Origin: a virus
Direction: 5' to 3' (one strand)
DNA length: 41,414 nucleotides
Virus record (IMG/VR): IMGVR_UViG_3300021959_000107
Span: 1-41,414 of that record
Of the stretch, positions 1-41,414 are shown one piece after another. The translations under genes were made by a program, and so were the position numbers. The notes under the pieces were generated by a model that saw only the letters and a list, made by a program, of their open reading frames with translations, did not search any database and was not told the origin of the DNA. Numbering within the stretch: position 1 is the stretch's first letter; each line of letters opens with the position of its first letter.

Positions 1-2
1 CT

Positions 3-968
3 GAGCTAACTTTTGCTTATCAAGGTAATATGTCTATTAAGCAAACACCGCTAGTAGGAGAAATAGTTCAAATCGAAAGTCTTCCCTCAGAGGACAGAGA
101 AACTTTTGTAAACTCTAAAAAGCCTTATTGGAATAGCATAGTACCGGTATGGAATAACCCTCACTACAACGCCTACTTTGATGAAATTCAAAACTATAAT
201 GAAGAAACTGAAGAAGTTGAGCCGACAGAAGATGAAAATTTTATTGAAAAATCTAACATTAATAGCCTACAAAGCTTCCCAGGGGACACTCTAATAGAAG
301 GAAGACACGGTCAAGGTATAAGATTTACAGGAACTAAATATAGTACGAACCCCTGGATAGACGGGTCTAATAACGGCGAACCACTTATAATAATATCTAA
401 CGGGCACACACCCGTAGAAGAGTTCGAAAATATTACTGAAAACGTAAATAATGATAAAAGCTCTATATACTTAACATCTAACCATACCGTAAACCTAAAT
501 CAAGCAAATTTAAAAAATGACTCTTGGCTTGAAAAACCCATACAAGCAGATACGTACAAAGGAAATCAGGTAATAGTAAACAGCGGGAGAGTTTTTATAA
601 ATGCTAAAGATGAGAATATTTTTTTATCCTCAAAAAACAGTATAGGGATTAACTCTCAAAACTTAAATATTGATAGCGATGAATATATAAGTCTAGACTC
701 TAAAAACATTCTACTAGGAGTACAAGCAAGAAAAAAAGAAGAACCGGTGATTCTTGGTAACGAATTAGAGATTTTCTTAAGACAGCTCATATCGGAAATT
801 ACCGCTATGTCTAAAGCTATGACTAAAGCTAAAACCCTAGACGGTAAACCTATCCTTGATTTAAATTTTCAAGGTAAAATATCTCAAGTAGTTTTAGATA
901 GCTTGAACAAGCAAATTAACCCTTACGGTAAATCTATTCTTAAATCTAAAAAAGTATTCACTGAATAA
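3..968 (+). CDS. gp5: gp5-like baseplate hub/spike protein, 5' partial
   Basis: Central tail-spike protein of a T4-type baseplate. The first ATG is at base 30, but the same frame is open to the window edge and encodes ELTFAYQGN just before it, so I think the gene starts upstream and is truncated here. After the start comes an OB-fold-like stretch (PLVGEIVQIESLP, then WNNPHYNAYF), then a conserved block with FPGDTLIEGRHGQGIRF and WIDGSNNGEPLIIISNG. The C-terminal third has short alternating hydrophobic strands (INAKDENIFLSSKNSIGINS) typical of the gp5/VgrG beta-helix. There is no recognisable lysozyme domain, unlike T4 gp5. It lies directly upstream of the gp25 and gp6 genes, which fits a baseplate operon. 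The family call is from pattern recognition of gp5 homologues in marine T4-like phages. Confidence 0.8.
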   Translation, partial: ELTFAYQGNMSIKQTPLVGEIVQIESLPSEDRETFVNSKKPYWNSIVPVWNNPHYNAYFDEIQNYNEETEEVEPTEDENFIEKSNINSLQSFPGDTLIEGRHGQGIRFTGTKYSTNPWIDGSNNGEPLIIISNGHTPVEEFENITENVNNDKSSIYLTSNHTVNLNQANLKNDSWLEKPIQADTYKGNQVIVNSGRVFINAKDENIFLSSKNSIGINSQNLNIDSDEYISLDSKNILLGVQARKKEEPVILGNELEIFLRQLISEITAMSKAMTKAKTLDGKPILDLNFQGKISQVVLDSLNKQINPYGKSILKSKKVFTE

Positions 969-1768
969 TGCCACATGTTTACCTAAAAGATTTTAAAAGT
1001 AATATTAGTGCTATCGCAACTGCACTACTAGCTGAAGCAGAAGCATACGCGATAAGATACGCTTTACAAAAAGTTCAAGAGCTGATTGATAGGCTTTTGG
1101 AACAATGCCCCCCTCCTAGTGAACTCAAACAAATTAACAGAAGCGTCGACAGTGTTAAAAAAGTAAAATTAGGAATAGAGAAAAAAGTCGAAACAGTGAA
1201 AAAACAAGCAGAAAAGCTTGATAAACCTATAAAAGCAACTAAAGCTAGCATAGAGATACTTTCACATTTTCCACTTCCCTCAGCCGTCCCCCCTGGTATA
1301 GGCCTACCCGTAGGAGTATTAAACACATACGGTAATTCTTTAGAATACTTAAGAGGTATGGTTAACGCTCTTGAAGACGATAAAGAAGGTATTTTATCGG
1401 TAACTGAAACCGCTATTAATACCTTTAACCCCGTCTCAGTAAAATTAGCACGAATAGAAAACTTACTTAATAGGTGTATTGAAAATCCTAATTTGACAAA
1501 AGAAGATAGAGAATCTATACTAGGAATATCAAATAGAAAAACTAATACTAATAATACTTTAAAAGAACTATTTGAATCTCAATTAGGAGGTAAATATACG
1601 TTGAGTATAGAGCTTGATAAAGAACAAAAAACTATAACACCCAAAAGAAGAGCAATTGCAGTAGATGAAAATGGAGTTATTATACTTAAAGGACCGTTTT
1701 CTTACGCAGGCTCACCTGAAATACTTATAGAAGAAATAAAATTTAGAATAAATAATCAACTTCCATAA
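968..1768 (+). CDS. Conserved baseplate-module protein, unknown function
   Basis: Protein of 266 residues whose ATG overlaps the last base of the gp5-like gene's stop codon, so the two are likely translated together. The N-terminal half is strongly helical (residues about 5-45 and 55-95, Lys/Glu/Val-rich, probable coiled coil). A Pro/Gly-rich hinge with PLPSAVPPGIGLPVGV follows, then a second helical region. The C-terminal 60 residues look beta-rich (KYTLSIELDKEQKTITPKR and GVIILKGPFSYAGSPEILIE). There is no signal peptide or transmembrane segment. Its place between the spike and gp25 suggests a hub-associated or tail-assembly protein, but I do not recognise the fold and assign no function. 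Confidence 0.75.
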   Translation: MPHVYLKDFKSNISAIATALLAEAEAYAIRYALQKVQELIDRLLEQCPPPSELKQINRSVDSVKKVKLGIEKKVETVKKQAEKLDKPIKATKASIEILSHFPLPSAVPPGIGLPVGVLNTYGNSLEYLRGMVNALEDDKEGILSVTETAINTFNPVSVKLARIENLLNRCIENPNLTKEDRESILGISNRKTNTNNTLKELFESQLGGKYTLSIELDKEQKTITPKRRAIAVDENGVIILKGPFSYAGSPEILIEEIKFRINNQLP

Positions 1769-1773
1769 CATAA

Positions 1774-1784
1774 CTATTTATATA
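1774..1784 (+). promoter_or_regulatory. Candidate late-promoter motif CTATTTATATA
   Basis: One of nine intergenic copies of a TATTTATA-type motif in this window. Here it sits between two genes, only 1 base before the next ATG, closer than the usual 15-35 bases. If it were a -10 element here, the transcript would be leaderless or start inside the gene. The promoter role is inferred only from recurrence. Confidence 0.3.
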
Positions 1785-1785
1785 T

Positions 1786-2199
1786 ATGAAACTCGATCAA
1801 TTACGAAAAATAATAAGAGAAGAAGTGAGAGCAGCTGTTAAGGAGGAGTTACAAGAAGTAATGAATGAAGCTGTAAAAGCAGCCTCAGCTCCACAGCAAA
1901 GCTATACACAAGTTCCTAAAGGACAACCTAAAAAATGGTCTGTAGGTAAATCAGCTACTTTAGACGAGATGCTATCTGCTACCAGACAAGAGATGACCGG
2001 TCAAGATTACAATAATATTATTGGAGGGTCAGGAGTACATAAACCGAATTTTGCATCTACAATGGCTACACAGATGAGCATGGAAAATAAAGGACCAATG
2101 CCTGGTATAGATATTTCACAACTCGACTTTGTTTCAAAAGCAAAATCTGTATTAGATGCTTCGTATAAGAAAGATAAACAAAAAGCAGGAGTACTTTAA
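1786..2199 (+). CDS. Small protein with helical capsid-targeting-like N-terminus
   Basis: Protein of 137 residues, unknown function. The first 35 residues form a highly charged amphipathic helix starting MKLDQLRKIIREEV and rich in Glu, Lys and Ala. It is followed by a polar, Gln/Ser/Pro-rich linker and a less structured C-terminal half with FVSKAKSVLDASYKKDK. The N-terminus belongs to the MK-x-x-x-L/I-I-x-E type repeated across this window. It is the last gene before gp25, in the baseplate cluster, so it is probably a virion or assembly protein. The start follows an AT-rich motif without a Shine-Dalgarno sequence. Confidence 0.7.
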   Translation: MKLDQLRKIIREEVRAAVKEELQEVMNEAVKAASAPQQSYTQVPKGQPKKWSVGKSATLDEMLSATRQEMTGQDYNNIIGGSGVHKPNFASTMATQMSMENKGPMPGIDISQLDFVSKAKSVLDASYKKDKQKAGVL

Positions 2200-2202
2200 T
2201 AA

Positions 2203-2613
2203 ATGGCGTTCGAAGTAAGAAAAATTAACCCTTTAGATCTACAGCCAAGAAAAGCAATCGGTGTAAGCCTTCCTTTCTCTGGACAGGGAGTATTTAACTC
2301 AACTTACCAAACAAAAGATGCTTTGAAAGCAAATTTAATTAATTTTTTCTTAACAGAAACTGGAGAAAGGTTTTTAAACCCTACCCTAGGTACTAAGTTA
2401 CGTGCTTTACTTTTTGATAGTCTAACTGAAGAAAAAGTGAAGCAGATAGACTTCATAATAAAAGAAGACCTTAAGCTTAACTTTCCTAAAGTGGAGCCAG
2501 TTGAAATAACAACAACTGGCATACCGGATAGAAATACCGTTCAGTTTTACTTAAAGTATAAAGTTTCAGAAACAAACATTGAAGACGAACTTGCAATAAA
2601 CTTTGAACAATAA
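2203..2613 (+). CDS. gp25: Baseplate wedge protein gp25
   Basis: T4 gp25-like baseplate wedge component, a lysozyme-like-fold protein that in contractile injection systems nucleates sheath assembly on the baseplate (established for gp25/W-like proteins). The 136-residue length is typical. The body reads as the family: NSTYQTKDALKANLINFFLTETGERFLNPTLG, given here in two pieces (NSTYQTKDALKANLINFF, then LTETGERFLNPTLGTKL), followed by a helix and a C-terminal beta segment ending in VSETNIEDELAINF. The E-x-G-E-R-x-x-x-P core, residues about 52-60, is the classic gp25 signature. The stop codon overlaps the ATG of gp6, the usual T4-like partner. Confidence 0.93.
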   Translation: MAFEVRKINPLDLQPRKAIGVSLPFSGQGVFNSTYQTKDALKANLINFFLTETGERFLNPTLGTKLRALLFDSLTEEKVKQIDFIIKEDLKLNFPKVEPVEITTTGIPDRNTVQFYLKYKVSETNIEDELAINFEQ

Positions 2614-4427
2614 TGGCCGAATCTAGAGATATAAAATACATTAACAGAGAATTTGCTGATTTTAAGCAAGAGTTAATAGAGTATGCTAAAAACTATTTTC
2701 CTGACAGCTACAACGACTTCTCTCCTACATCTCCTGGAATGATGTTTATAGAGATGGCTGCATATGTGGGAGATGTAATGTCTTTTTATCAAGATACTCA
2801 ATTACAGGAAACTTTTTTACAAAACGCTAAGAACCCAGCTAACTTGTACTCGTTAGCGTATATGATGGGATATAGGCCTAAAGTAAGCACCCCCTCTGAA
2901 GCACAACTTACAGTAACACAGAGAGTAGAAGCTGTAGCACCAAACTATACTCCTAATTGGAATCAAGCACTTAAAATAGACGAAAACGCTATAATTACTG
3001 CAAACTCATCCGGTACCCCAACCTTTTTGATAAACTTCCCGATTGATTTTGCTTTTTCAAGTTCTTTTGATCCAACCGAAGTAAGAGTGTTTTCTGTAGA
3101 CAGCGGTAATCCTGCAGAATTTTTACTATCTAAAAAGGTTAAAGCTTTTGCCGGTTCGGTAAAAACGGTTACCCAAACTTATACAACAGCAGAAAAATTT
3201 GCAACCATAGAAGTAGAAGACACTGATATCATAAGAGTTTTAGATATAATAGATAGTGATGGTAATACTTGGTATGAAGTACCGTTCTTAGGTCAAGAAA
3301 CTACTTTTTTAGAAACAGCAAACACTGGTGCAAGCAAAAATATAGCACCTACAGTTTTATCTTTACAAAATACTCCAAGGAGATTTGTAACTAGATTTAC
3401 ATCCAAAGGTATACTCCAAATCCAGTTTGGAGCTGGAATTGCAGGTACAGGTAAAGAAGCCTTCTTACCAGACCCTCTAGACCTTACCAATGCTGGTTCA
3501 GGAGGCGATATAAACCAGCTGTTTAAAGCTTATGACCCCTCAAACTTTTTGTTTACCGATACTTACGGATTAGCCCCTACTAATACAACATTAACCGTTA
3601 GGTATTTGACAGGAGGTGGAGTAGCTTCGAATGTACCAGCTAACTCAATTACATCAGCTACAACAGTTTCGATTACAGCAACTGATTTAACCTATCAAGG
3701 AACCCTAACATTCAATAACGAGAAAGCAGCTTCTGGCGGTAAGGACGGAGATACAATTGAAGAGCTGAGAGAAAATTCAATCAGATCTTTTGCTGAACAG
3801 CAAAGAACAGTAACACTTCAAGACTACTCCATTAGAGCATTATCGTTACCTCCTAAGTTTGGAACAGTAGCGAAAGTATACGCAACTCAAACTTCAGCAA
3901 ACAAGAAAATAGATACTGTTTTAACCTCAAACCCTTTAGCAGTTTCTCTGTATGTTCTTTCCTACAATAATAATAAACACCTGATAAACGCTCCTCTTCA
4001 ATTGAAAGAAAACTTGAAAGCTTACCTATCACAGTATATTATGATTGCTGATGGTGTAAATATAGATGATGCTTTTATAGTAAATATAGGTGTGGATTAT
4101 GAAATTATTACAAAACCAGATGCAGTCTCAAGAGACGTTTTAGTAAGGTGCACAAATGCCCTAAAAAATTATTTTAACATAAGTAGATGGTCTATAAACG
4201 AACCTATAAACCTATCACCTATATATACTCTACTTGACAAAATACAAGGCGTACAGACTGTTGAAAGTATAACTATAAAAAATAAATCTGGAGGAAATTA
4301 CTCTGAATATAGTTATGATGTTCAAGGAGCTACTAAAAATAATATAGTATACCCCTCTTTAGACCCTTGTATATTTGAAGTTAAATTCCCAGACCTTGAC
4401 ATAAAAGGACGCGTAACAACATTATAA
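2613..4427 (+). CDS. gp6: Baseplate wedge protein gp6 (J-like)
   Basis: T4 gp6 homologue, 604 residues, close to T4 gp6 in size. gp6 dimers form the inner ring of the baseplate and belong to the same superfamily as P2 gpJ. The N-terminus carries the typical sequence YFPDSYNDFSPTSPGMMFIE followed by AAYVGDVMSFYQDTQLQETF, which is diagnostic of this family. The middle is beta-rich, and the segment GGKDGDTIEELRENSIRSFA with TLQDYSIRALSLP (residues about 375-415) is the conserved baseplate-J-like core. The C-terminus has an alpha/beta domain with a typical DGVNIDDAFIVNIGVDYEI stretch. It follows gp25 with a one-base overlap. Confidence 0.93.
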   Translation: MAESRDIKYINREFADFKQELIEYAKNYFPDSYNDFSPTSPGMMFIEMAAYVGDVMSFYQDTQLQETFLQNAKNPANLYSLAYMMGYRPKVSTPSEAQLTVTQRVEAVAPNYTPNWNQALKIDENAIITANSSGTPTFLINFPIDFAFSSSFDPTEVRVFSVDSGNPAEFLLSKKVKAFAGSVKTVTQTYTTAEKFATIEVEDTDIIRVLDIIDSDGNTWYEVPFLGQETTFLETANTGASKNIAPTVLSLQNTPRRFVTRFTSKGILQIQFGAGIAGTGKEAFLPDPLDLTNAGSGGDINQLFKAYDPSNFLFTDTYGLAPTNTTLTVRYLTGGGVASNVPANSITSATTVSITATDLTYQGTLTFNNEKAASGGKDGDTIEELRENSIRSFAEQQRTVTLQDYSIRALSLPPKFGTVAKVYATQTSANKKIDTVLTSNPLAVSLYVLSYNNNKHLINAPLQLKENLKAYLSQYIMIADGVNIDDAFIVNIGVDYEIITKPDAVSRDVLVRCTNALKNYFNISRWSINEPINLSPIYTLLDKIQGVQTVESITIKNKSGGNYSEYSYDVQGATKNNIVYPSLDPCIFEVKFPDLDIKGRVTTL

Positions 4428-4428
4428 G

Positions 4429-5484
4429 ATGGCAATATATAGAATATACCCTGTAAAAGATGCTTTCATTTCAAGCGAACCTACTATAGCTGGGTCATAC
4501 CCAAACACCGGTAAGGATGAAATACTTGAAATAGGAAGCTACCCCGATTTAAACAACGTAGGAAGAACCAATAGAGCATTACTACAATTCAAATCTGAAG
4601 ATATATCCTCAGCTATTACTACTATTAACGGTGCATCATACAGCGTTAATTTAAAACTATATCTTGCTGAAGCTGGTGAGATACCTCAAACATTTAATAT
4701 TTTTGCTCATAACGTTACTGGGTCTTGGATTAACGGTATAGGAAAAAGAGTAGATGAACCAGTCAACACTTCCGGTGTAAGCTGGAAGTATAGAGGAGAG
4801 CTAGAAAATGAATGGGGAACACTTGGTGGGGATTTTGATAATGATATTATTGCCTCTCAGAGCTTTGATCTAAACTCAGACTACGATATAAACATGGACG
4901 TAAAAAGCCTTGTTGATGCCCAAGCACCTATAGGAGCTAAACCTAACGCCGGACTACTTTTAAAATTATCAGGTAGCTTAGAAAATTCGACTACATCTTC
5001 TATTAACCTCAGGTACTTTAGCTCAGACACTAATACTATATTCCCTCCATACCTAGAATTTAAATGGGACGACTCTAGTTATGATAGTGGCTCTCTTAGT
5101 CTTTTATCTACCGACATAGCTACTATATCTATAAAGAATGCCAAGGAGAAATACGCTGATTCTGATACCGTTAGATTTAGACTATCAGCTAGACCCAAGT
5201 ATCCTACAAGATCTTTTGTAACTTCTTCTATATACTTAACTGAATATAGACTTCCTGAGGCAAGCTATTGGGGGATTAAAGATGAATTTAGCGAAGAAAT
5301 GATTGTTGATTTTGATACAAACTATACTAAAATTAGCGCAGACTCTAACAGCAGTTATTTCGATGTAAGAATGAATTCCTTACAACCAGAAAGGTACTAC
5401 AGGTTACTAGTAAAAACTACTCTTGATAGCAGTAATATAATATTAGATAATAAAAATATTTTCAAAGTAACAAGAAATGGCTGA
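4429..5484 (+). CDS. Beta-sandwich virion protein (DNRLRE-like N-terminus)
   Basis: Protein of 351 residues downstream of gp6. The first 200 residues resemble DNRLRE/CBM-type beta-sandwich domains: AFISSEPTIAGSYPNTGKDE, then GRTNRALLQFKSEDI, then FNIFAHNVTGSWINGIGKR, with a later GLLLKLSGSLE strand and FPPYLEFKWDD closing the sandwich. The remaining 130 residues look like a second beta domain. It is probably a baseplate or short-fibre component. Its position matches where T4 encodes gp7-gp8, but I see no clear similarity to either. The ATG comes two bases after the gp6 stop. Confidence 0.75.
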   Translation: MAIYRIYPVKDAFISSEPTIAGSYPNTGKDEILEIGSYPDLNNVGRTNRALLQFKSEDISSAITTINGASYSVNLKLYLAEAGEIPQTFNIFAHNVTGSWINGIGKRVDEPVNTSGVSWKYRGELENEWGTLGGDFDNDIIASQSFDLNSDYDINMDVKSLVDAQAPIGAKPNAGLLLKLSGSLENSTTSSINLRYFSSDTNTIFPPYLEFKWDDSSYDSGSLSLLSTDIATISIKNAKEKYADSDTVRFRLSARPKYPTRSFVTSSIYLTEYRLPEASYWGIKDEFSEEMIVDFDTNYTKISADSNSSYFDVRMNSLQPERYYRLLVKTTLDSSNIILDNKNIFKVTRNG

Positions 5485-5821
5485 AAGCGTTCGTATAGTT
5501 AAAACTAATGTAAACAAAAAAGAATTCGATCGAGTTGTAGACCGCTCGTTTAAGACTTTTGGAGTAGAATTAGAAGAAGAACAAGCTCTTACTGTAGATG
5601 AGTTTTTTACTAATTATGAGCGCTTGTATAAAGATATTCCTGTAGACGGTGAAGTAAACTCTCATCAGTTTCTTAGTAGAGAAAGCGGTAAATTGTTAGA
5701 CGTAGTAGAGGATACAGTAAATATTCAGCCCCTGTTAGATGAAATTGATAATTTAAGAGAACAATTGCTAAATGCGAACGAAAGAATATTAGAGTTGACT
5801 AACGAACAGATTGTAGATTGA
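5477..5821 (+). CDS. Small coiled-coil baseplate-module protein
   Basis: Protein of 114 residues whose start overlaps the upstream gene by 8 bases. The C-terminal third (LLDEIDNLREQLLNANERIL) has a clear heptad pattern for a coiled coil. The middle has FFTNYERLYKDIPVDGE followed by SHQFLSRESGKLL, a pattern I recognise as recurrent in marine T4-like baseplate clusters but without an assigned function. The next gene starts inside its stop codon, so expression is tightly coupled to the large wedge protein downstream. It may be a chaperone or small wedge subunit; this is inference. Confidence 0.75.
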   Translation: MAESVRIVKTNVNKKEFDRVVDRSFKTFGVELEEEQALTVDEFFTNYERLYKDIPVDGEVNSHQFLSRESGKLLDVVEDTVNIQPLLDEIDNLREQLLNANERILELTNEQIVD

Positions 5822-8655
5822 ACAAAATAACTTATAACATATCACAGATCGACCCAGATTCATTAAACCCTACTGGTATCATTAATGAAAAGGATGGACA
5901 GCTGCTGAATGAATTTTCGGTAAATAGTATTTTTAATTACTATAAAGATCTTTCATCGCTTTCTATATACTCTTTAGATAACTCTTTACTTGAATTTATA
6001 CCTAAGTATAATAATTTTCAAATTATAGGAACAGGAGGTACATCAGGAAAAGAAGGAACTGAAGAAATCATTATAGATGTCGTAAAAGATATAAACAAGT
6101 ACGGATACAAAAACGGAGACGTAAAAGTAGTATATAATTTTTCTAATGATATTTTCACAGCAGATAATACTTCACATGAGTTTTTTATCGAAAATATTTC
6201 TCCGGATAGAACCGAAATAAGGCTTCTCTCAGTAAACCTTTCTGATTCAGATGTCGAAAATTTCGCTACTCCTTTTATTCAAGAGTTAAATAACAACACA
6301 ACGTTATTAGATTTTTTTGTAAGGTTACAAGAACAAGTAAAAATAAAAGGATTAAATTTAGATATCCTAAAAATAGAAAAAGGAAGCTCTATTATTGTAA
6401 AGTTATATGAGCCTCTACCTCAATCATTCCTACTCAACGATACGTTATCTATAGAGAAAGTAGTAGCAGACCCGGTAGCATACCAAATTGAAAGCTCAGT
6501 CTTACAGCAGGGCGAAACTATACTTCCATTAAGAGGACCAAACTTTAATGTAGAAACCACAGACTTTAACAACAACCCAACAGAGTTTTTTAACTATAAC
6601 GAGTTATTTAGTTATCCTATTTCAAGTAGTAATTACGAGCTCTATTCTTTATTCAACAAGAAAAGTATTAATATAGATGTTGATCATACAGATTATAGCG
6701 ACTTTATTCATTTTTCTTCCGCTGAAGAAAGATTAAGAAATTTTAAATATAAACTCGATTTAATTAATAGTTATAGCTCTAGTATAGAAACTATTAGATC
6801 AACTGGTTATATACAACCAGGCTTAAGTGGGAGTACTGAATATTATGAAGGACTAATTAGAGGAATAGTACAAAACTTTGACCACTACGACAGGTACCTT
6901 TACTATGAGAGCAGCAGCTATGCATGGCCAAAATCTAATACTTCAAGACCCTACTTGAATTATGTGAGCAGCCACCCTACAGCTTCTACCTTTTTTGACA
7001 ACCAAATTGTTATTGCCTCTAACTATGACAATACTAATTTAGATAACCTAGAACAAACCGTTCCCGCTTTTATAAGAGAGGATTCTACTAATGAACCCTA
7101 TATGTTATTTCTCAATATGGTTGGTCAACATTTTGATAACCTTTGGATATATTTTAAAGCTATTTCTGATAAGTACGATAATGACAATAGGTTGAATTTT
7201 GGAATCTCAAAAGATATAGTAAGAAATGCTATAGAATCTTTTGGGATAAATCTCTACAACTCAAACGAAAACATACAGAACCTACTTAGTATGTTCGTAG
7301 GAGAGACTTTCCAAACAGGTAGTGAAGTAATAAATGATAGTTACTCTATCCTCTCAGGTTCAAACCTTTCTTATTTACAACCAGTTGCTAGGGATAATTA
7401 CCAGAAAGAAATATACAAAAGAATATACCACAACATACCCCTCTTAGTAAAAAGTAAAGGAACTAACAGAGGTCTCAGAGCACTTATTAACTGTTTTGGA
7501 ATACCCTCTTCTTCTTTAGAAATACGACAGTATGGAGGTGTAAATAGATCTTCAACAGTATTCACAGGACCTTTAGATTACTTTACAGGATCCTTTGGTA
7601 AAATTAGAACGGATAATACAGGAAGTATAGTTACAGGTAGCACACTATCAGAATACACATCGATAAAGAAATACAATCAGAAGTACTCTGATGATATTCA
7701 TACTACTCAAATAGGATTTGATATAAGTGATTTTGCTAATAATGAATTTAAATCTAATCTTACAGGTTCTTTTAGTATAGATGACTATATAGGAGATCCG
7801 CAAACTAGGTATGACAATACGTATACCGGTTTAGATAAACTTAATAAAGTATTATTAGAAGGTACAGGTAGCATATACTATAAAGACCCTCAAGCATTTG
7901 TAAGATTAGTAAAGTATTTTGATAATTCCTTATTTAGAATAATTAGGGATTTTGTACCTGCAAGATCTGATATAAGGACTGGAATAGTAATTCAACCCCA
8001 TGTCTTAAACAGGAGTAAAGCAAAACAAGTACAAGTTAGCTTCACTAACGAACAGTACTCAGGCTCTATAGATGTAGTTGCAATTACTGGCTCTCACGGT
8101 AAAACTTTTCCAACTGATTCAACAACAGCCTATACAGCTTCTTTTAGAACTGCGGTAAATAGATACTCTAAGATAGTTAACACAGAAGAACCTAAATTTA
8201 CAGGAGAACTATCCGGTTCTATAATTAAAGCATCAGACGGAGAACTAAATAGAATAAACTTAATTAAGAAAGAAGGTCAACCTCCTATCATAAGAGATAT
8301 AGTAGTAATTCAAGAATCAACATCATCAGCACCTGCTGCTTGCGGTATAATTTCTTTAGATACAGAATATGTAGGAGAGCAGTATGTTTTATATGCGAGT
8401 GGTAGTGGAACTGGTGAAATTGAAATTACATCTCCGACTACCGTATCACCGACCACAACTATAACGTATTTTAACAACTTTGATGATTATGAATATTTTG
8501 TAGCAGAAGCATCAGCGTCAGCAGGTAATACATTTAATGGCTGGTATACTGACCCTACAGCTGGAACATTAGTAACAGGTAGCACTACTTTAAGAGTATT
8601 CTACGAAACTGAAGATGTGTATAGTACAAACACATTCTTTGCAAGATTTAGTTAA
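5818..8655 (+). CDS. Large baseplate structural protein, gp7-like candidate, with C-terminal InlB-like domain
   Basis: Protein of 945 residues, close in size and position to T4 gp7 (about 1030 residues). It starts with a TTG codon that overlaps the previous stop (TTGA); the next methionine is hundreds of residues in, so TTG is the only sensible start. Notable segments are IHFSSAEERLRNFKYKLDLI (about residue 298), LFLNMVGQHFDNLWIYFKAI (about residue 430) and YHNIPLLVKSKGTNRGLRAL (about residues 533-552), the last resembling the conserved core of phage tail wedge proteins. From about residue 840 a separate beta-rich region begins, and its last 40 residues (FNGWYTDPTAGTLVTGSTT onward) look like an InlB-type B repeat, an adhesion-type module. 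The gp7 assignment rests on position, size and general pattern. Confidence 0.75.
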   Translation: MNKITYNISQIDPDSLNPTGIINEKDGQLLNEFSVNSIFNYYKDLSSLSIYSLDNSLLEFIPKYNNFQIIGTGGTSGKEGTEEIIIDVVKDINKYGYKNGDVKVVYNFSNDIFTADNTSHEFFIENISPDRTEIRLLSVNLSDSDVENFATPFIQELNNNTTLLDFFVRLQEQVKIKGLNLDILKIEKGSSIIVKLYEPLPQSFLLNDTLSIEKVVADPVAYQIESSVLQQGETILPLRGPNFNVETTDFNNNPTEFFNYNELFSYPISSSNYELYSLFNKKSINIDVDHTDYSDFIHFSSAEERLRNFKYKLDLINSYSSSIETIRSTGYIQPGLSGSTEYYEGLIRGIVQNFDHYDRYLYYESSSYAWPKSNTSRPYLNYVSSHPTASTFFDNQIVIASNYDNTNLDNLEQTVPAFIREDSTNEPYMLFLNMVGQHFDNLWIYFKAISDKYDNDNRLNFGISKDIVRNAIESFGINLYNSNENIQNLLSMFVGETFQTGSEVINDSYSILSGSNLSYLQPVARDNYQKEIYKRIYHNIPLLVKSKGTNRGLRALINCFGIPSSSLEIRQYGGVNRSSTVFTGPLDYFTGSFGKIRTDNTGSIVTGSTLSEYTSIKKYNQKYSDDIHTTQIGFDISDFANNEFKSNLTGSFSIDDYIGDPQTRYDNTYTGLDKLNKVLLEGTGSIYYKDPQAFVRLVKYFDNSLFRIIRDFVPARSDIRTGIVIQPHVLNRSKAKQVQVSFTNEQYSGSIDVVAITGSHGKTFPTDSTTAYTASFRTAVNRYSKIVNTEEPKFTGELSGSIIKASDGELNRINLIKKEGQPPIIRDIVVIQESTSSAPAACGIISLDTEYVGEQYVLYASGSGTGEIEITSPTTVSPTTTITYFNNFDDYEYFVAEASASAGNTFNGWYTDPTAGTLVTGSTTLRVFYETEDVYSTNTFFARFS

Positions 8656-8657
8656 TT

Positions 8658-9779
8658 ATGCCTACAATAGAAGAATTTAAAAATATAAATCCTCAATCCT
8701 ACGGAACCGGTAGGGTAACTTTATTTGTCAGTGGAGTAGGACCATATACTATTAAGGCTATGAGCTTTCCTATAGTAGATAGCAACCCGGGTAACTTTAG
8801 AGCAGTTTTACAACAGGTAGATAGATTAAGGTTTAATTTTACAGGTGCTACCAAAGAAGTTACAGTTCTTGATAGACAGATTCAACAAGGCACAGGCGGG
8901 TTAAGTGATTATATGTATTTTGAATTTACCCCTATAAATTCTAATACTCTCCCTTCAGAAGTCGCATCAGTACCGACAGAAGAGGATTCAAGATTTAACT
9001 TCATACCTTATTTTAGTTTCAACTTTTTAACTAATGATTTTAACATACTATTAAACAACTCAGAAAGGAGTAAATTGAGTGTTTCAAGAAGAAAAGTTGA
9101 CAGAGTATCAAGCCAGGCTAATCCAAGTAATCTAAACTCTATAATATCTCAATCTGCTACTTTTGCTGAAGCTCAAGAGTGTAACTATTCTAAAAGAAGT
9201 GTAATTAATGCTAGATACTTAGGTACCAAACTCACAAGCGGCTCAGTTAAATTTGATGACCCAGCTCTTACGTTTATTAGTTTTAACGCTAGTATACACG
9301 GTAGGAGTGTAAGTTATGATAAAATTACATCTATACCTTTAGATCAAAGAGAAATAACAGCTTTATACTTTAACCCGGTTTTCCCAGGTGATCTCAAAAG
9401 TATACCAACAGAAGGAAGACCAATTTATAGAGAAGAAAAAAACAGATTTGTAAGACTTGAAAATATAAAGTTTTTTATACCCGATGCTAATATAGTAGGA
9501 GAAATTACCTCAGGTTCAGCTACAAATGTTGCTACATATTCAACAAACACTATACCTCCTCAAACATACATAACAGGTTCAGCACTATCAGGCTCTGTAA
9601 CACACTACACGTATATAGTTTCTAACTACGCTCAAAATAATGTAGCGTTCGTTCAATGGATATCTGGAAGTACATCAGATAGTACAAACATACCTGCTGA
9701 TAGTGAAATAATTATTTGTGCTTCTAAAATACTTTCAAATAGTGGAGTAGTGATTAGTAAGGGATCGATTTGCTCATAA
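8658..9779 (+). CDS. Virion structural protein, unknown
   Basis: Protein of 373 residues with the composition of a tail or fibre protein (rich in Ser, Thr, Asn, Gly). The middle segment AEAQECNYSKRSVINARYLG followed by TKLTSGSVKFDDPAL is a motif type I know from structural proteins of marine phages. The C-terminal 80 residues are beta-rich and end in Cys-Ser, with two Cys near the end (ICASK and SICS). It has no signal peptide or membrane segment. It is placed between the large wedge protein and a run of fibre-like genes and probably belongs to the baseplate periphery. Confidence 0.7.
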   Translation: MPTIEEFKNINPQSYGTGRVTLFVSGVGPYTIKAMSFPIVDSNPGNFRAVLQQVDRLRFNFTGATKEVTVLDRQIQQGTGGLSDYMYFEFTPINSNTLPSEVASVPTEEDSRFNFIPYFSFNFLTNDFNILLNNSERSKLSVSRRKVDRVSSQANPSNLNSIISQSATFAEAQECNYSKRSVINARYLGTKLTSGSVKFDDPALTFISFNASIHGRSVSYDKITSIPLDQREITALYFNPVFPGDLKSIPTEGRPIYREEKNRFVRLENIKFFIPDANIVGEITSGSATNVATYSTNTIPPQTYITGSALSGSVTHYTYIVSNYAQNNVAFVQWISGSTSDSTNIPADSEIIICASKILSNSGVVISKGSICS

Positions 9780-9797
9780 TAAAACATAGAAATAACA

Positions 9798-9807
9798 TAT
9801 TTATATA
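9798..9807 (+). promoter_or_regulatory. Candidate late-promoter motif TATTTATATA
   Basis: Copy of the recurrent intergenic motif, preceded by ACA and followed by AAAAG, ending 14 bases before the next ATG, in a 42-base gap. It may start a transcript for the fibre-like genes. The role is inferred from recurrence only. Confidence 0.35.
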
Positions 9808-9821
9808 AAAGATAGTTTAAA

Positions 9822-10478
9822 ATGGGATACTTAAATAACGCAGTCGTAACAGTCGACGCAATTTTAACAAAGAAAGGGCGAGAGCTTCTAGCAAGAGGTG
9901 ACGGATCTTTTAAAATTACACAATTTGCATTAGCAGATGATGAGATTGATTATACATTATACAATCCAGCTCACCCATCTGGTTCAGCTTTTTACGGGGA
10001 AGCAATCGAAAACCTTCCACTACTAGAAGCCTTTCCAGATGAAACTCAAATTATGAAGTATAAACTAGCTACCTTACCGAGAGGTACCTCAAAACTTCCA
10101 CTATTAGATATAGGATTTTCTTCTATAACTTTAAAGCAAGGTGCTTCTTTAGCAATTACTCCCCAAACACTAAACTATCTTGGAGCTACTTCTACTTTTG
10201 AAGCCGGCGGATATACTGCTATAATCGCTGATGTTAGAACGTTAAGCACTTTTAACGGTGTTGGAATAAACACAGAAGAAGCTGATAGATTAAACACATC
10301 TACAACTGTAGGAACTAATGTATCTAAGACTGTTATAGGTACGTCTATCAACCTCACAGCAACAACAGTTAATACCCTATTCGGTTCTAGAAATACTCTT
10401 AACACTACTATTACGGTTATCGGAAGAGACTCTGGAGCACGAGCTACGGTACCTGTAACTATAACTAAAATAAATTAA
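9822..10478 (+). CDS. Conserved structural protein (tail/fibre module)
   Basis: Protein of 218 residues. The N-terminus MGYLNNAVVTVDAILTKKGR followed by ELLARGDGSFKITQFALADD is a conserved start that I recognise from structural genes of many marine T4-like and Bacteroidota phages. The C-terminal 80 residues are a Thr/Val/Asn-rich beta region suggestive of an Ig-like or fibre domain. It is preceded by a recurrent TATTTATATA motif and followed after 6 bases by a pair of paralogous structural genes, so these three are probably co-expressed. The exact role in the tail is unknown. Confidence 0.78.
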   Translation: MGYLNNAVVTVDAILTKKGRELLARGDGSFKITQFALADDEIDYTLYNPAHPSGSAFYGEAIENLPLLEAFPDETQIMKYKLATLPRGTSKLPLLDIGFSSITLKQGASLAITPQTLNYLGATSTFEAGGYTAIIADVRTLSTFNGVGINTEEADRLNTSTTVGTNVSKTVIGTSINLTATTVNTLFGSRNTLNTTITVIGRDSGARATVPVTITKIN

Positions 10479-10484
10479 TAAGAT

Positions 10485-11507
10485 ATGTCGTTTAAAAGAT
10501 TTGATCAAGAAGATGTAGTAGTAAGTGCTGATTCAGTAACAGCTCCTCTATGGACTGGTGATATAGTAAACTTAACTTCTTTTTATACTTCTGCTACTCA
10601 AAAAGACGGTGTATCAGGAGACTACTATTATAACGTATACCAGACAGGCTCTACTTTAGATACTGCTAGAGTACAATTTAGTGTTGCTTATGCAGATAAG
10701 AAAGGCTCAGGCTCAGCATATTTTAATGCTGCTGTACCAGGAAAGTCCCCTTCATCTATAGTATACGGTCAGTATAGAAACATAGTACTAGGAGACGAAG
10801 AAACCGATTTTACTTTCGGTTCTATCATCTCAGAAAACTTCTACGCTATTAGTATTGATAGAGCAAGATATAAAGAAAAACTTCTCCCTGGAACATTATC
10901 ACTTACACTAAAAACTGGTAGTGCAACTTTAGTATTAACAGATGATAGCGTAGTTGATTCAACAGTAACATTTACAGATTCCGGTAGAGTTTATGAACTT
11001 ATTACAGGTTCATTAGGAGTCCTTTCTACAGGTAAGAAAAACGCTAACGGATATACCTCAGCTTCAGGTTCGTATGGTAAATTCCTTCCAGATATTGGAG
11101 TAATCTTACTTAACGGTAACGCTCTCAAAGCTTCATCAGCGTCTGGTGGATTAGGGTTAAACATTGACCGCTCTGCTAACCCAGCTGCATCCAACAACCT
11201 GCAATCAGGCTTCGAGATCATTGAAAGCGGAAGTGCATTTAGGCTACAGTCTGAAGAAACTATTTCATCTAACTTTGTATTCGTTAGAGCAAGAAACTCA
11301 GAATTTAACTACTCGGCTAACCCATCTTATACTACTGGTTCGGGTGAGATTAGACACAACGTAATGATCGACAGGCCACAATCTTATATTACAACAGTAG
11401 GTTTATATAATGATAATAACGACCTACTAGGAGTAGCTAAATTATCTCGACCTTTATTGAAAGACTTTACTAAAGAAGCCTTAATAAGAATAAAGCTTGA
11501 TTATTAA
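10485..11507 (+). CDS. Structural protein, paralogue A of tandem pair
   Basis: Protein of 340 residues, rich in Ser, Thr, Gly and Asn, predicted beta. It is related to the next gene. Both start with F-K-R/K-F/L-x-x-Q-D-V-x-V/I-S and then a Trp-Thr/Asn-Gly context, and both end with T-T-V-G-L-Y-N followed by LL-G/A-V-A-K and R-P. The middle regions share YNVYQTGSTLDTARVQFSVA here against a divergent YKSIKHLYYEG there. The shared ends with divergent middles suggest conserved attachment parts and a variable exposed part. The function is probably tail or fibre-linked; a specific role is not recognised. Confidence 0.75.
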   Translation: MSFKRFDQEDVVVSADSVTAPLWTGDIVNLTSFYTSATQKDGVSGDYYYNVYQTGSTLDTARVQFSVAYADKKGSGSAYFNAAVPGKSPSSIVYGQYRNIVLGDEETDFTFGSIISENFYAISIDRARYKEKLLPGTLSLTLKTGSATLVLTDDSVVDSTVTFTDSGRVYELITGSLGVLSTGKKNANGYTSASGSYGKFLPDIGVILLNGNALKASSASGGLGLNIDRSANPAASNNLQSGFEIIESGSAFRLQSEETISSNFVFVRARNSEFNYSANPSYTTGSGEIRHNVMIDRPQSYITTVGLYNDNNDLLGVAKLSRPLLKDFTKEALIRIKLDY

Positions 11508-11510
11508 TGA

Positions 11511-12410
11511 ATGAGCGCTTTCAAAAAATTAAACAAGCAAGACGTATACATATCGGATTACAGTGCCCGCAAGCAATGGAATACGACAGGTAGTTTTATC
11601 TCTGATTATAATATAGAGCTTTTAAGAGGTTTTGAAGAAGGAGCATCTCCTTACTCTTACCCTAACGACGACTTTAACGGTAGGTCTCAAGAATTAGTTT
11701 ATAAAAGTATTAAGCACCTTTATTATGAAGGAAGTTTAGGACAAGGTCACTACACAGGTTCAAGAGACCTTTCTCTTCAATCTTCTTTAAACTATAGCGG
11801 TTCAAGAAAACTTCAAAGTGAGGTCACTATTTTTTCTATACCAAAAGATTTAGTAGGGACTTATATTGAACCTAAAACGCTAAATATTAGTCCAATACAG
11901 TCAGCAAGTTTGTATGTAGTATCTGGATATGAATCTAACCATATAGTAAAAACTTTCGGAGTAGACCTAGGTTCGTATTTAGTAGACGACGGAGACGGTA
12001 ATATTATTTACTCAGGTTCTAATACAGAAATATTTTTTGATAAGCAAATAGTCGGTGATGTAATTTATAATCAAGGTATGATTATACTTACTGATCCAAA
12101 TATAGCAAGGTATTATGGTACTTATGCAAAAAGTACTCTTAGTTGGAAATCAAACCTTCCTATTTATACGTATAATATAAACTGTAAGATTAAAGATTCT
12201 GAAATGAATCTTACTTTTAATCCCTCAGTCTATACAGGCTCAACAGGGCAATTAAATGATAATATAACGGGAAGTGATTTTTCCCCATACTTTACTACTG
12301 TAGGGCTATATAACGGAGCTAATGAATTATTAGCAGTAGCTAAAACAGGAAGACCTATTCCAAAGTCGAGTAAGTCTGACACAACAGTAGTTGTAAAAAT
12401 TGATATATAA
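11511..12410 (+). CDS. Structural protein, paralogue B of tandem pair
   Basis: Protein of 299 residues. Its N-terminal segment (FKKLNKQDVYISDYSARKQW) and C-terminal segment (YFTTVGLYNGANELLAVAKT) match those of the preceding gene, so the pair arose by duplication. A repeated Gly-Ser rich beta composition (YTGSRDLSLQSSLNYSGSRK) is typical of virion surface proteins. It starts 3 bases after its paralogue and its stop overlaps the ATG of the S74 fibre gene by one base. It is probably a neck, baseplate or fibre attachment protein. Confidence 0.75.
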   Translation: MSAFKKLNKQDVYISDYSARKQWNTTGSFISDYNIELLRGFEEGASPYSYPNDDFNGRSQELVYKSIKHLYYEGSLGQGHYTGSRDLSLQSSLNYSGSRKLQSEVTIFSIPKDLVGTYIEPKTLNISPIQSASLYVVSGYESNHIVKTFGVDLGSYLVDDGDGNIIYSGSNTEIFFDKQIVGDVIYNQGMIILTDPNIARYYGTYAKSTLSWKSNLPIYTYNINCKIKDSEMNLTFNPSVYTGSTGQLNDNITGSDFSPYFTTVGLYNGANELLAVAKTGRPIPKSSKSDTTVVVKIDI

Positions 12411-13078
12411 TGGCAATAACTTTTAGAGCAAACAAAGGCAGCGAGCTTACATTCGCAGAAATGGACACCAATTTCGGTTCTCTTTTCTATTCAAGTTCAG
12501 TATCACCATCTGGAAGAACCCTGTACCTACATTATACTAGTAGCGCAGCAGTTCCGGTTAATAATGCAGCCCACGCAGTAAACTTATCTGCCGGTTCAGG
12601 AATTAATGAAGGATCAGATAGAAGAATAGCTTTCTATACAGGCTCTGATGCAATATCTACCTCAGAAGGGATTGTGATAGACTCAGCAGGTAATGTAGGA
12701 ATCGGAATAAATGAATCTACTGATTTACCTGGACCACTATCTCATAAACTAGCAGTATCAGGAAGTATTGCTGCAACCGGAGGTACCGTAGAATCTATTT
12801 CGGATATTAGATTCAAAACTGAAATTAATACTATTAACGACGGTCTACAGAGAGTATTAGATTCAAGAGGAGTATCTTATATTAGAGGAGGTAAGAACGA
12901 AGTCGGAGTTATCGCCCAAGAAATACAAGAAACTATCCCAGAAGTTGTCTCTAAAGATAATAAAGGCTATCTTTACGTATCTTACGGTAACATAACCGGT
13001 GTATTAATCGAAGCTATAAAAGGGCTTAACGACAAGATAGAACAGTTACAATCAGAGCTAAATAGCCTGAAAGGATAA
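12410..13078 (+). CDS. Tail fibre protein with C-terminal S74 intramolecular chaperone domain
   Basis: Protein of 222 residues. Residues about 1-125 are a short beta-rich fibre segment (AGSGINEGSDRRIAFYTGSD, then GNVGIGINES). From residue 131 the sequence SDIRFKTEI starts a Peptidase S74/ICA domain: Ser131-Asp132, Arg134 and Lys136 are the conserved catalytic positions, and GVIAQEIQETIPEVV at about 166-180 is the usual second signature. The final 20 residues form a coiled coil (LNDKIEQLQSELNSL). In known cases this domain trimerises the fibre and then cuts itself off before the Ser. The fibre part is short compared with typical fibres, so it may be a tip or collar fibre. Confidence 0.88.
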   Translation: MAITFRANKGSELTFAEMDTNFGSLFYSSSVSPSGRTLYLHYTSSAAVPVNNAAHAVNLSAGSGINEGSDRRIAFYTGSDAISTSEGIVIDSAGNVGIGINESTDLPGPLSHKLAVSGSIAATGGTVESISDIRFKTEINTINDGLQRVLDSRGVSYIRGGKNEVGVIAQEIQETIPEVVSKDNKGYLYVSYGNITGVLIEAIKGLNDKIEQLQSELNSLKG

Positions 13079-13093
13079 AAAATAGTCGCGTTA

Positions 13094-13113
13094 CTTTTAT
13101 AGTGTTATAAGAG
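13094..13113 (+). promoter_or_regulatory. Leader hairpin before the GIY-YIG gene
   Basis: CTTTTATA pairs with TATAAGAG across a GTGT loop (8 pairs, one G-U). A second, outer inverted repeat places GTCGC at 13085-13089 opposite GCGAC at 13125-13129, which includes the last base of the proposed start codon. The fold could hide the start. There is no T-run, so it is not a typical terminator. Confidence 0.35.
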
Positions 13114-13122
13114 ATCTACTCT

Positions 13123-13635
13123 ATGCGACATAATCAAAACAAAAAACTTATGACTCTACCTACTTGGTCGTATAAAGGTAGGTCCTTCACAGAAATATCA
13201 GATTTCCCGGAAGATACTTATGGGTTTATATATGAAGTTTGGCATAAACCTACAGATATAAAATATATAGGAAAAAAAGTACTGTACTTCGAACGAAATA
13301 AGAGATTAGGGAAAAAAGCTTTAGAAGCTTTAAAAGAAGAAAGAAAAGCAAAAGGCATAGGAGGAAGAGTTCCTTTGAAGCAAAAAGTTCGTACTGAATC
13401 TGATTGGAAGACCTATTATGGTTCTCATGAAAAAATAAAAGAACTTGTAAGTGAAACTAAAGACTTTAGAGAGGAATGGGAAAAAAGAATCCTGCAGATA
13501 GTCTCTTCTAAAAAGCTTTTAACATATTATGAATGTAAATACCTATTTATAAAAGAAGTCCTAGATACTAGAAATAAGTACATAAACGATAATATACTAG
13601 GGAAATTTTATAAAAAAGATTTTTTCAATGATTAA
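13123..13635 (+). CDS. SegE-like GIY-YIG endonuclease
   Basis: Protein of 170 residues in the SegE-like GIY-YIG family of phage endonucleases. Residues 34-37 (GFIY) correspond to the GIY element and residues 48-50 (YIG, in KYIGKK) to YIG. TESDWKTYYGS at about 91-101 is a signature of this family, and Glu137 in TYYECKYLF is the candidate metal-binding Glu, followed by the typical YINDNI. T4 Seg proteins are homing-type nucleases; whether this one is mobile is not shown, since I see no flanking repeats or interrupted gene. An alternative in-frame ATG at 13150 would remove 9 residues. The gene ends inside the start of the next one. Confidence 0.82.
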   Translation: MRHNQNKKLMTLPTWSYKGRSFTEISDFPEDTYGFIYEVWHKPTDIKYIGKKVLYFERNKRLGKKALEALKEERKAKGIGGRVPLKQKVRTESDWKTYYGSHEKIKELVSETKDFREEWEKRILQIVSSKKLLTYYECKYLFIKEVLDTRNKYINDNILGKFYKKDFFND

Positions 13636-14416
13636 ATTAAAAGACATAGTTGGGTACCCTTCACTACAGTATCATCTAGATAATAATTTATCTCTACATG
13701 AACACGTATATAGATACTCTTCAGATAAATTTGTTCAATTATTTGCTGAAGCTAGAGAAGCATTAGAAAAGGAAGAAATAGAACTTTCAGAAGAAGATCA
13801 AGAGCTTTTAGAAACTACTGATATCGGAGAGTATGGAGAATATAACGGTATGAAAGTTCCTTTAGACCTTCCTATGATTTCTCCAAATTACAATCCAATG
13901 TTTGAAATTGGGTGCATGATAGATGAGATGATAGAAAATGATGAAATTATAGACGAGGCTTTGTCAATAGATGAAATGATTGATTACGAATTAGTAAAAG
14001 AACTTGTTGAATCTATAGGCGGTAACATCAACATGGATAAATTTAGAAAAGCTGTTGAGATACAAAACGAAACTTTTGACTATAATGGCTTTGATATGCT
14101 AAAAGCATCTGTTGACTATATACCTGAAGCAGAATATAGAGGTAAAAAAGTACAGCTTAATAAACCTAAGCGTGGCGGTTCTAAAAAGTTTTACGTTTAT
14201 GTTAAAAATCCTAAAACAGGAAATGTAAAGAAAGTATCATTCGGCGATACTGGACTTTCAGTTAAATTAAAACAAAGAGGAGCGAGAGCTTCTTTTGCAG
14301 CACGTCACAAATGTGCACAGAAAAAAGACAAGACAAAAGCAGGATACTGGTCATGTAATATTGGCCGCTATTGGAAGAGTCTTGGTGGCGGCTCTAATTT
14401 CTCAGGATACTGGTAA
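13628..14416 (+). CDS. Conserved phage protein with acidic middle and Cys-containing basic C-terminus
   Basis: Protein of 262 residues. The N-terminal part has a helical segment with HEHVYRYSSDKFVQLFAEAR (residues about 24-43) that I recognise as recurrent in marine phages. Residues about 55-130 are strongly acidic. The C-terminal 90 residues are basic: KKFYVYVKNPKTGNVKKVSF then ARASFAARHKCAQKK and KAGYWSC, a two-Cys motif often seen at the ends of marine phage proteins. The segment LFAE-A, residues about 38-41, fits the gp21 protease consensus. The function is unknown; it may be a virion-associated nucleic-acid-binding protein. Confidence 0.75.
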   Translation: MIKLKDIVGYPSLQYHLDNNLSLHEHVYRYSSDKFVQLFAEAREALEKEEIELSEEDQELLETTDIGEYGEYNGMKVPLDLPMISPNYNPMFEIGCMIDEMIENDEIIDEALSIDEMIDYELVKELVESIGGNINMDKFRKAVEIQNETFDYNGFDMLKASVDYIPEAEYRGKKVQLNKPKRGGSKKFYVYVKNPKTGNVKKVSFGDTGLSVKLKQRGARASFAARHKCAQKKDKTKAGYWSCNIGRYWKSLGGGSNFSGYW

Positions 14417-14426
14417 AATATTATGA

Positions 14427-15185
14427 ATGGTTATATGTACTGATAAAAGCATTGTAGTCGGCTCTTACAAAGTTGGTTCAAGAAATCTTGAAACCTACGA
14501 TAGACGAAATGAGTACTTCTGTAATGATTTACTTCGAGTAATTGAAGGCAGTCAATTGACATTATCATTCCTAAGCAAAGATAATCAAAAAAACTTATCA
14601 GAAATTCTTCAAAGTAAAGATAGCAGAAAAATATACCTACTTATTCGAAATGCAGAAGACCTTTATACTGCAGCTATCAAACAATCCTTAAAAAATAATT
14701 TAACTATCTTTCCTGATATGTATTCTCCTAAAAATTTCCTAATAGAAGGAGAGTATAGTCAACAAGAAATAGATGAAAAATTTGAGAGTATTCTTTTAGA
14801 TAATTTTGGATTATTACATTCTATTTTTTCGGACAAACATTTAACTAAGTATCTATTTAGAGATATGTTTGATTTTCTAAATATTTTAAAAATAAACCAC
14901 CCTGGGTTATATGATAAAATAGTAATCGTAAATTTAGATGACTACCAAAGAAGTAAGTCAAAAGTTTTAAACGAAGATAAAGTACTAAATTTAGAGTATA
15001 TAGATAAAAAACTTGAAAGACATTCTACAAAAAGCTTTAGACTACCAGCATTTCTTGAGCTAAAAAACATTTTGAACGACAGTTGGATTCATAGAAGTTA
15101 TTCTTTGTTTTTTAGAAAATACTTTTTAGATAACAGAAAAGCTTTACTAAATATTAACAAATATCATAGTAATAAATTTATTTGA
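14427..15185 (+). CDS. Hypothetical protein, possibly sulfotransferase-like
   Basis: Protein of 252 residues. The opening SIVVGSYKVGSRNLETYDRR could be a degenerate 5'-phosphosulfate loop of a sulfotransferase fold, and KIYLLIRNAEDLYTAAIKQS (about 71-90) resembles the 3'-phosphate-binding strand-helix with its conserved Arg and Ser. The rest is helical and rich in Leu, Lys and Asp with no further motif that I can match. A true sulfotransferase would use PAPS, and phage members are known, but the evidence here is weak. There is an out-of-frame ATG just upstream at 14423; the chosen start keeps the complete first strand. Confidence 0.65.
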   Translation: MVICTDKSIVVGSYKVGSRNLETYDRRNEYFCNDLLRVIEGSQLTLSFLSKDNQKNLSEILQSKDSRKIYLLIRNAEDLYTAAIKQSLKNNLTIFPDMYSPKNFLIEGEYSQQEIDEKFESILLDNFGLLHSIFSDKHLTKYLFRDMFDFLNILKINHPGLYDKIVIVNLDDYQRSKSKVLNEDKVLNLEYIDKKLERHSTKSFRLPAFLELKNILNDSWIHRSYSLFFRKYFLDNRKALLNINKYHSNKFI

Positions 15186-15186
15186 A

Positions 15187-15450
15187 ATGAACAAGCCTTA
15201 TAAAGAAGAGAACACTAAAGATTATTCTATCCGTACGTTTTCACAAGACCTTCCTTCTTTTGAACTAGTATGGCATCGAGATAAAGAAGATAGAATAGTA
15301 AGATCATTGCATGAAACAGATTGGAAATTTCAACTAGATAATGACATTCCCCGTATATTAACAGAATCTGAACTATTTATACCAAAGGAAACATATCACC
15401 GATTAATTAAAGGAACAGGTGACTTAAAAGTAAAAGTAGTTAAACTTTAA
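15187..15450 (+). CDS. Small cupin-like conserved phage protein
   Basis: Protein of 87 residues with the layout of a small cupin-like fold: FELVWHRDKEDRIVRSL, WKFQLDNDIPRIL, then LFIPKETYHRLIKGTGDLKV. His29 and His71 (WHRD, YHRL) could be the metal ligands. I know this pattern from small proteins in many marine phage genomes, without experimental function. It lies in a run of short genes between the sulfotransferase-like gene and the primase, with one-base spacing on both sides. Confidence 0.75.
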   Translation: MNKPYKEENTKDYSIRTFSQDLPSFELVWHRDKEDRIVRSLHETDWKFQLDNDIPRILTESELFIPKETYHRLIKGTGDLKVKVVKL

Positions 15451-15451
15451 A

Positions 15452-15652
15452 ATGGGAGTAAAACTCAAACCTAGTGTAAAAGAATATTTAAAAGATTCTA
15501 GAGGTAAAAGGATTAATCAATTTGTTTGGAAGCACTTTACTCCATCAGGTACTTCAACAGAAGAACTTAAAAAAATGTTCGCTACGAATACTTTCAGAAA
15601 GAAAAAAAACATTATAAAAAGAGAGCTGCTAAAACGAAATGAGACTATCTAA
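15452..15652 (+). CDS. Small basic protein, unknown
   Basis: Protein of 66 residues, strongly basic, with KEYLKDSRGKRINQFVWKHF in the first half and a Lys/Arg-rich C-terminus (TFRKKKNIIKRELLKRN). It is probably nucleic-acid binding by charge alone. It starts one base after the cupin-like gene and its 3' end overlaps the next gene by 14 bases. I do not recognise a family. Confidence 0.65.
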   Translation: MGVKLKPSVKEYLKDSRGKRINQFVWKHFTPSGTSTEELKKMFATNTFRKKKNIIKRELLKRNETI

Positions 15653-15983
15653 TATTATCTTAGCCGAAGGAGTAAAAGTTAGACTTAAACTTTTAACCTA
15701 TGATCAAGTTGCAAAAGCTCTTGGAGATTCTCGTTTTGCTGCTCCATATGCTAGCGATGAGTTAAGACAGGTAAATGGAGAAGATAGTTGGGAGGATTGG
15801 AAAAAAGAAACTCTCAACAAGTATGGTGATATAGAAATTGAATTAGATCCTTCCGCACCTTGGTTCGGTAAAGTAAAAGTGCTGGATAAAGCATTCAACA
15901 AAGCTAAAGCAGATTACATTAAAAGTAAAGCCAGATATTTAGACAAAGAAAGACAAGCAGGTAGAAACTCAGGATTAGATTAA
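15639..15983 (+). CDS. Small protein with capsid-targeting-like N-terminus
   Basis: Protein of 114 residues starting MRLSNIILAEGVKVRLK. The I-L-A-E-G context at residues 7-11 fits the gp21 cleavage consensus and the N-terminal pattern shared across the window. The rest, with YDQVAKALGDSRFAAPYASD and YGDIEIELDPSAPWFGKVKV, is an unknown small domain followed by a basic helix. The 14-base overlap with the previous gene argues for translational coupling. It may be packaged in the prohead (inference). Confidence 0.68.
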   Translation: MRLSNIILAEGVKVRLKLLTYDQVAKALGDSRFAAPYASDELRQVNGEDSWEDWKKETLNKYGDIEIELDPSAPWFGKVKVLDKAFNKAKADYIKSKARYLDKERQAGRNSGLD

Positions 15984-15984
15984 T

Positions 15985-16173
15985 ATGAAGTTATCAAAAA
16001 TCATTTTAGAGAATAAAAAAATTGTTCATAAAGCAGAACTTGATCTCTCAGAACAGGATGTAGAAAAGCTCACTGAAGCTATTACTTCTAAATTAAACGA
16101 TTACTTAGATATCGAAAATGAAGATATTCTTAACGAAACTGTTAAAGCTGCTATTAACGACCTACTAGTATAG
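15985..16173 (+). CDS. Very small protein with capsid-targeting-like N-terminus
   Basis: Protein of 62 residues starting MKLSKIILENKKIVHKAELD, again with the I-I-L-E motif right at the N-terminus, followed by an acidic helical tail (DLSEQDVEKLTEAITSKL). The ATG is one base after the previous stop. No known domain. A short acidic helical peptide with a gp21-type site looks like T4 internal head peptides, but this is only resemblance. Confidence 0.6.
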   Translation: MKLSKIILENKKIVHKAELDLSEQDVEKLTEAITSKLNDYLDIENEDILNETVKAAINDLLV

Positions 16174-16228
16174 CAGTTGGTTATTCGAAAATATGTTCTT
16201 ATCTTATTATTAGGATACGGACTATTTT

Positions 16229-17152
16229 ATGGATTATACTTTCCTTTTAGGATCAATCGAAAATATATTGGGTAAAAGCCACAAGAGAGCAAGAGACAAT
16301 TATGCTTTCCACTGTCCTTTTTGCAATCACCGTAAACCTAAACTTGAAATTAATATGGCAACCAACGAAGAGGGTAAGAACCCTTGGGAATGTTGGGTGT
16401 GTCAAACTAGAGGTAGAACCATACGCTCTTTACTTTATCAGCTAAAAACACCAAAAGAGCAGGCTGCTACTGTACTTAAATATTTACCGAAAGGTAGTGA
16501 AATAGAGTATAAAGGACTATCTATAGTAGAGCTACCGAATGAATATCAATTACTGTATTCCGCTTCAAGTACATCAATAGTAGCTAACTTAGTAAAAAAG
16601 TACTTATATGAAAGAGGACTTACCGATAATGATTTTATTAAATATGGGATTGGATACGCAACTAATGGAGAGTATGGAGGAAGAGTTATTATCCCAAGTT
16701 ATTCTGAATCCAATCAACTCAACTTTTTTGTTGCAAGAACTTATGATGGCAACTACTTTAAGTACAAGAATCCTGAAGCCTCAAAAGATATAATTTTCTT
16801 CGAAAATTTAATAAACTGGAATGCACCCATTATATTATGTGAAGGTGTATTTGATGCTATGGCAATACGTAGAAACGCTATACCTATACTGGGAAAGAGC
16901 GTCTCTAACTCATTATATAAAAAGATTATAACTAGTAATGTATCTGACATTTACGTTGCGTTAGATACGGATGCTCGAGATAGAGCATTACAAATAGCCG
17001 AACAATTACTTAATCAAGGTAAAAGAGTATTTCTAGTTAACCTCCCCGATAAAGACCCTTCCGAAATGGGCTTTAAAGCTTTTACCGAATTAATTCAATC
17101 AGCAGAAGAATTAGACCTATCAGGTATAATGCTGCACAAACTTGACCTATGA
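16229..17152 (+). CDS. gp61: DNA primase, T4 gp61-like
   Basis: Primase that makes RNA primers for lagging-strand synthesis. Residues 28-58 form a zinc-binding motif: His28/Cys29, Cys32, Cys55 and Cys58 (HCPFC and CWVC). The TOPRIM core has Glu205 in LCEGVFDAMAIR, Asp246 and Asp248 in YVALDTDARDRA, and a late DKDPSEMG motif. At 307 residues it is close to T4 gp61 (about 340). It lies in a replication-type island, directly followed by a RecB-like nuclease whose start overlaps by 4 bases. The partner helicase gp41 is not in this window. The 55-base gap before it contains no obvious signal. Confidence 0.9.
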   Translation: MDYTFLLGSIENILGKSHKRARDNYAFHCPFCNHRKPKLEINMATNEEGKNPWECWVCQTRGRTIRSLLYQLKTPKEQAATVLKYLPKGSEIEYKGLSIVELPNEYQLLYSASSTSIVANLVKKYLYERGLTDNDFIKYGIGYATNGEYGGRVIIPSYSESNQLNFFVARTYDGNYFKYKNPEASKDIIFFENLINWNAPIILCEGVFDAMAIRRNAIPILGKSVSNSLYKKIITSNVSDIYVALDTDARDRALQIAEQLLNQGKRVFLVNLPDKDPSEMGFKAFTELIQSAEELDLSGIMLHKLDL

Positions 17153-17931
17153 TAAAGCAAGGTATGAACATTCTTGAACAGAATGAAAAAAACAGACTTG
17201 ATTTTAATCCACAATTAAAACAAATTAACTTTCTTGATAGGAGAGTTTATAAAAGATCAGAAGGAGTATACTATCCGTCCGTAACTACCATACTCCAGTA
17301 TATGCCCAAAAATAAGTTTTTCGAGTCTTGGCTCAAAGACGTTGGGCATAACGCTGATCTGATTATGAGAAGAGCAGGTAAAGAAGGAACACAGGTTCAT
17401 GAAGCTGCAGAAGCTTTAGTTAAAGGAGAAGAGGTATCTTGGATGGATGATTACGGAAATGCAAGATATTCTCAAATAGTATGGGAAATGATTCTTAAGT
17501 TTTATGAATTTTGGTCAACTTATAAACCAGAACTTATATCAACAGAAGAATTCGTTTGGTCGGATAAATATAAGTATGCCGGTACCGCTGACTTAGTAGT
17601 TAAAATGGACGGTGAAACTTGGTTACTTGATATAAAAACATCTAATAGTATACATAAGTCCTATGACTTACAGTTAGCTTCTTATGCTAAAGCTCTAGGG
17701 GAATCCAAAGGTATTGATATAGAAAGAACCGGAATTATATGGTTGAAAGCTCAATCTAGAGGCCCTTCTAAGAAAAAAGGAGTATACCAAGGTAAAGGGT
17801 GGAAAATACTAAACATAGATGATATAGATAAAAACTTTGAATTATTTCAGATGATTTATAAATTATACCAGTTGGAAAACCCTAATACTGAACCTATTTA
17901 TAATAGTTATCCAACATCTTTGAAACTATGA
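17149..17931 (+). CDS. PD-(D/E)XK (RecB/Cas4-type) nuclease
   Basis: Protein of 260 residues. The nuclease core has His84 in GTQVHEAAEAL, Asp148 in AGTADLVVKMD, Asp161 and Lys163 in LLDIKTS, and Gln175 with QLASYAKAL, in the order and spacing of the RecB/Cas4-type exonuclease family. Typical phage roles are recombination or DNA end processing next to replication genes. It starts four bases inside the primase gene (ATGA). An alternative ATG exists at 17164; the first is preferred because of the coupling overlap. No iron-sulfur Cys cluster is visible, which separates it from classical Cas4. Confidence 0.88.
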   Translation: MIKQGMNILEQNEKNRLDFNPQLKQINFLDRRVYKRSEGVYYPSVTTILQYMPKNKFFESWLKDVGHNADLIMRRAGKEGTQVHEAAEALVKGEEVSWMDDYGNARYSQIVWEMILKFYEFWSTYKPELISTEEFVWSDKYKYAGTADLVVKMDGETWLLDIKTSNSIHKSYDLQLASYAKALGESKGIDIERTGIIWLKAQSRGPSKKKGVYQGKGWKILNIDDIDKNFELFQMIYKLYQLENPNTEPIYNSYPTSLKL

Positions 17932-18572
17932 ATAAACTTGTAAAAATTTGTCTCTCTGCAGTTTTTTTCGTATCTTTATATAGTTGTGGAACTTACCAAA
18001 TAAGTACCAAAAACAGAGTAAAGATAGAAAAGATCTTAACTGTAACCTCTACTGGTGATACTTTAGCGGTTCCTTTGAGAGATTTTCAAAGATATAATTA
18101 TGATAGCTTTGATTTTAATTTTACAAGATTTAACTACGGACTCTACAATAACTACTGGAACATCTGGTCATACCCATACTACGGTTGGCCCAATAGAGGA
18201 TTCAATTGGAATTATAGGAACTGGTACGTTAATCCTCCTATTTATAATTATAGTCCTCCTAAAGTACAGCCTAAGATACACATCAAAGGAAGAAGAGGAA
18301 GTGAAATTTTAAACCTTAATAGAGGAAGAAATAATAATGAAACTATCAGAATTAATCCTAGAAGCAACGACCAAACCCAAAGCCGTAATAATGGCAGGAG
18401 GAGCTGGAGCAGGGAAAACCTATCTCCTAAATCAGTTGTCCCTAGACTCTCTAACCCAGTTCAATCCGGACAAATACGTCGAGGATCCAGACCACCCGTA
18501 CTACAACAACCTAGGAGCAGCCAGCCGCCAAGTCAACAAGGACGTAGAAGCGGCAGCGGACGAGAAAACTAG
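17928..18572 (+). CDS. Phage lipoprotein, Bacteroidota-type, with overprinted C-terminus
   Basis: Protein of 214 residues. The N-terminus MNKLVKICLSAVFFVSLYSC is a classical lipoprotein signal with a lipobox ending at Cys20 (L-Y-S-C), so the mature protein should be anchored in a host membrane. Residues about 57-110 are extremely rich in Trp, Tyr, Phe and Asn (NYWNIWSYPYYGWPNRGFNW), followed by GRRG and an Arg/Ser/Pro/Gln-rich disordered tail. Similar W/Y/N-rich lipoproteins occur in flavobacteria, which is my main host clue. The last 236 bases (79 codons) also encode the start of a kinase in another frame. The phage may use it at the cell surface, for example against superinfection; this is inference. 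Confidence 0.75.
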   Translation: MNKLVKICLSAVFFVSLYSCGTYQISTKNRVKIEKILTVTSTGDTLAVPLRDFQRYNYDSFDFNFTRFNYGLYNNYWNIWSYPYYGWPNRGFNWNYRNWYVNPPIYNYSPPKVQPKIHIKGRRGSEILNLNRGRNNNETIRINPRSNDQTQSRNNGRRSWSRENLSPKSVVPRLSNPVQSGQIRRGSRPPVLQQPRSSQPPSQQGRRSGSGREN

Positions 18573-19272
18573 TTTTGTTTGGGACACTACAGCATCTGGA
18601 GTTCAGTTTGATAAAAATCTAGATAAACTAATTAAAAACGGATATGATGTATATATGATAATGGTATATACTCATCCTATGATTTCTTATATTTCAAATT
18701 TTACCAGAGAAAGAAACATTCCTTCTGCATCTATTTTTAGTACCTGGAGAAATGCTTACCAAAAAATTGGTGACTTCAATAAAAAATTAAAAGGAAATTT
18801 TTCAATTTTTGTTAACACTAGAGGAGGAGAATACGATAAAGAGATAGAAGGATTTAATACTGCAGCAAAAAATGGTCCTGCAGGCATAAAAGACTACCTT
18901 CAAAATTATAACGAAAAAACAGGTTACGGTAAATCATCGTTTTTTAAGCCTGTAGAAATGTCTAAGCAGGAAGAAGAAGAGTTTCAAAAAGCTATCCAAG
19001 GTATAGATTACGATAAAGAAAATAGATCCGAAGATAAAGCAATGAAAAATGCTTTCTTGAAATCTTACAGAAAGATAGGAGCAGGTCCTGGAGATGATAA
19101 AATGAGAGATACTCTTAAAAAATACAGAGACGGTAAAGAAAAAAGAGATCAAGATAATGAAGCAGTCTTAGAGAGTATTGCTGAAATGCTATTTTCACCT
19201 GTCTTCCAAGAATTACTTAAGCACTCTACTCCTCAAGAGATAGATAGAGATGTACAAAACTTTTTAGCATGA
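18337..19272 (+). CDS. P-loop kinase (Zeta-toxin-like), with capsid-targeting-like N-terminus
   Basis: Protein of 311 residues. A short leader MKLSELILEATTK (L-I-L-E at 6-9) is followed by the strand AVIMAG and a Walker A motif GGAGAGKT at 21-28. NPDKYVEDPDHPYYNN and VWDTTAS (about 69-75) correspond to substrate-binding and Walker-B-like elements of Zeta-toxin/PNK-type kinases, and RERNIPSASIFSTWRNAYQK provides the lid arginines. The C-terminal 110 residues are charged and helical. The substrate is unknown: Zeta toxins phosphorylate UDP-GlcNAc, while other relatives act on nucleic acids. Its N-terminal part overlaps the lipoprotein gene in another frame; the leader and Walker A lie in the overlap, so the ATG at 18337 is well supported. 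Confidence 0.85.
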   Translation: MKLSELILEATTKPKAVIMAGGAGAGKTYLLNQLSLDSLTQFNPDKYVEDPDHPYYNNLGAASRQVNKDVEAAADEKTSFVWDTTASGVQFDKNLDKLIKNGYDVYMIMVYTHPMISYISNFTRERNIPSASIFSTWRNAYQKIGDFNKKLKGNFSIFVNTRGGEYDKEIEGFNTAAKNGPAGIKDYLQNYNEKTGYGKSSFFKPVEMSKQEEEEFQKAIQGIDYDKENRSEDKAMKNAFLKSYRKIGAGPGDDKMRDTLKKYRDGKEKRDQDNEAVLESIAEMLFSPVFQELLKHSTPQEIDRDVQNFLA

Positions 19273-20471
19273 TAGCATTATATCCAGGAGCATTTAAACC
19301 ACCACATAGAGGACACTTTGAAGTTGTTAAAAGGCTTTTAAATGGAACTCATAATGGTAAGCTATATAGTGCAGACACATACAAAGATGTAGGTACATCT
19401 GCATTAGCTGGTGATAAAGATAAAGTTAAACAAATAAATAAAGTATTAGTCTTTATAGGAGGAGGAGAAAGAAACGGAATATCAAAAAAGGAATCAAAAG
19501 CTATTTGGGATATTTATAAGAAATATCTTCCTGGAGTTGAAATAATGGACGGACAAAAAAATCCAATGTTTGCTTCGAAAGATTATGCTAAAGCAAATCC
19601 TGATCAAGAATTCTACGCTATTGCAGGAATACGAACAGAAGAAGATATACCAGATCTAAGGAGAATAACTACATATAAAAATACTCCTAACGTTGAGGGG
19701 TTAGTTATAGCAGGACCTGGAGAACAAAGAGCTACTAAATTTAGAGCAGCAATACTTTCAGGAAACTTAGATGTAGTAAAAGATTTTTTTCCTTCTGAGT
19801 TAAATAAGGATGAGATTTTAAAAATTTTAAACATGTTAAAACAATCTATCATTTCAGAAGCTATGGAGAATACAATAGAAAATTTATTCTCTAACTGGTT
19901 TACAGAGAACCTTAACGAAGGTTCATCTGGTGCTCCTGTTGCTCCACGCTCTGTAGTACGATCTGATGATAGAGCTAAATTAGTTACTCTCTATAATAGA
20001 ATAAGAAACCAAGTCGAAACCGATACTGTATCTGTAACTTTTCAAGACGATCATATTAGAGTAGGTTTGAAAAATAAAACAGATAACTCAGATTTTGATT
20101 TTACCCCGTATATGGGTTCTATCTTAGAATATATGATAGATGAAGGTTTGAATATTACCCCTTTACCAGAAGTAAAAATAAGAAAAGATGTTACTGAAGC
20201 TTCTGACTTTTTCGGACGTACTGCATATTACGATCCTTCTATAAATGAAATAGTACTATACACACAAGGTAGACACCCTAAAGATATTATGAGATCATTT
20301 GTACATGAAATGATACACCATATTCAAAATATAGAAGGAAGATTAGTTGATGTTAATACATCTAATACAAATGAAGATGAACATTTGCTAGAACTAGAAA
20401 AAGAAGCTTACCTAAGAGGTAATATTACTTTTAGAAACTGGGAAGATAAAATTAAAAATGAATATAAATAA
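19269..20471 (+). CDS. Nucleotidyltransferase-metallopeptidase fusion
   Basis: Protein of 400 residues with two different catalytic modules. Residues 1-190 form a HxGH nucleotidyltransferase: LYPGAFKPPHRGHFEVVKRL with His13 and His16, and GEQRATKFRAAILSGN near 151-165 in place of the ISSTxxR motif. This fold transfers NMP groups, for example in NMNAT or CTP-dependent enzymes. A linker with ISE-A (195-198) and LNE-G (215-218), both fitting the gp21 consensus, is followed by GSSGAPVAPRS. Residues about 226-400 contain SFVHEMIHHIQN with the zincin HExxH at 346-350 and a later Glu in LELEKEAYLRGN as candidate third ligand. It overlaps the kinase stop by 4 bases. The substrates are unknown. Confidence 0.82.
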   Translation: MIALYPGAFKPPHRGHFEVVKRLLNGTHNGKLYSADTYKDVGTSALAGDKDKVKQINKVLVFIGGGERNGISKKESKAIWDIYKKYLPGVEIMDGQKNPMFASKDYAKANPDQEFYAIAGIRTEEDIPDLRRITTYKNTPNVEGLVIAGPGEQRATKFRAAILSGNLDVVKDFFPSELNKDEILKILNMLKQSIISEAMENTIENLFSNWFTENLNEGSSGAPVAPRSVVRSDDRAKLVTLYNRIRNQVETDTVSVTFQDDHIRVGLKNKTDNSDFDFTPYMGSILEYMIDEGLNITPLPEVKIRKDVTEASDFFGRTAYYDPSINEIVLYTQGRHPKDIMRSFVHEMIHHIQNIEGRLVDVNTSNTNEDEHLLELEKEAYLRGNITFRNWEDKIKNEYK

Positions 20472-20476
20472 AGGTT

Positions 20477-21022
20477 ATGCAAAAATTAAAAGAACTTCTT
20501 AAAGAAGGGTACCCTCTAAAAGAGGAAAAACCAAGTCCCCCATACAAAATTTATTGTGACATGGACGGAGTTTTAACAGACTTCGAATCAAGGTTTGAAC
20601 ATTTTACAGGAATGTCTCCTAAACAGTATGAAAACAGATATGGAACACCTGGCTTCTGGGATCTCATAGATAATAAAATAGGTGTTAAATTTTGGGTTGG
20701 AATGGATTGGATGCCTGAGGGTAGAAGACTTTGGGATTTTATTAACCCTTATCGACCAGACCTTTTAACCTCTCCCTCTAGACACGATACATCAAGACTT
20801 GGTAAAAACCTATGGGTAAGAAATAATTTAAACCCTAAACCTAAAGTTATATTTGCATATTCAGCAGATAAGCAGAGATATTCAAAAGAAAATGCTATAT
20901 TAATAGATGATAAAAAGTCTAATATAAACGAATGGGCTGCAAAAGGCGGAATTGCAATAAGATGTAAAGACGGCAATGTAGACCATGTTATACAAAAGTT
21001 ACAAGAATTAGGATATGAGTAA
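20477..21022 (+). CDS. HAD-family phosphatase (5'-nucleotidase-like)
   Basis: Protein of 181 residues. A short leader MQKLKELLKEGYPLKEE precedes the HAD core: motif I IYCDMDGVLTDF with Asp28 and Asp30, motif II in LLTSPSRHD, and motif IV ILIDDKKSNINEWAAKGG. The layout resembles deoxyribonucleotidases of the NT5C type, which would dephosphorylate nucleotides, but polynucleotide phosphatase activity cannot be excluded next to a P-loop kinase. L-L-K-E-G at residues 7-11 again fits the shared N-terminal pattern. The gene overlaps the next by 8 bases. Confidence 0.85.
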   Translation: MQKLKELLKEGYPLKEEKPSPPYKIYCDMDGVLTDFESRFEHFTGMSPKQYENRYGTPGFWDLIDNKIGVKFWVGMDWMPEGRRLWDFINPYRPDLLTSPSRHDTSRLGKNLWVRNNLNPKPKVIFAYSADKQRYSKENAILIDDKKSNINEWAAKGGIAIRCKDGNVDHVIQKLQELGYE

Positions 21023-21593
21023 TGAATCGTTATTAAAAAAAGAGTTCAAACAATCAGACGTACAAAGAGCACGTAACTTAGTTAATAAAGACTTTACTGC
21101 TAAAACCAAGCTTCAAACCGGATATAAAAAATCTTTTGAATATCATAAAGAAGGAGATATATGGGAAGAGTCTGGAAAGACCTGGACTATTAAAAACGGT
21201 ATTAAACAAAACATTACTAAATTAGATAAAGCAAAAAAAGCTACAAGAATACCTTTAACTTGTCCGAAATGCGGCAGTCCAATGAAACATCATTTATCTA
21301 AAAAAATGTTTAAACTTCATGGATTTTGCTTTGATCCATGCACAGTCGAAATGGAAGCTAATCTTAAAAAAGCAGGTTTATACGAAGATTACGAAAAGAG
21401 AATGATGTCTGGCAATTTAAAAGCATTTGCTGACGATATCGAATCATGGGCTCTTGAAACTTTATCTACCTCAGACAACTTTGTTACTGAGGACGGAACT
21501 GTAGAGAATTGGGGAGGAATGTCTTCTAAAAAGAGGGATGAGTTATTAGAAGGTATCAAAGATTACGCACAGTATATAAGAGAAAAAGCGTAG
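21015..21593 (+). CDS. Zinc-ribbon-like protein, unknown function
   Basis: Protein of 192 residues. The middle has a probable zinc-binding site, PLTCPKCGSPMKHHLSKKMF followed by GFCFDPC, giving a CxxC plus CxxxC arrangement. The N-terminal 70 residues are basic and helical (KKEFKQSDVQRARNLVNKDF) and the C-terminal part is helical and acidic. The start overlaps the HAD gene. Proteins of this pattern are recurrent in marine phages; the function is not known. It may bind nucleic acid. Confidence 0.75.
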   Translation: MSNESLLKKEFKQSDVQRARNLVNKDFTAKTKLQTGYKKSFEYHKEGDIWEESGKTWTIKNGIKQNITKLDKAKKATRIPLTCPKCGSPMKHHLSKKMFKLHGFCFDPCTVEMEANLKKAGLYEDYEKRMMSGNLKAFADDIESWALETLSTSDNFVTEDGTVENWGGMSSKKRDELLEGIKDYAQYIREKA

Positions 21594-21603
21594 CTATTTA
21601 TTA
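21594..21603 (+). promoter_or_regulatory. Candidate late-promoter motif CTATTTATTA (variant)
   Basis: Directly after the preceding stop codon and 17 bases before the next ATG. This copy ends TTA instead of ATA, so it is the weakest member of the set. Confidence 0.25.
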
Positions 21604-21620
21604 GTAAAATAACTTTTCTA

Positions 21621-21977
21621 ATGACACAGAAAGAACTACTTGAATCTTTATTGACCGAAATCAAGTATGTAAGAACTAACATGCCAAATGGCGAGTTTAA
21701 GCAGCTACAGAAGGACCTTGAACACGTAAAAGAAGATATCTCAGACCTTAAATATACTCTCCTTAACCCCGAGGACGGTGTGATAGTAAACACTAATAAA
21801 AACTCAGAGTTTAGATTAACAGAAGCTTCTAGAAAAAGAGAATACGACGAATACATTAGTGAACTTAAAGACTTACTAGCCTGGAAAGCAGGAGTAACTA
21901 GAGCTCTTTGGATAATTTTTGGTTCGTTAGTAGCTATCGTTGGTAGAATGTTATTTGAACATTCAGATAAAGTATAA
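21621..21977 (+). CDS. Small coiled-coil protein with C-terminal membrane segment
   Basis: Protein of 118 residues. The first 50 residues and residues 70-90 form charged helices with heptad-like spacing (FKQLQKDLEHVKEDISDLKY). A single hydrophobic segment near the C-terminus (ALWIIFGSLVAIVGRMLF, about 95-112) is a probable transmembrane helix, giving a tail-anchored topology. This could be a spanin-like, holin-like or membrane-tether protein; size and topology alone do not decide. It has its own copy of the recurrent upstream motif. Confidence 0.7.
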   Translation: MTQKELLESLLTEIKYVRTNMPNGEFKQLQKDLEHVKEDISDLKYTLLNPEDGVIVNTNKNSEFRLTEASRKREYDEYISELKDLLAWKAGVTRALWIIFGSLVAIVGRMLFEHSDKV

Positions 21978-21981
21978 TTGT

Positions 21982-22500
21982 ATGAAAAATTTTAAACAAG
22001 CACTCAAGGAACTTCAAGAAGAAAAACCAGGACTTTGGGCTAATATTAGAGCTAAAAGAGCTAGAGGTGAAAAACCTGCCCATAAAAACTCTAATGCACA
22101 TAAGGATGCAGTAAAAGCCGGTAAGAAGATTAATAAAATGTCTGAAGGTCAAGATTGGCCTCAAGAACTCGAATCAAGATATGGAGAGTTTATCTTTAAA
22201 TTAATTAAGGTAGGATCCGATAGAGCTAAATACTCTTTAGTTGATGTAGAAACTGGAGAAGAAAAAGGAACACCGGTATTTAAATCTGTAGATACTCTAA
22301 AAGCTTTTGCTTCTGATTATATCAAACCTCAAGGCGGTACACAATCTACAAATCTAGGAGAAGATAAATCAGATGCTATCAGATGGTTTGGTAATTTAAA
22401 GTACTACTACCAAAAAGGACTATCAAGCCCAGATTTAAGAGACCCGGCTGATAAAGAAGAATACAAAAGATTAGCAAAAGATTTTTTTAGTAAACTATAA
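21982..22500 (+). CDS. Small protein with capsid-targeting-like N-terminus
   Basis: Protein of 172 residues from the ATG at 21982, starting MKNFKQALKELQEEKPGLW. An in-frame TTG at 21940 would add 14 residues inside the previous gene and has no support. An NIRAKRARGEKPAHKNSNAH segment is basic, and the middle domain (ELESRYGEFIFKLIKVGSDR, then KYSLVDVETGEEKGTPVFKS) looks like a small beta fold. The C-terminal 60 residues are helical. Leader and first domain are common in marine phage proteins with unknown roles. Confidence 0.7.
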   Translation: MKNFKQALKELQEEKPGLWANIRAKRARGEKPAHKNSNAHKDAVKAGKKINKMSEGQDWPQELESRYGEFIFKLIKVGSDRAKYSLVDVETGEEKGTPVFKSVDTLKAFASDYIKPQGGTQSTNLGEDKSDAIRWFGNLKYYYQKGLSSPDLRDPADKEEYKRLAKDFFSKL

Positions 22501-22503
22501 GAA

Positions 22504-23061
22504 GTGAAACTAATTCAACTCATACTTGAAGGTATAACCTACAGAGACCCAAACTTCGCCGAAGAATATGAGGAAGCTCTACGTTATCCCGAGTTTGAGA
22601 AAATGGGTAAACAGGGTTGGATTGATATAGCTAAAAAAGGATACGTTACATCTTACTCTAAGATTAAAAACGTACTAGGAAATGTCGATTTAAATTTCGA
22701 TAGTTTAGAAGAACCTAAAAAACAGAGATTCCAAGACGCATTCAAAAGAGGTACAATCGAAATGTCGATAGCTGTTAAGTTCTCTGACAACGATTATGAC
22801 CTAGTTGCCGGTAATACTAGACTTTCAGGTTTAGTTAAGAACGGTATTGATCCAAAAATTTGGATTGTAGATTTATCTGAAATGCAAGAAAACTACGCCG
22901 ACGGTAAAGTAAAAGGAAAATCTAGACCCGGTAGAGTTAAAAGATCAGGAGCCTCATGTAAAGGTTCTGTTTCCTCTCTAAGAGCTAAGGCTAAAAAGTA
23001 TGGCGGAGAGAAAGGAAAAATGTACCACTGGTGTGCAAACATGAAAGGCGGTAAAAAATAA
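22504..23061 (+). CDS. ParB-like protein with Cys-containing C-terminal motif
   Basis: Protein of 185 residues starting with GTG, three bases after the previous stop. Leader MKLIQLILEGITYRDPNFAE has L-I-L-E-G at 6-10. Residues about 80-125 resemble a ParB/Srx-type domain, with DYDLVAGNTRLSGLVKNGID (GNTR at 103-106) matching the usual nucleotide-binding G-x-x-R box. The C-terminus SRPGRVKRSGASCKGSVSSL followed by KGKMYHWCANMKGG is a separate two-Cys module frequent in marine phages. ParB-like phage proteins can be nucleases or DNA-binding proteins; this one is unassigned. Confidence 0.78.
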   Translation: MKLIQLILEGITYRDPNFAEEYEEALRYPEFEKMGKQGWIDIAKKGYVTSYSKIKNVLGNVDLNFDSLEEPKKQRFQDAFKRGTIEMSIAVKFSDNDYDLVAGNTRLSGLVKNGIDPKIWIVDLSEMQENYADGKVKGKSRPGRVKRSGASCKGSVSSLRAKAKKYGGEKGKMYHWCANMKGGKK

Positions 23062-23070
23062 CTATTTATA
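23062..23070 (+). promoter_or_regulatory. Candidate late-promoter motif CTATTTATA
   Basis: Starts immediately after the preceding stop codon and lies 18 bases before the next ATG. It may drive the long mosaic-protein gene. Role inferred from recurrence only. Confidence 0.33.
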
Positions 23071-23088
23071 GTATATACGTATATAAAC

Positions 23089-26000
23089 ATGTCTAATATG
23101 ACCTACCAAGAAATTAAAGATAGTCTATCTAAATGTGAAAAGTCCTTAAAAGCAATACAAGATGGGACTTACAAAGATATAAAAAATATCGATGTTAAAG
23201 AAACTATAACTAAACTACAAATGTTAAAAGAATCTTTTACAAAGCAACTTAGTGAAATGGAAATTGATCCTGAAAAAGGAGTAGTATCTACTGATGATTC
23301 TGGAGAAGCTGAAAAACTTGCTAAAAAAGGTATAAATGTAGCACTCACGAAAGAACAAGAAGGAGTAAAGTTTTCAAAAGAAGAAACGATGGCTATTGCT
23401 AAAGACGTAGGAAAAGCAGTAGCTAAAGCATTAAATGATGCAGGAGATGAAGTAGCACATATGAAAGCTAAAGACATCTCTGAAGGTTCTTTCGAGATAT
23501 ACGTTGAATATAAAAATGGATCTGATGATCAATTTTCTTTCTACATCTCAGACGATACCTTACATTTAGTAGATTTTTCGTTTGATAAAGAACTAGTAGA
23601 CGTAGGAGTTAAACCTTCTGGTGAAGCTATTGTGCATGTTGACGTATTAGCTAATGAGTTAGTAAAACATTTCAGATCTTTATCTGAAGGTATGTCTGAT
23701 CAAGAATTTGCTGACGCAAAAGAAAAAGAAAGATTAGAAAAGCATCCTGAAAGAGATATGATTAAAAAGATTCAAGCTCTTATTCAAAATGCTAATAAGA
23801 ATGAAGGTGAATATGCTGCTGATAAACATAACGTTAATGTATATGGTTATCAAACTATGCATTTTGATATTTGCCCTGGAGCTAAATCTTTATTTGATAG
23901 AGTGATTAAAGACGGAAGCATTGAAGATAAAGAAGGGTTGAAAAAATTAGCTCAACTACATGATATCCTCTTTACTATTGAAAAGATTGCTTTGAAAGAT
24001 TCAAATAAAGCTAAGCAGTATTTAGATAGAGCAATCAAAGTTGCTTCAGATATATACGTATTAGGTAACAGAATCGGTTTAAATCAAAACACAGATCTTT
24101 CCTATATTCAGTCTCATATTGAAAAAATTAATGATGCTGCTAGAGAAGAGGAAGTAAATGAAGCTCCTGAAAATATGTACTACTTTAAAGTACCTAGAAC
24201 AGACAAAGCTAAATTAAATGCTGCTCAAAATACCATTGAAACTTTCTACGACCCAGTTAGATTCGCTGATATTGTAGATGATGACGGTGCCGGTAATGTT
24301 GTTATGTATATCCATAAAAAAGATTTTGACCCTGGTATGATTGATGACCTGCAAGGTGACGGCATAGATCTATCATCGTCTAATTTTCCTGGTATAAACG
24401 AAAATACACCAACAGTCTTTGATGACGAAAGCATGGATGCTTTACGTGATATTATTTTAAAATACGTAGAAGATCCAAACGATGCAGAAAAAGCAGTACA
24501 GCAAGTAGATGATAACGGACTAGATTCTCTATCACCAGAACTAACTGCCAATCTGGAAAGAGATCCAGAATTTAAAGCTTGGTATAATAAATTACATAGT
24601 GTTCCAAATGCAGATACTGATTATATGAAAAGAAGAAGATCAGAAAAAGACTATCAGCAAGAAAATGCATTAGGATTTAGCGATATAAAAAAATTAGGAG
24701 ATAAAGCTGCTAGTCATATAGACATAGAAACTAGAAGAGATTCAAGATATACTTTCGGTAATAGACCATATCAGGATGATCAATTAAGATATCAGATTGC
24801 TAAAAAATTAGGGTATATAAAAGAAAATGAAGCAGAAGATGGCAAGTTAGTTACCTTTGGATATGATTTAGATAGAATAGAAGATGTTGTTAAACATCTA
24901 CAAAGTAAATATAAAGAAGGACAAGATTTTGAACTTCATATAGGTTACGGAGATGATTTACCTAACGCAGTAACTTTAAAGAATCCTTCATTACAAAAGG
25001 ATCATGACTTAAATGATATGCTAAACGCAGCTCAAGCTGATAATGATTATATAGGAGAAGGAGAAGACTTAGATGTAGGACATCAAGACGATGAACCTGG
25101 AATGTTAAAATCGACTGCTTATGAATCTGCTACATATGCTGCTAAGCTTTACAAAAAATTAGCTAAGTACGATCAATTTGATGGAGAAGTAGATTTTCCT
25201 AATTGGTGGCAATCTAAATTAATCTTAGCAAAAGACTACTTATCAAAAGCATTCCACTATTTAGACTCAGAAGAAAAGCAACCTATGATTGATAAGCTTG
25301 CTTTAGAAGCTCAATCTCATCCGGTAATGGTTCAGCAGAGAATAGCTCATGCTAAAAAAGCTAAAGAAAAAGAAGGACAAATGGCTGCTTCTAAAGGTAA
25401 GAAGTATAGCGAGAATCCTTACGAAAAAGGTACTAAAGATCATTTAGCATGGTCTAAAGGACATAACTCATCTAGAGCTAGAAAATTAAGCTTAAAAGAG
25501 TGGGGAGGATCGGATCAAAATGCAATGAATCAATCAATGCATAAGGATTTAGGTAACCCTGATAAATTCCCTGGATTAAGCCAAGTATTAGCAGCTGCAG
25601 AAGCCGCAGTAGATTTTTACTGGGATGATTGGGAAGAGTATAAAACAGATAGAGAAGGTCTTGTAACGTATGCTGCACAGAGATATACTTCTAAAATGTT
25701 CCCTGAATTCTGGAGTAATATGCAAAAATTATTTGCTCCAGCTAATGAAGGTAAATATAAATCAGACGCTCAAAGAAAAGCTATTCATGCTAAAAAAGCA
25801 GAAATGAATGAAGCATCTTATGATGATGCAATTTCTGAATTAAGAGATATTGTAGACCGAGCAGAAGATTTAGGACAAGAAGCTAGAGAGATTGTAAGAC
25901 AGTACTTCCCTAGTGAGCTCTCTAGATTAGATGGATATGGAGCATTCAACTTTGTTTATTCAAGTAATAGATACGATACTACTTTAGGTAAGTTTGTAGA

Positions 26001-26457
26001 TAGATTAGAAGAAGAAGGTTACGATGATGAATTCGACGAATCAGTAGATGAATTATTCGGTTCTAAAGTAAATTATGACGATATTATAGGACCTATCGTT
26101 AAAAGATTGCAAGATCTTAAAAAATACGTTAGTAAGAAAGAACCAGATGCAATGGATGACCTCCAGCAAGTAATTAGAGCTTTTGAAATTTTTGATGAAA
26201 AGATGTCTTACGGGACTCATATGGAGTTAGAAGAAGGTCAAGCAGCTATTAAAAAGCAATTAGACAAAATCGACCAAGCTTTAAAACAGCATAAAGACCA
26301 TACTATAGCTGTTGCTAAAACTCCTGCAGATCAAAGATCAGAAGAAGATAAAGAACATCTTGCTAAAATGGCAGAGTTAACTAAAAAGAAAAAAGAGCTT
26401 TTAGATAAGTACGGAGATGCAGTAGCAGGAATTAATAGAAATCAAGAATTAGATTAA
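23089..26457 (+). CDS. Large mosaic (polyprotein-like) protein, candidate prohead/internal protein
   Basis: Protein of 1122 residues, Lys/Glu/Asp-rich, built from several short unrelated domains. Candidate gp21-type sites (hydrophobic or Asn before Glu, then a small or polar residue) fall between them: LSE200-G, VNE358-A, INE438-N, IKE579-N, GE657-G, LKE804-W, ANE887-G, MNE908-A and LEE1049-G. Recognisable segments are [20 protein letters not shown] with a helical domain (about 223-355), a beta domain at about 360-430, and a helical domain around [20 protein letters not shown] (about 706-725). [20 protein letters not shown] (775-794) resembles the ribosome modulation factor motif, and [20 protein letters not shown] follows. 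The gene lies upstream of the terminase and head genes. The function is unknown; an internal head or scaffold-associated role is inferred. Confidence 0.8.
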
Positions 26458-26460
26458 GAT

Positions 26461-27078
26461 ATGAAAAGAGCTGATCTAAAAAAGTTAATACTAGAAGCAT
26501 ACGAAGAGGTTCTTATAGAGTCCCTTATTGATGAAGTAGAAGATAAACCACAACCAGAAGAAGAGCCTGATACTAAAGCACCTGAAGAAACAGTATTAGA
26601 AGATTCTACGGATACTATACTTTCTAAATTTCCAACTCTTAAAGCTGCTCTAATAAAATTACAGACAGAAGATTTTAAAGAGTTTGTAGACTCTATAGAT
26701 TGGATTTCACCTCGTCCTACTTCTTTTAGAATCAATCTAAAAAATGGACAGGATTATATTTTAAAATGGACAGGTAAAACTTTTGAAGCTCAGATTATGG
26801 GCAAAAGATACTATATTAATAAAATAGACGACTACCAGCAAGCATTAGATAAACTTGCTTTACTCTATCAAGAAGCGCCTATGAAAGGAGCTGGAGAAGC
26901 TGACTTTGACACTGACACCGGAGGCGGTGGCGGAGGAGGCGGAGACTTTCCTGGCGAAGAAGGTGGAGCAGAAGGTGGAGAAGACTTTCCTGGAGGAGAA
27001 GAAGGCGGTGAAGAAGGCGGTGAAGACCTATCCGGAGAGCCAATTGATTTTGAAGCAGGAGAAGAACCAGAAGCATAA
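26461..27078 (+). CDS. Capsid-targeting-like protein with acidic Gly-rich tail
   Basis: Protein of 205 residues starting MKRADLKKLILEAYEEVLIE (L-I-L-E-A at 9-13). Residues about 25-50 are acidic and Pro-rich. The central domain (DSIDWISPRPTSFRINLKNG, then FEAQIMGKRYYINKIDDYQQ) looks like a compact beta domain. From about residue 150 a Gly-rich acidic repeat region begins with units like GGEDFPGGEEGG. The related N-terminus MKRADL reappears in the 77-residue head protein. It is probably virion-associated; the function is unknown. The last base of its stop overlaps the start of the next gene. Confidence 0.75.
   Translation: MKRADLKKLILEAYEEVLIESLIDEVEDKPQPEEEPDTKAPEETVLEDSTDTILSKFPTLKAALIKLQTEDFKEFVDSIDWISPRPTSFRINLKNGQDYILKWTGKTFEAQIMGKRYYINKIDDYQQALDKLALLYQEAPMKGAGEADFDTDTGGGGGGGGDFPGEEGGAEGGEDFPGGEEGGEEGGEDLSGEPIDFEAGEEPEA
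26920..27026 (+). repeat. Gly/Glu-coding low-complexity repeat
   Basis: Tandem-like GGN/GAA codon repeat encoding eight Gly in a row and then two to three irregular copies of GG-x-EGGEDFPG. It is unusually G-rich for this genome and sits fully in frame inside the preceding gene. Such tracts are prone to slippage, so length may vary between relatives. Confidence 0.7.
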
Positions 27079-28022
27079 TGAACGTAACAGACAAGCTATA
27101 TATAGAATGGGCCTGGAGAACTAAAACAGGTGTACCGGATATAAAAAATCCGGAAGATAAAGCTATATTAGATAAGCTTATCTCTGAACTAACAGATAAT
27201 GCTGTACTTGTTGAAGAATCTAATCAATACGATAAGATGATAAAAGACAAGTTTGACGGAGAGATACCTGAAGTTTTTGGGCAATATACTGTTCCTGCAG
27301 GTTCTGGAACTATAAAAGTAGACAGTAGAGATTTAGAAAAATATAAGATAATTTTTAAACTCTCCCCTGATCAGTCTATTGGGCCTGGAGAACTTGCAAT
27401 ATATTGGCTCTACCAGCACCAGAAAAACCCTATAACTACATACGATACTAGAGGTAGTGATAACCCTGATTTGATGATTGGGGATAAAAAAGTAGAAGTT
27501 AAAGCTTACGGTAAACATACTGGTAAGATTAAATTAGGTAAATTTGCAAGTCAAAAAACCAATATTAGAATACTAAACATTATTTTTGGTTTTCATTCCT
27601 TAATGAAAATACTAAATTTAGAAAGTTCTAAAAAAGCTATTACCCCTACTAACTTTAGACCTCAAGAGTTATTAGTAGCTTTTCAAGATATCTTTAAAGT
27701 AAAAGATTCAGGAATACTATCACAAGAAGCTGAAAAGTTTGAAATAATAAAAAGTATCAAAGAAAAATTAGATGCGTTAGATAGTGAACTTAATTCACCT
27801 ACAGATGTAGAAGACGCAGCAAAAGCAGTTTTATCAAGACTTGTTATGAGCAAGTTTTCAACCAAACCAGGAGATGAAGGTTATATAGCTAGCGCTGTTA
27901 TAGAAGGTAACATACATTTCTTTTATATAGATTTTGATAAATTGAGACAAGCTGATCTTTTAAATTTAGTAGAAATAAAAGGAGGTGAAATCGCAGTAGA
28001 TTTTAAATCTATCTTTGGATAA
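27078..28022 (+). CDS. PD-(D/E)XK-type nuclease-like protein before the terminase
   Basis: Protein of 314 residues. GPGELAIYWLYQHQ (Glu105) and then GSDNPDLMIGDKKVEVKAYG, with Asp131 and E140-V-K142, form the pattern of the PD-(D/E)XK nuclease fold as in restriction-enzyme-like phage proteins. The C-terminal half is helical. It starts at the last base of the previous stop and ends 8 bases before the terminase large subunit, the place where a small terminase might be expected. A role in DNA packaging or in resolving DNA ends is possible but inferred; catalytic activity is not shown. Confidence 0.75.
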   Translation: MNVTDKLYIEWAWRTKTGVPDIKNPEDKAILDKLISELTDNAVLVEESNQYDKMIKDKFDGEIPEVFGQYTVPAGSGTIKVDSRDLEKYKIIFKLSPDQSIGPGELAIYWLYQHQKNPITTYDTRGSDNPDLMIGDKKVEVKAYGKHTGKIKLGKFASQKTNIRILNIIFGFHSLMKILNLESSKKAITPTNFRPQELLVAFQDIFKVKDSGILSQEAEKFEIIKSIKEKLDALDSELNSPTDVEDAAKAVLSRLVMSKFSTKPGDEGYIASAVIEGNIHFFYIDFDKLRQADLLNLVEIKGGEIAVDFKSIFG

Positions 28023-28030
28023 AAATAGTT

Positions 28031-29605
28031 ATGGCACAAGACATAAAAAAACTAATCGCACAAGAGTACATCAAGTGCGCAAAAGATCCGGCGTACTTCA
28101 TGAAGAAGTACTGCTATATTCAGCACCCTACACGTGGCCGAATCTTATTTAATCTTTATCCATTTCAAGGTAAAGTTCTTCATTTATTTAAAGACCATCA
28201 ATATATTATTACTCTTAAGTCTAGACAGCTAGGTATATCAACTTTAGCTGCAGCATATTCTTTGTGGCTGATGTTATTTCATAAAGATAAAAACGTCTTA
28301 GCATTAGCAACTACCCAGGCAACTGCACGTAACCTAGTATCTAAGACGATGTTTATGTACGATGAGTTACCAAGATGGCTAAAGCTACCTGCCAAGGAGA
28401 AAAACAAATTATCACTAAGGTTAAAGAACGGTTCTAAAATAACAGCTAAGTCATCTAATGCAGATGCTGCAAGATCAGAAGCAGTATCGCTACTACTAAT
28501 AGATGAGGCAGCGTTTATCGATAATATTGAAGAAACGTTTACTGCAGCACAGCAAACACTAGCTACCGGTGGACAGTGTATGGCATTATCTACCCCTAAC
28601 GGTATTGGTAACTGGTTCCATCAAACATGGGAAAAAGCTGAATCAAAAGAAAACTCATTTTTACCTATTAGACTACCTTGGACAGTACATCCAGAAAGAA
28701 ATCAAGCTTGGAGAGATCAACAAGATGCTGACCTTGGCCCTAGAATGGCAGGACAGGAATGTGATTGTGACTTCTTAGCTTCCGGTGATACAGTATTTGA
28801 ACCAGATGATATGGCTTATTATGAACAGACCTATGAAAAAGATCCTTTAGAAAGAAGAGGTGTCGACGGTAACTTATGGGTATGGGAAGGAGTAGATTAT
28901 ATGAAATCGTATATGGTTGTAGCTGACGTCGCTAGAGGTGATTCAACTGACTACTCTGCATTCCATATATTTGATATCGAATCTTGTACGCAAGTTGCTG
29001 AATATAAAGGTAAACTTTCACCTAAAGATTTTGGTAACGTACTTGTAGGAATAGCATCAGAGTATAACGATGCATTACTTGTAGTAGAAAATGCAAACAT
29101 TGGATGGGCTACTATTGAGCAGATCCTTGAAAGAGAATATAGAAACTTATATTATAGTTCTACAGCCAATATGGAATCAGTAGAATCATATATGAATAAA
29201 TTTGAAAGAGATAAATTAGTTCCTGGATTTACAATGTCTGCTAGAACTAGACCTTTAGTTATTGCCAAAATGATTGAGTACATAAGAGAGAAATCAGTTA
29301 CTATTCAATCAAAACGTTTAATGTCTGAAATGAGAGTATTTGTTTGGAAAAACGGTAAAGCTCAAGCACAGGACAGATATAACGATGACCTTTTAATGGC
29401 ATGTGCAACAGCTCTGTATGTACGTGATACTGCTCTTAGATTAAGACAGCAAGGTATGGATTTAGCTAGAGCACAGCTATCTTCTTTTAATAATCTTAAC
29501 GCCAGGAACCAAGCTGTAATGACAAATGTTGCTATCCAGAGAGAAAATCCGTATCTTACTAAGACAGCCTATGGCGAAGAAGATATTCGCTGGCTGTTAA
29601 AATAG
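28031..29605 (+). CDS. gp17: Terminase large subunit gp17
   Basis: ATP-driven packaging motor and headful nuclease, 524 residues. ATPase: TLKSRQLGISTLA at 61-73 is the Walker A, lacking the usual Lys before Ser/Thr (T4 has SRQLGKT), so Lys63 or Arg65 probably does the job, as in terminases with a displaced Lys. Walker B LLLIDEAAFI has Asp158 and Glu159; STP at 187-189 is the coupling motif. Nuclease: Asp299 in VVADVARGDSTDY, Glu353 in LVVENANIGW and Asp452 in RYNDDLLMACATAL form the RNase H-like acidic triad. It stands directly before the portal gene. gp16, gp18 and gp19 are not between them, unlike T4. Confidence 0.95.
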   Translation: MAQDIKKLIAQEYIKCAKDPAYFMKKYCYIQHPTRGRILFNLYPFQGKVLHLFKDHQYIITLKSRQLGISTLAAAYSLWLMLFHKDKNVLALATTQATARNLVSKTMFMYDELPRWLKLPAKEKNKLSLRLKNGSKITAKSSNADAARSEAVSLLLIDEAAFIDNIEETFTAAQQTLATGGQCMALSTPNGIGNWFHQTWEKAESKENSFLPIRLPWTVHPERNQAWRDQQDADLGPRMAGQECDCDFLASGDTVFEPDDMAYYEQTYEKDPLERRGVDGNLWVWEGVDYMKSYMVVADVARGDSTDYSAFHIFDIESCTQVAEYKGKLSPKDFGNVLVGIASEYNDALLVVENANIGWATIEQILEREYRNLYYSSTANMESVESYMNKFERDKLVPGFTMSARTRPLVIAKMIEYIREKSVTIQSKRLMSEMRVFVWKNGKAQAQDRYNDDLLMACATALYVRDTALRLRQQGMDLARAQLSSFNNLNARNQAVMTNVAIQRENPYLTKTAYGEEDIRWLLK

Positions 29606-29607
29606 AA

Positions 29608-29618
29608 CTATTTATATA
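29608..29618 (+). promoter_or_regulatory. Candidate late-promoter motif CTATTTATATA
   Basis: Lies in the 27-base gap between the terminase and portal genes and ends 14 bases before the portal ATG. The reverse complement contains TATAAATA, the T4 late-promoter -10 consensus. Functional orientation is unclear. Confidence 0.35.
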
Positions 29619-29632
29619 TAAAATATACCGGA

Positions 29633-31528
29633 ATGGCGGACACTTCATTATTTGGCAGATTAAGAAGATTATTTTCTAATGACGTTATTGTTAGGAATGT
29701 AGGAGGTGATGAACTTAAAATTGCTGATGTAAATCAAATACAATCTACAGGTAGATACCAGACAAATTCCTTAGTTGATAGATTCAGCCGTCTGTATATT
29801 TACAATAACAAAAATATCTTTAATCCGAACCTTAACTACCAGACGTTAAGGATTCAATTATATTCTGATTATGAAGCTATGGATACTGATCCAATTATTG
29901 CTTCTGCATTAGACATCTTAGCTGACGAATCAACAGTAAAAAATGATCAAAATGAGATTTTATCAATTAAATCTACAGACGAAAATATTCAACGAGTACT
30001 TTATAACTTATTTTACGATGTGTTAAACATCGAGTTTAACTTATGGTCATGGACTCGGAACATGTGTAAATACGGAGACTTTTTCCTAAAACTTGAGATA
30101 GCAGAGAAGTTCGGAGTTTATAATGTTCTACCTTATACAGTTTACCACATGGTGAGAGAGGAAGGATTAGATCCTGACAATCCAGCTAAAGTAACATTCA
30201 AACTAGACCCAGACGGTTTAGCTTCATCTCAGCATCCGAATTATATGCCTAAAAGAAAGGCAGAGCAGAGAGTAGTTGAATTTGATAACTACGAAATTGC
30301 ACACTTTAGATTAATCTCTGATACTAACTACCTTCCTTATGGACGTTCTTATTTAGAGCCTGCTAGAAAGATCTTTAAGCAAGTTACTTTAATGGAAGAT
30401 GCTATGTTAATTCATAGAATCATGAGAGCTCCAGAAAAGAGAATGTTCTACATTAACGTAGGGGCTATTCCACCACAAGAGGTAGAGCAGTTTATGCAAA
30501 AGACTATCAATCAAATGAAAAAGACTCCTTATATCGGAGATGATGGTCAGTACAACTTACGTTTCAATATGCAGAATATGATGGAAGATTTCTACCTACC
30601 AGTTAGAGGAGGAGATACTTCTACTCGTATTGAAACTACTAAAGGATTAGATTACGACGGTATTACCGATGTAAACTATTTACTACAGAAGATGTTTGCA
30701 GCTCTTAAGATTCCAAAAGCATATTTTGGTTATGAAGGAGACTTACAAGGAAAAGCAACACTTGCAGCAGAAGATATTAGATTTGCAAGAACTGTAGAAC
30801 GCATCCAGAAAATTTTAGAATCAGAGCTCACTAAAATTGCTTTGGTTCATTTATACACGCAAGGATTTACTGGAGAGAGCTTAACTAACTTTGAGGTCAA
30901 ACTTACCACTCCATCTATTATATTTGAACAAGAAAAAGTCGCTTTATTAAAAGAGAAGATTGATCTTGCTAATCAAATGAAAGATACTAAGCTATTCTCT
31001 TCAGATTACATCTATGAAAATATATTTGACTTATCTGAAGACCAATATATGGAAATGAGAGAACTAGTAAGAGAAGATAGCAAGAGAAACTTTAGAATTG
31101 CACAGATTGAAAACGAAGGAAACGATCCTGCTAAATCAGGCGTTACTTACGGTACACCTCACGACCTTGCATCGATGTACGGTCGAAGAGCTACAAATAC
31201 ACCTAAAGGAGGATCACCAGATGAACTACCACAAGGTTACTCAGAAATGGAACCTAAGTGGGGAGAACCTGGACCTGAAGGCGGTAGACCTAGAGAAAAA
31301 GCTTCTATATACGGTACTAATGATGCATTAGGAGGAAGAGACCCTTTAGGGCAACACGGTATGAAAGGAGGTTATCCATCTGACAACGATAACGTTATGG
31401 AAAGCTATAAAACCCAAGCAGTTTACTTAAAAAATAAAGAATCCCTTAAAAATATTGTATTCGATAAATCTGATGTTGTTGAACCGGAATTACTCAATGA
31501 AGACAACATCAAAGATTTAGGTAATTAA
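29633..31528 (+). CDS. gp20: Portal protein gp20
   Basis: Dodecameric portal vertex, the channel for DNA entry and exit, 631 residues (T4 gp20 is 524; the extra length is mostly the C-terminal tail). N-terminal SLFGRLRRLFSNDVIVRNVG, IASALDILADESTVKNDQNE, then RIMRAPEKRMFYINVGAIPP with KTINQMKKTPYIGDDGQYNL and RGGDTSTRIETTKGLDYDGI are classic T4-type portal signatures. PKAYFGYEGDLQGKATLAAE (about 359-378) is the crown/clip region motif. A Gly/Pro-rich tail starts after about residue 515. It ends ELLNEDNIKDLGN, in which LLNE-D fits the gp21 protease consensus. Located between gp17 and the prohead genes. Confidence 0.95.
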   Translation: MADTSLFGRLRRLFSNDVIVRNVGGDELKIADVNQIQSTGRYQTNSLVDRFSRLYIYNNKNIFNPNLNYQTLRIQLYSDYEAMDTDPIIASALDILADESTVKNDQNEILSIKSTDENIQRVLYNLFYDVLNIEFNLWSWTRNMCKYGDFFLKLEIAEKFGVYNVLPYTVYHMVREEGLDPDNPAKVTFKLDPDGLASSQHPNYMPKRKAEQRVVEFDNYEIAHFRLISDTNYLPYGRSYLEPARKIFKQVTLMEDAMLIHRIMRAPEKRMFYINVGAIPPQEVEQFMQKTINQMKKTPYIGDDGQYNLRFNMQNMMEDFYLPVRGGDTSTRIETTKGLDYDGITDVNYLLQKMFAALKIPKAYFGYEGDLQGKATLAAEDIRFARTVERIQKILESELTKIALVHLYTQGFTGESLTNFEVKLTTPSIIFEQEKVALLKEKIDLANQMKDTKLFSSDYIYENIFDLSEDQYMEMRELVREDSKRNFRIAQIENEGNDPAKSGVTYGTPHDLASMYGRRATNTPKGGSPDELPQGYSEMEPKWGEPGPEGGRPREKASIYGTNDALGGRDPLGQHGMKGGYPSDNDNVMESYKTQAVYLKNKESLKNIVFDKSDVVEPELLNEDNIKDLGN

Positions 31529-31532
31529 TACA

Positions 31533-31542
31533 TATTTATATA
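31533..31542 (+). promoter_or_regulatory. Candidate late-promoter motif TATTTATATA
   Basis: Preceded by ACA, in the 29-base gap after the portal gene and 15 bases before the next ATG. Resembles the copy at 9798 in flanks (ACA before). Possible start of prohead-gene transcripts. Confidence 0.35.
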
Positions 31543-31557
31543 TAGTAAACGTGTATA

Positions 31558-32412
31558 ATGAAGATTAAGCATTCCAAATTTAAAAATACCGGCTTACTTT
31601 TTGAACTTTTAGTTAAGCAAATTGCCGCCGATACACTCAGTAACAGCCCATCAGCTGCTATTAGTATGATAAAGAAGTATTTCGCCGGTAAAACAACCCT
31701 ATCTAGAGAGTTCAAACTGTATGAATTTATTATAAAAAATAGAAATGTTAGTCAAAGTAAAGCTGAAGCTATTCTTTCGACTATAACAGAAGTTTCTAGA
31801 AAGATAGATCAGAAAAAACTTAAACAGCTAAAATACGAGCTCATTTCTGAAATCAAGGAAAACTATAATATTGAAGACTTCTTTAGTATTCAGGTTAGAG
31901 ACTATAAACCATTGGCTGCATTATACTGTTTACTTGAAGCTCAAAACGCTAGTAACTTAGTTAATCCTCAAATACTAGTCGATAATAAGACTACTCTATT
32001 AGAACATTTAACTTCTAGTTCTCAAGATCAAGATAAAGTAAAAGAAACTATTATTGAAGAGTACGGTAAATATGAAAAAGATTTACGATTACTTACATTC
32101 AAGATCCTATTAGAAAAGTTTAATTCTAAATATAGAGAGCTACTCCCTCAGCAAAAAAATATACTTAGAGAATTTATTACTTCTGTCAATTCTAATACAC
32201 GTTTATTCACAGTAGTAAATGAAGAACTTAAAAGCATTTCTAATGAGGTTAAAAAATTAAGTAGTAAAGTTAAGGACGAAGTAATAAAGATTAAATTAGA
32301 TGAAATATCTAAAAGTATTAAACCTATTGAGAAAAAGGAAAAAATTACCGATAATCATCTAGTAAGTTTAATGCAGTATTATGAACTAGTAAATGAGCTA
32401 AAGAACCTGTAA
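31558..32412 (+). CDS. Conserved head-module protein, unknown function
   Basis: Protein of 284 residues, helical, rich in Lys, Leu and Glu. The opening MKIKHSKFKNTGLLFELLVK followed by QIAADTLSNSPSAAISMIKK is a conserved start that I know from marine T4-like genomes at this position. The last 60 residues look like a coiled coil (ELKSISNEVKKLSSKVKDEV). It lies between portal and prohead genes and ends one base into the next gene's ATG. It could be a prohead core or assembly factor; no specific T4 equivalent (gp67 and gp68 are much shorter) is supported. Confidence 0.75.
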   Translation: MKIKHSKFKNTGLLFELLVKQIAADTLSNSPSAAISMIKKYFAGKTTLSREFKLYEFIIKNRNVSQSKAEAILSTITEVSRKIDQKKLKQLKYELISEIKENYNIEDFFSIQVRDYKPLAALYCLLEAQNASNLVNPQILVDNKTTLLEHLTSSSQDQDKVKETIIEEYGKYEKDLRLLTFKILLEKFNSKYRELLPQQKNILREFITSVNSNTRLFTVVNEELKSISNEVKKLSSKVKDEVIKIKLDEISKSIKPIEKKEKITDNHLVSLMQYYELVNELKNL

Positions 32413-32645
32413 TGAAAAGAGCAGATCTTGTAGTACTAGTTAAAGAAGTAATGCAGGAGTTAGATGAAGCTAACGTTACTAATGCAGGCGGTGCTTCATT
32501 TACCCCCGGTGCAGGAGCTCAATATGCAACTCCTAAAGCATTCGGTAAAGAACATAGAGCAAAAAAGACATTAACTAAAATAGGTTACAAGCAAGTAAGT
32601 AGGCCAAAGAGGCCGTCGCATACGAAAGGATTTGACTATTTATAA
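32412..32645 (+). CDS. Small prohead protein with gp23-like cleavage-site motif
   Basis: Protein of 77 residues. It starts MKRADLVVLVKEVMQELDEA. At Glu19-Ala20 begins ANVTNAGGASFTPGAGAQYA, which aligns without gaps to the segment of gp23 just after its predicted cleavage site (12 of 20 identical). The remainder is basic and ends KPSHTKGFDYL-like (RPKRPSHTKGFDYL). The size and location between portal and protease match T4 gp67/gp68-type prohead core proteins, though sequence similarity to those is not evident. Its last codons overlap a TATTTATA motif, and it overlaps the previous gene by one base. Confidence 0.78.
   Translation: MKRADLVVLVKEVMQELDEANVTNAGGASFTPGAGAQYATPKAFGKEHRAKKTLTKIGYKQVSRPKRPSHTKGFDYL
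32636..32644 (+). promoter_or_regulatory. Candidate late-promoter motif CTATTTATA within a gene end
   Basis: Formed by the last codons (GAC TAT TTA TAA, Asp-Tyr-Leu-stop) of the small prohead gene, 4 bases before the next ATG. The overlap could be coincidental codon content. Least certain because of the short spacing. Confidence 0.2.
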
Positions 32646-32648
32646 AAT

Positions 32649-34217
32649 ATGAGAGCAATAACTGTAACAGAAAAGTATAGAGCCGTACAAGAAGGTACTA
32701 TGTCAAAAAAAGAATTTGTACGTCAAATGAGACAACAATATCCTATGTTTGTATCAAACTACGATGGATTTGACAGTACAGTTAGTATTCTAAAAACAAG
32801 AAACATGCTTTTCGAAGCTCCGCAAAAGGCATTCGAAAATGTAAAAGTATACGACGATAGACCTGCTTTAACTTATTCACTTGACACCTTGGATAGGGGT
32901 ATAAGAGCAGAGCTCAACGCTTCAGGTATTGAACTACCTCATTTAGGAGTCTCACCTGAAGATTATTTAAAAGCTGAGAAAAAAGCTAAAGATAATTTAG
33001 AAAAAGATCCTAATCACTATATTAACCTTCTAGCTAAAGATTCTTCTCATGTCGATAAAAACGATCAACCTAAAGAGGTAAAAAGAGGAGCTGCTGATAA
33101 AGATACTTTCAACGATCTTAAAAAAGCTACCTTAAAAGAAGGATATACAGAAGAGCAAATTAATACTGCTATCGAAAGATTAAAAGAAAAAAAAGAAGCC
33201 GGAAAGAAAGAACTTCCAAAATCAATCGCCGATAAAGAAAGAGATCAAATCGAGAAAGATGCTAAGAAAGCAAAAGGTATGATCAAAGAAGATCCTAAGG
33301 AAAACATTATAGCTGTAGCTAGAGAGATTAGAGCTAAATATGGCGAGATTCCTGGATTTAACGTACTATTAAAAGACTTCCTACAGACACATCAGCAAGA
33401 AATTAAAGTCGGTAAAGTAGGACCTGAAGACGCTATTGCTGAGTTTGATAACTATATTGATGCAAACTACGATAGACTAGACGAGAAAGAAGAAGAAGTA
33501 AACGAATATAGAGGATCAGGAGAAGATATTAAATCCATCATTAGAGATAAAGCTGCTGATTCAGGCTTTAGTGAACAAGAAGAAGCAATGGAGGTAATGG
33601 AATTTATTGGTCAAGAATATGAAATTGACTTTGAATTCGGAGCAGGACCTTCTAGAATGGCTGAAAAGAAAGGTAAAGATCACGACGGAGATGGAGACAT
33701 CGATGGAGATGATTATATGGCTGCTAAAGACAAAGCTATCAAAAAAGCTATGGGTAAACAAGAGCAGTTAAAAGAAGCTATAAAAAAGATTATTAAGAAG
33801 ACACTTAATGAAGATATGCTTAATGAAGCTGCTACTCAAGAATTAGCTCGTATTGCCGATGATTATGCAGGCTTTGAAGGAATGAAAAGCGCTATCTTAG
33901 ACCTTGAAAACATAGTAACAGATATTGAAAAGTACTATGATAATACTAGAAATAAAATCCAAAAGGTATATGATAGATTAGGTGAGATTAGAAATGAAGA
34001 TGGACTTAAGGTAGGAGGTTTCTTAGCACCAGCTATTGAATCAGCTTTCAATAAAGATCTTAGACCTGTAACAAAAGTAGGATTTACAAAAGGATTAGAT
34101 ACCCCTAAAGTAAAAACAATCTCAAGAGCAGAAATTGATGCAGCTAGAGCAGCAGGAGAGATCGAAGAAGAGCCTAAGCAAACAATGTTTACACCTGTTA
34201 ACGAAAACGAAAAATAA
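32649..34217 (+). CDS. Prohead-associated modular protein with EF-hand-like loop
   Basis: Protein of 522 residues, charged and helical. A 56-residue helical leader ends in LFE56-A, fitting the gp21 consensus. The middle is Lys/Glu-rich coiled coil (about 150-220). Residues 344-355 read DHDGDGDIDGDD, an almost perfect EF-hand/dockerin calcium loop with acidic residues at 344, 346, 348, 350, 352 and 355. LNE388-D and LNE393-A separate the C-terminal helical domain (AATQELARIADDYAGFEGMK). It ends one base before the protease gene. Position and sites suggest a scaffold or internal protein processed by gp21; this is inferred. An alternative start is Met18. Confidence 0.78.
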   Translation: MRAITVTEKYRAVQEGTMSKKEFVRQMRQQYPMFVSNYDGFDSTVSILKTRNMLFEAPQKAFENVKVYDDRPALTYSLDTLDRGIRAELNASGIELPHLGVSPEDYLKAEKKAKDNLEKDPNHYINLLAKDSSHVDKNDQPKEVKRGAADKDTFNDLKKATLKEGYTEEQINTAIERLKEKKEAGKKELPKSIADKERDQIEKDAKKAKGMIKEDPKENIIAVAREIRAKYGEIPGFNVLLKDFLQTHQQEIKVGKVGPEDAIAEFDNYIDANYDRLDEKEEEVNEYRGSGEDIKSIIRDKAADSGFSEQEEAMEVMEFIGQEYEIDFEFGAGPSRMAEKKGKDHDGDGDIDGDDYMAAKDKAIKKAMGKQEQLKEAIKKIIKKTLNEDMLNEAATQELARIADDYAGFEGMKSAILDLENIVTDIEKYYDNTRNKIQKVYDRLGEIRNEDGLKVGGFLAPAIESAFNKDLRPVTKVGFTKGLDTPKVKTISRAEIDAARAAGEIEEEPKQTMFTPVNENEK

Positions 34218-34218
34218 C

Positions 34219-34797
34219 ATGGCACAATTATTAGTAGACGTTACGCCATTTAGACCTACGATCAAAGAATCGAAAACCAGACCTGGTGTATTCGAGGTTG
34301 AAGGTGTGATGCAAAGAGCAACAGCTCAGAATCAAAATGGTCGTGTTTATTCAAAAGCTATTCTAGAAAGAGAAGCTAAAAAGTACATGCAAGAGTTTGT
34401 TGACAACGGCAATGCTTTTGGAGAATTAGACCATCCAGAATCACCAGTGGTATCTTTAAAGAACGCTTCTCATATTGTAAAAGAACTTTGGTGGAAAGGA
34501 AATGACCTAATGGGTAAAGTAGAACTACTAAATACACCTGCAGGTAACATTGTAAAAGAAATTATTAAGGCCGGGCATACTATCGGTATATCATCTAGAG
34601 GTACTGGATCAGTACAACAAACAAATGAGGGTACTTTAGAAGTTCAACCTGATTTTGAATTAGTATGTTGGGACTTTGTTTCTAATCCTTCAACACATGG
34701 GGCTTTTATGAACCCTATTTCATTAAATGAAGGAAAAGTAAAAGTGTCAAAATACGCTAATCTAGATAATATTATTAACGACATTTTAAGATCATAA
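34219..34797 (+). CDS. gp21: Prohead protease gp21
   Basis: Serine protease that matures the T4-type prohead by cutting after L/I-x-E in scaffold, capsid and internal proteins. From the ATG at 34219 it has 192 residues (T4 gp21, 212). A longer frame reaches 28 codons upstream into the previous gene and is not supported. Catalytic residues: His72 in GELDHPESP, Ser125 (or Ser126) in GISSRGTG, and Asp152 in CWDFVSNPSTHGAF. SLNE-G near residue 168-172 could be a self-cleavage site. The next gene starts after 2 bases, and gp22 and gp23 follow. Confidence 0.93.
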   Translation: MAQLLVDVTPFRPTIKESKTRPGVFEVEGVMQRATAQNQNGRVYSKAILEREAKKYMQEFVDNGNAFGELDHPESPVVSLKNASHIVKELWWKGNDLMGKVELLNTPAGNIVKEIIKAGHTIGISSRGTGSVQQTNEGTLEVQPDFELVCWDFVSNPSTHGAFMNPISLNEGKVKVSKYANLDNIINDILRS

Positions 34798-34799
34798 TT

Positions 34800-35204
34800 A
34801 TGAAAAACGAGTTTAATTTAAGAAAATTTTTAGCAGAGAACAAAAGACCTGTTCCTGCACAAGTAGAAGAAGAAATTAACGAAGAAGAAGTAGAAGAGTC
34901 TGCACCAGGATTCGAGCATGATTGTGCTGCACATGTAGTACATGAAACTTACGGATATGGTATCTGTTTAGAAGGACAGCACACTTTAGTAGAAAACGCT
35001 GAAGGTAAGCATGTAGTTACTCATTACGACGTATTCTTCAAAGAAGGAAGCAAAACAGTTGAAAACATCCCAGTAGAGGAATTAAAAGTTTTAACTGAAA
35101 GCAATCACGGCCATGCTAAAAATAAAAAGAAAAATGAAGAAGTAGCAGAACTTACTAAAGAAGATGCTTTTAAAAACGAAATAAAAGACCTTTTAGATTC
35201 TTAA
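34800..35204 (+). CDS. Small acidic prohead protein with capsid-targeting-like N-terminus
   Basis: Protein of 134 residues starting MKNEFNLRKFLAENKRPVPA, with F-L-A-E-N at 10-14, one of the best gp21-type sites in the set. An acidic stretch (EEEINEEEVEES) contains a second possible site. A compact middle domain with FEHDCAAHVVHETYGYGICL, then EGKHVVTHYDVFFKEGS, looks like a small beta fold. A basic-acidic C-terminal tail follows. It sits between the protease and scaffold genes and is followed by an intrinsic terminator. Probably a prohead core or internal protein, inferred from position and sites. Confidence 0.78.
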   Translation: MKNEFNLRKFLAENKRPVPAQVEEEINEEEVEESAPGFEHDCAAHVVHETYGYGICLEGQHTLVENAEGKHVVTHYDVFFKEGSKTVENIPVEELKVLTESNHGHAKNKKKNEEVAELTKEDAFKNEIKDLLDS

Positions 35205-35227
35205 AAATTTAACACCGCTACACTTTA

Positions 35228-35260
35228 AAGCCCGGCCAATCAGCCGGGTTTCTTGTTTTT
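35228..35260 (+). terminator. Intrinsic terminator after the protease operon
   Basis: CCCGGC (35231-35236) and GCCGGG (35243-35248) pair across the loop CAATCA, extended outward by a G-U and two A-T pairs, followed by the T-rich TTTCTTGTTTTT. It lies 23 bases after the preceding stop and separates the gp21 operon from gp22-gp23. Confidence 0.85.
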
Positions 35261-35272
35261 GTAAATAGTATA

Positions 35273-35282
35273 TATTTATATA
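35273..35282 (+). promoter_or_regulatory. Candidate late-promoter motif TATTTATATA for gp22-gp23
   Basis: Directly downstream of the terminator and 93 bases before the gp22 ATG. This is the copy whose position most looks like a true promoter: after a terminator, with a leader downstream. It would start the scaffold-capsid transcript. Confidence 0.42.
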
Positions 35283-35287
35283 AGAAT

Positions 35288-35308
35288 ATACAGTCACTTA
35301 TACTGTAT
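35288..35308 (+). promoter_or_regulatory. Leader hairpin 1 before gp22
   Basis: ATACAGT and ACTGTAT form a perfect 7-base inverted repeat with a 7-base loop (CACTTAT). It lies in the gp22 leader just after the promoter-like motif. As DNA it could be an operator; as RNA a 5'-end stabiliser. Confidence 0.4.
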
Positions 35309-35331
35309 CGATAAAAAAATTAACTTCACAT

Positions 35332-35351
35332 TGCGATTCTAAATAATCGCA
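35332..35351 (+). promoter_or_regulatory. Leader hairpin 2 before gp22
   Basis: TGCGATT pairs perfectly with AATCGCA across a 6-base loop (CTAAAT), ending 24 bases before the gp22 ATG. No T-run follows, so it is not a terminator. It may stabilise the scaffold-capsid messenger or regulate its translation. Confidence 0.45.
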
Positions 35352-35375
35352 CGAAACCACAAATTTTTAGTCAAA

Positions 35376-36428
35376 ATGTCAAACAAAGATTTATTCAAGC
35401 AAGCTATTGCTGAAGCTAAATCTGTAAGAGAAGCTGCTATTGTTAACGCAAAAGAAGCTTTAGAAGAATCTTTGACTCCGCACTTAAAAGATATGTTGGC
35501 TGCTAAACTTCAAGAAATGGAAGATAAATCTGTCGAAGAAGAAGTAGTAAACGAAATCGAAGAAGAGCTAGAAGAAGGAGATTACTCTAAAGAAGAATCT
35601 GTTGAAGAAACAGTAGAAGAAGAACTTACAGAAGTAGAACCAGTTGGCGAAGCTGAAGAAGAAGAAGTTGCTGACGAAGAAGAAGCAGAGGATGATTCAG
35701 AAGAATCTGAAGACGATGCTGAAGCTGTCGAAGGTGACGAAGACTTGGGAGACCTTAGCGTTGACCAGTTTAAAGATCTTATCCGTGACATCATTTCACA
35801 AGAAATGGGACATGGTGAAGAAGAAATCGGTGCTGATTTAGATGCAGGTGATATCGAAGGTTTAGGTGATGAGCCTGAAGCAATCGAAGAACCGGCTGCT
35901 GATGATGAGGAAATCGATTTAGACGAACTTTTAAGAGAACTAGAAAGTATTAGTGAAGAAGAAGTTGAAGAAGGTAAAAAAGAAGAAGTAGACGGAGAGG
36001 TAGTTGAAGAAGATACTGCAAATCAAGTAGAAGCACAATCTGATACAAAAGACCACAACGTAAACGACACTCTTAAGGAAGCTTTAGAAACTGTTGAAAG
36101 CCTTAAACAAGAACTTTCAGAAGTAAATCTATTGAATTCTAAATTACTTTATGTCAACAAAATCTTTAAAGCAAACACTTTATCTGAATCTCAAAAAGTA
36201 AACATTATTGCTGCTTTCGACAAAGCCGAAACAGTAAAAGAAGTAAAATTAGTTTTTGAAACAGTTTCTGAAAATGTAGTTACTACTAAAAAAGAAAACG
36301 TTTCAGAATCTAAATTTAAAGGAATGGCATCTAAAGCTACAGGAACTACTGCTAATAAGCCAGCAGAAAACATTGTACTTTCAGAAGCTGTTCTAAGAAT
36401 GCAAAAATTAGCTGGAATTATTAAATAA
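35376..36428 (+). CDS. gp22: Prohead scaffold/core protein gp22
   Basis: Major scaffold of the T4-type prohead, degraded by gp21 during maturation. It has 350 residues (T4 gp22, 269), with a helical N-terminus SNKDLFKQAIAEAKSVREAA (A-I-A-E-A at residues 9-13 fits the consensus), a very long acidic Glu/Asp-rich middle (about 55-215) and a helical C-terminus (ALETVESLKQELSEVNLLNS). The last residues VLSEAVLRMQKLAGIIK are of the conserved kind at scaffold ends. It is placed just before gp23, with a private terminator-flanked leader. Acidic composition and position make the call secure although sequence identity to T4 is not claimed. Confidence 0.88.
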   Translation: MSNKDLFKQAIAEAKSVREAAIVNAKEALEESLTPHLKDMLAAKLQEMEDKSVEEEVVNEIEEELEEGDYSKEESVEETVEEELTEVEPVGEAEEEEVADEEEAEDDSEESEDDAEAVEGDEDLGDLSVDQFKDLIRDIISQEMGHGEEEIGADLDAGDIEGLGDEPEAIEEPAADDEEIDLDELLRELESISEEEVEEGKKEEVDGEVVEEDTANQVEAQSDTKDHNVNDTLKEALETVESLKQELSEVNLLNSKLLYVNKIFKANTLSESQKVNIIAAFDKAETVKEVKLVFETVSENVVTTKKENVSESKFKGMASKATGTTANKPAENIVLSEAVLRMQKLAGIIK

Positions 36429-36447
36429 TTAACGACTCATTTCAATT

Positions 36448-38037
36448 ATGGAAATTAAAAACCTATTAGAAAGCTCGAATACTTATAAAAGTATGCAAGC
36501 TGACTCTGCTAGATTAGCAGACAAGTGGGCTTCTTCTGGATTGTTAGAAGGTATCGAAGATGCACGTGTACAAGGTAACATGGCAGTAATCTTAGAAAAC
36601 CAAGCAAAACAAATCGTAGCAGAAGCTAACACAACAAATGTAGGTGGTGGAACATTTAGTGCAGGTGCTGGAGAGCAGTGGGCAGGTGTAGCTTTACCTT
36701 TAGTAAGAAAGGTATTCGCTCAAATCGTAGCTCAAGACTTCGTATCAGTACAACCAATGAACCTACCATCTGGTCTAGTATTCTATCTAGACTTTAAATA
36801 CGGAACTGCAACTAACGGTAGAGCTGATGGAGACAACCTATACGGTAATGTTTCTTCTGCTTCTGCTAAAATTGGAGTAGACGAAGAAGTAGACGGAGGT
36901 CTTTACGGTGCTGGTAAATTTGGTTACTCAATCAACCAAAATTCTTTAGCTGTAACTTCAAACGCTACAGGATCTGCAACTTCTGCTTCTATCGCTTATG
37001 AAAACGGAGTTAATCCTGGAGACTTCTACACAGTAACAGTAGATATGTCATCAACTAACTTTGATAGCTTAGGTGTTAGAGCATTCCAAATCTTATCTGG
37101 ATCTACTAACGTAACTAATTACGCTAAGTACACAACAGTATCTGGAAACAACGTTACTTTCGTTGTTAAGAAATCTGATACTACTATTGACAACGTATTT
37201 AACGGATCAGTACTATATCACGTACAGCCAGTAGACAATGACAGAGGAGACTTTGAAGCTGCAGGTACTAACGTAGTAGATAACTCAATCACTATCCCAG
37301 AAATCGACGTAAAACTTGCTTCTGAGGCGATTGTTGCTAAGACAAGAAAACTAAAAGCACAATGGACTCCAGAATTCGCTCAAGATCTTAACGCTTACCA
37401 CAGCATCGACGCTGAGGCTGAGTTAACTTCATTATTGAGTGAGTATATCTCTATGGAGATTGATCTTGAGATCCTAGACATGCTTATCCAAGATGCTAGA
37501 ACTACAGAAAGATGGTCAGCAGAAAACAACAAAGTATGGTTAAACAATGCTTGGTCTACTTCTACTTCTGATTTCTACAATACTCAAGGACAGTGGTTCC
37601 AAACTTTAGGAACTAAAGTTCAAAAAGTATCTAACAAAATCCACCAAAAAACTTTAAGAGGTGGTGCTAACTTCATCGTATGTTCACCAAACGTAGCTAC
37701 TATCCTAGAATCTATTCCTGGATATGCTGCTGCAACTGACGGAGATGCAATGGAATTCAACATGGGAGTACAAAGAGTAGGTTCGTTAGCGAACAGATTC
37801 AAAGTATACAAAAACCCATACATGACTGAGAACATCTTATTATTAGGTTTCAGAGGTTCACAATTCCTAGAAACAGGAGCTGTATATGCACCTTATGTAC
37901 CATTAATGATGACTCCTCTAGTGTACGATCCAGACACTTTCACTCCAAGAAAAGGTCTAATGACAAGATACGCTAAGAAGATGATCAGACCTGAATTCTA
38001 CGGTAAAATCTTTATTTCTGACTTAGCTCAGATCTAA
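36448..38037 (+). CDS. gp23: Major capsid protein gp23
   Basis: HK97-fold major capsid protein, 529 residues (T4, 521). It starts MEIKNLLESSNTYKSMQADS, and a delta-like N-terminal region ends at IVAE59-A60, the predicted gp21 cut. GAGEQWAGVALPLVRKVFAQ then IVAQDFVSVQPMNLPSGLVF is the most conserved gp23 signature, FKYGT follows, and LTSLLSEYISMEIDLEILDM, RGGANFIVCSPNVATILESI and the C-terminal TRYAKKMIRPEFYGKIFISD are further family blocks. Codon use is visibly different from neighbours, with frequent C-ending Asn, Asp, Phe and Tyr codons, as expected for a very highly expressed gene. A strong terminator follows. Confidence 0.97.
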   Translation: MEIKNLLESSNTYKSMQADSARLADKWASSGLLEGIEDARVQGNMAVILENQAKQIVAEANTTNVGGGTFSAGAGEQWAGVALPLVRKVFAQIVAQDFVSVQPMNLPSGLVFYLDFKYGTATNGRADGDNLYGNVSSASAKIGVDEEVDGGLYGAGKFGYSINQNSLAVTSNATGSATSASIAYENGVNPGDFYTVTVDMSSTNFDSLGVRAFQILSGSTNVTNYAKYTTVSGNNVTFVVKKSDTTIDNVFNGSVLYHVQPVDNDRGDFEAAGTNVVDNSITIPEIDVKLASEAIVAKTRKLKAQWTPEFAQDLNAYHSIDAEAELTSLLSEYISMEIDLEILDMLIQDARTTERWSAENNKVWLNNAWSTSTSDFYNTQGQWFQTLGTKVQKVSNKIHQKTLRGGANFIVCSPNVATILESIPGYAAATDGDAMEFNMGVQRVGSLANRFKVYKNPYMTENILLLGFRGSQFLETGAVYAPYVPLMMTPLVYDPDTFTPRKGLMTRYAKKMIRPEFYGKIFISDLAQI

Positions 38038-38062
38038 TCTTACCTTTAGGATGTAGATAAAG

Positions 38063-38089
38063 AGAGGCCTTCGGGCCTCTTTTTTTTTT
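38063..38089 (+). terminator. Strong intrinsic terminator after gp23
   Basis: AGAGGCC (38063-38069) and GGCCTCT (38074-38080) pair perfectly around a TTCG tetraloop, followed by nine T. This is a textbook rho-independent terminator ending the gp22-gp23 transcript. Confidence 0.95.
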
Positions 38090-38090
38090 G

Positions 38091-38101
38091 CTATTTATAT
38101 A
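38091..38101 (+). promoter_or_regulatory. Candidate late-promoter motif CTATTTATATA for the neck genes
   Basis: Begins one base after the terminator T-run and ends 12 bases before the gp13 ATG. A promoter is expected here because the terminator would otherwise cut off the neck genes, which strengthens the promoter reading of this motif. Confidence 0.42.
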
Positions 38102-38113
38102 AAACTGTAATAA

Positions 38114-39256
38114 ATGGCCAATATATCTATATGGAATGGTAGCTCAACTTTCACATCCGGGCAGACACCATTCGGATTTTACGATACAGATACTGCTTTT
38201 CAAACTGATGCTGATAAGGTAGCATCTTTTTGTGCTACAAGACTAGGATACCCATTGATGGATGTAGAATTACAATCGGGTTCGCTTTATGCTTGTTTTG
38301 AAGAAGCTGTTACTACGTATGGAAACGAAGTATTTCAATATAAAATAAGGGAAAATTACCTATCTTTAGAGGGCTCAAGCACTGGAAGTTCAGCTAACAA
38401 TAAAGTAATTAATCCTACTTTAGACAGGATAATTAATATTAGTAAGAACTACGGTACTGAAGCTGAAGTGGGCGGATTTGTAACTAAATTTACTGGTTCT
38501 CTAGGAGTAACTGCATCACAACAGCAGTATGATTTAGATCAATGGGCACTTGATAATGGAATTACAGGTGGAATTGAGATAAGAAGAGTATTTTATGATG
38601 CTCCACCTGCAATTTTACGTTATTTTGATCCGTACGCAGGTACTGGCACAGGTATTCAGTCGTTAATGGATGCTTTTGACTTTGGATCATTTAGCCCAGG
38701 GGTAAATTTCTTGTTAATGCCTGCTTCTTATGACATGTTAAAGGTTCAAGCTATAGAATTTAATGACCAGATAAGAAGATCGTCCTATTCTTTCGAATTA
38801 GTTAATAATCAATTAACTATTTTCCCTATACCTACAACAAATTATAATTTAAGATTTGAATACTACAAAGTAAGTGATAAAACACAGATTACTGATGGTT
38901 CTAATACAGGATTGATAACTAATGTAGGAGAAGTACCTTATTCAAACCCTCAATATACTCAAATTAATAGTGTGGGTAGGGACTGGATATATAGATATAC
39001 ATTAGCATTAGCAAAAGAGCTGTTAGCTTATGTAAGAGGTAAGTACCAAACAGTACCAGTACCTGGATCAGAAGCTACTCTCAATCAAGCCGACCTTTTA
39101 ACTGATGCTAGATCAGAAAAAACAGCTTTGATAGAAAATTTACGTGAAATGCTTGATCAGACTTCAAGATCTTCACTTTTAGAAAGAAAAGCAGCAGAAT
39201 CAGACAATTTAAGGAAGACTTTAAGTGATGTTCCTTATACAATTTATATAGGATAG
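38114..39256 (+). CDS. gp13: Neck protein gp13
   Basis: Head-completion (neck) protein that closes the filled head together with gp14 and provides the site for tail joining. 380 residues (T4 gp13, 309). Family signatures are FCATRLGYPLMDVELQSGSL with YACFEEAVTTYGNEVFQYKI near the N-terminus, and SVGRDWIYRYTLALAKELLA with YVRGKYQTVPVPGSEATLNQ towards the C-terminus. The final part (ALIENLREMLDQTSRSSLLE) is helical. It is directly downstream of gp23's terminator and before gp14- and gp15-like genes, as expected for a neck cluster. Confidence 0.9.
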   Translation: MANISIWNGSSTFTSGQTPFGFYDTDTAFQTDADKVASFCATRLGYPLMDVELQSGSLYACFEEAVTTYGNEVFQYKIRENYLSLEGSSTGSSANNKVINPTLDRIINISKNYGTEAEVGGFVTKFTGSLGVTASQQQYDLDQWALDNGITGGIEIRRVFYDAPPAILRYFDPYAGTGTGIQSLMDAFDFGSFSPGVNFLLMPASYDMLKVQAIEFNDQIRRSSYSFELVNNQLTIFPIPTTNYNLRFEYYKVSDKTQITDGSNTGLITNVGEVPYSNPQYTQINSVGRDWIYRYTLALAKELLAYVRGKYQTVPVPGSEATLNQADLLTDARSEKTALIENLREMLDQTSRSSLLERKAAESDNLRKTLSDVPYTIYIG

Positions 39257-39552
39257 TGAAATTAGCGAACATAATATCAGAAATAGAGTTTTTTACCTAT
39301 GAAGGTATGATACAAGTAGTTTATGACGGGGAGAATACTAGTAAAGTTGCTGAATTAATCAGAGCTTTACCTGGTGTTACTACTGTAACTCTTGCTGGTG
39401 ATATGGGAAAAGGTAGAGAAAACTTAAAAGTTAAGCTTATATCACAAAAAAGCGGTACAGAAGCATTTAACGCTTTAAAAAATAATGCTTTAAGTAAATA
39501 CCCTCCTATTAAAGTAGTAAAAATAGGAGACAACACAATAGAAAAGAAGTAG
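39256..39552 (+). CDS. Small protein with capsid-targeting-like N-terminus, between gp13 and gp14
   Basis: Protein of 98 residues with GTG start overlapping the gp13 stop by one base. It begins MKLANIISEIEFFTYEG (I-I-S-E at 6-9), then MIQVVYDGENTSKVAELIRA and LPGVTTVTLAGDMGKG, a ferredoxin-like beta-alpha-beta pattern. Small proteins of this layout occur in neck clusters of marine T4-like phages, with unknown function. It might be a head-associated or regulatory protein. Confidence 0.7.
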   Translation: MKLANIISEIEFFTYEGMIQVVYDGENTSKVAELIRALPGVTTVTLAGDMGKGRENLKVKLISQKSGTEAFNALKNNALSKYPPIKVVKIGDNTIEKK

Positions 39553-40038
39553 ATGTTATTCGGAAGTAATAGAGATTTTAACTTACTAGTAAATATAAAT
39601 AGAGAACTAGTAAAAGATATAGTAGAGCAAGAAATTCTTTATCATAAACTTAGTTTAGAAGATTCTGCTACTAACTTATATGGGGAATCTCTTCAGAAAT
39701 CTTTTTGGAACGCTATTAAACTTAATTGCTTAATAACTAGAGGCGATCAAGTAATTGATATACAGGAATTCGGACCTGATTTAGGTAGAGAAGCATCATT
39801 TGCGTTTATAAGACAGGATTTAGTTGATGTTTCTGTTGTTCCTGAAGTAGGTGATATAGTAGAATGGCACAATGACTACTACGAAGTAGATACAGTAAGA
39901 GAAAATGAGTTATTCTTAGGTAGAGATAAGAGTTATAACCTTGCTACCTACGGTGAAAATTTTGGCTCTTCTCTATCTATAATAGTAGATTGTCATTTAA
40001 CTAGAGCAGATAAAGTAGGACTTAATATAGTAAGATGA
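39553..40038 (+). CDS. gp14: gp14-like neck (head-tail connector) protein
   Basis: Protein of 161 residues, shorter than T4 gp14 (256) but of the type found in marine relatives. NLYGESLQKSFWNAIKLNCL (about 41-60), then FGPDLGREASFAFIRQDLVD and PEVGDIVEWHNDYYEVDTVR, form the conserved connector pattern, including the LYGES motif. It follows gp13 by a small inserted gene, and the next gene overlaps its 3' end by 4 bases. Context strongly supports a neck function; the exact equivalence to gp14 is inferred. Confidence 0.75.
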   Translation: MLFGSNRDFNLLVNINRELVKDIVEQEILYHKLSLEDSATNLYGESLQKSFWNAIKLNCLITRGDQVIDIQEFGPDLGREASFAFIRQDLVDVSVVPEVGDIVEWHNDYYEVDTVRENELFLGRDKSYNLATYGENFGSSLSIIVDCHLTRADKVGLNIVR

Positions 40039-40313
40039 AAATAAAAGATATATTAGAACAAGGATGGGTACAAGATACTCCTAACTTTAAAACAAAAAAA
40101 ACAGGAGTAGATCCTGAAACTGGTACTATATCTTGGGATATAGAATATACTCCTTTAAGGGGTGTAGATAAAGCTATAGACAAAGCCTACGATGAGTATA
40201 AAGACGTATTAAAAAAATATCCGGACGATCAAAAGTTAGAAAAGCTTTTTGATATCTTTGCCTCTTTCAAGAAACAATTTAGAACTCATGTAAGTAGAAA
40301 GTATGGCAGATAA
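40035..40313 (+). CDS. Small protein, capsid-targeting-like N-terminus
   Basis: Protein of 92 residues starting MKIKDILEQGWVQDTPNFKT (I-L-E-Q at 6-9), then a beta-like stretch and a basic helical C-terminus (LFDIFASFKKQFRTHVSRKY). It is nested tightly between neck genes, with a 4-base overlap upstream and an 11-base overlap downstream. The function is unknown. Confidence 0.68.
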   Translation: MKIKDILEQGWVQDTPNFKTKKTGVDPETGTISWDIEYTPLRGVDKAIDKAYDEYKDVLKKYPDDQKLEKLFDIFASFKKQFRTHVSRKYGR

Positions 40314-41169
40314 ACCACTAGCTCCTAAATCACAAGGAAGACTTTCCCAAGAGTCTATACAGCCCTATAAAAACCCAGATACTGGAGTAGAAATACAGGG
40401 CAAAGCTGGTGTACCTGATCTTCAAAACCGTGCAAATCAAATAAGAAGAGATAATGATAATGTAAAGAACTTATCTATAGGTATAAAAGACATTGATGAA
40501 GCTATTTACTATTACTTTAACGATGTATTAAAACCTTCTGTAACTCAAAACGGGAAAAAAGTAAACGTACCACTTGTATATGGTTCTCCTGAACGTTGGG
40601 CAGCCATGCAGAAAGACGGTTATTACCGTGATAAAAACGGTAAGATGCAAGCACCACTTATTGTATTTAGAAGAGACAGTATAGAAAAGAATAGAACCCT
40701 AGGAAATAAACTAGACGGTAATAATCCACAAAACTTTGGTATATTTGAAAAGAAGTTTTCTAAGAAAAACGTATACGATAGATTTGGCGTGTTGAATAAT
40801 AGACAGCCAGCAAAAGAATACTATGCTGTAGCCATACCAGATTATGTAAATATAGTATATAGCTGTATAATTTTTACAGATTATATAGAACAAAACAATA
40901 AAATTGTAGAAGGCATAAACTTTGCTTCTGATTCATATTGGGGCGATCCTTCTAAATTTAGATTTAGAGCTATGATTGATACTTATACTACGTCAACAGA
41001 AATAGTACAGGGTAATGATAGGATAGTTAAAACAGAGTTTAACATTAATTTATTAGGACATATTATTACTGATGCTATTAATGCACAGTCGTTTAATAAT
41101 AAGAAGCTATACAGTAAATCTGCTGTGAAAGTAACTTCAGAGACAACTAGTAATTTAAATAATATTTAA
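40303..41169 (+). CDS. gp15: gp15-like tail sheath terminator/stabiliser
   Basis: Protein of 288 residues, similar in size to T4 gp15 (272), which caps the tail and binds the neck. VPLVYGSPERWAAMQKDGYY resembles the VPITYAS start of the T4 family core, and IPDYVNIVYSCIIFTDYIEQ with NNKIVEGINFASDSYWGDPS corresponds to the gp15 YELSIFTRYED region and following helix. It occupies the expected place after gp13 and gp14. N-terminal 60 residues are polar and flexible. The assignment is by pattern and synteny. Confidence 0.68.
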   Translation: MADKPLAPKSQGRLSQESIQPYKNPDTGVEIQGKAGVPDLQNRANQIRRDNDNVKNLSIGIKDIDEAIYYYFNDVLKPSVTQNGKKVNVPLVYGSPERWAAMQKDGYYRDKNGKMQAPLIVFRRDSIEKNRTLGNKLDGNNPQNFGIFEKKFSKKNVYDRFGVLNNRQPAKEYYAVAIPDYVNIVYSCIIFTDYIEQNNKIVEGINFASDSYWGDPSKFRFRAMIDTYTTSTEIVQGNDRIVKTEFNINLLGHIITDAINAQSFNNKKLYSKSAVKVTSETTSNLNNI

Positions 41170-41171
41170 AG

Positions 41172-41414
41172 ATGCCGTTAAAAGATACGTTATTATCCGG
41201 TTCCCTGATATTTAGACAGTCAGGAGTTGAACTAGCTAGGTTAGATGCTTCATCTAATACTATGCAGGTATCTGGAGCATTACATATTACTGGAGCGAAC
41301 CTTTTGCTCAATGGTAGCGACATAGGTAATAGAATAACTATACTTGAAAATAGCAATACCGGTTCTTTAATCTTTGGTGATTTACTAATTTGGACAGGTT
41401 CTGTAGAAGACCGT
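41172..41414 (+). CDS. Structural (fibre-like) protein, 3' truncated by window end
   Basis: An open frame of 81 codons from ATG to the window edge, starting MPLKDTLLSGSLIFRQSGVE and continuing with SGALHITGANLLLNGSDIGN and LLIWTGSVEDR. The repeated short strand-turn pattern and Gly/Ser/Asn content suggest a fibre or appendage protein of the kind made of beta repeats. The start is 2 bases after the gp15-like stop. Complete length and role cannot be seen here. Confidence 0.7.
   Translation, partial: MPLKDTLLSGSLIFRQSGVELARLDASSNTMQVSGALHITGANLLLNGSDIGNRITILENSNTGSLIFGDLLIWTGSVEDR

Follow-up and report, generated by a model that had tools for sequence, protein, structure and literature searches.

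Exchangeable leader peptides resembling capsid-targeting sequences on unrelated proteins of a T4-like phage group

Unrelated proteins encoded by the IMG/VR record IMGVR_UViG_3300021959_000107 (41,414 bases, analysed at full length and referred to as the window) and by related phages start with short amphipathic leader peptides, which are exchanged between different protein bodies. As judged from sequence comparison, the leaders are probably capsid-targeting propeptides, similar to those of the T4 internal proteins but greatly expanded. We infer that the tagged proteins are packaged, cut and injected. By sequence, the head genes of the window are of the T4 type. Among cultured phages, Flavobacterium phage immuto has the most similar gp23, with 71.6% identity over the full length. 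The leader-bearing phages form a T4-like group mostly known from environmental DNA. The leaders of the window, labelled according to the families A to D described below, and the head genes are as follows.

15639-15668, + strand: leader C MRLSNIILAE of a 114-aa protein, homologues of which begin MKLSDIILAES and MKLSKIILSES
15985-16011, + strand: leader C MKLSKIILE of a 62-aa protein, retained in 9 homologues among the matches listed
18337-18363, + strand: leader C MKLSELILE of a zeta-toxin-like P-loop kinase (PF06414, E 1.2e-13)
20477-20506, + strand: C-like leader MQKLKELLKE of a HAD protein like 5'-deoxyribonucleotidase (phrog_2643, E 6e-21)
21982-22011, + strand: C-like leader MKNFKQALKE before a LWANIRAKRARGEKPAH body
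22504-22530, + strand: leader C MKLIQLILE of a protein with the C-terminal domain ENYADGKVKGKSRPGR
26461-26496, + strand: leader B MKRADLKKLILE of a 205-aa acidic protein
32412-32447, + strand: leader B MKRADLVVLVKE of a 77-aa protein of the head operon
34219-34797, + strand: gp21 prohead protease (Peptidase_S77; PF03420, E 5.2e-35), the proposed cutter of the leaders
34800-34838, + strand: leader A MKNEFNLRKFLAE before an HDCAAHVV domain, between gp21 and gp22
35376-36428, + strand: gp22 scaffold
36448-38037, + strand: gp23 major capsid protein (PF07068, E 2e-81)
36448-36471, + strand: leader-C-like N-terminus of gp23, MEIKNLLE (MEIKNLLES)
39256-39282, + strand: leader C MKLANIISE of a 98-aa protein, two homologues of which have the distinct N-termini MRKLVNEV and MILLEQLLSEV
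40035-40058, + strand: leader C MKIKDILE of a 92-aa protein (own sequence only)

The eleven N-termini singled out by the first-pass annotation are all present at these positions, two of them (22504 and 39256) with GTG start codons. The L/I-x-E ending ascribed to them is strict in ten leaders, while 32412 has V-K-E; the Glu is reached after 8-13 residues. With internal 16-mers of the same proteins as background, [LI]-x-E with the E at residue 8-14 is in excess both in the window (15/47 proteins versus 4.4 expected, 3.4-fold, binomial P 1.5e-5) and in immuto (37/239 versus 18.2 expected, ~2-fold, P 3.2e-5). L/I-x-E is a weak motif, found in 7.6-9.4% of internal 16-mers. P values were lower with a stricter pattern, which is not relied on since it had been shaped on sequences already seen. 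In immuto, the motif clusters near cargo and head genes, being present in 15/34 proteins at 101000-127000 versus 22/205 elsewhere (Fisher 1.1e-5), borders that were set after the N-termini had been read; for a wider region, 77159-133300, the figures are 19/62 versus 18/177 elsewhere (3.5e-4). Immuto leaders distant from the head cluster occur at 1803 (A), 24569 (C-like) and 25061 (D).

N-terminal leaders are missing from some neighbouring proteins of the window, such as 19269 and 21015. The 19269-20471 protein joins a nucleotidyltransferase-like N-terminus to an HExxH metallopeptidase-like C-terminal part, both with weak Pfam matches only, and the linker ENLNEG between the two parts fits a gp21 site. 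The N-terminal helix at 1786 was rejected as a tag: the gene is in a tail operon, the helix runs past residue 12, one homologue was found, and the helix is probably a coiled coil.

The leaders had initially been taken for one shared leader. The motif does recur on many proteins, but comparison with immuto and about 400 IMG/VR loci resolved at least four families, ruling out a single peptide. The consensus sequences, each with [LIV]-x-E, are F[DN]LKKFLVENKLT (A), MKKSELxxLIKE (B), MKLSxIILE (C) and EEFxRMQKLAGIITE (D). Leader classes were assigned by regular expressions, that of C being the loosest. Of the window leaders, 34800 belongs to A, 26461 and 32412 to B, and the other eight to C or to C-like leaders. 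ORFs were taken from the longest start, unless the leader Met lies inside. Since leaders recur on unrelated proteins in the immuto proteome (239 CDS), IMG/VR was scanned with patterns for A, B and D. The family A pattern, M-[ED]-N-F-[DN]-L-K-K-F-L-V-E-N-K-L-T-x-N-S, retrieved at least 120 stretches. In 80 of these at least 120 loci, FLVENKLT is present in 95 ORFs, at residue 8-10 in 80/95, and precedes 81 different body sequences, some of which are homologous; L070, L106 and L122 are probably chance matches. Leader A extends for ~24 residues up to a second L-x-E. The family B pattern MKKSELxxLIKE also retrieved at least 120 stretches, with 94 distinct N-termini over all loci. The family D pattern ILSEEFxRMQKLAGIITE retrieved 117 stretches; its distinct contexts over all loci are N-terminal in 98 cases, C-terminal in 12 and internal in 11. 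Family C, the commonest in the window, accompanies the kinase locus (46 loci). The 39 leader-selected records considered below hold up to 7 A, 6 B and 3 D copies each.

Among 50,697 phage records, the leader A and D peptides hit four immuto records only, at E up to 10. The search of cultured phages with leader B was empty at E 10, yet it missed the B leaders of immuto itself, and thus lacks power. In genome_contigs (84,980 species), the exact leader D pattern was absent (0 stretches), and the leader A pattern had one match, in a MAG contig. An S77 match in this MAG is on contig C55, which the accession suffix suggests to be the contig of the leader A match. A literature search on four peptide strings found none of them. 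The leaders might also be a product of chance or composition, late proteins having helical N-termini rich in K, L, I and E. This is highly improbable and was already disfavoured: the motif alone is weak and 3/81 contexts of leader A are apparently fortuitous, but a leader of ~24 residues recurs on dozens of bodies, leaders are swapped, and genome_contigs yielded no D and a single A match, the latter in a genome with S77.

Exchange of leaders is seen when the bodies are compared. The 461 leader ORFs found at 402 loci were sorted by their bodies into single-linkage clusters at E<1e-3, yielding 189 clusters (A 57, B 72, C 16, D 62), in line with the original remark that the tagged proteins are otherwise unrelated. 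More than one leader family is found in 14 clusters (13 without family C), and each of the six possible family combinations is represented among the 160 cross-family pairs. For instance, a 23-member body family bears all four leaders (A 11, B 6, D 4, C 2), and the homology between L293 (leader A) and L208 (leader D) starts at the predicted cut site. Both alignments start at most 15 residues from the leader end in 53/160 swap pairs, and at most 30 residues from it in only 79/160. Two or more different tagged bodies are present in 107 of the 291 leader-ORF loci, and two or more leader families in 58. The motif search of the N-termini of immuto and relatives, which had been suggested as a check, thus found leaders shuffled between unrelated bodies.

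Bodies encoded in the window were also found behind other leaders, and the leader is not merely part of the normal domain in all homologues, as seen for the 20477, 21982 and 22504 proteins. Homologues of the 20477 nucleotidase keep the body and start with MKNSIVDLLEA, MGKLVDLLEA or, in immuto, MKKVMGNLADLLLEE. The 21982 body (LWANI) follows leader B in L014, L123, L025 and L015, and other N-termini in L059 and L093. The C-terminal domain of 22504 (ENYADGK) is found behind other leaders in L018, L009, L295 and L299. Neither the 21982 nor the 22504 protein had a cultured-phage match at E 0.001. Homologues of 26461 start with MKKADLKNIILE or MKKSKFKKIILE, or have the body fused within larger proteins. 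The 34800 body carries leader A in L073 and lies within larger proteins in L069, L116, L018 and others; the 135 cultured-phage records matched by this protein are all named Synechococcus, Prochlorococcus, Cyanophage or Marine. No homologue of 40035 was found among the relative loci searched.

A second leader is present in L032, and 11 further second leaders were detected. Such leaders were seen inside or at the end of proteins in L032 (14118-15170), L061, L063, L064, L074, L121, L141, L144, L167 and L377. Where the second leader is of family A, ALQE or LKEG often stands before it, and cuts at both ends might therefore release the peptide. A further N-terminal module is seen in the 27078-28022 protein, encoded before the terminase: a conserved N-terminal module of ~38 residues, MNVTDKLYTEWAWRTKSGVPDINNPEDKAIL, precedes diverging bodies in 29 ORFs, and is located at residue 10 in 28 of them and at residue 20 in L005.

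Of the 189 cluster representatives, 100 with bodies of at least 110 aa were compared with Pfam and matched 19 families, including zeta toxin, superoxide dismutase (SOD), PolyA_pol, HD and GNAT. With PHROGs, 28 families were matched, 20 of 25 among the matches listed being without function. Several A and D bodies are short and have no assigned function, and the term enzyme cargo is therefore appropriate for only a minority of them. In L028 and L035, MKLSKLILENKE (tag C) is followed by a complete iron/manganese SOD. Of 154 PDB matches of the L028 SOD, 60 are among those listed, and these start at query residue 12-15, with one exception at 9. The two-domain protein of L032 has a leader at its start and a second one, MKMSDILLEA, immediately before the SOD domain. 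Phage-encoded SODs with head-type leaders were noted in L028 (14677), L035 and L241. A literature search for superoxide dismutase, virion and capsid targeting jointly found no report. A ~200-aa family with hydrophobic stretches, found in L056, L078, L098, L145, L149, L263, L363 and L402, carries all four leader families and is possibly an ejected membrane protein.

In the structure predicted for the 18337 kinase, pLDDT is <50 at residues 1-8, and the first strand of the folded core starts at residue 15. Within the kinase leader, I7 and E9 do not vary in an alignment of 23 sequences, made up of the window kinase and its homologues from 22 of the 46 loci, which share 50-82% identity with it. The start of the kinase gene (18337-19272) is overlapped by 236 bases by a lipoprotein-like ORF (17928-18572) on the same strand in another frame.

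As the Glu was part of the DNA patterns used to retrieve A, B and D, its conservation was tested only in loci fetched otherwise. In these, family A has E (residue 9) in 19/21 and L two residues before (residue 7) in 18/21, and family B has E in 45/49 and I or V two residues before in 49/49. Residues beyond the leader E vary. P3 is V in 14/49 family B leaders, as it is in gp23, and cutting specificity may thus differ from that of T4. The window does encode gp21, as had been stated. In the alignment with T4 gp21, it retains the two residues taken to be catalytic, namely the GEL[ND]HP histidine and the G[VI]SSRG serine.

S77 was detected in 29/39 leader-bearing records (53-297 kb), a rate that does not come from a random sample as these were hand-picked from the matches listed, versus 9/49 neutral records (Fisher 1.3e-7). 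The ten leader records with no detected S77 include eight of <100 kb, and records can be fragments. The similar-sized records L225, L230, L340, L183 (immuto), L028 and L106 were left out of the 39; S77 is present in L028 and absent from L106, the latter being a chance match with no leader. The neutral records (55-369 kb) were chosen regardless of leaders by one conserved motif (ThyA), and are all those of at least 55 kb in the best 80 of at least 120 ThyA stretches. Leader B and D patterns were found in 0/49 neutral records, including the nine that bear S77; hence, S77 phages do not need B or D.

Two links to core head proteins, absent from the first-pass annotation, were identified in gp22 and gp23. 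The core of leader D corresponds to the C-terminal motif of gp22, as the window gp22 ends with RMQKLAGIIK (36375-36425, VLSEAVLRMQKLAGIIK). R[MWFY]xxLA[GN][IL] lies at most 16 residues from the C-terminus in 27/28 gp22 homologues, the strict RM form being found in 11/28, and the motif is close to the C-terminus also in immuto and Mel-JY01. The second link is the leader-C-like start of gp23. The gp23 proteins of the clade have V-x-E at a place which, by position and T4 data, is presumably their own cut site, and this fits the V at P3 of B leaders. In addition, the stretch that follows the predicted cut in the 77-aa protein (32412-32645; ELDE|ANVTNAGGASFTPGAGAQYA) is similar to the N-arm of gp23 (IVAE|ANTTNVGGGTFSAGAGEQWA), and the common motif recurs in relatives.

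Docking and cutting are separable, as the window gp22 C-terminus ends in K and not in xxE. The leaders might accordingly dock on the prohead core or scaffold and stay uncut, the conserved Glu being part of the docking surface. We consider this unlikely. The identity of leader D with the gp22 C-terminus agrees with it, and the cutting of the leaders is something that we infer here; however, four unlike families all have [LIV]-x-E followed by variable residues, and the window gp21 keeps the His and Ser. Alternatively, the leaders could target the proteins elsewhere, to the baseplate or neck, the host membrane or an infection compartment, given that amphipathic helices are generic docking elements, that the four-leader body family has hydrophobic stretches, and that not all leader genes map to the head cluster. 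We regard such destinations as quite improbable, since leader D is a scaffold peptide, a B leader starts a head-operon protein with a gp23 N-arm motif, and leaders are associated with the head protease S77.

Capsid-targeting propeptides are already in print for T4. T4 capsid-targeting sequences (CTSs), as described in the available part of PMC9026906, comprise 10-19 residues and are removed by gp21 at L/I-X-E. The T4 proteins IPI, IPII and IPIII are similar to those of the clade in having, in a phage with gp21, a short N-terminal peptide that ends in [LI]-x-E and is common to unlike bodies (PMC9026906, available part). IPII and IPIII both begin with MKTYQEFIAEA; compared by eye, the clade leaders resemble this peptide in general pattern only. 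In contrast to T4, where one CTS type is found on three small internal proteins, the clade has four or more families, which are found on enzymes and in several genes per phage, have internal and C-terminal copies, and partly match core proteins. To this, the present comparison adds that the families are several, that enzymes exchange them, that copies exist inside proteins, and that leader D matches the scaffold.

The cytidyltransferase SSM1_190 of cyanophage S-SM1 (annotated T4-LIKE GC 190) begins with MKKFSAFLNEA, which is closer to the T4 peptide. T4-GC190 was detected in purified S-SM1 virions, which is independent support by experiment, and SSM1_190 thus resembles the clade proteins as an enzyme with a CTS-like start, here reported in virions; N-terminal cutting or mapping of T4-GC190 is not reported in the available part of that paper (PMC3037559). 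None of the window proteins is clearly homologous to SSM1_190 (best blastp E 0.007). In phiKZ and SPN3US, many head proteins are cut after Glu, as prohead-protease substrates would be in the clade, and phiKZ propeptides contain several cut sites (PMC9026906, PMC10052503, available parts). The phiKZ motif is S/A-X-E, unlike that of the clade, and the same parts describe no interchangeable leader family for phiKZ or SPN3US. Among the 32 Mel-JY01 N-termini listed, at least two C-like starts were found, MGKLINILLSE (a cytidylyltransferase-like protein) and MKIKKIIFE (at 14084), and no A, B or D leader was seen by eye.

If the leaders are capsid-targeting propeptides, each would dock on the core or the inner shell during prohead assembly, with family D imitating the peptide in which gp22 ends. 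Gp21 would then cut after the Glu, and the freed protein would remain in the head and be delivered with the DNA. Among the papers listed by literature searches, none dealt with virion proteomics or N-terminal mapping in immuto or the rest of the clade. The earlier proposal of a phage-wide packaging tag that loads cargo into the prohead agrees with the leader swapping, the conserved Glu, the S77 association and the identity of leader D with the scaffold C-terminus, but there are several tag families, and some tagged proteins (32412, gp23) look like head-assembly proteins and not cargo. More tentatively, the leaders may constitute a general cargo-loading system, in which docking peptides that can be interchanged and excised are shuffled among enzymes, every one of them corresponding to a core head protein (D to the gp22 C-terminus, C approximately to the gp23 N-terminus, B approximately to the small head-operon protein), which would be loaded and injected at infection. 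Cargo would include the P-loop kinase, nucleotidases, a tRNA-nucleotidyltransferase-like enzyme and superoxide dismutase.

If this is true, a sequence rule would predict which uncharacterised proteins of the clade are injected, and superoxide dismutase and the P-loop kinase would be predicted virion cargo. This reading also suggests that a protein becomes cargo by acquiring a peptide of ~10-24 residues, which in one family is the terminal peptide of the scaffold. Such tags might serve to load chosen proteins into phage heads.

Follow-up and report, generated by a model that had tools for sequence, protein, structure and literature searches.

The window spans an entire IMG/VR record (41,414 bases) and represents a 41-kb fragment from the genome of a T4-like phage that is kin to Flavobacterium phage immuto, its closest isolate (77.7% identity of the terminase large subunit, TerL). 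The virus is described as T4-like, of marine bacteria. Baseplate and tail genes, a block from primase to terminase, and the genes for the portal, an S77 protease, a scaffold protein and gp23 make up the layout of the window. Inside the block lies a run of seven open reading frames on the plus strand, joined by overlaps of 4 and 8 bases and by spacers of 5, 27, 4 and 3 bases. The run is followed by a putative polyprotein of 1122 aa (23089..26457, +) with eight strict sites, by a protein with the leader MKRADLKKLILE|A (26461..27078, +; the bar marks a predicted cut) and, at the end of the block, by TerL (28031..29605, +). In immuto the 1122-aa protein and the product of the next gene are one fused protein, gp79. 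An IMG/VR search returned 46 loci for the kinase of the run and 231 for its adenylyltransferase-zincin gene (NT-zincin). The recurring order is primase, exonuclease, (lipoprotein), kinase, NT-zincin, HAD, zinc ribbon, coiled coil, 1122-aa protein and terminase, and the primase-to-terminase order was seen in more than 100 IMG/VR loci, with gaps and replacements. With the head region as query, megablast gave no close annotated relative, nor did tblastn with the kinase among GenBank phages. TerL of Microcystis phage Mel-JY01 is 50% identical, and at the same position this phage carries a HxGH transferase with IIAE|GG ahead of a different second domain.

The first gene of the run (18337..19272, +) encodes a P-loop kinase resembling Zeta toxins and polynucleotide kinases (PNK). 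Pfam Zeta_toxin matches at 1.2e-13 (51.4 bits against a curated cut-off of 22.3), and Foldseek places PNK 4gp6 on top (2e-5), with PezT/zeta at about 1e-4. Walker A G26 and K27 as well as D45 and D83 are invariant in the homologue alignment, and no epsilon antitoxin was recognised among the neighbouring genes. On sequence and model we read the protein as Zeta/PNK-like, with UDP-GlcNAc kinase activity as a candidate. The protein begins with a predicted 9-residue capsid-targeting leader, MKLSELILE (18337..18363, +), with a cut expected after E9 (ILE|A). [LIM]xE precedes the kinase domain in 69/69 distinct homologues, and E9 is nearly invariant. In the model of the kinase, pLDDT is below 50 in residues 1-11 and nowhere else; the leader lies outside the predicted fold, which we count as support for its reading as a cargo tag.

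The second gene (19269..20471, +) encodes a putative polyprotein of a HxGH adenylyltransferase and a zincin, recognised by the motifs PPHRGH (HxGH) and HEMIHH. The transferase domain fits best on PPAT/CoaD in the fold search (CoaD 1od6, 1e-4). G15 and H16, R154/R159, and H346, E347 and H350 are invariant in the alignment, and H13 is conserved in at least 90%. NCBIfam equivalogs scored 19-20 bits against cut-offs of 103-127 and hence name no substrate; judged by sequence and model, the transferase is CoaD/NadM-like, without a definite substrate. An N-terminal L/I-x-E leader is absent from this protein. Predicted sites lie instead in the interdomain linker (19851..19922, +), ISE|A after E197 (base 19859) and LNE|G after E217 (base 19919). 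Residues 199-233 are disordered in the AlphaFold model, and E197 and E217 are invariant in 21 relatives, among the few fixed residues of a divergent linker. There are exceptions around them: P3 of the second site is sometimes Lys or Thr, and P1' of the first site varies. A third motif, MIDE|G, falls within the zincin and is probably buried there.

Comparison of its relatives suggests that the NT-zincin gene is a variable polyprotein family. The proteins range from 322 to 1312 aa, and that of the window is the shortest common form. HMM searches gave the domain orders HIGH-ZIN1, HIGH-ZIN1-ZIN2, HIGH-ZIN1-HAD, POLB-HIGH-ZIN1-ZIN2 and HIGH-ZIN1-ZIN2-HAD; one relative carries two ZIN2 domains (HIGH-ZIN1-ZIN2-ZIN2-HAD plus other modules). 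In the window HAD has its own gene; in about 18 relatives it forms the C-terminal part of the polyprotein, and a ParB-like domain was found inside the polyprotein of locus L112. Further inserted modules are a zinc ribbon, ART and two basic modules. The ART module of locus L101 matches PF18760 (ART-PolyVal) at 2.9e-5, below the Pfam cut-off, and one family member has a Pol-beta match of 4.7e-6. The zincin of the window gave no hit to the described polyvalent domain families. We rejected a NadR identity, under which immuto gp88 is annotated: the N-terminal domain of gp88 reads as a Pol-beta-type NTase, with weak Pfam support, and not as a kinase.

The third gene (20477..21022, +; PHROG 2643, 6e-21) encodes a HAD phosphatase resembling 5'(3')-deoxyribonucleotidases, with the leader MQKLKELLKE|G (LKE|G, E10), and the site precedes the HAD domain in 53/55 homologues. 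A PDB sequence search gave no match, and Pfam NT5C matches weakly in relative L107 (0.028); on the PHROG match we read the protein as nucleotidase-like. The zinc-ribbon-like protein that follows (21015..21593, +) is a conserved neighbour matching PHROG 4615 at 2.6e-5. Its Cys pairs come from reading the sequence alone, and it shows no convincing leader. The next gene (21621..21977, +) encodes a coiled coil with a C-terminal membrane helix, likewise read from the sequence, with a weak match to the virion structural protein PHROG 473 (0.0023). It has a possible LLE|S site whose P1' is not conserved, and its tag is doubtful. The protein at 21982..22500 (+) contains the LWANI module, which shuffles among relatives. 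Its leader is weaker, LKE|L or LQE|E with a weaker P1', and there is an internal MSE|G; [LIM]xE stands upstream of 23/37 LWANI module starts, against a background of 0.21. The last protein (22504..23061, +) joins a ParB-like module to a basic Cys module. Its leader is VKLIQLILE|G (ILE|G, E9), with an internal MQE|N after E129, and [LIM]xE stands upstream of 20/26 ParB-like module starts (background 0.15). It had no database hit and nothing meaningful in a PDB sequence search, and the label 'ParB-like' is a weak one that goes back to a GNTR motif.

A preliminary description of this DNA had proposed these seven genes with their small overlaps and spacers, and all of them are found at the place and in the order proposed. 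Its Zeta-like kinase, HxGH-zincin fusion and HAD phosphatase are backed by Pfam, by motifs and fold, and by PHROG, respectively, and the two sites that it saw inside the fusion protein are E197 and E217, joined now by the motif in the zincin. Four leaders are present, as it described: by the T4-type criterion of about 7-20 residues those of the kinase, HAD phosphatase and ParB-like protein are clear, while that of the LWANI protein, its 'unknown', is weaker. The ParB-like protein is present with a leader, but its identity as ParB hangs on the GNTR motif.

The presumed cutter, a prohead core protease of the S77, T4 gp21 type, is encoded in the window (34219..34797, +; Pfam Peptidase_S77, 5.3e-35), and its His and Ser regions align with those of T4 gp21. 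A scaffold or core-like protein (35376..36428, +), by sequence the ortholog of immuto gp67, has an IAE|A leader and six strict sites. The N-terminal propeptide region of the major capsid protein gp23 (36448..38037, +; assigned by sequence) holds LLE|S, LLE|G, ILE|N and VAE|A, with similar motifs in immuto and Mel-JY01. T4 gp21 cleaves at L/I-X-E (PMC9026906; PMC5694885), and for head targeting of IPIII its first 10 residues are enough (PMC9026906). In a T4 control the pre-set motif recovered 8/10 reference gp21 substrates and occurred in 14/192 other proteins, so the bare motif is common and single occurrences prove little. In immuto, 13/31 proteins of the head and cargo region are tagged, compared with 9/178 elsewhere (p=2.8e-7). 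Virion proteomics for the immuto group was not reported in the literature searched; PMC7077304 covers other phages of the same host. The exonuclease EXO has [LIM]xE near its start in 74/80 homologues and is probably not cargo. A by-family test of the bare [LIM]xE motif, which EXO passes too, was dropped as unspecific.

Evidence that depends on position comes from the module borders. All 36 starts of ZIN2, the second zincin, read [LIMV]xE|G, and the sequence preceding them is widely divergent. For eight module families, reduced for redundancy, we asked how often [LIM]xE occurs within 16 residues upstream of the module start. It does so at 120/152 starts, against 56 in shuffles (max 70), and the strict motif is found at 68 of the 152, against 14 (max 25). 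Of the control motifs, [LIM]E and [LIM]xK show no enrichment, and [LIM]xxE is raised too, less strongly (90 vs 53). Domain cores are depleted of sites (74 vs 131). Shuffling across whole linkers did not serve as main test, since the reversed motif also came out 2.1-fold over shuffles; linker-wide enrichment is therefore partly inflated, and the position-specific module starts were used in its place.

The same kind of tag occurs on an ordinary Fe/Mn superoxide dismutase (SOD) encoded by related phages. The match to solved PDB enzymes begins with query residue 13 at SOD residue 2, and hence MKLSKLILE|NK is an added tag. Other versions are MKMSDILLE|A, MKIKDILFE|Q and MRFSKLSNIILE|Q. The tagged gene occurs in three settings: in the cargo block, upstream of the primase, and beside gp21 and gp23 (L148, L149, L154). 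The only untagged phage SOD, that of L152, lies on a contig without a homologue of the immuto-type group. SOD had no match in PHROGs. In L032 and L033 a single open reading frame encodes a tagged unit and then SOD with its inner tag kept, a fusion that may show how such polyproteins arise.

Sequence, conservation, module shuffling, motif placement and the presence of the protease are direct observations. Packaging, targeting, cutting, injection and early function would follow if the tags work as they do in T4, and we consider it likely that the block encodes head-internal enzyme cargo that is cut by the prohead protease and delivered with the DNA. N-terminal L/I-x-E leaders, as in the T4 internal proteins, would bring the proteins into the prohead core, where the gp21-type serine protease would trim every leader inside the head. 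The same protease would cut the adenylyltransferase-zincin linkers, such that one gene yields two or more enzymes in the head. The enzymes would exit together with the DNA and, ahead of phage gene expression, target nucleotides, cofactors or proteins in the newly infected host. Candidate roles are counter-defence and the supply of nucleotides or cofactors early in infection. Each module would carry its own cut site as it moves from a tagged gene of its own into the polyprotein or back. On balance we favour the further proposal of a modular kit with prohead-protease sites as its joints, whose tagged or inserted enzymes would be packed as polyproteins, diced in the head and injected separately. 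The enzymes of the kit would be the kinase, the adenylyltransferase, the nucleotidase, ART, zincins and superoxide dismutase.

The preliminary description had proposed injected enzyme cargo for this run of genes, and had named loss of the gene order and of the leaders in relatives as grounds against it. Dozens of relatives retain the gene order together with the leaders of kinase and HAD. The conserved leaders and the S77 protease of the window agree with the cargo proposal; the untagged zinc-ribbon protein and the doubtful coiled coil lend it no support. Beyond that description, the fusion gene appears as a variable polyprotein and the tag also on unrelated enzymes such as SOD.

Three other explanations have to be weighed. 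It is unlikely, though the least so of the three, that the proteins are ordinary intracellular auxiliary enzymes whose leader-like starts are relics or chance and whose long forms are simple multidomain enzymes. Adenylyltransferase, nucleotidase and kinase are typical phage auxiliary functions, the adjoining primase and nuclease work in the cell, and the motif is short and common. Late expression of the block is uncertain as well, because primase and nuclease belong to the same gene run. Yet an intracellular role leaves unexplained why tags concentrate in the head cluster of immuto, why a tagged SOD occurs in three genomic settings, and why sites fall at module borders. Somewhat less probable still is that these are head proteins serving assembly, as core or scaffold, whose fragments mostly leave the head, with enzyme activity in the new host secondary. 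T4 core proteins share the motif and are cut to pieces (PMC9026906), and the 1122-aa neighbour and the gp67-like protein are rich in sites. A scaffold, however, needs neither the invariant catalytic residues of adenylyltransferase and zincin nor an intact SOD, and the folded cores are depleted of sites. We give a similarly low chance to polyvalent proteins that their own zincins process, either in the head or once injected, with L/I-x-E as the zincin's sites. Nearly all long forms do contain at least one zincin, and in polyvalent proteins zincins form the hub and have been proposed as chain processors (Iyer et al. 2017, PMC5512222). But the motif is that of gp21 and is present in the scaffold and capsid proteins that this phage encodes, and neither the tagged SOD nor the tagged kinase, each a protein of its own, contains a zincin. 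A tRNA-repair kit was rejected as the function: it would combine the PNK-like kinase and the phosphatase with a possible KxDG ligase-like domain of Mel-JY01, but the ligase is without database support.

T4-like phages are known to inject a few head proteins. If delivery by the prohead protease pathway holds true, the tag of 10 residues together with the short cleavage motif would allow the injected proteome to be read off the sequences of abundant aquatic phages. Mature products would become predictable, and the unrelated enzymes in head gene clusters would be explained. Antioxidant, nucleotide or cofactor enzymes at entry would be new functions of early infection. The cultured phage immuto (host Flavobacterium LMO8) makes the cargo proposal testable.

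How does this group compare with known systems? With T4 IPI, IPII, IPIII and Alt it shares a short N-terminal L/I-x-E leader, a gp21-type protease and a location among head genes. Of the T4 proteins, Alt is an enzyme that enters with the DNA, and a putative ART module is present in relatives of the window too. T4 has four such proteins with one mature product each as reported, whereas here many enzyme families are tagged, and polyproteins with sites at module borders are found here and not among the T4 internal proteins. Packaging has been shown for the T4 proteins; here it is predicted from sequence. In phiKZ and SPN3US, inner-body or ejection proteins are likewise head-internal and cut after Glu by a gp21-related protease, but the motif is S/A/G-x-E or A-x-E, and mainly N-terminal propeptides are removed, with no multi-enzyme dicing reported (PMC5694885, PMC10052503). 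The Dar proteins of P1 also have an N-terminal head-targeting signal and are anti-restriction cargo delivered with the DNA; they belong to another capsid system with another protease, and DarB is a single chain of 250 kDa (PMC9024508). Polyvalent proteins (PMC5512222) have in common with the present group unrelated enzyme domains in each chain and predicted co-delivery with DNA; zincins and candidate ART-PolyVal, Pol-beta NTase and ParB-like domains occur in the present group as well. In that work zincins were proposed as processors and the Pol-beta NTase was conjugative-only (Iyer et al. 2017, PMC5512222). Unlike polyvalent proteins, the present group has predicted prohead-protease sites between modules, modules that also occur as separate tagged genes, and a HxGH adenylyltransferase, a nucleotidase and SOD. 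The group is best read as resembling T4 internal proteins crossed with polyvalent proteins.

The Cas4-like exonuclease encoded at 17149-17931 (NCBIfam cas4, 1e-7) carries an [LI]xE motif close to residue 10, which is kept in 74 of the 80 homologues. Either this motif occurs there by chance or the exonuclease may be a further cargo protein. In the Microcystis phage Mel-JY01, the HxGH transferase fusion (L240:11243-13162) lies upstream of the terminase, and IIAE/GG (the slash marks the predicted cut) joins the transferase to a KLDG-bearing domain that by eye appears ligase-like.

A tagged superoxide dismutase occurs in about 20 viral loci, at three genomic positions (L028:14677-15324; L130-L154). 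A small leader protein similar to a protein kinase N-lobe (L035:6894-7325 and L126:13367-13807) gave weak matches (Pkinase, 0.049; PHROG 15752, 0.0056), and a single locus (L101:13495-14142) holds a series of leucine-rich-repeat proteins with leaders, in six similar copies.

Within the block, the kinase gene (18337-19272) and the putatively coding tail of a lipoprotein ORF (17928-18572) overlap by 236 bases in different frames, an arrangement seen again in relatives. The search with the ParB-like protein returned at least 592 relatives, and its basic Cys module KGKSRPGRVKRSGASCKG...YHWCANMK (22891-23058) is very broadly distributed.

The protein encoded at 13123-13635 belongs to a SegE-like GIY-YIG endonuclease family; one relative, in the set with locus L087, matched PF19835 (2.3e-26), and the ortholog in Flavobacterium phage immuto is annotated as NAD synthetase. 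Immuto also encodes QueC/D/E, FolE and DpdA (L127:18607-37015), which together suggest 7-deazaguanine DNA modification in this phage.

Follow-up and report, generated by a model that had tools for sequence, protein, structure and literature searches.

A long same-strand overlap between a lipoprotein gene and a Zeta-toxin-like kinase gene in T4-like phages, with evidence that both frames are maintained

Overprinting as such is well known. Long overlaps on the same strand are commonly assessed in a single genome or a few, which leaves room for annotation error. Known same-strand phase 1 overprints share two features with the gene pair described here, namely the extension of the 3' end of the upstream gene into the downstream gene in another frame and a low-complexity, disorder-prone character of one of the two products. 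The present overlap differs from them in its length (about 236 nt), in covering a catalytic P-loop, in being kept at ~50% kinase identity and in having switched state several times. Among prokaryotic overlaps, lengths of 4 and 1 nt dominate and those of >60 nt have been modelled as selected against (PMC3887535); an overlap of the present length is rare among them. The genes of the two-component spanins Rz/Rz1 occur in embedded, overlapped and separated arrangements (PMC6139136), and there, too, a phage outer-membrane lipoprotein gene lies in another frame of its neighbour. In our case, however, the partner is a P-loop kinase rather than an inner-membrane i-spanin, and the lipoprotein is encoded upstream and is much longer. 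We considered an o-spanin reading of this lipoprotein, given its lipobox (Cys20, by inspection), and rejected it, as the overlapped gene encodes a P-loop kinase and not an i-spanin with its membrane segment near the N-terminus. We recognised no lysis genes next to the lipoprotein gene, and a limited literature search found no earlier description of the overlapping pair.

The window analysed is a whole virus record of 41,414 bases, identified as a T4-like phage by family matches of its terminase, portal, head protease, major capsid and baseplate proteins. The closest cultured relative by capsid protein is Flavobacterium phage immuto (NC_055915), with which the major capsid protein shares 72% identity, and the phage therefore probably infects a marine member of the Bacteroidota. 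Immuto has the same gene order (primase, exonuclease, NadR-type gene, deoxyribonucleotidase), but neither the kinase nor the lipoprotein was found in it; its gp089, which sits between the exonuclease and NadR in the place of the kinase, showed no resemblance on reading and was dismissed as a counterpart. Kinase and lipoprotein searches of annotated phages gave no match, and a genome scan returned a single distant partial match (27% identity), too remote to be of use. At 17149-20471 the window carries four genes in the same direction, encoding a PD-(D/E)XK nuclease, the lipoprotein, the P-loop kinase and a weakly nucleotidyltransferase-like protein (Table 1). Four-base ATGA overlaps join the nuclease to the lipoprotein gene and the kinase to the gene downstream.

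Table 1. Features of the lipoprotein-kinase locus in the window
Feature	Coordinates	Strand	Basis
PD-(D/E)XK nuclease (exonuclease) gene	17149..17931	+	PDDEXK_1 and phrog_298 matches; stop overlaps lipoprotein start (ATGA)
Lipoprotein gene, 214 aa	17928..18572	+	Open reading frame; relatives at the same position
Signal peptide and lipobox YSC, ending at Cys20	17928..17987	+	Aligned Cys invariant in 17 relatives; by inspection
Lipoprotein body, Tyr/Trp/Asn-rich, evolving fast	17988..18336	+	Alignment, composition
Dual-coding overlap, 236 bases; lipoprotein tail in kinase frame +2	18337..18572	+	Third-position G+C, stop counts, codon shuffles, composition test
Zeta-toxin-like / PNK-like P-loop kinase gene, 311 aa	18337..19272	+	Zeta_toxin 1.2e-13, PezT profile, fold matches
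Kinase leader MKLSELILE, LxE type, possible capsid-targeting leader	18337..18363	+	Sequence; low model confidence for residues 1-11
Kinase Walker A motif GGAGAGKT, within the overlap	18397..18420	+	Conserved in two kinase alignments
Downstream gene with nucleotidyltransferase-like start	19269..20471	+	Weak CTP_transf_like match; overlaps kinase stop (ATGA)

The kinase matches the Pfam Zeta_toxin family at 51.4 bits (cut-off 22.3; E 1.2e-13) and also the PezT profile, and the P-loop signature GxxxxGK[ST] is conserved in its alignment. The predicted structure, confident except for residues 1-11, retrieved zeta, PezT, PNK and PSTK at about 14-19% identity. The Zeta_toxin domain and the P-loop kinase fold are thus common to this protein and the Zeta toxin, PezT and polynucleotide-kinase-like kinases, while additional C-terminal helices and the LxE leader set it apart from the Zeta toxin family. 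No epsilon-type antitoxin was found beside the kinase, the neighbours being the nuclease, lipoprotein and nucleotidyltransferase-like genes. Leaders of the [L/I]xE type, e.g. MKLSKIILE and MKLIQLILE, occur within the first 16 residues on many genes of the window (at 15639, 15985, 18337, 22504, 34800, 35376, 39256, 40035 and others) and resemble the capsid-targeting leaders of T4, and a head maturation protease is matched at 34135. The first 10 residues of an internal protein are enough for targeting in T4 (PMC9026906), and kinase residues 1-11 may possibly act as a leader of this kind. For the lipoprotein, the structure model was of low confidence, and neither Pfam nor PHROGs gave any match to it or to seven relatives.

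Both open reading frames exist as first reported and share their 236 bases in different frames, the tail being read in kinase frame +2 so that the wobble base of each kinase codon doubles as the first base of a tail codon. The reported jump in G+C was reproduced on recounting (~43% at 18420-18479 and ~58% at 18480-18569), and a 90-base profile peaks at 0.57 over the overlap as compared to roughly 0.25-0.40 around it. When the kinase protein was held fixed and its codons were redrawn from the remainder of the kinase genes, 11.3 ± 2.1 stops were expected over the first 231 nt of the window tail (about 8-12 in relatives) and none is observed. None of 2000 redraws was open for any of 38 kinases, and the tail frame of the overlapping loci was stop-free over the 231 nt tested, barring its own terminal stop in three loci with shorter overlaps. 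Even generic codons with GC3 = 0.45 left 5.3 stops over 198 nt, with a mean probability of an open frame of about 0.002 per locus. Judged by these redraws, the open tail frame lies far beyond chance.

To place the window among its relatives, we scanned viral contigs four times with the kinase or its alignments and twice with lipoprotein queries, which yielded, after duplicates and fragments had been dropped, 127 distinct kinases from viral metagenomes. In 99 of them the lipoprotein gene overlaps the kinase gene by 203-239 nt and in 28 it does not, counts that are not independent since the loci are related and recombining. The overlap is conserved down to about 50% kinase identity, and its length is bimodal, with values either ≤47 nt or within 203-239 nt (236 and 239 being the commonest). 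The single intermediate value, 116 for the locus L118, is the length of the open frame only, the lipoprotein there already ending at -8. In 19 of the 28 non-overlapping loci the lipoprotein stop lies near the kinase start; the other nine (L129, L169 and the seven-member L233 group) have no lipoprotein, the nuclease directly preceding the kinase. A further class (L285, L290, L292, L300-L302) encodes a related lipoprotein with different genes, and no adjacent kinase, as neighbours. The kinase genes have their ATG either at position 1 or at the codon before it, the case of L022 being less clear. A frameshift fusion, suggested by ATA or ATC at kinase position 1 in many relatives, was dropped in view of the ATG one codon upstream.

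A comparison of the two classes supports the earlier proposal that both frames are maintained. In the third-codon-position check, kinase GC3 proved to be raised solely where the overlap exists: overlapping loci have 0.45 within the overlap and 0.19 beyond it, as against 0.18 and then 0.16 over the matching regions of non-overlapping ones, whose kinases stay AT-rich, in keeping with the claim that the change in composition comes with dual coding. The rise spans about codons 7-72 of the kinase and drops near the lipoprotein stop. Over the first 198 nt, the tail frame contains 0.00 stops in overlapping loci (99/99 open) as compared to a mean of 8.4 in non-overlapping ones, and the other same-strand frame is not open in either (9.4 and 7.7 stops per 198 nt, respectively). 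Early tail-frame stops in relatives, which the preliminary description had named as evidence against the overlap, do occur, but they belong to loci that have no lipoprotein or one that stops at the start of the kinase. These comparisons indicate that the third positions of the kinase carry the constraint of the tail, which causes the local rise in G+C.

The exact sequence of the tail, on the other hand, seems to be weakly constrained, composition being kept more than sequence, as close pairs diverge at third positions only modestly less within the overlap (ratio 0.87 versus 1.16 in non-overlapping pairs). Mean synonymous-codon identity is uninformative for distant pairs, since codon usage differs inside the overlap. 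The non-overlapping locus L007 and the overlapping locus L009 are 92% identical in protein over the region, yet their synonymous codons agree at 36% of positions there as compared to 81% downstream. A sliding comparison confined the divergence largely to the first half of the kinase gene; for this pair, slow drift therefore appears less likely than a recombination event in which a separate lipoprotein gene and the 5' end of a kinase gene arrived jointly.

The overprinted tail (~78 codons) is basic, free of Cys and rich in Arg, Ser, Gln, Gly and Pro. Relative to stop-free synonymous redraws made with downstream codon usage, the observed tails are depleted in Cys (0.0% vs 5.5% expected), aromatic residues (1.8% vs 11.0%) and Lys (2.0% vs 7.7%) and enriched in Pro (9.6% vs 2.9%) and Gln (12.2% vs 7.0%). 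With T as the first base, a tail codon specifies stops, Cys, Tyr, Phe and Trp among others, and with A often Lys, while C or G leads to Pro, Gln, Arg and Gly. The tails thus avoid Cys, aromatics and Lys more strongly than keeping the frame open demands, and this explains the rise in G+C. Redraws with the overlap's own usage partly retain the bias (Ser, Gln and Asn up; Lys, Ala, His and Cys down), and most of the differences shrink, as would follow if one and the same selection had shaped that usage.

Similar tails are encoded outside any overlap. Low-complexity tails rich in Ser, Arg, Asn and Gly are specified by separate DNA in the kinase-less loci and in the non-overlapping L007, L027 group, L120 and L176, with endings such as SSRGGVKNN and NSRGKN; they carry about +10 net charge per 75 aa and no Cys. 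The DNA of these tails has 28-29% G+C versus 47% for the overprinted ones, with Asn, Ser, Lys and Tyr in place of Arg, Ser, Gln, Gly and Pro as the prevailing residues. Both kinds of tail, overlapping and separate, thus end up basic, free of Cys and rich in Ser and Arg, and this convergence opens the purpose of the tail to direct testing.

Taken together, the comparisons make it very probable that the lipoprotein and kinase genes form a conserved same-strand overlapping pair with both frames kept by selection, the tail being written over the kinase leader, P-loop and first helices. A different account is that the tail frame is open merely as a by-product of a G+C-rich stretch, such as imported DNA or a codon-usage ramp, and that its translation is functionless read-through. 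G+C is indeed raised exactly at the overlap, and redraws with the overlap's own codon usage leave the frame open fairly commonly (P about 0.17, or about 17% of redraws), as that usage has already been shaped by the dual-coding constraint. Yet where the same kinase protein occurs with no lipoprotein overlapping it, the region is AT-rich and the tail frame holds about 8 stops, a matched comparison that by itself largely refutes this account; the other same-strand frame stays filled with stops, the tails avoid Cys, aromatics and Lys, and all 99 overlapping loci are open, so that we regard it as very improbable. Hardly more credible, and if anything less so, is an RNA or DNA element in the 5' region of the kinase gene (a structure, binding site or regulatory leader) imposing the synonymous constraint in place of a translated tail. 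Synonymous constraint by itself cannot separate RNA from protein, and folding is stronger within the overlap than at the start codon; such an element, however, would not purge stops from a single frame, nor would it disappear just where the lipoprotein ends before the kinase, and the folding energies of the overlap resemble those further downstream.

The overlap might also serve mainly for translational coupling or control of kinase dosage, with the tail residues mattering little. This would agree with the four-base ATGA overlaps joining the flanking genes and with the weak conservation of the exact tail sequence. The non-overlapping relatives, however, indicate that a short overlap suffices, and the residue avoidance together with the similar tails of kinase-less phages points to a role at the protein level, leaving coupling as the main purpose unlikely. 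It appears more doubtful still that the overlap locks the two genes together, such that a recombining phage could not exchange the lipoprotein without the kinase 5' end, the pair would move as a unit and the tail frame would set kinase output by coupling; if true, this would mean, e.g., an envelope-acting lipoprotein travelling with a Zeta-like kinase.

Under the favoured reading of a pair with both frames selected, the lipoprotein frame would be read through the kinase start and stop about 78 codons later in the kinase +2 frame. The kinase would initiate internally at its own ATG, in an AT-rich and weakly folded stretch of the shared mRNA (the mean folding energy of 40-nt windows is -1.2 kcal/mol around the start codon of the kinase, as compared to -3.2 to -6.4 kcal/mol from +60 on). 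Carried to the cell envelope by the lipoprotein, the tail would form a flexible extension with positive charge, which phages without the overlap would encode in separate DNA.

With respect to age, relatives that lack a lipoprotein have an unchanged kinase N-terminus, Walker A included, and several to many stops in the tail frame; the kinase frame is therefore the older user of the shared bases. This agrees with the original suggestion that the tail sequence is younger than the kinase sequence beneath it; low complexity as a mark of youth, which that suggestion had invoked, does not hold, as low-complexity tails are also encoded separately, outside the kinase, and they are present where the kinase is absent, a point on which a check had been proposed. 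The overprint has therefore replaced or extended an existing kind of tail. By these comparisons, the Ser/Arg-rich tail type is independent of overprinting, and the present tail sequence is written over an older kinase. In a kinase tree from which the overlap columns had been left out, without a fixed root and with both states in each of its deep halves, the overlap state changes at least 10 times, 8 of these changes being forced by strongly supported branches, which gives a minimum of 8-10 switches. Three loci (L118, L129, L197) combine intermediate GC3 (0.30-0.38) with several tail-frame stops, as expected of recently lost overlaps, and no half-grown overlap was found among the 127 kinase loci.

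The new element is a natural experiment in many replicates, in which a long overlap on one strand comes with unusually good controls supplied by its relatives. More than 100 related loci, which have the overlap, lack it or lack one of the two genes, offer matched controls for the cost of dual coding, which can be read from third-position bias, stop purging and residue avoidance. The locus is also a warning that gene callers forbidding long overlaps may truncate or drop such lipoproteins.

Several individual loci deserve mention. The window contains a second apparent overlap of 83 bases, between 32649-34217 and 34135-34797, where the open reading frame of the head protease starts with TTG; its real start is probably later. 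In L204 (2069-2736), an overlapping locus, the tail frame is still open and the lipoprotein frame is interrupted immediately upstream of the overlap, perhaps through a sequencing error, a recent frameshift or a dying gene. In L022 (2856-3236) a very short lipoprotein of 126 aa keeps the full overlap, as though most of the body had been deleted. Finally, upstream of the kinase in L143 and L145, the lipoprotein bodies vary in length and sequence between related kinases, which suggests that such bodies are exchanged.
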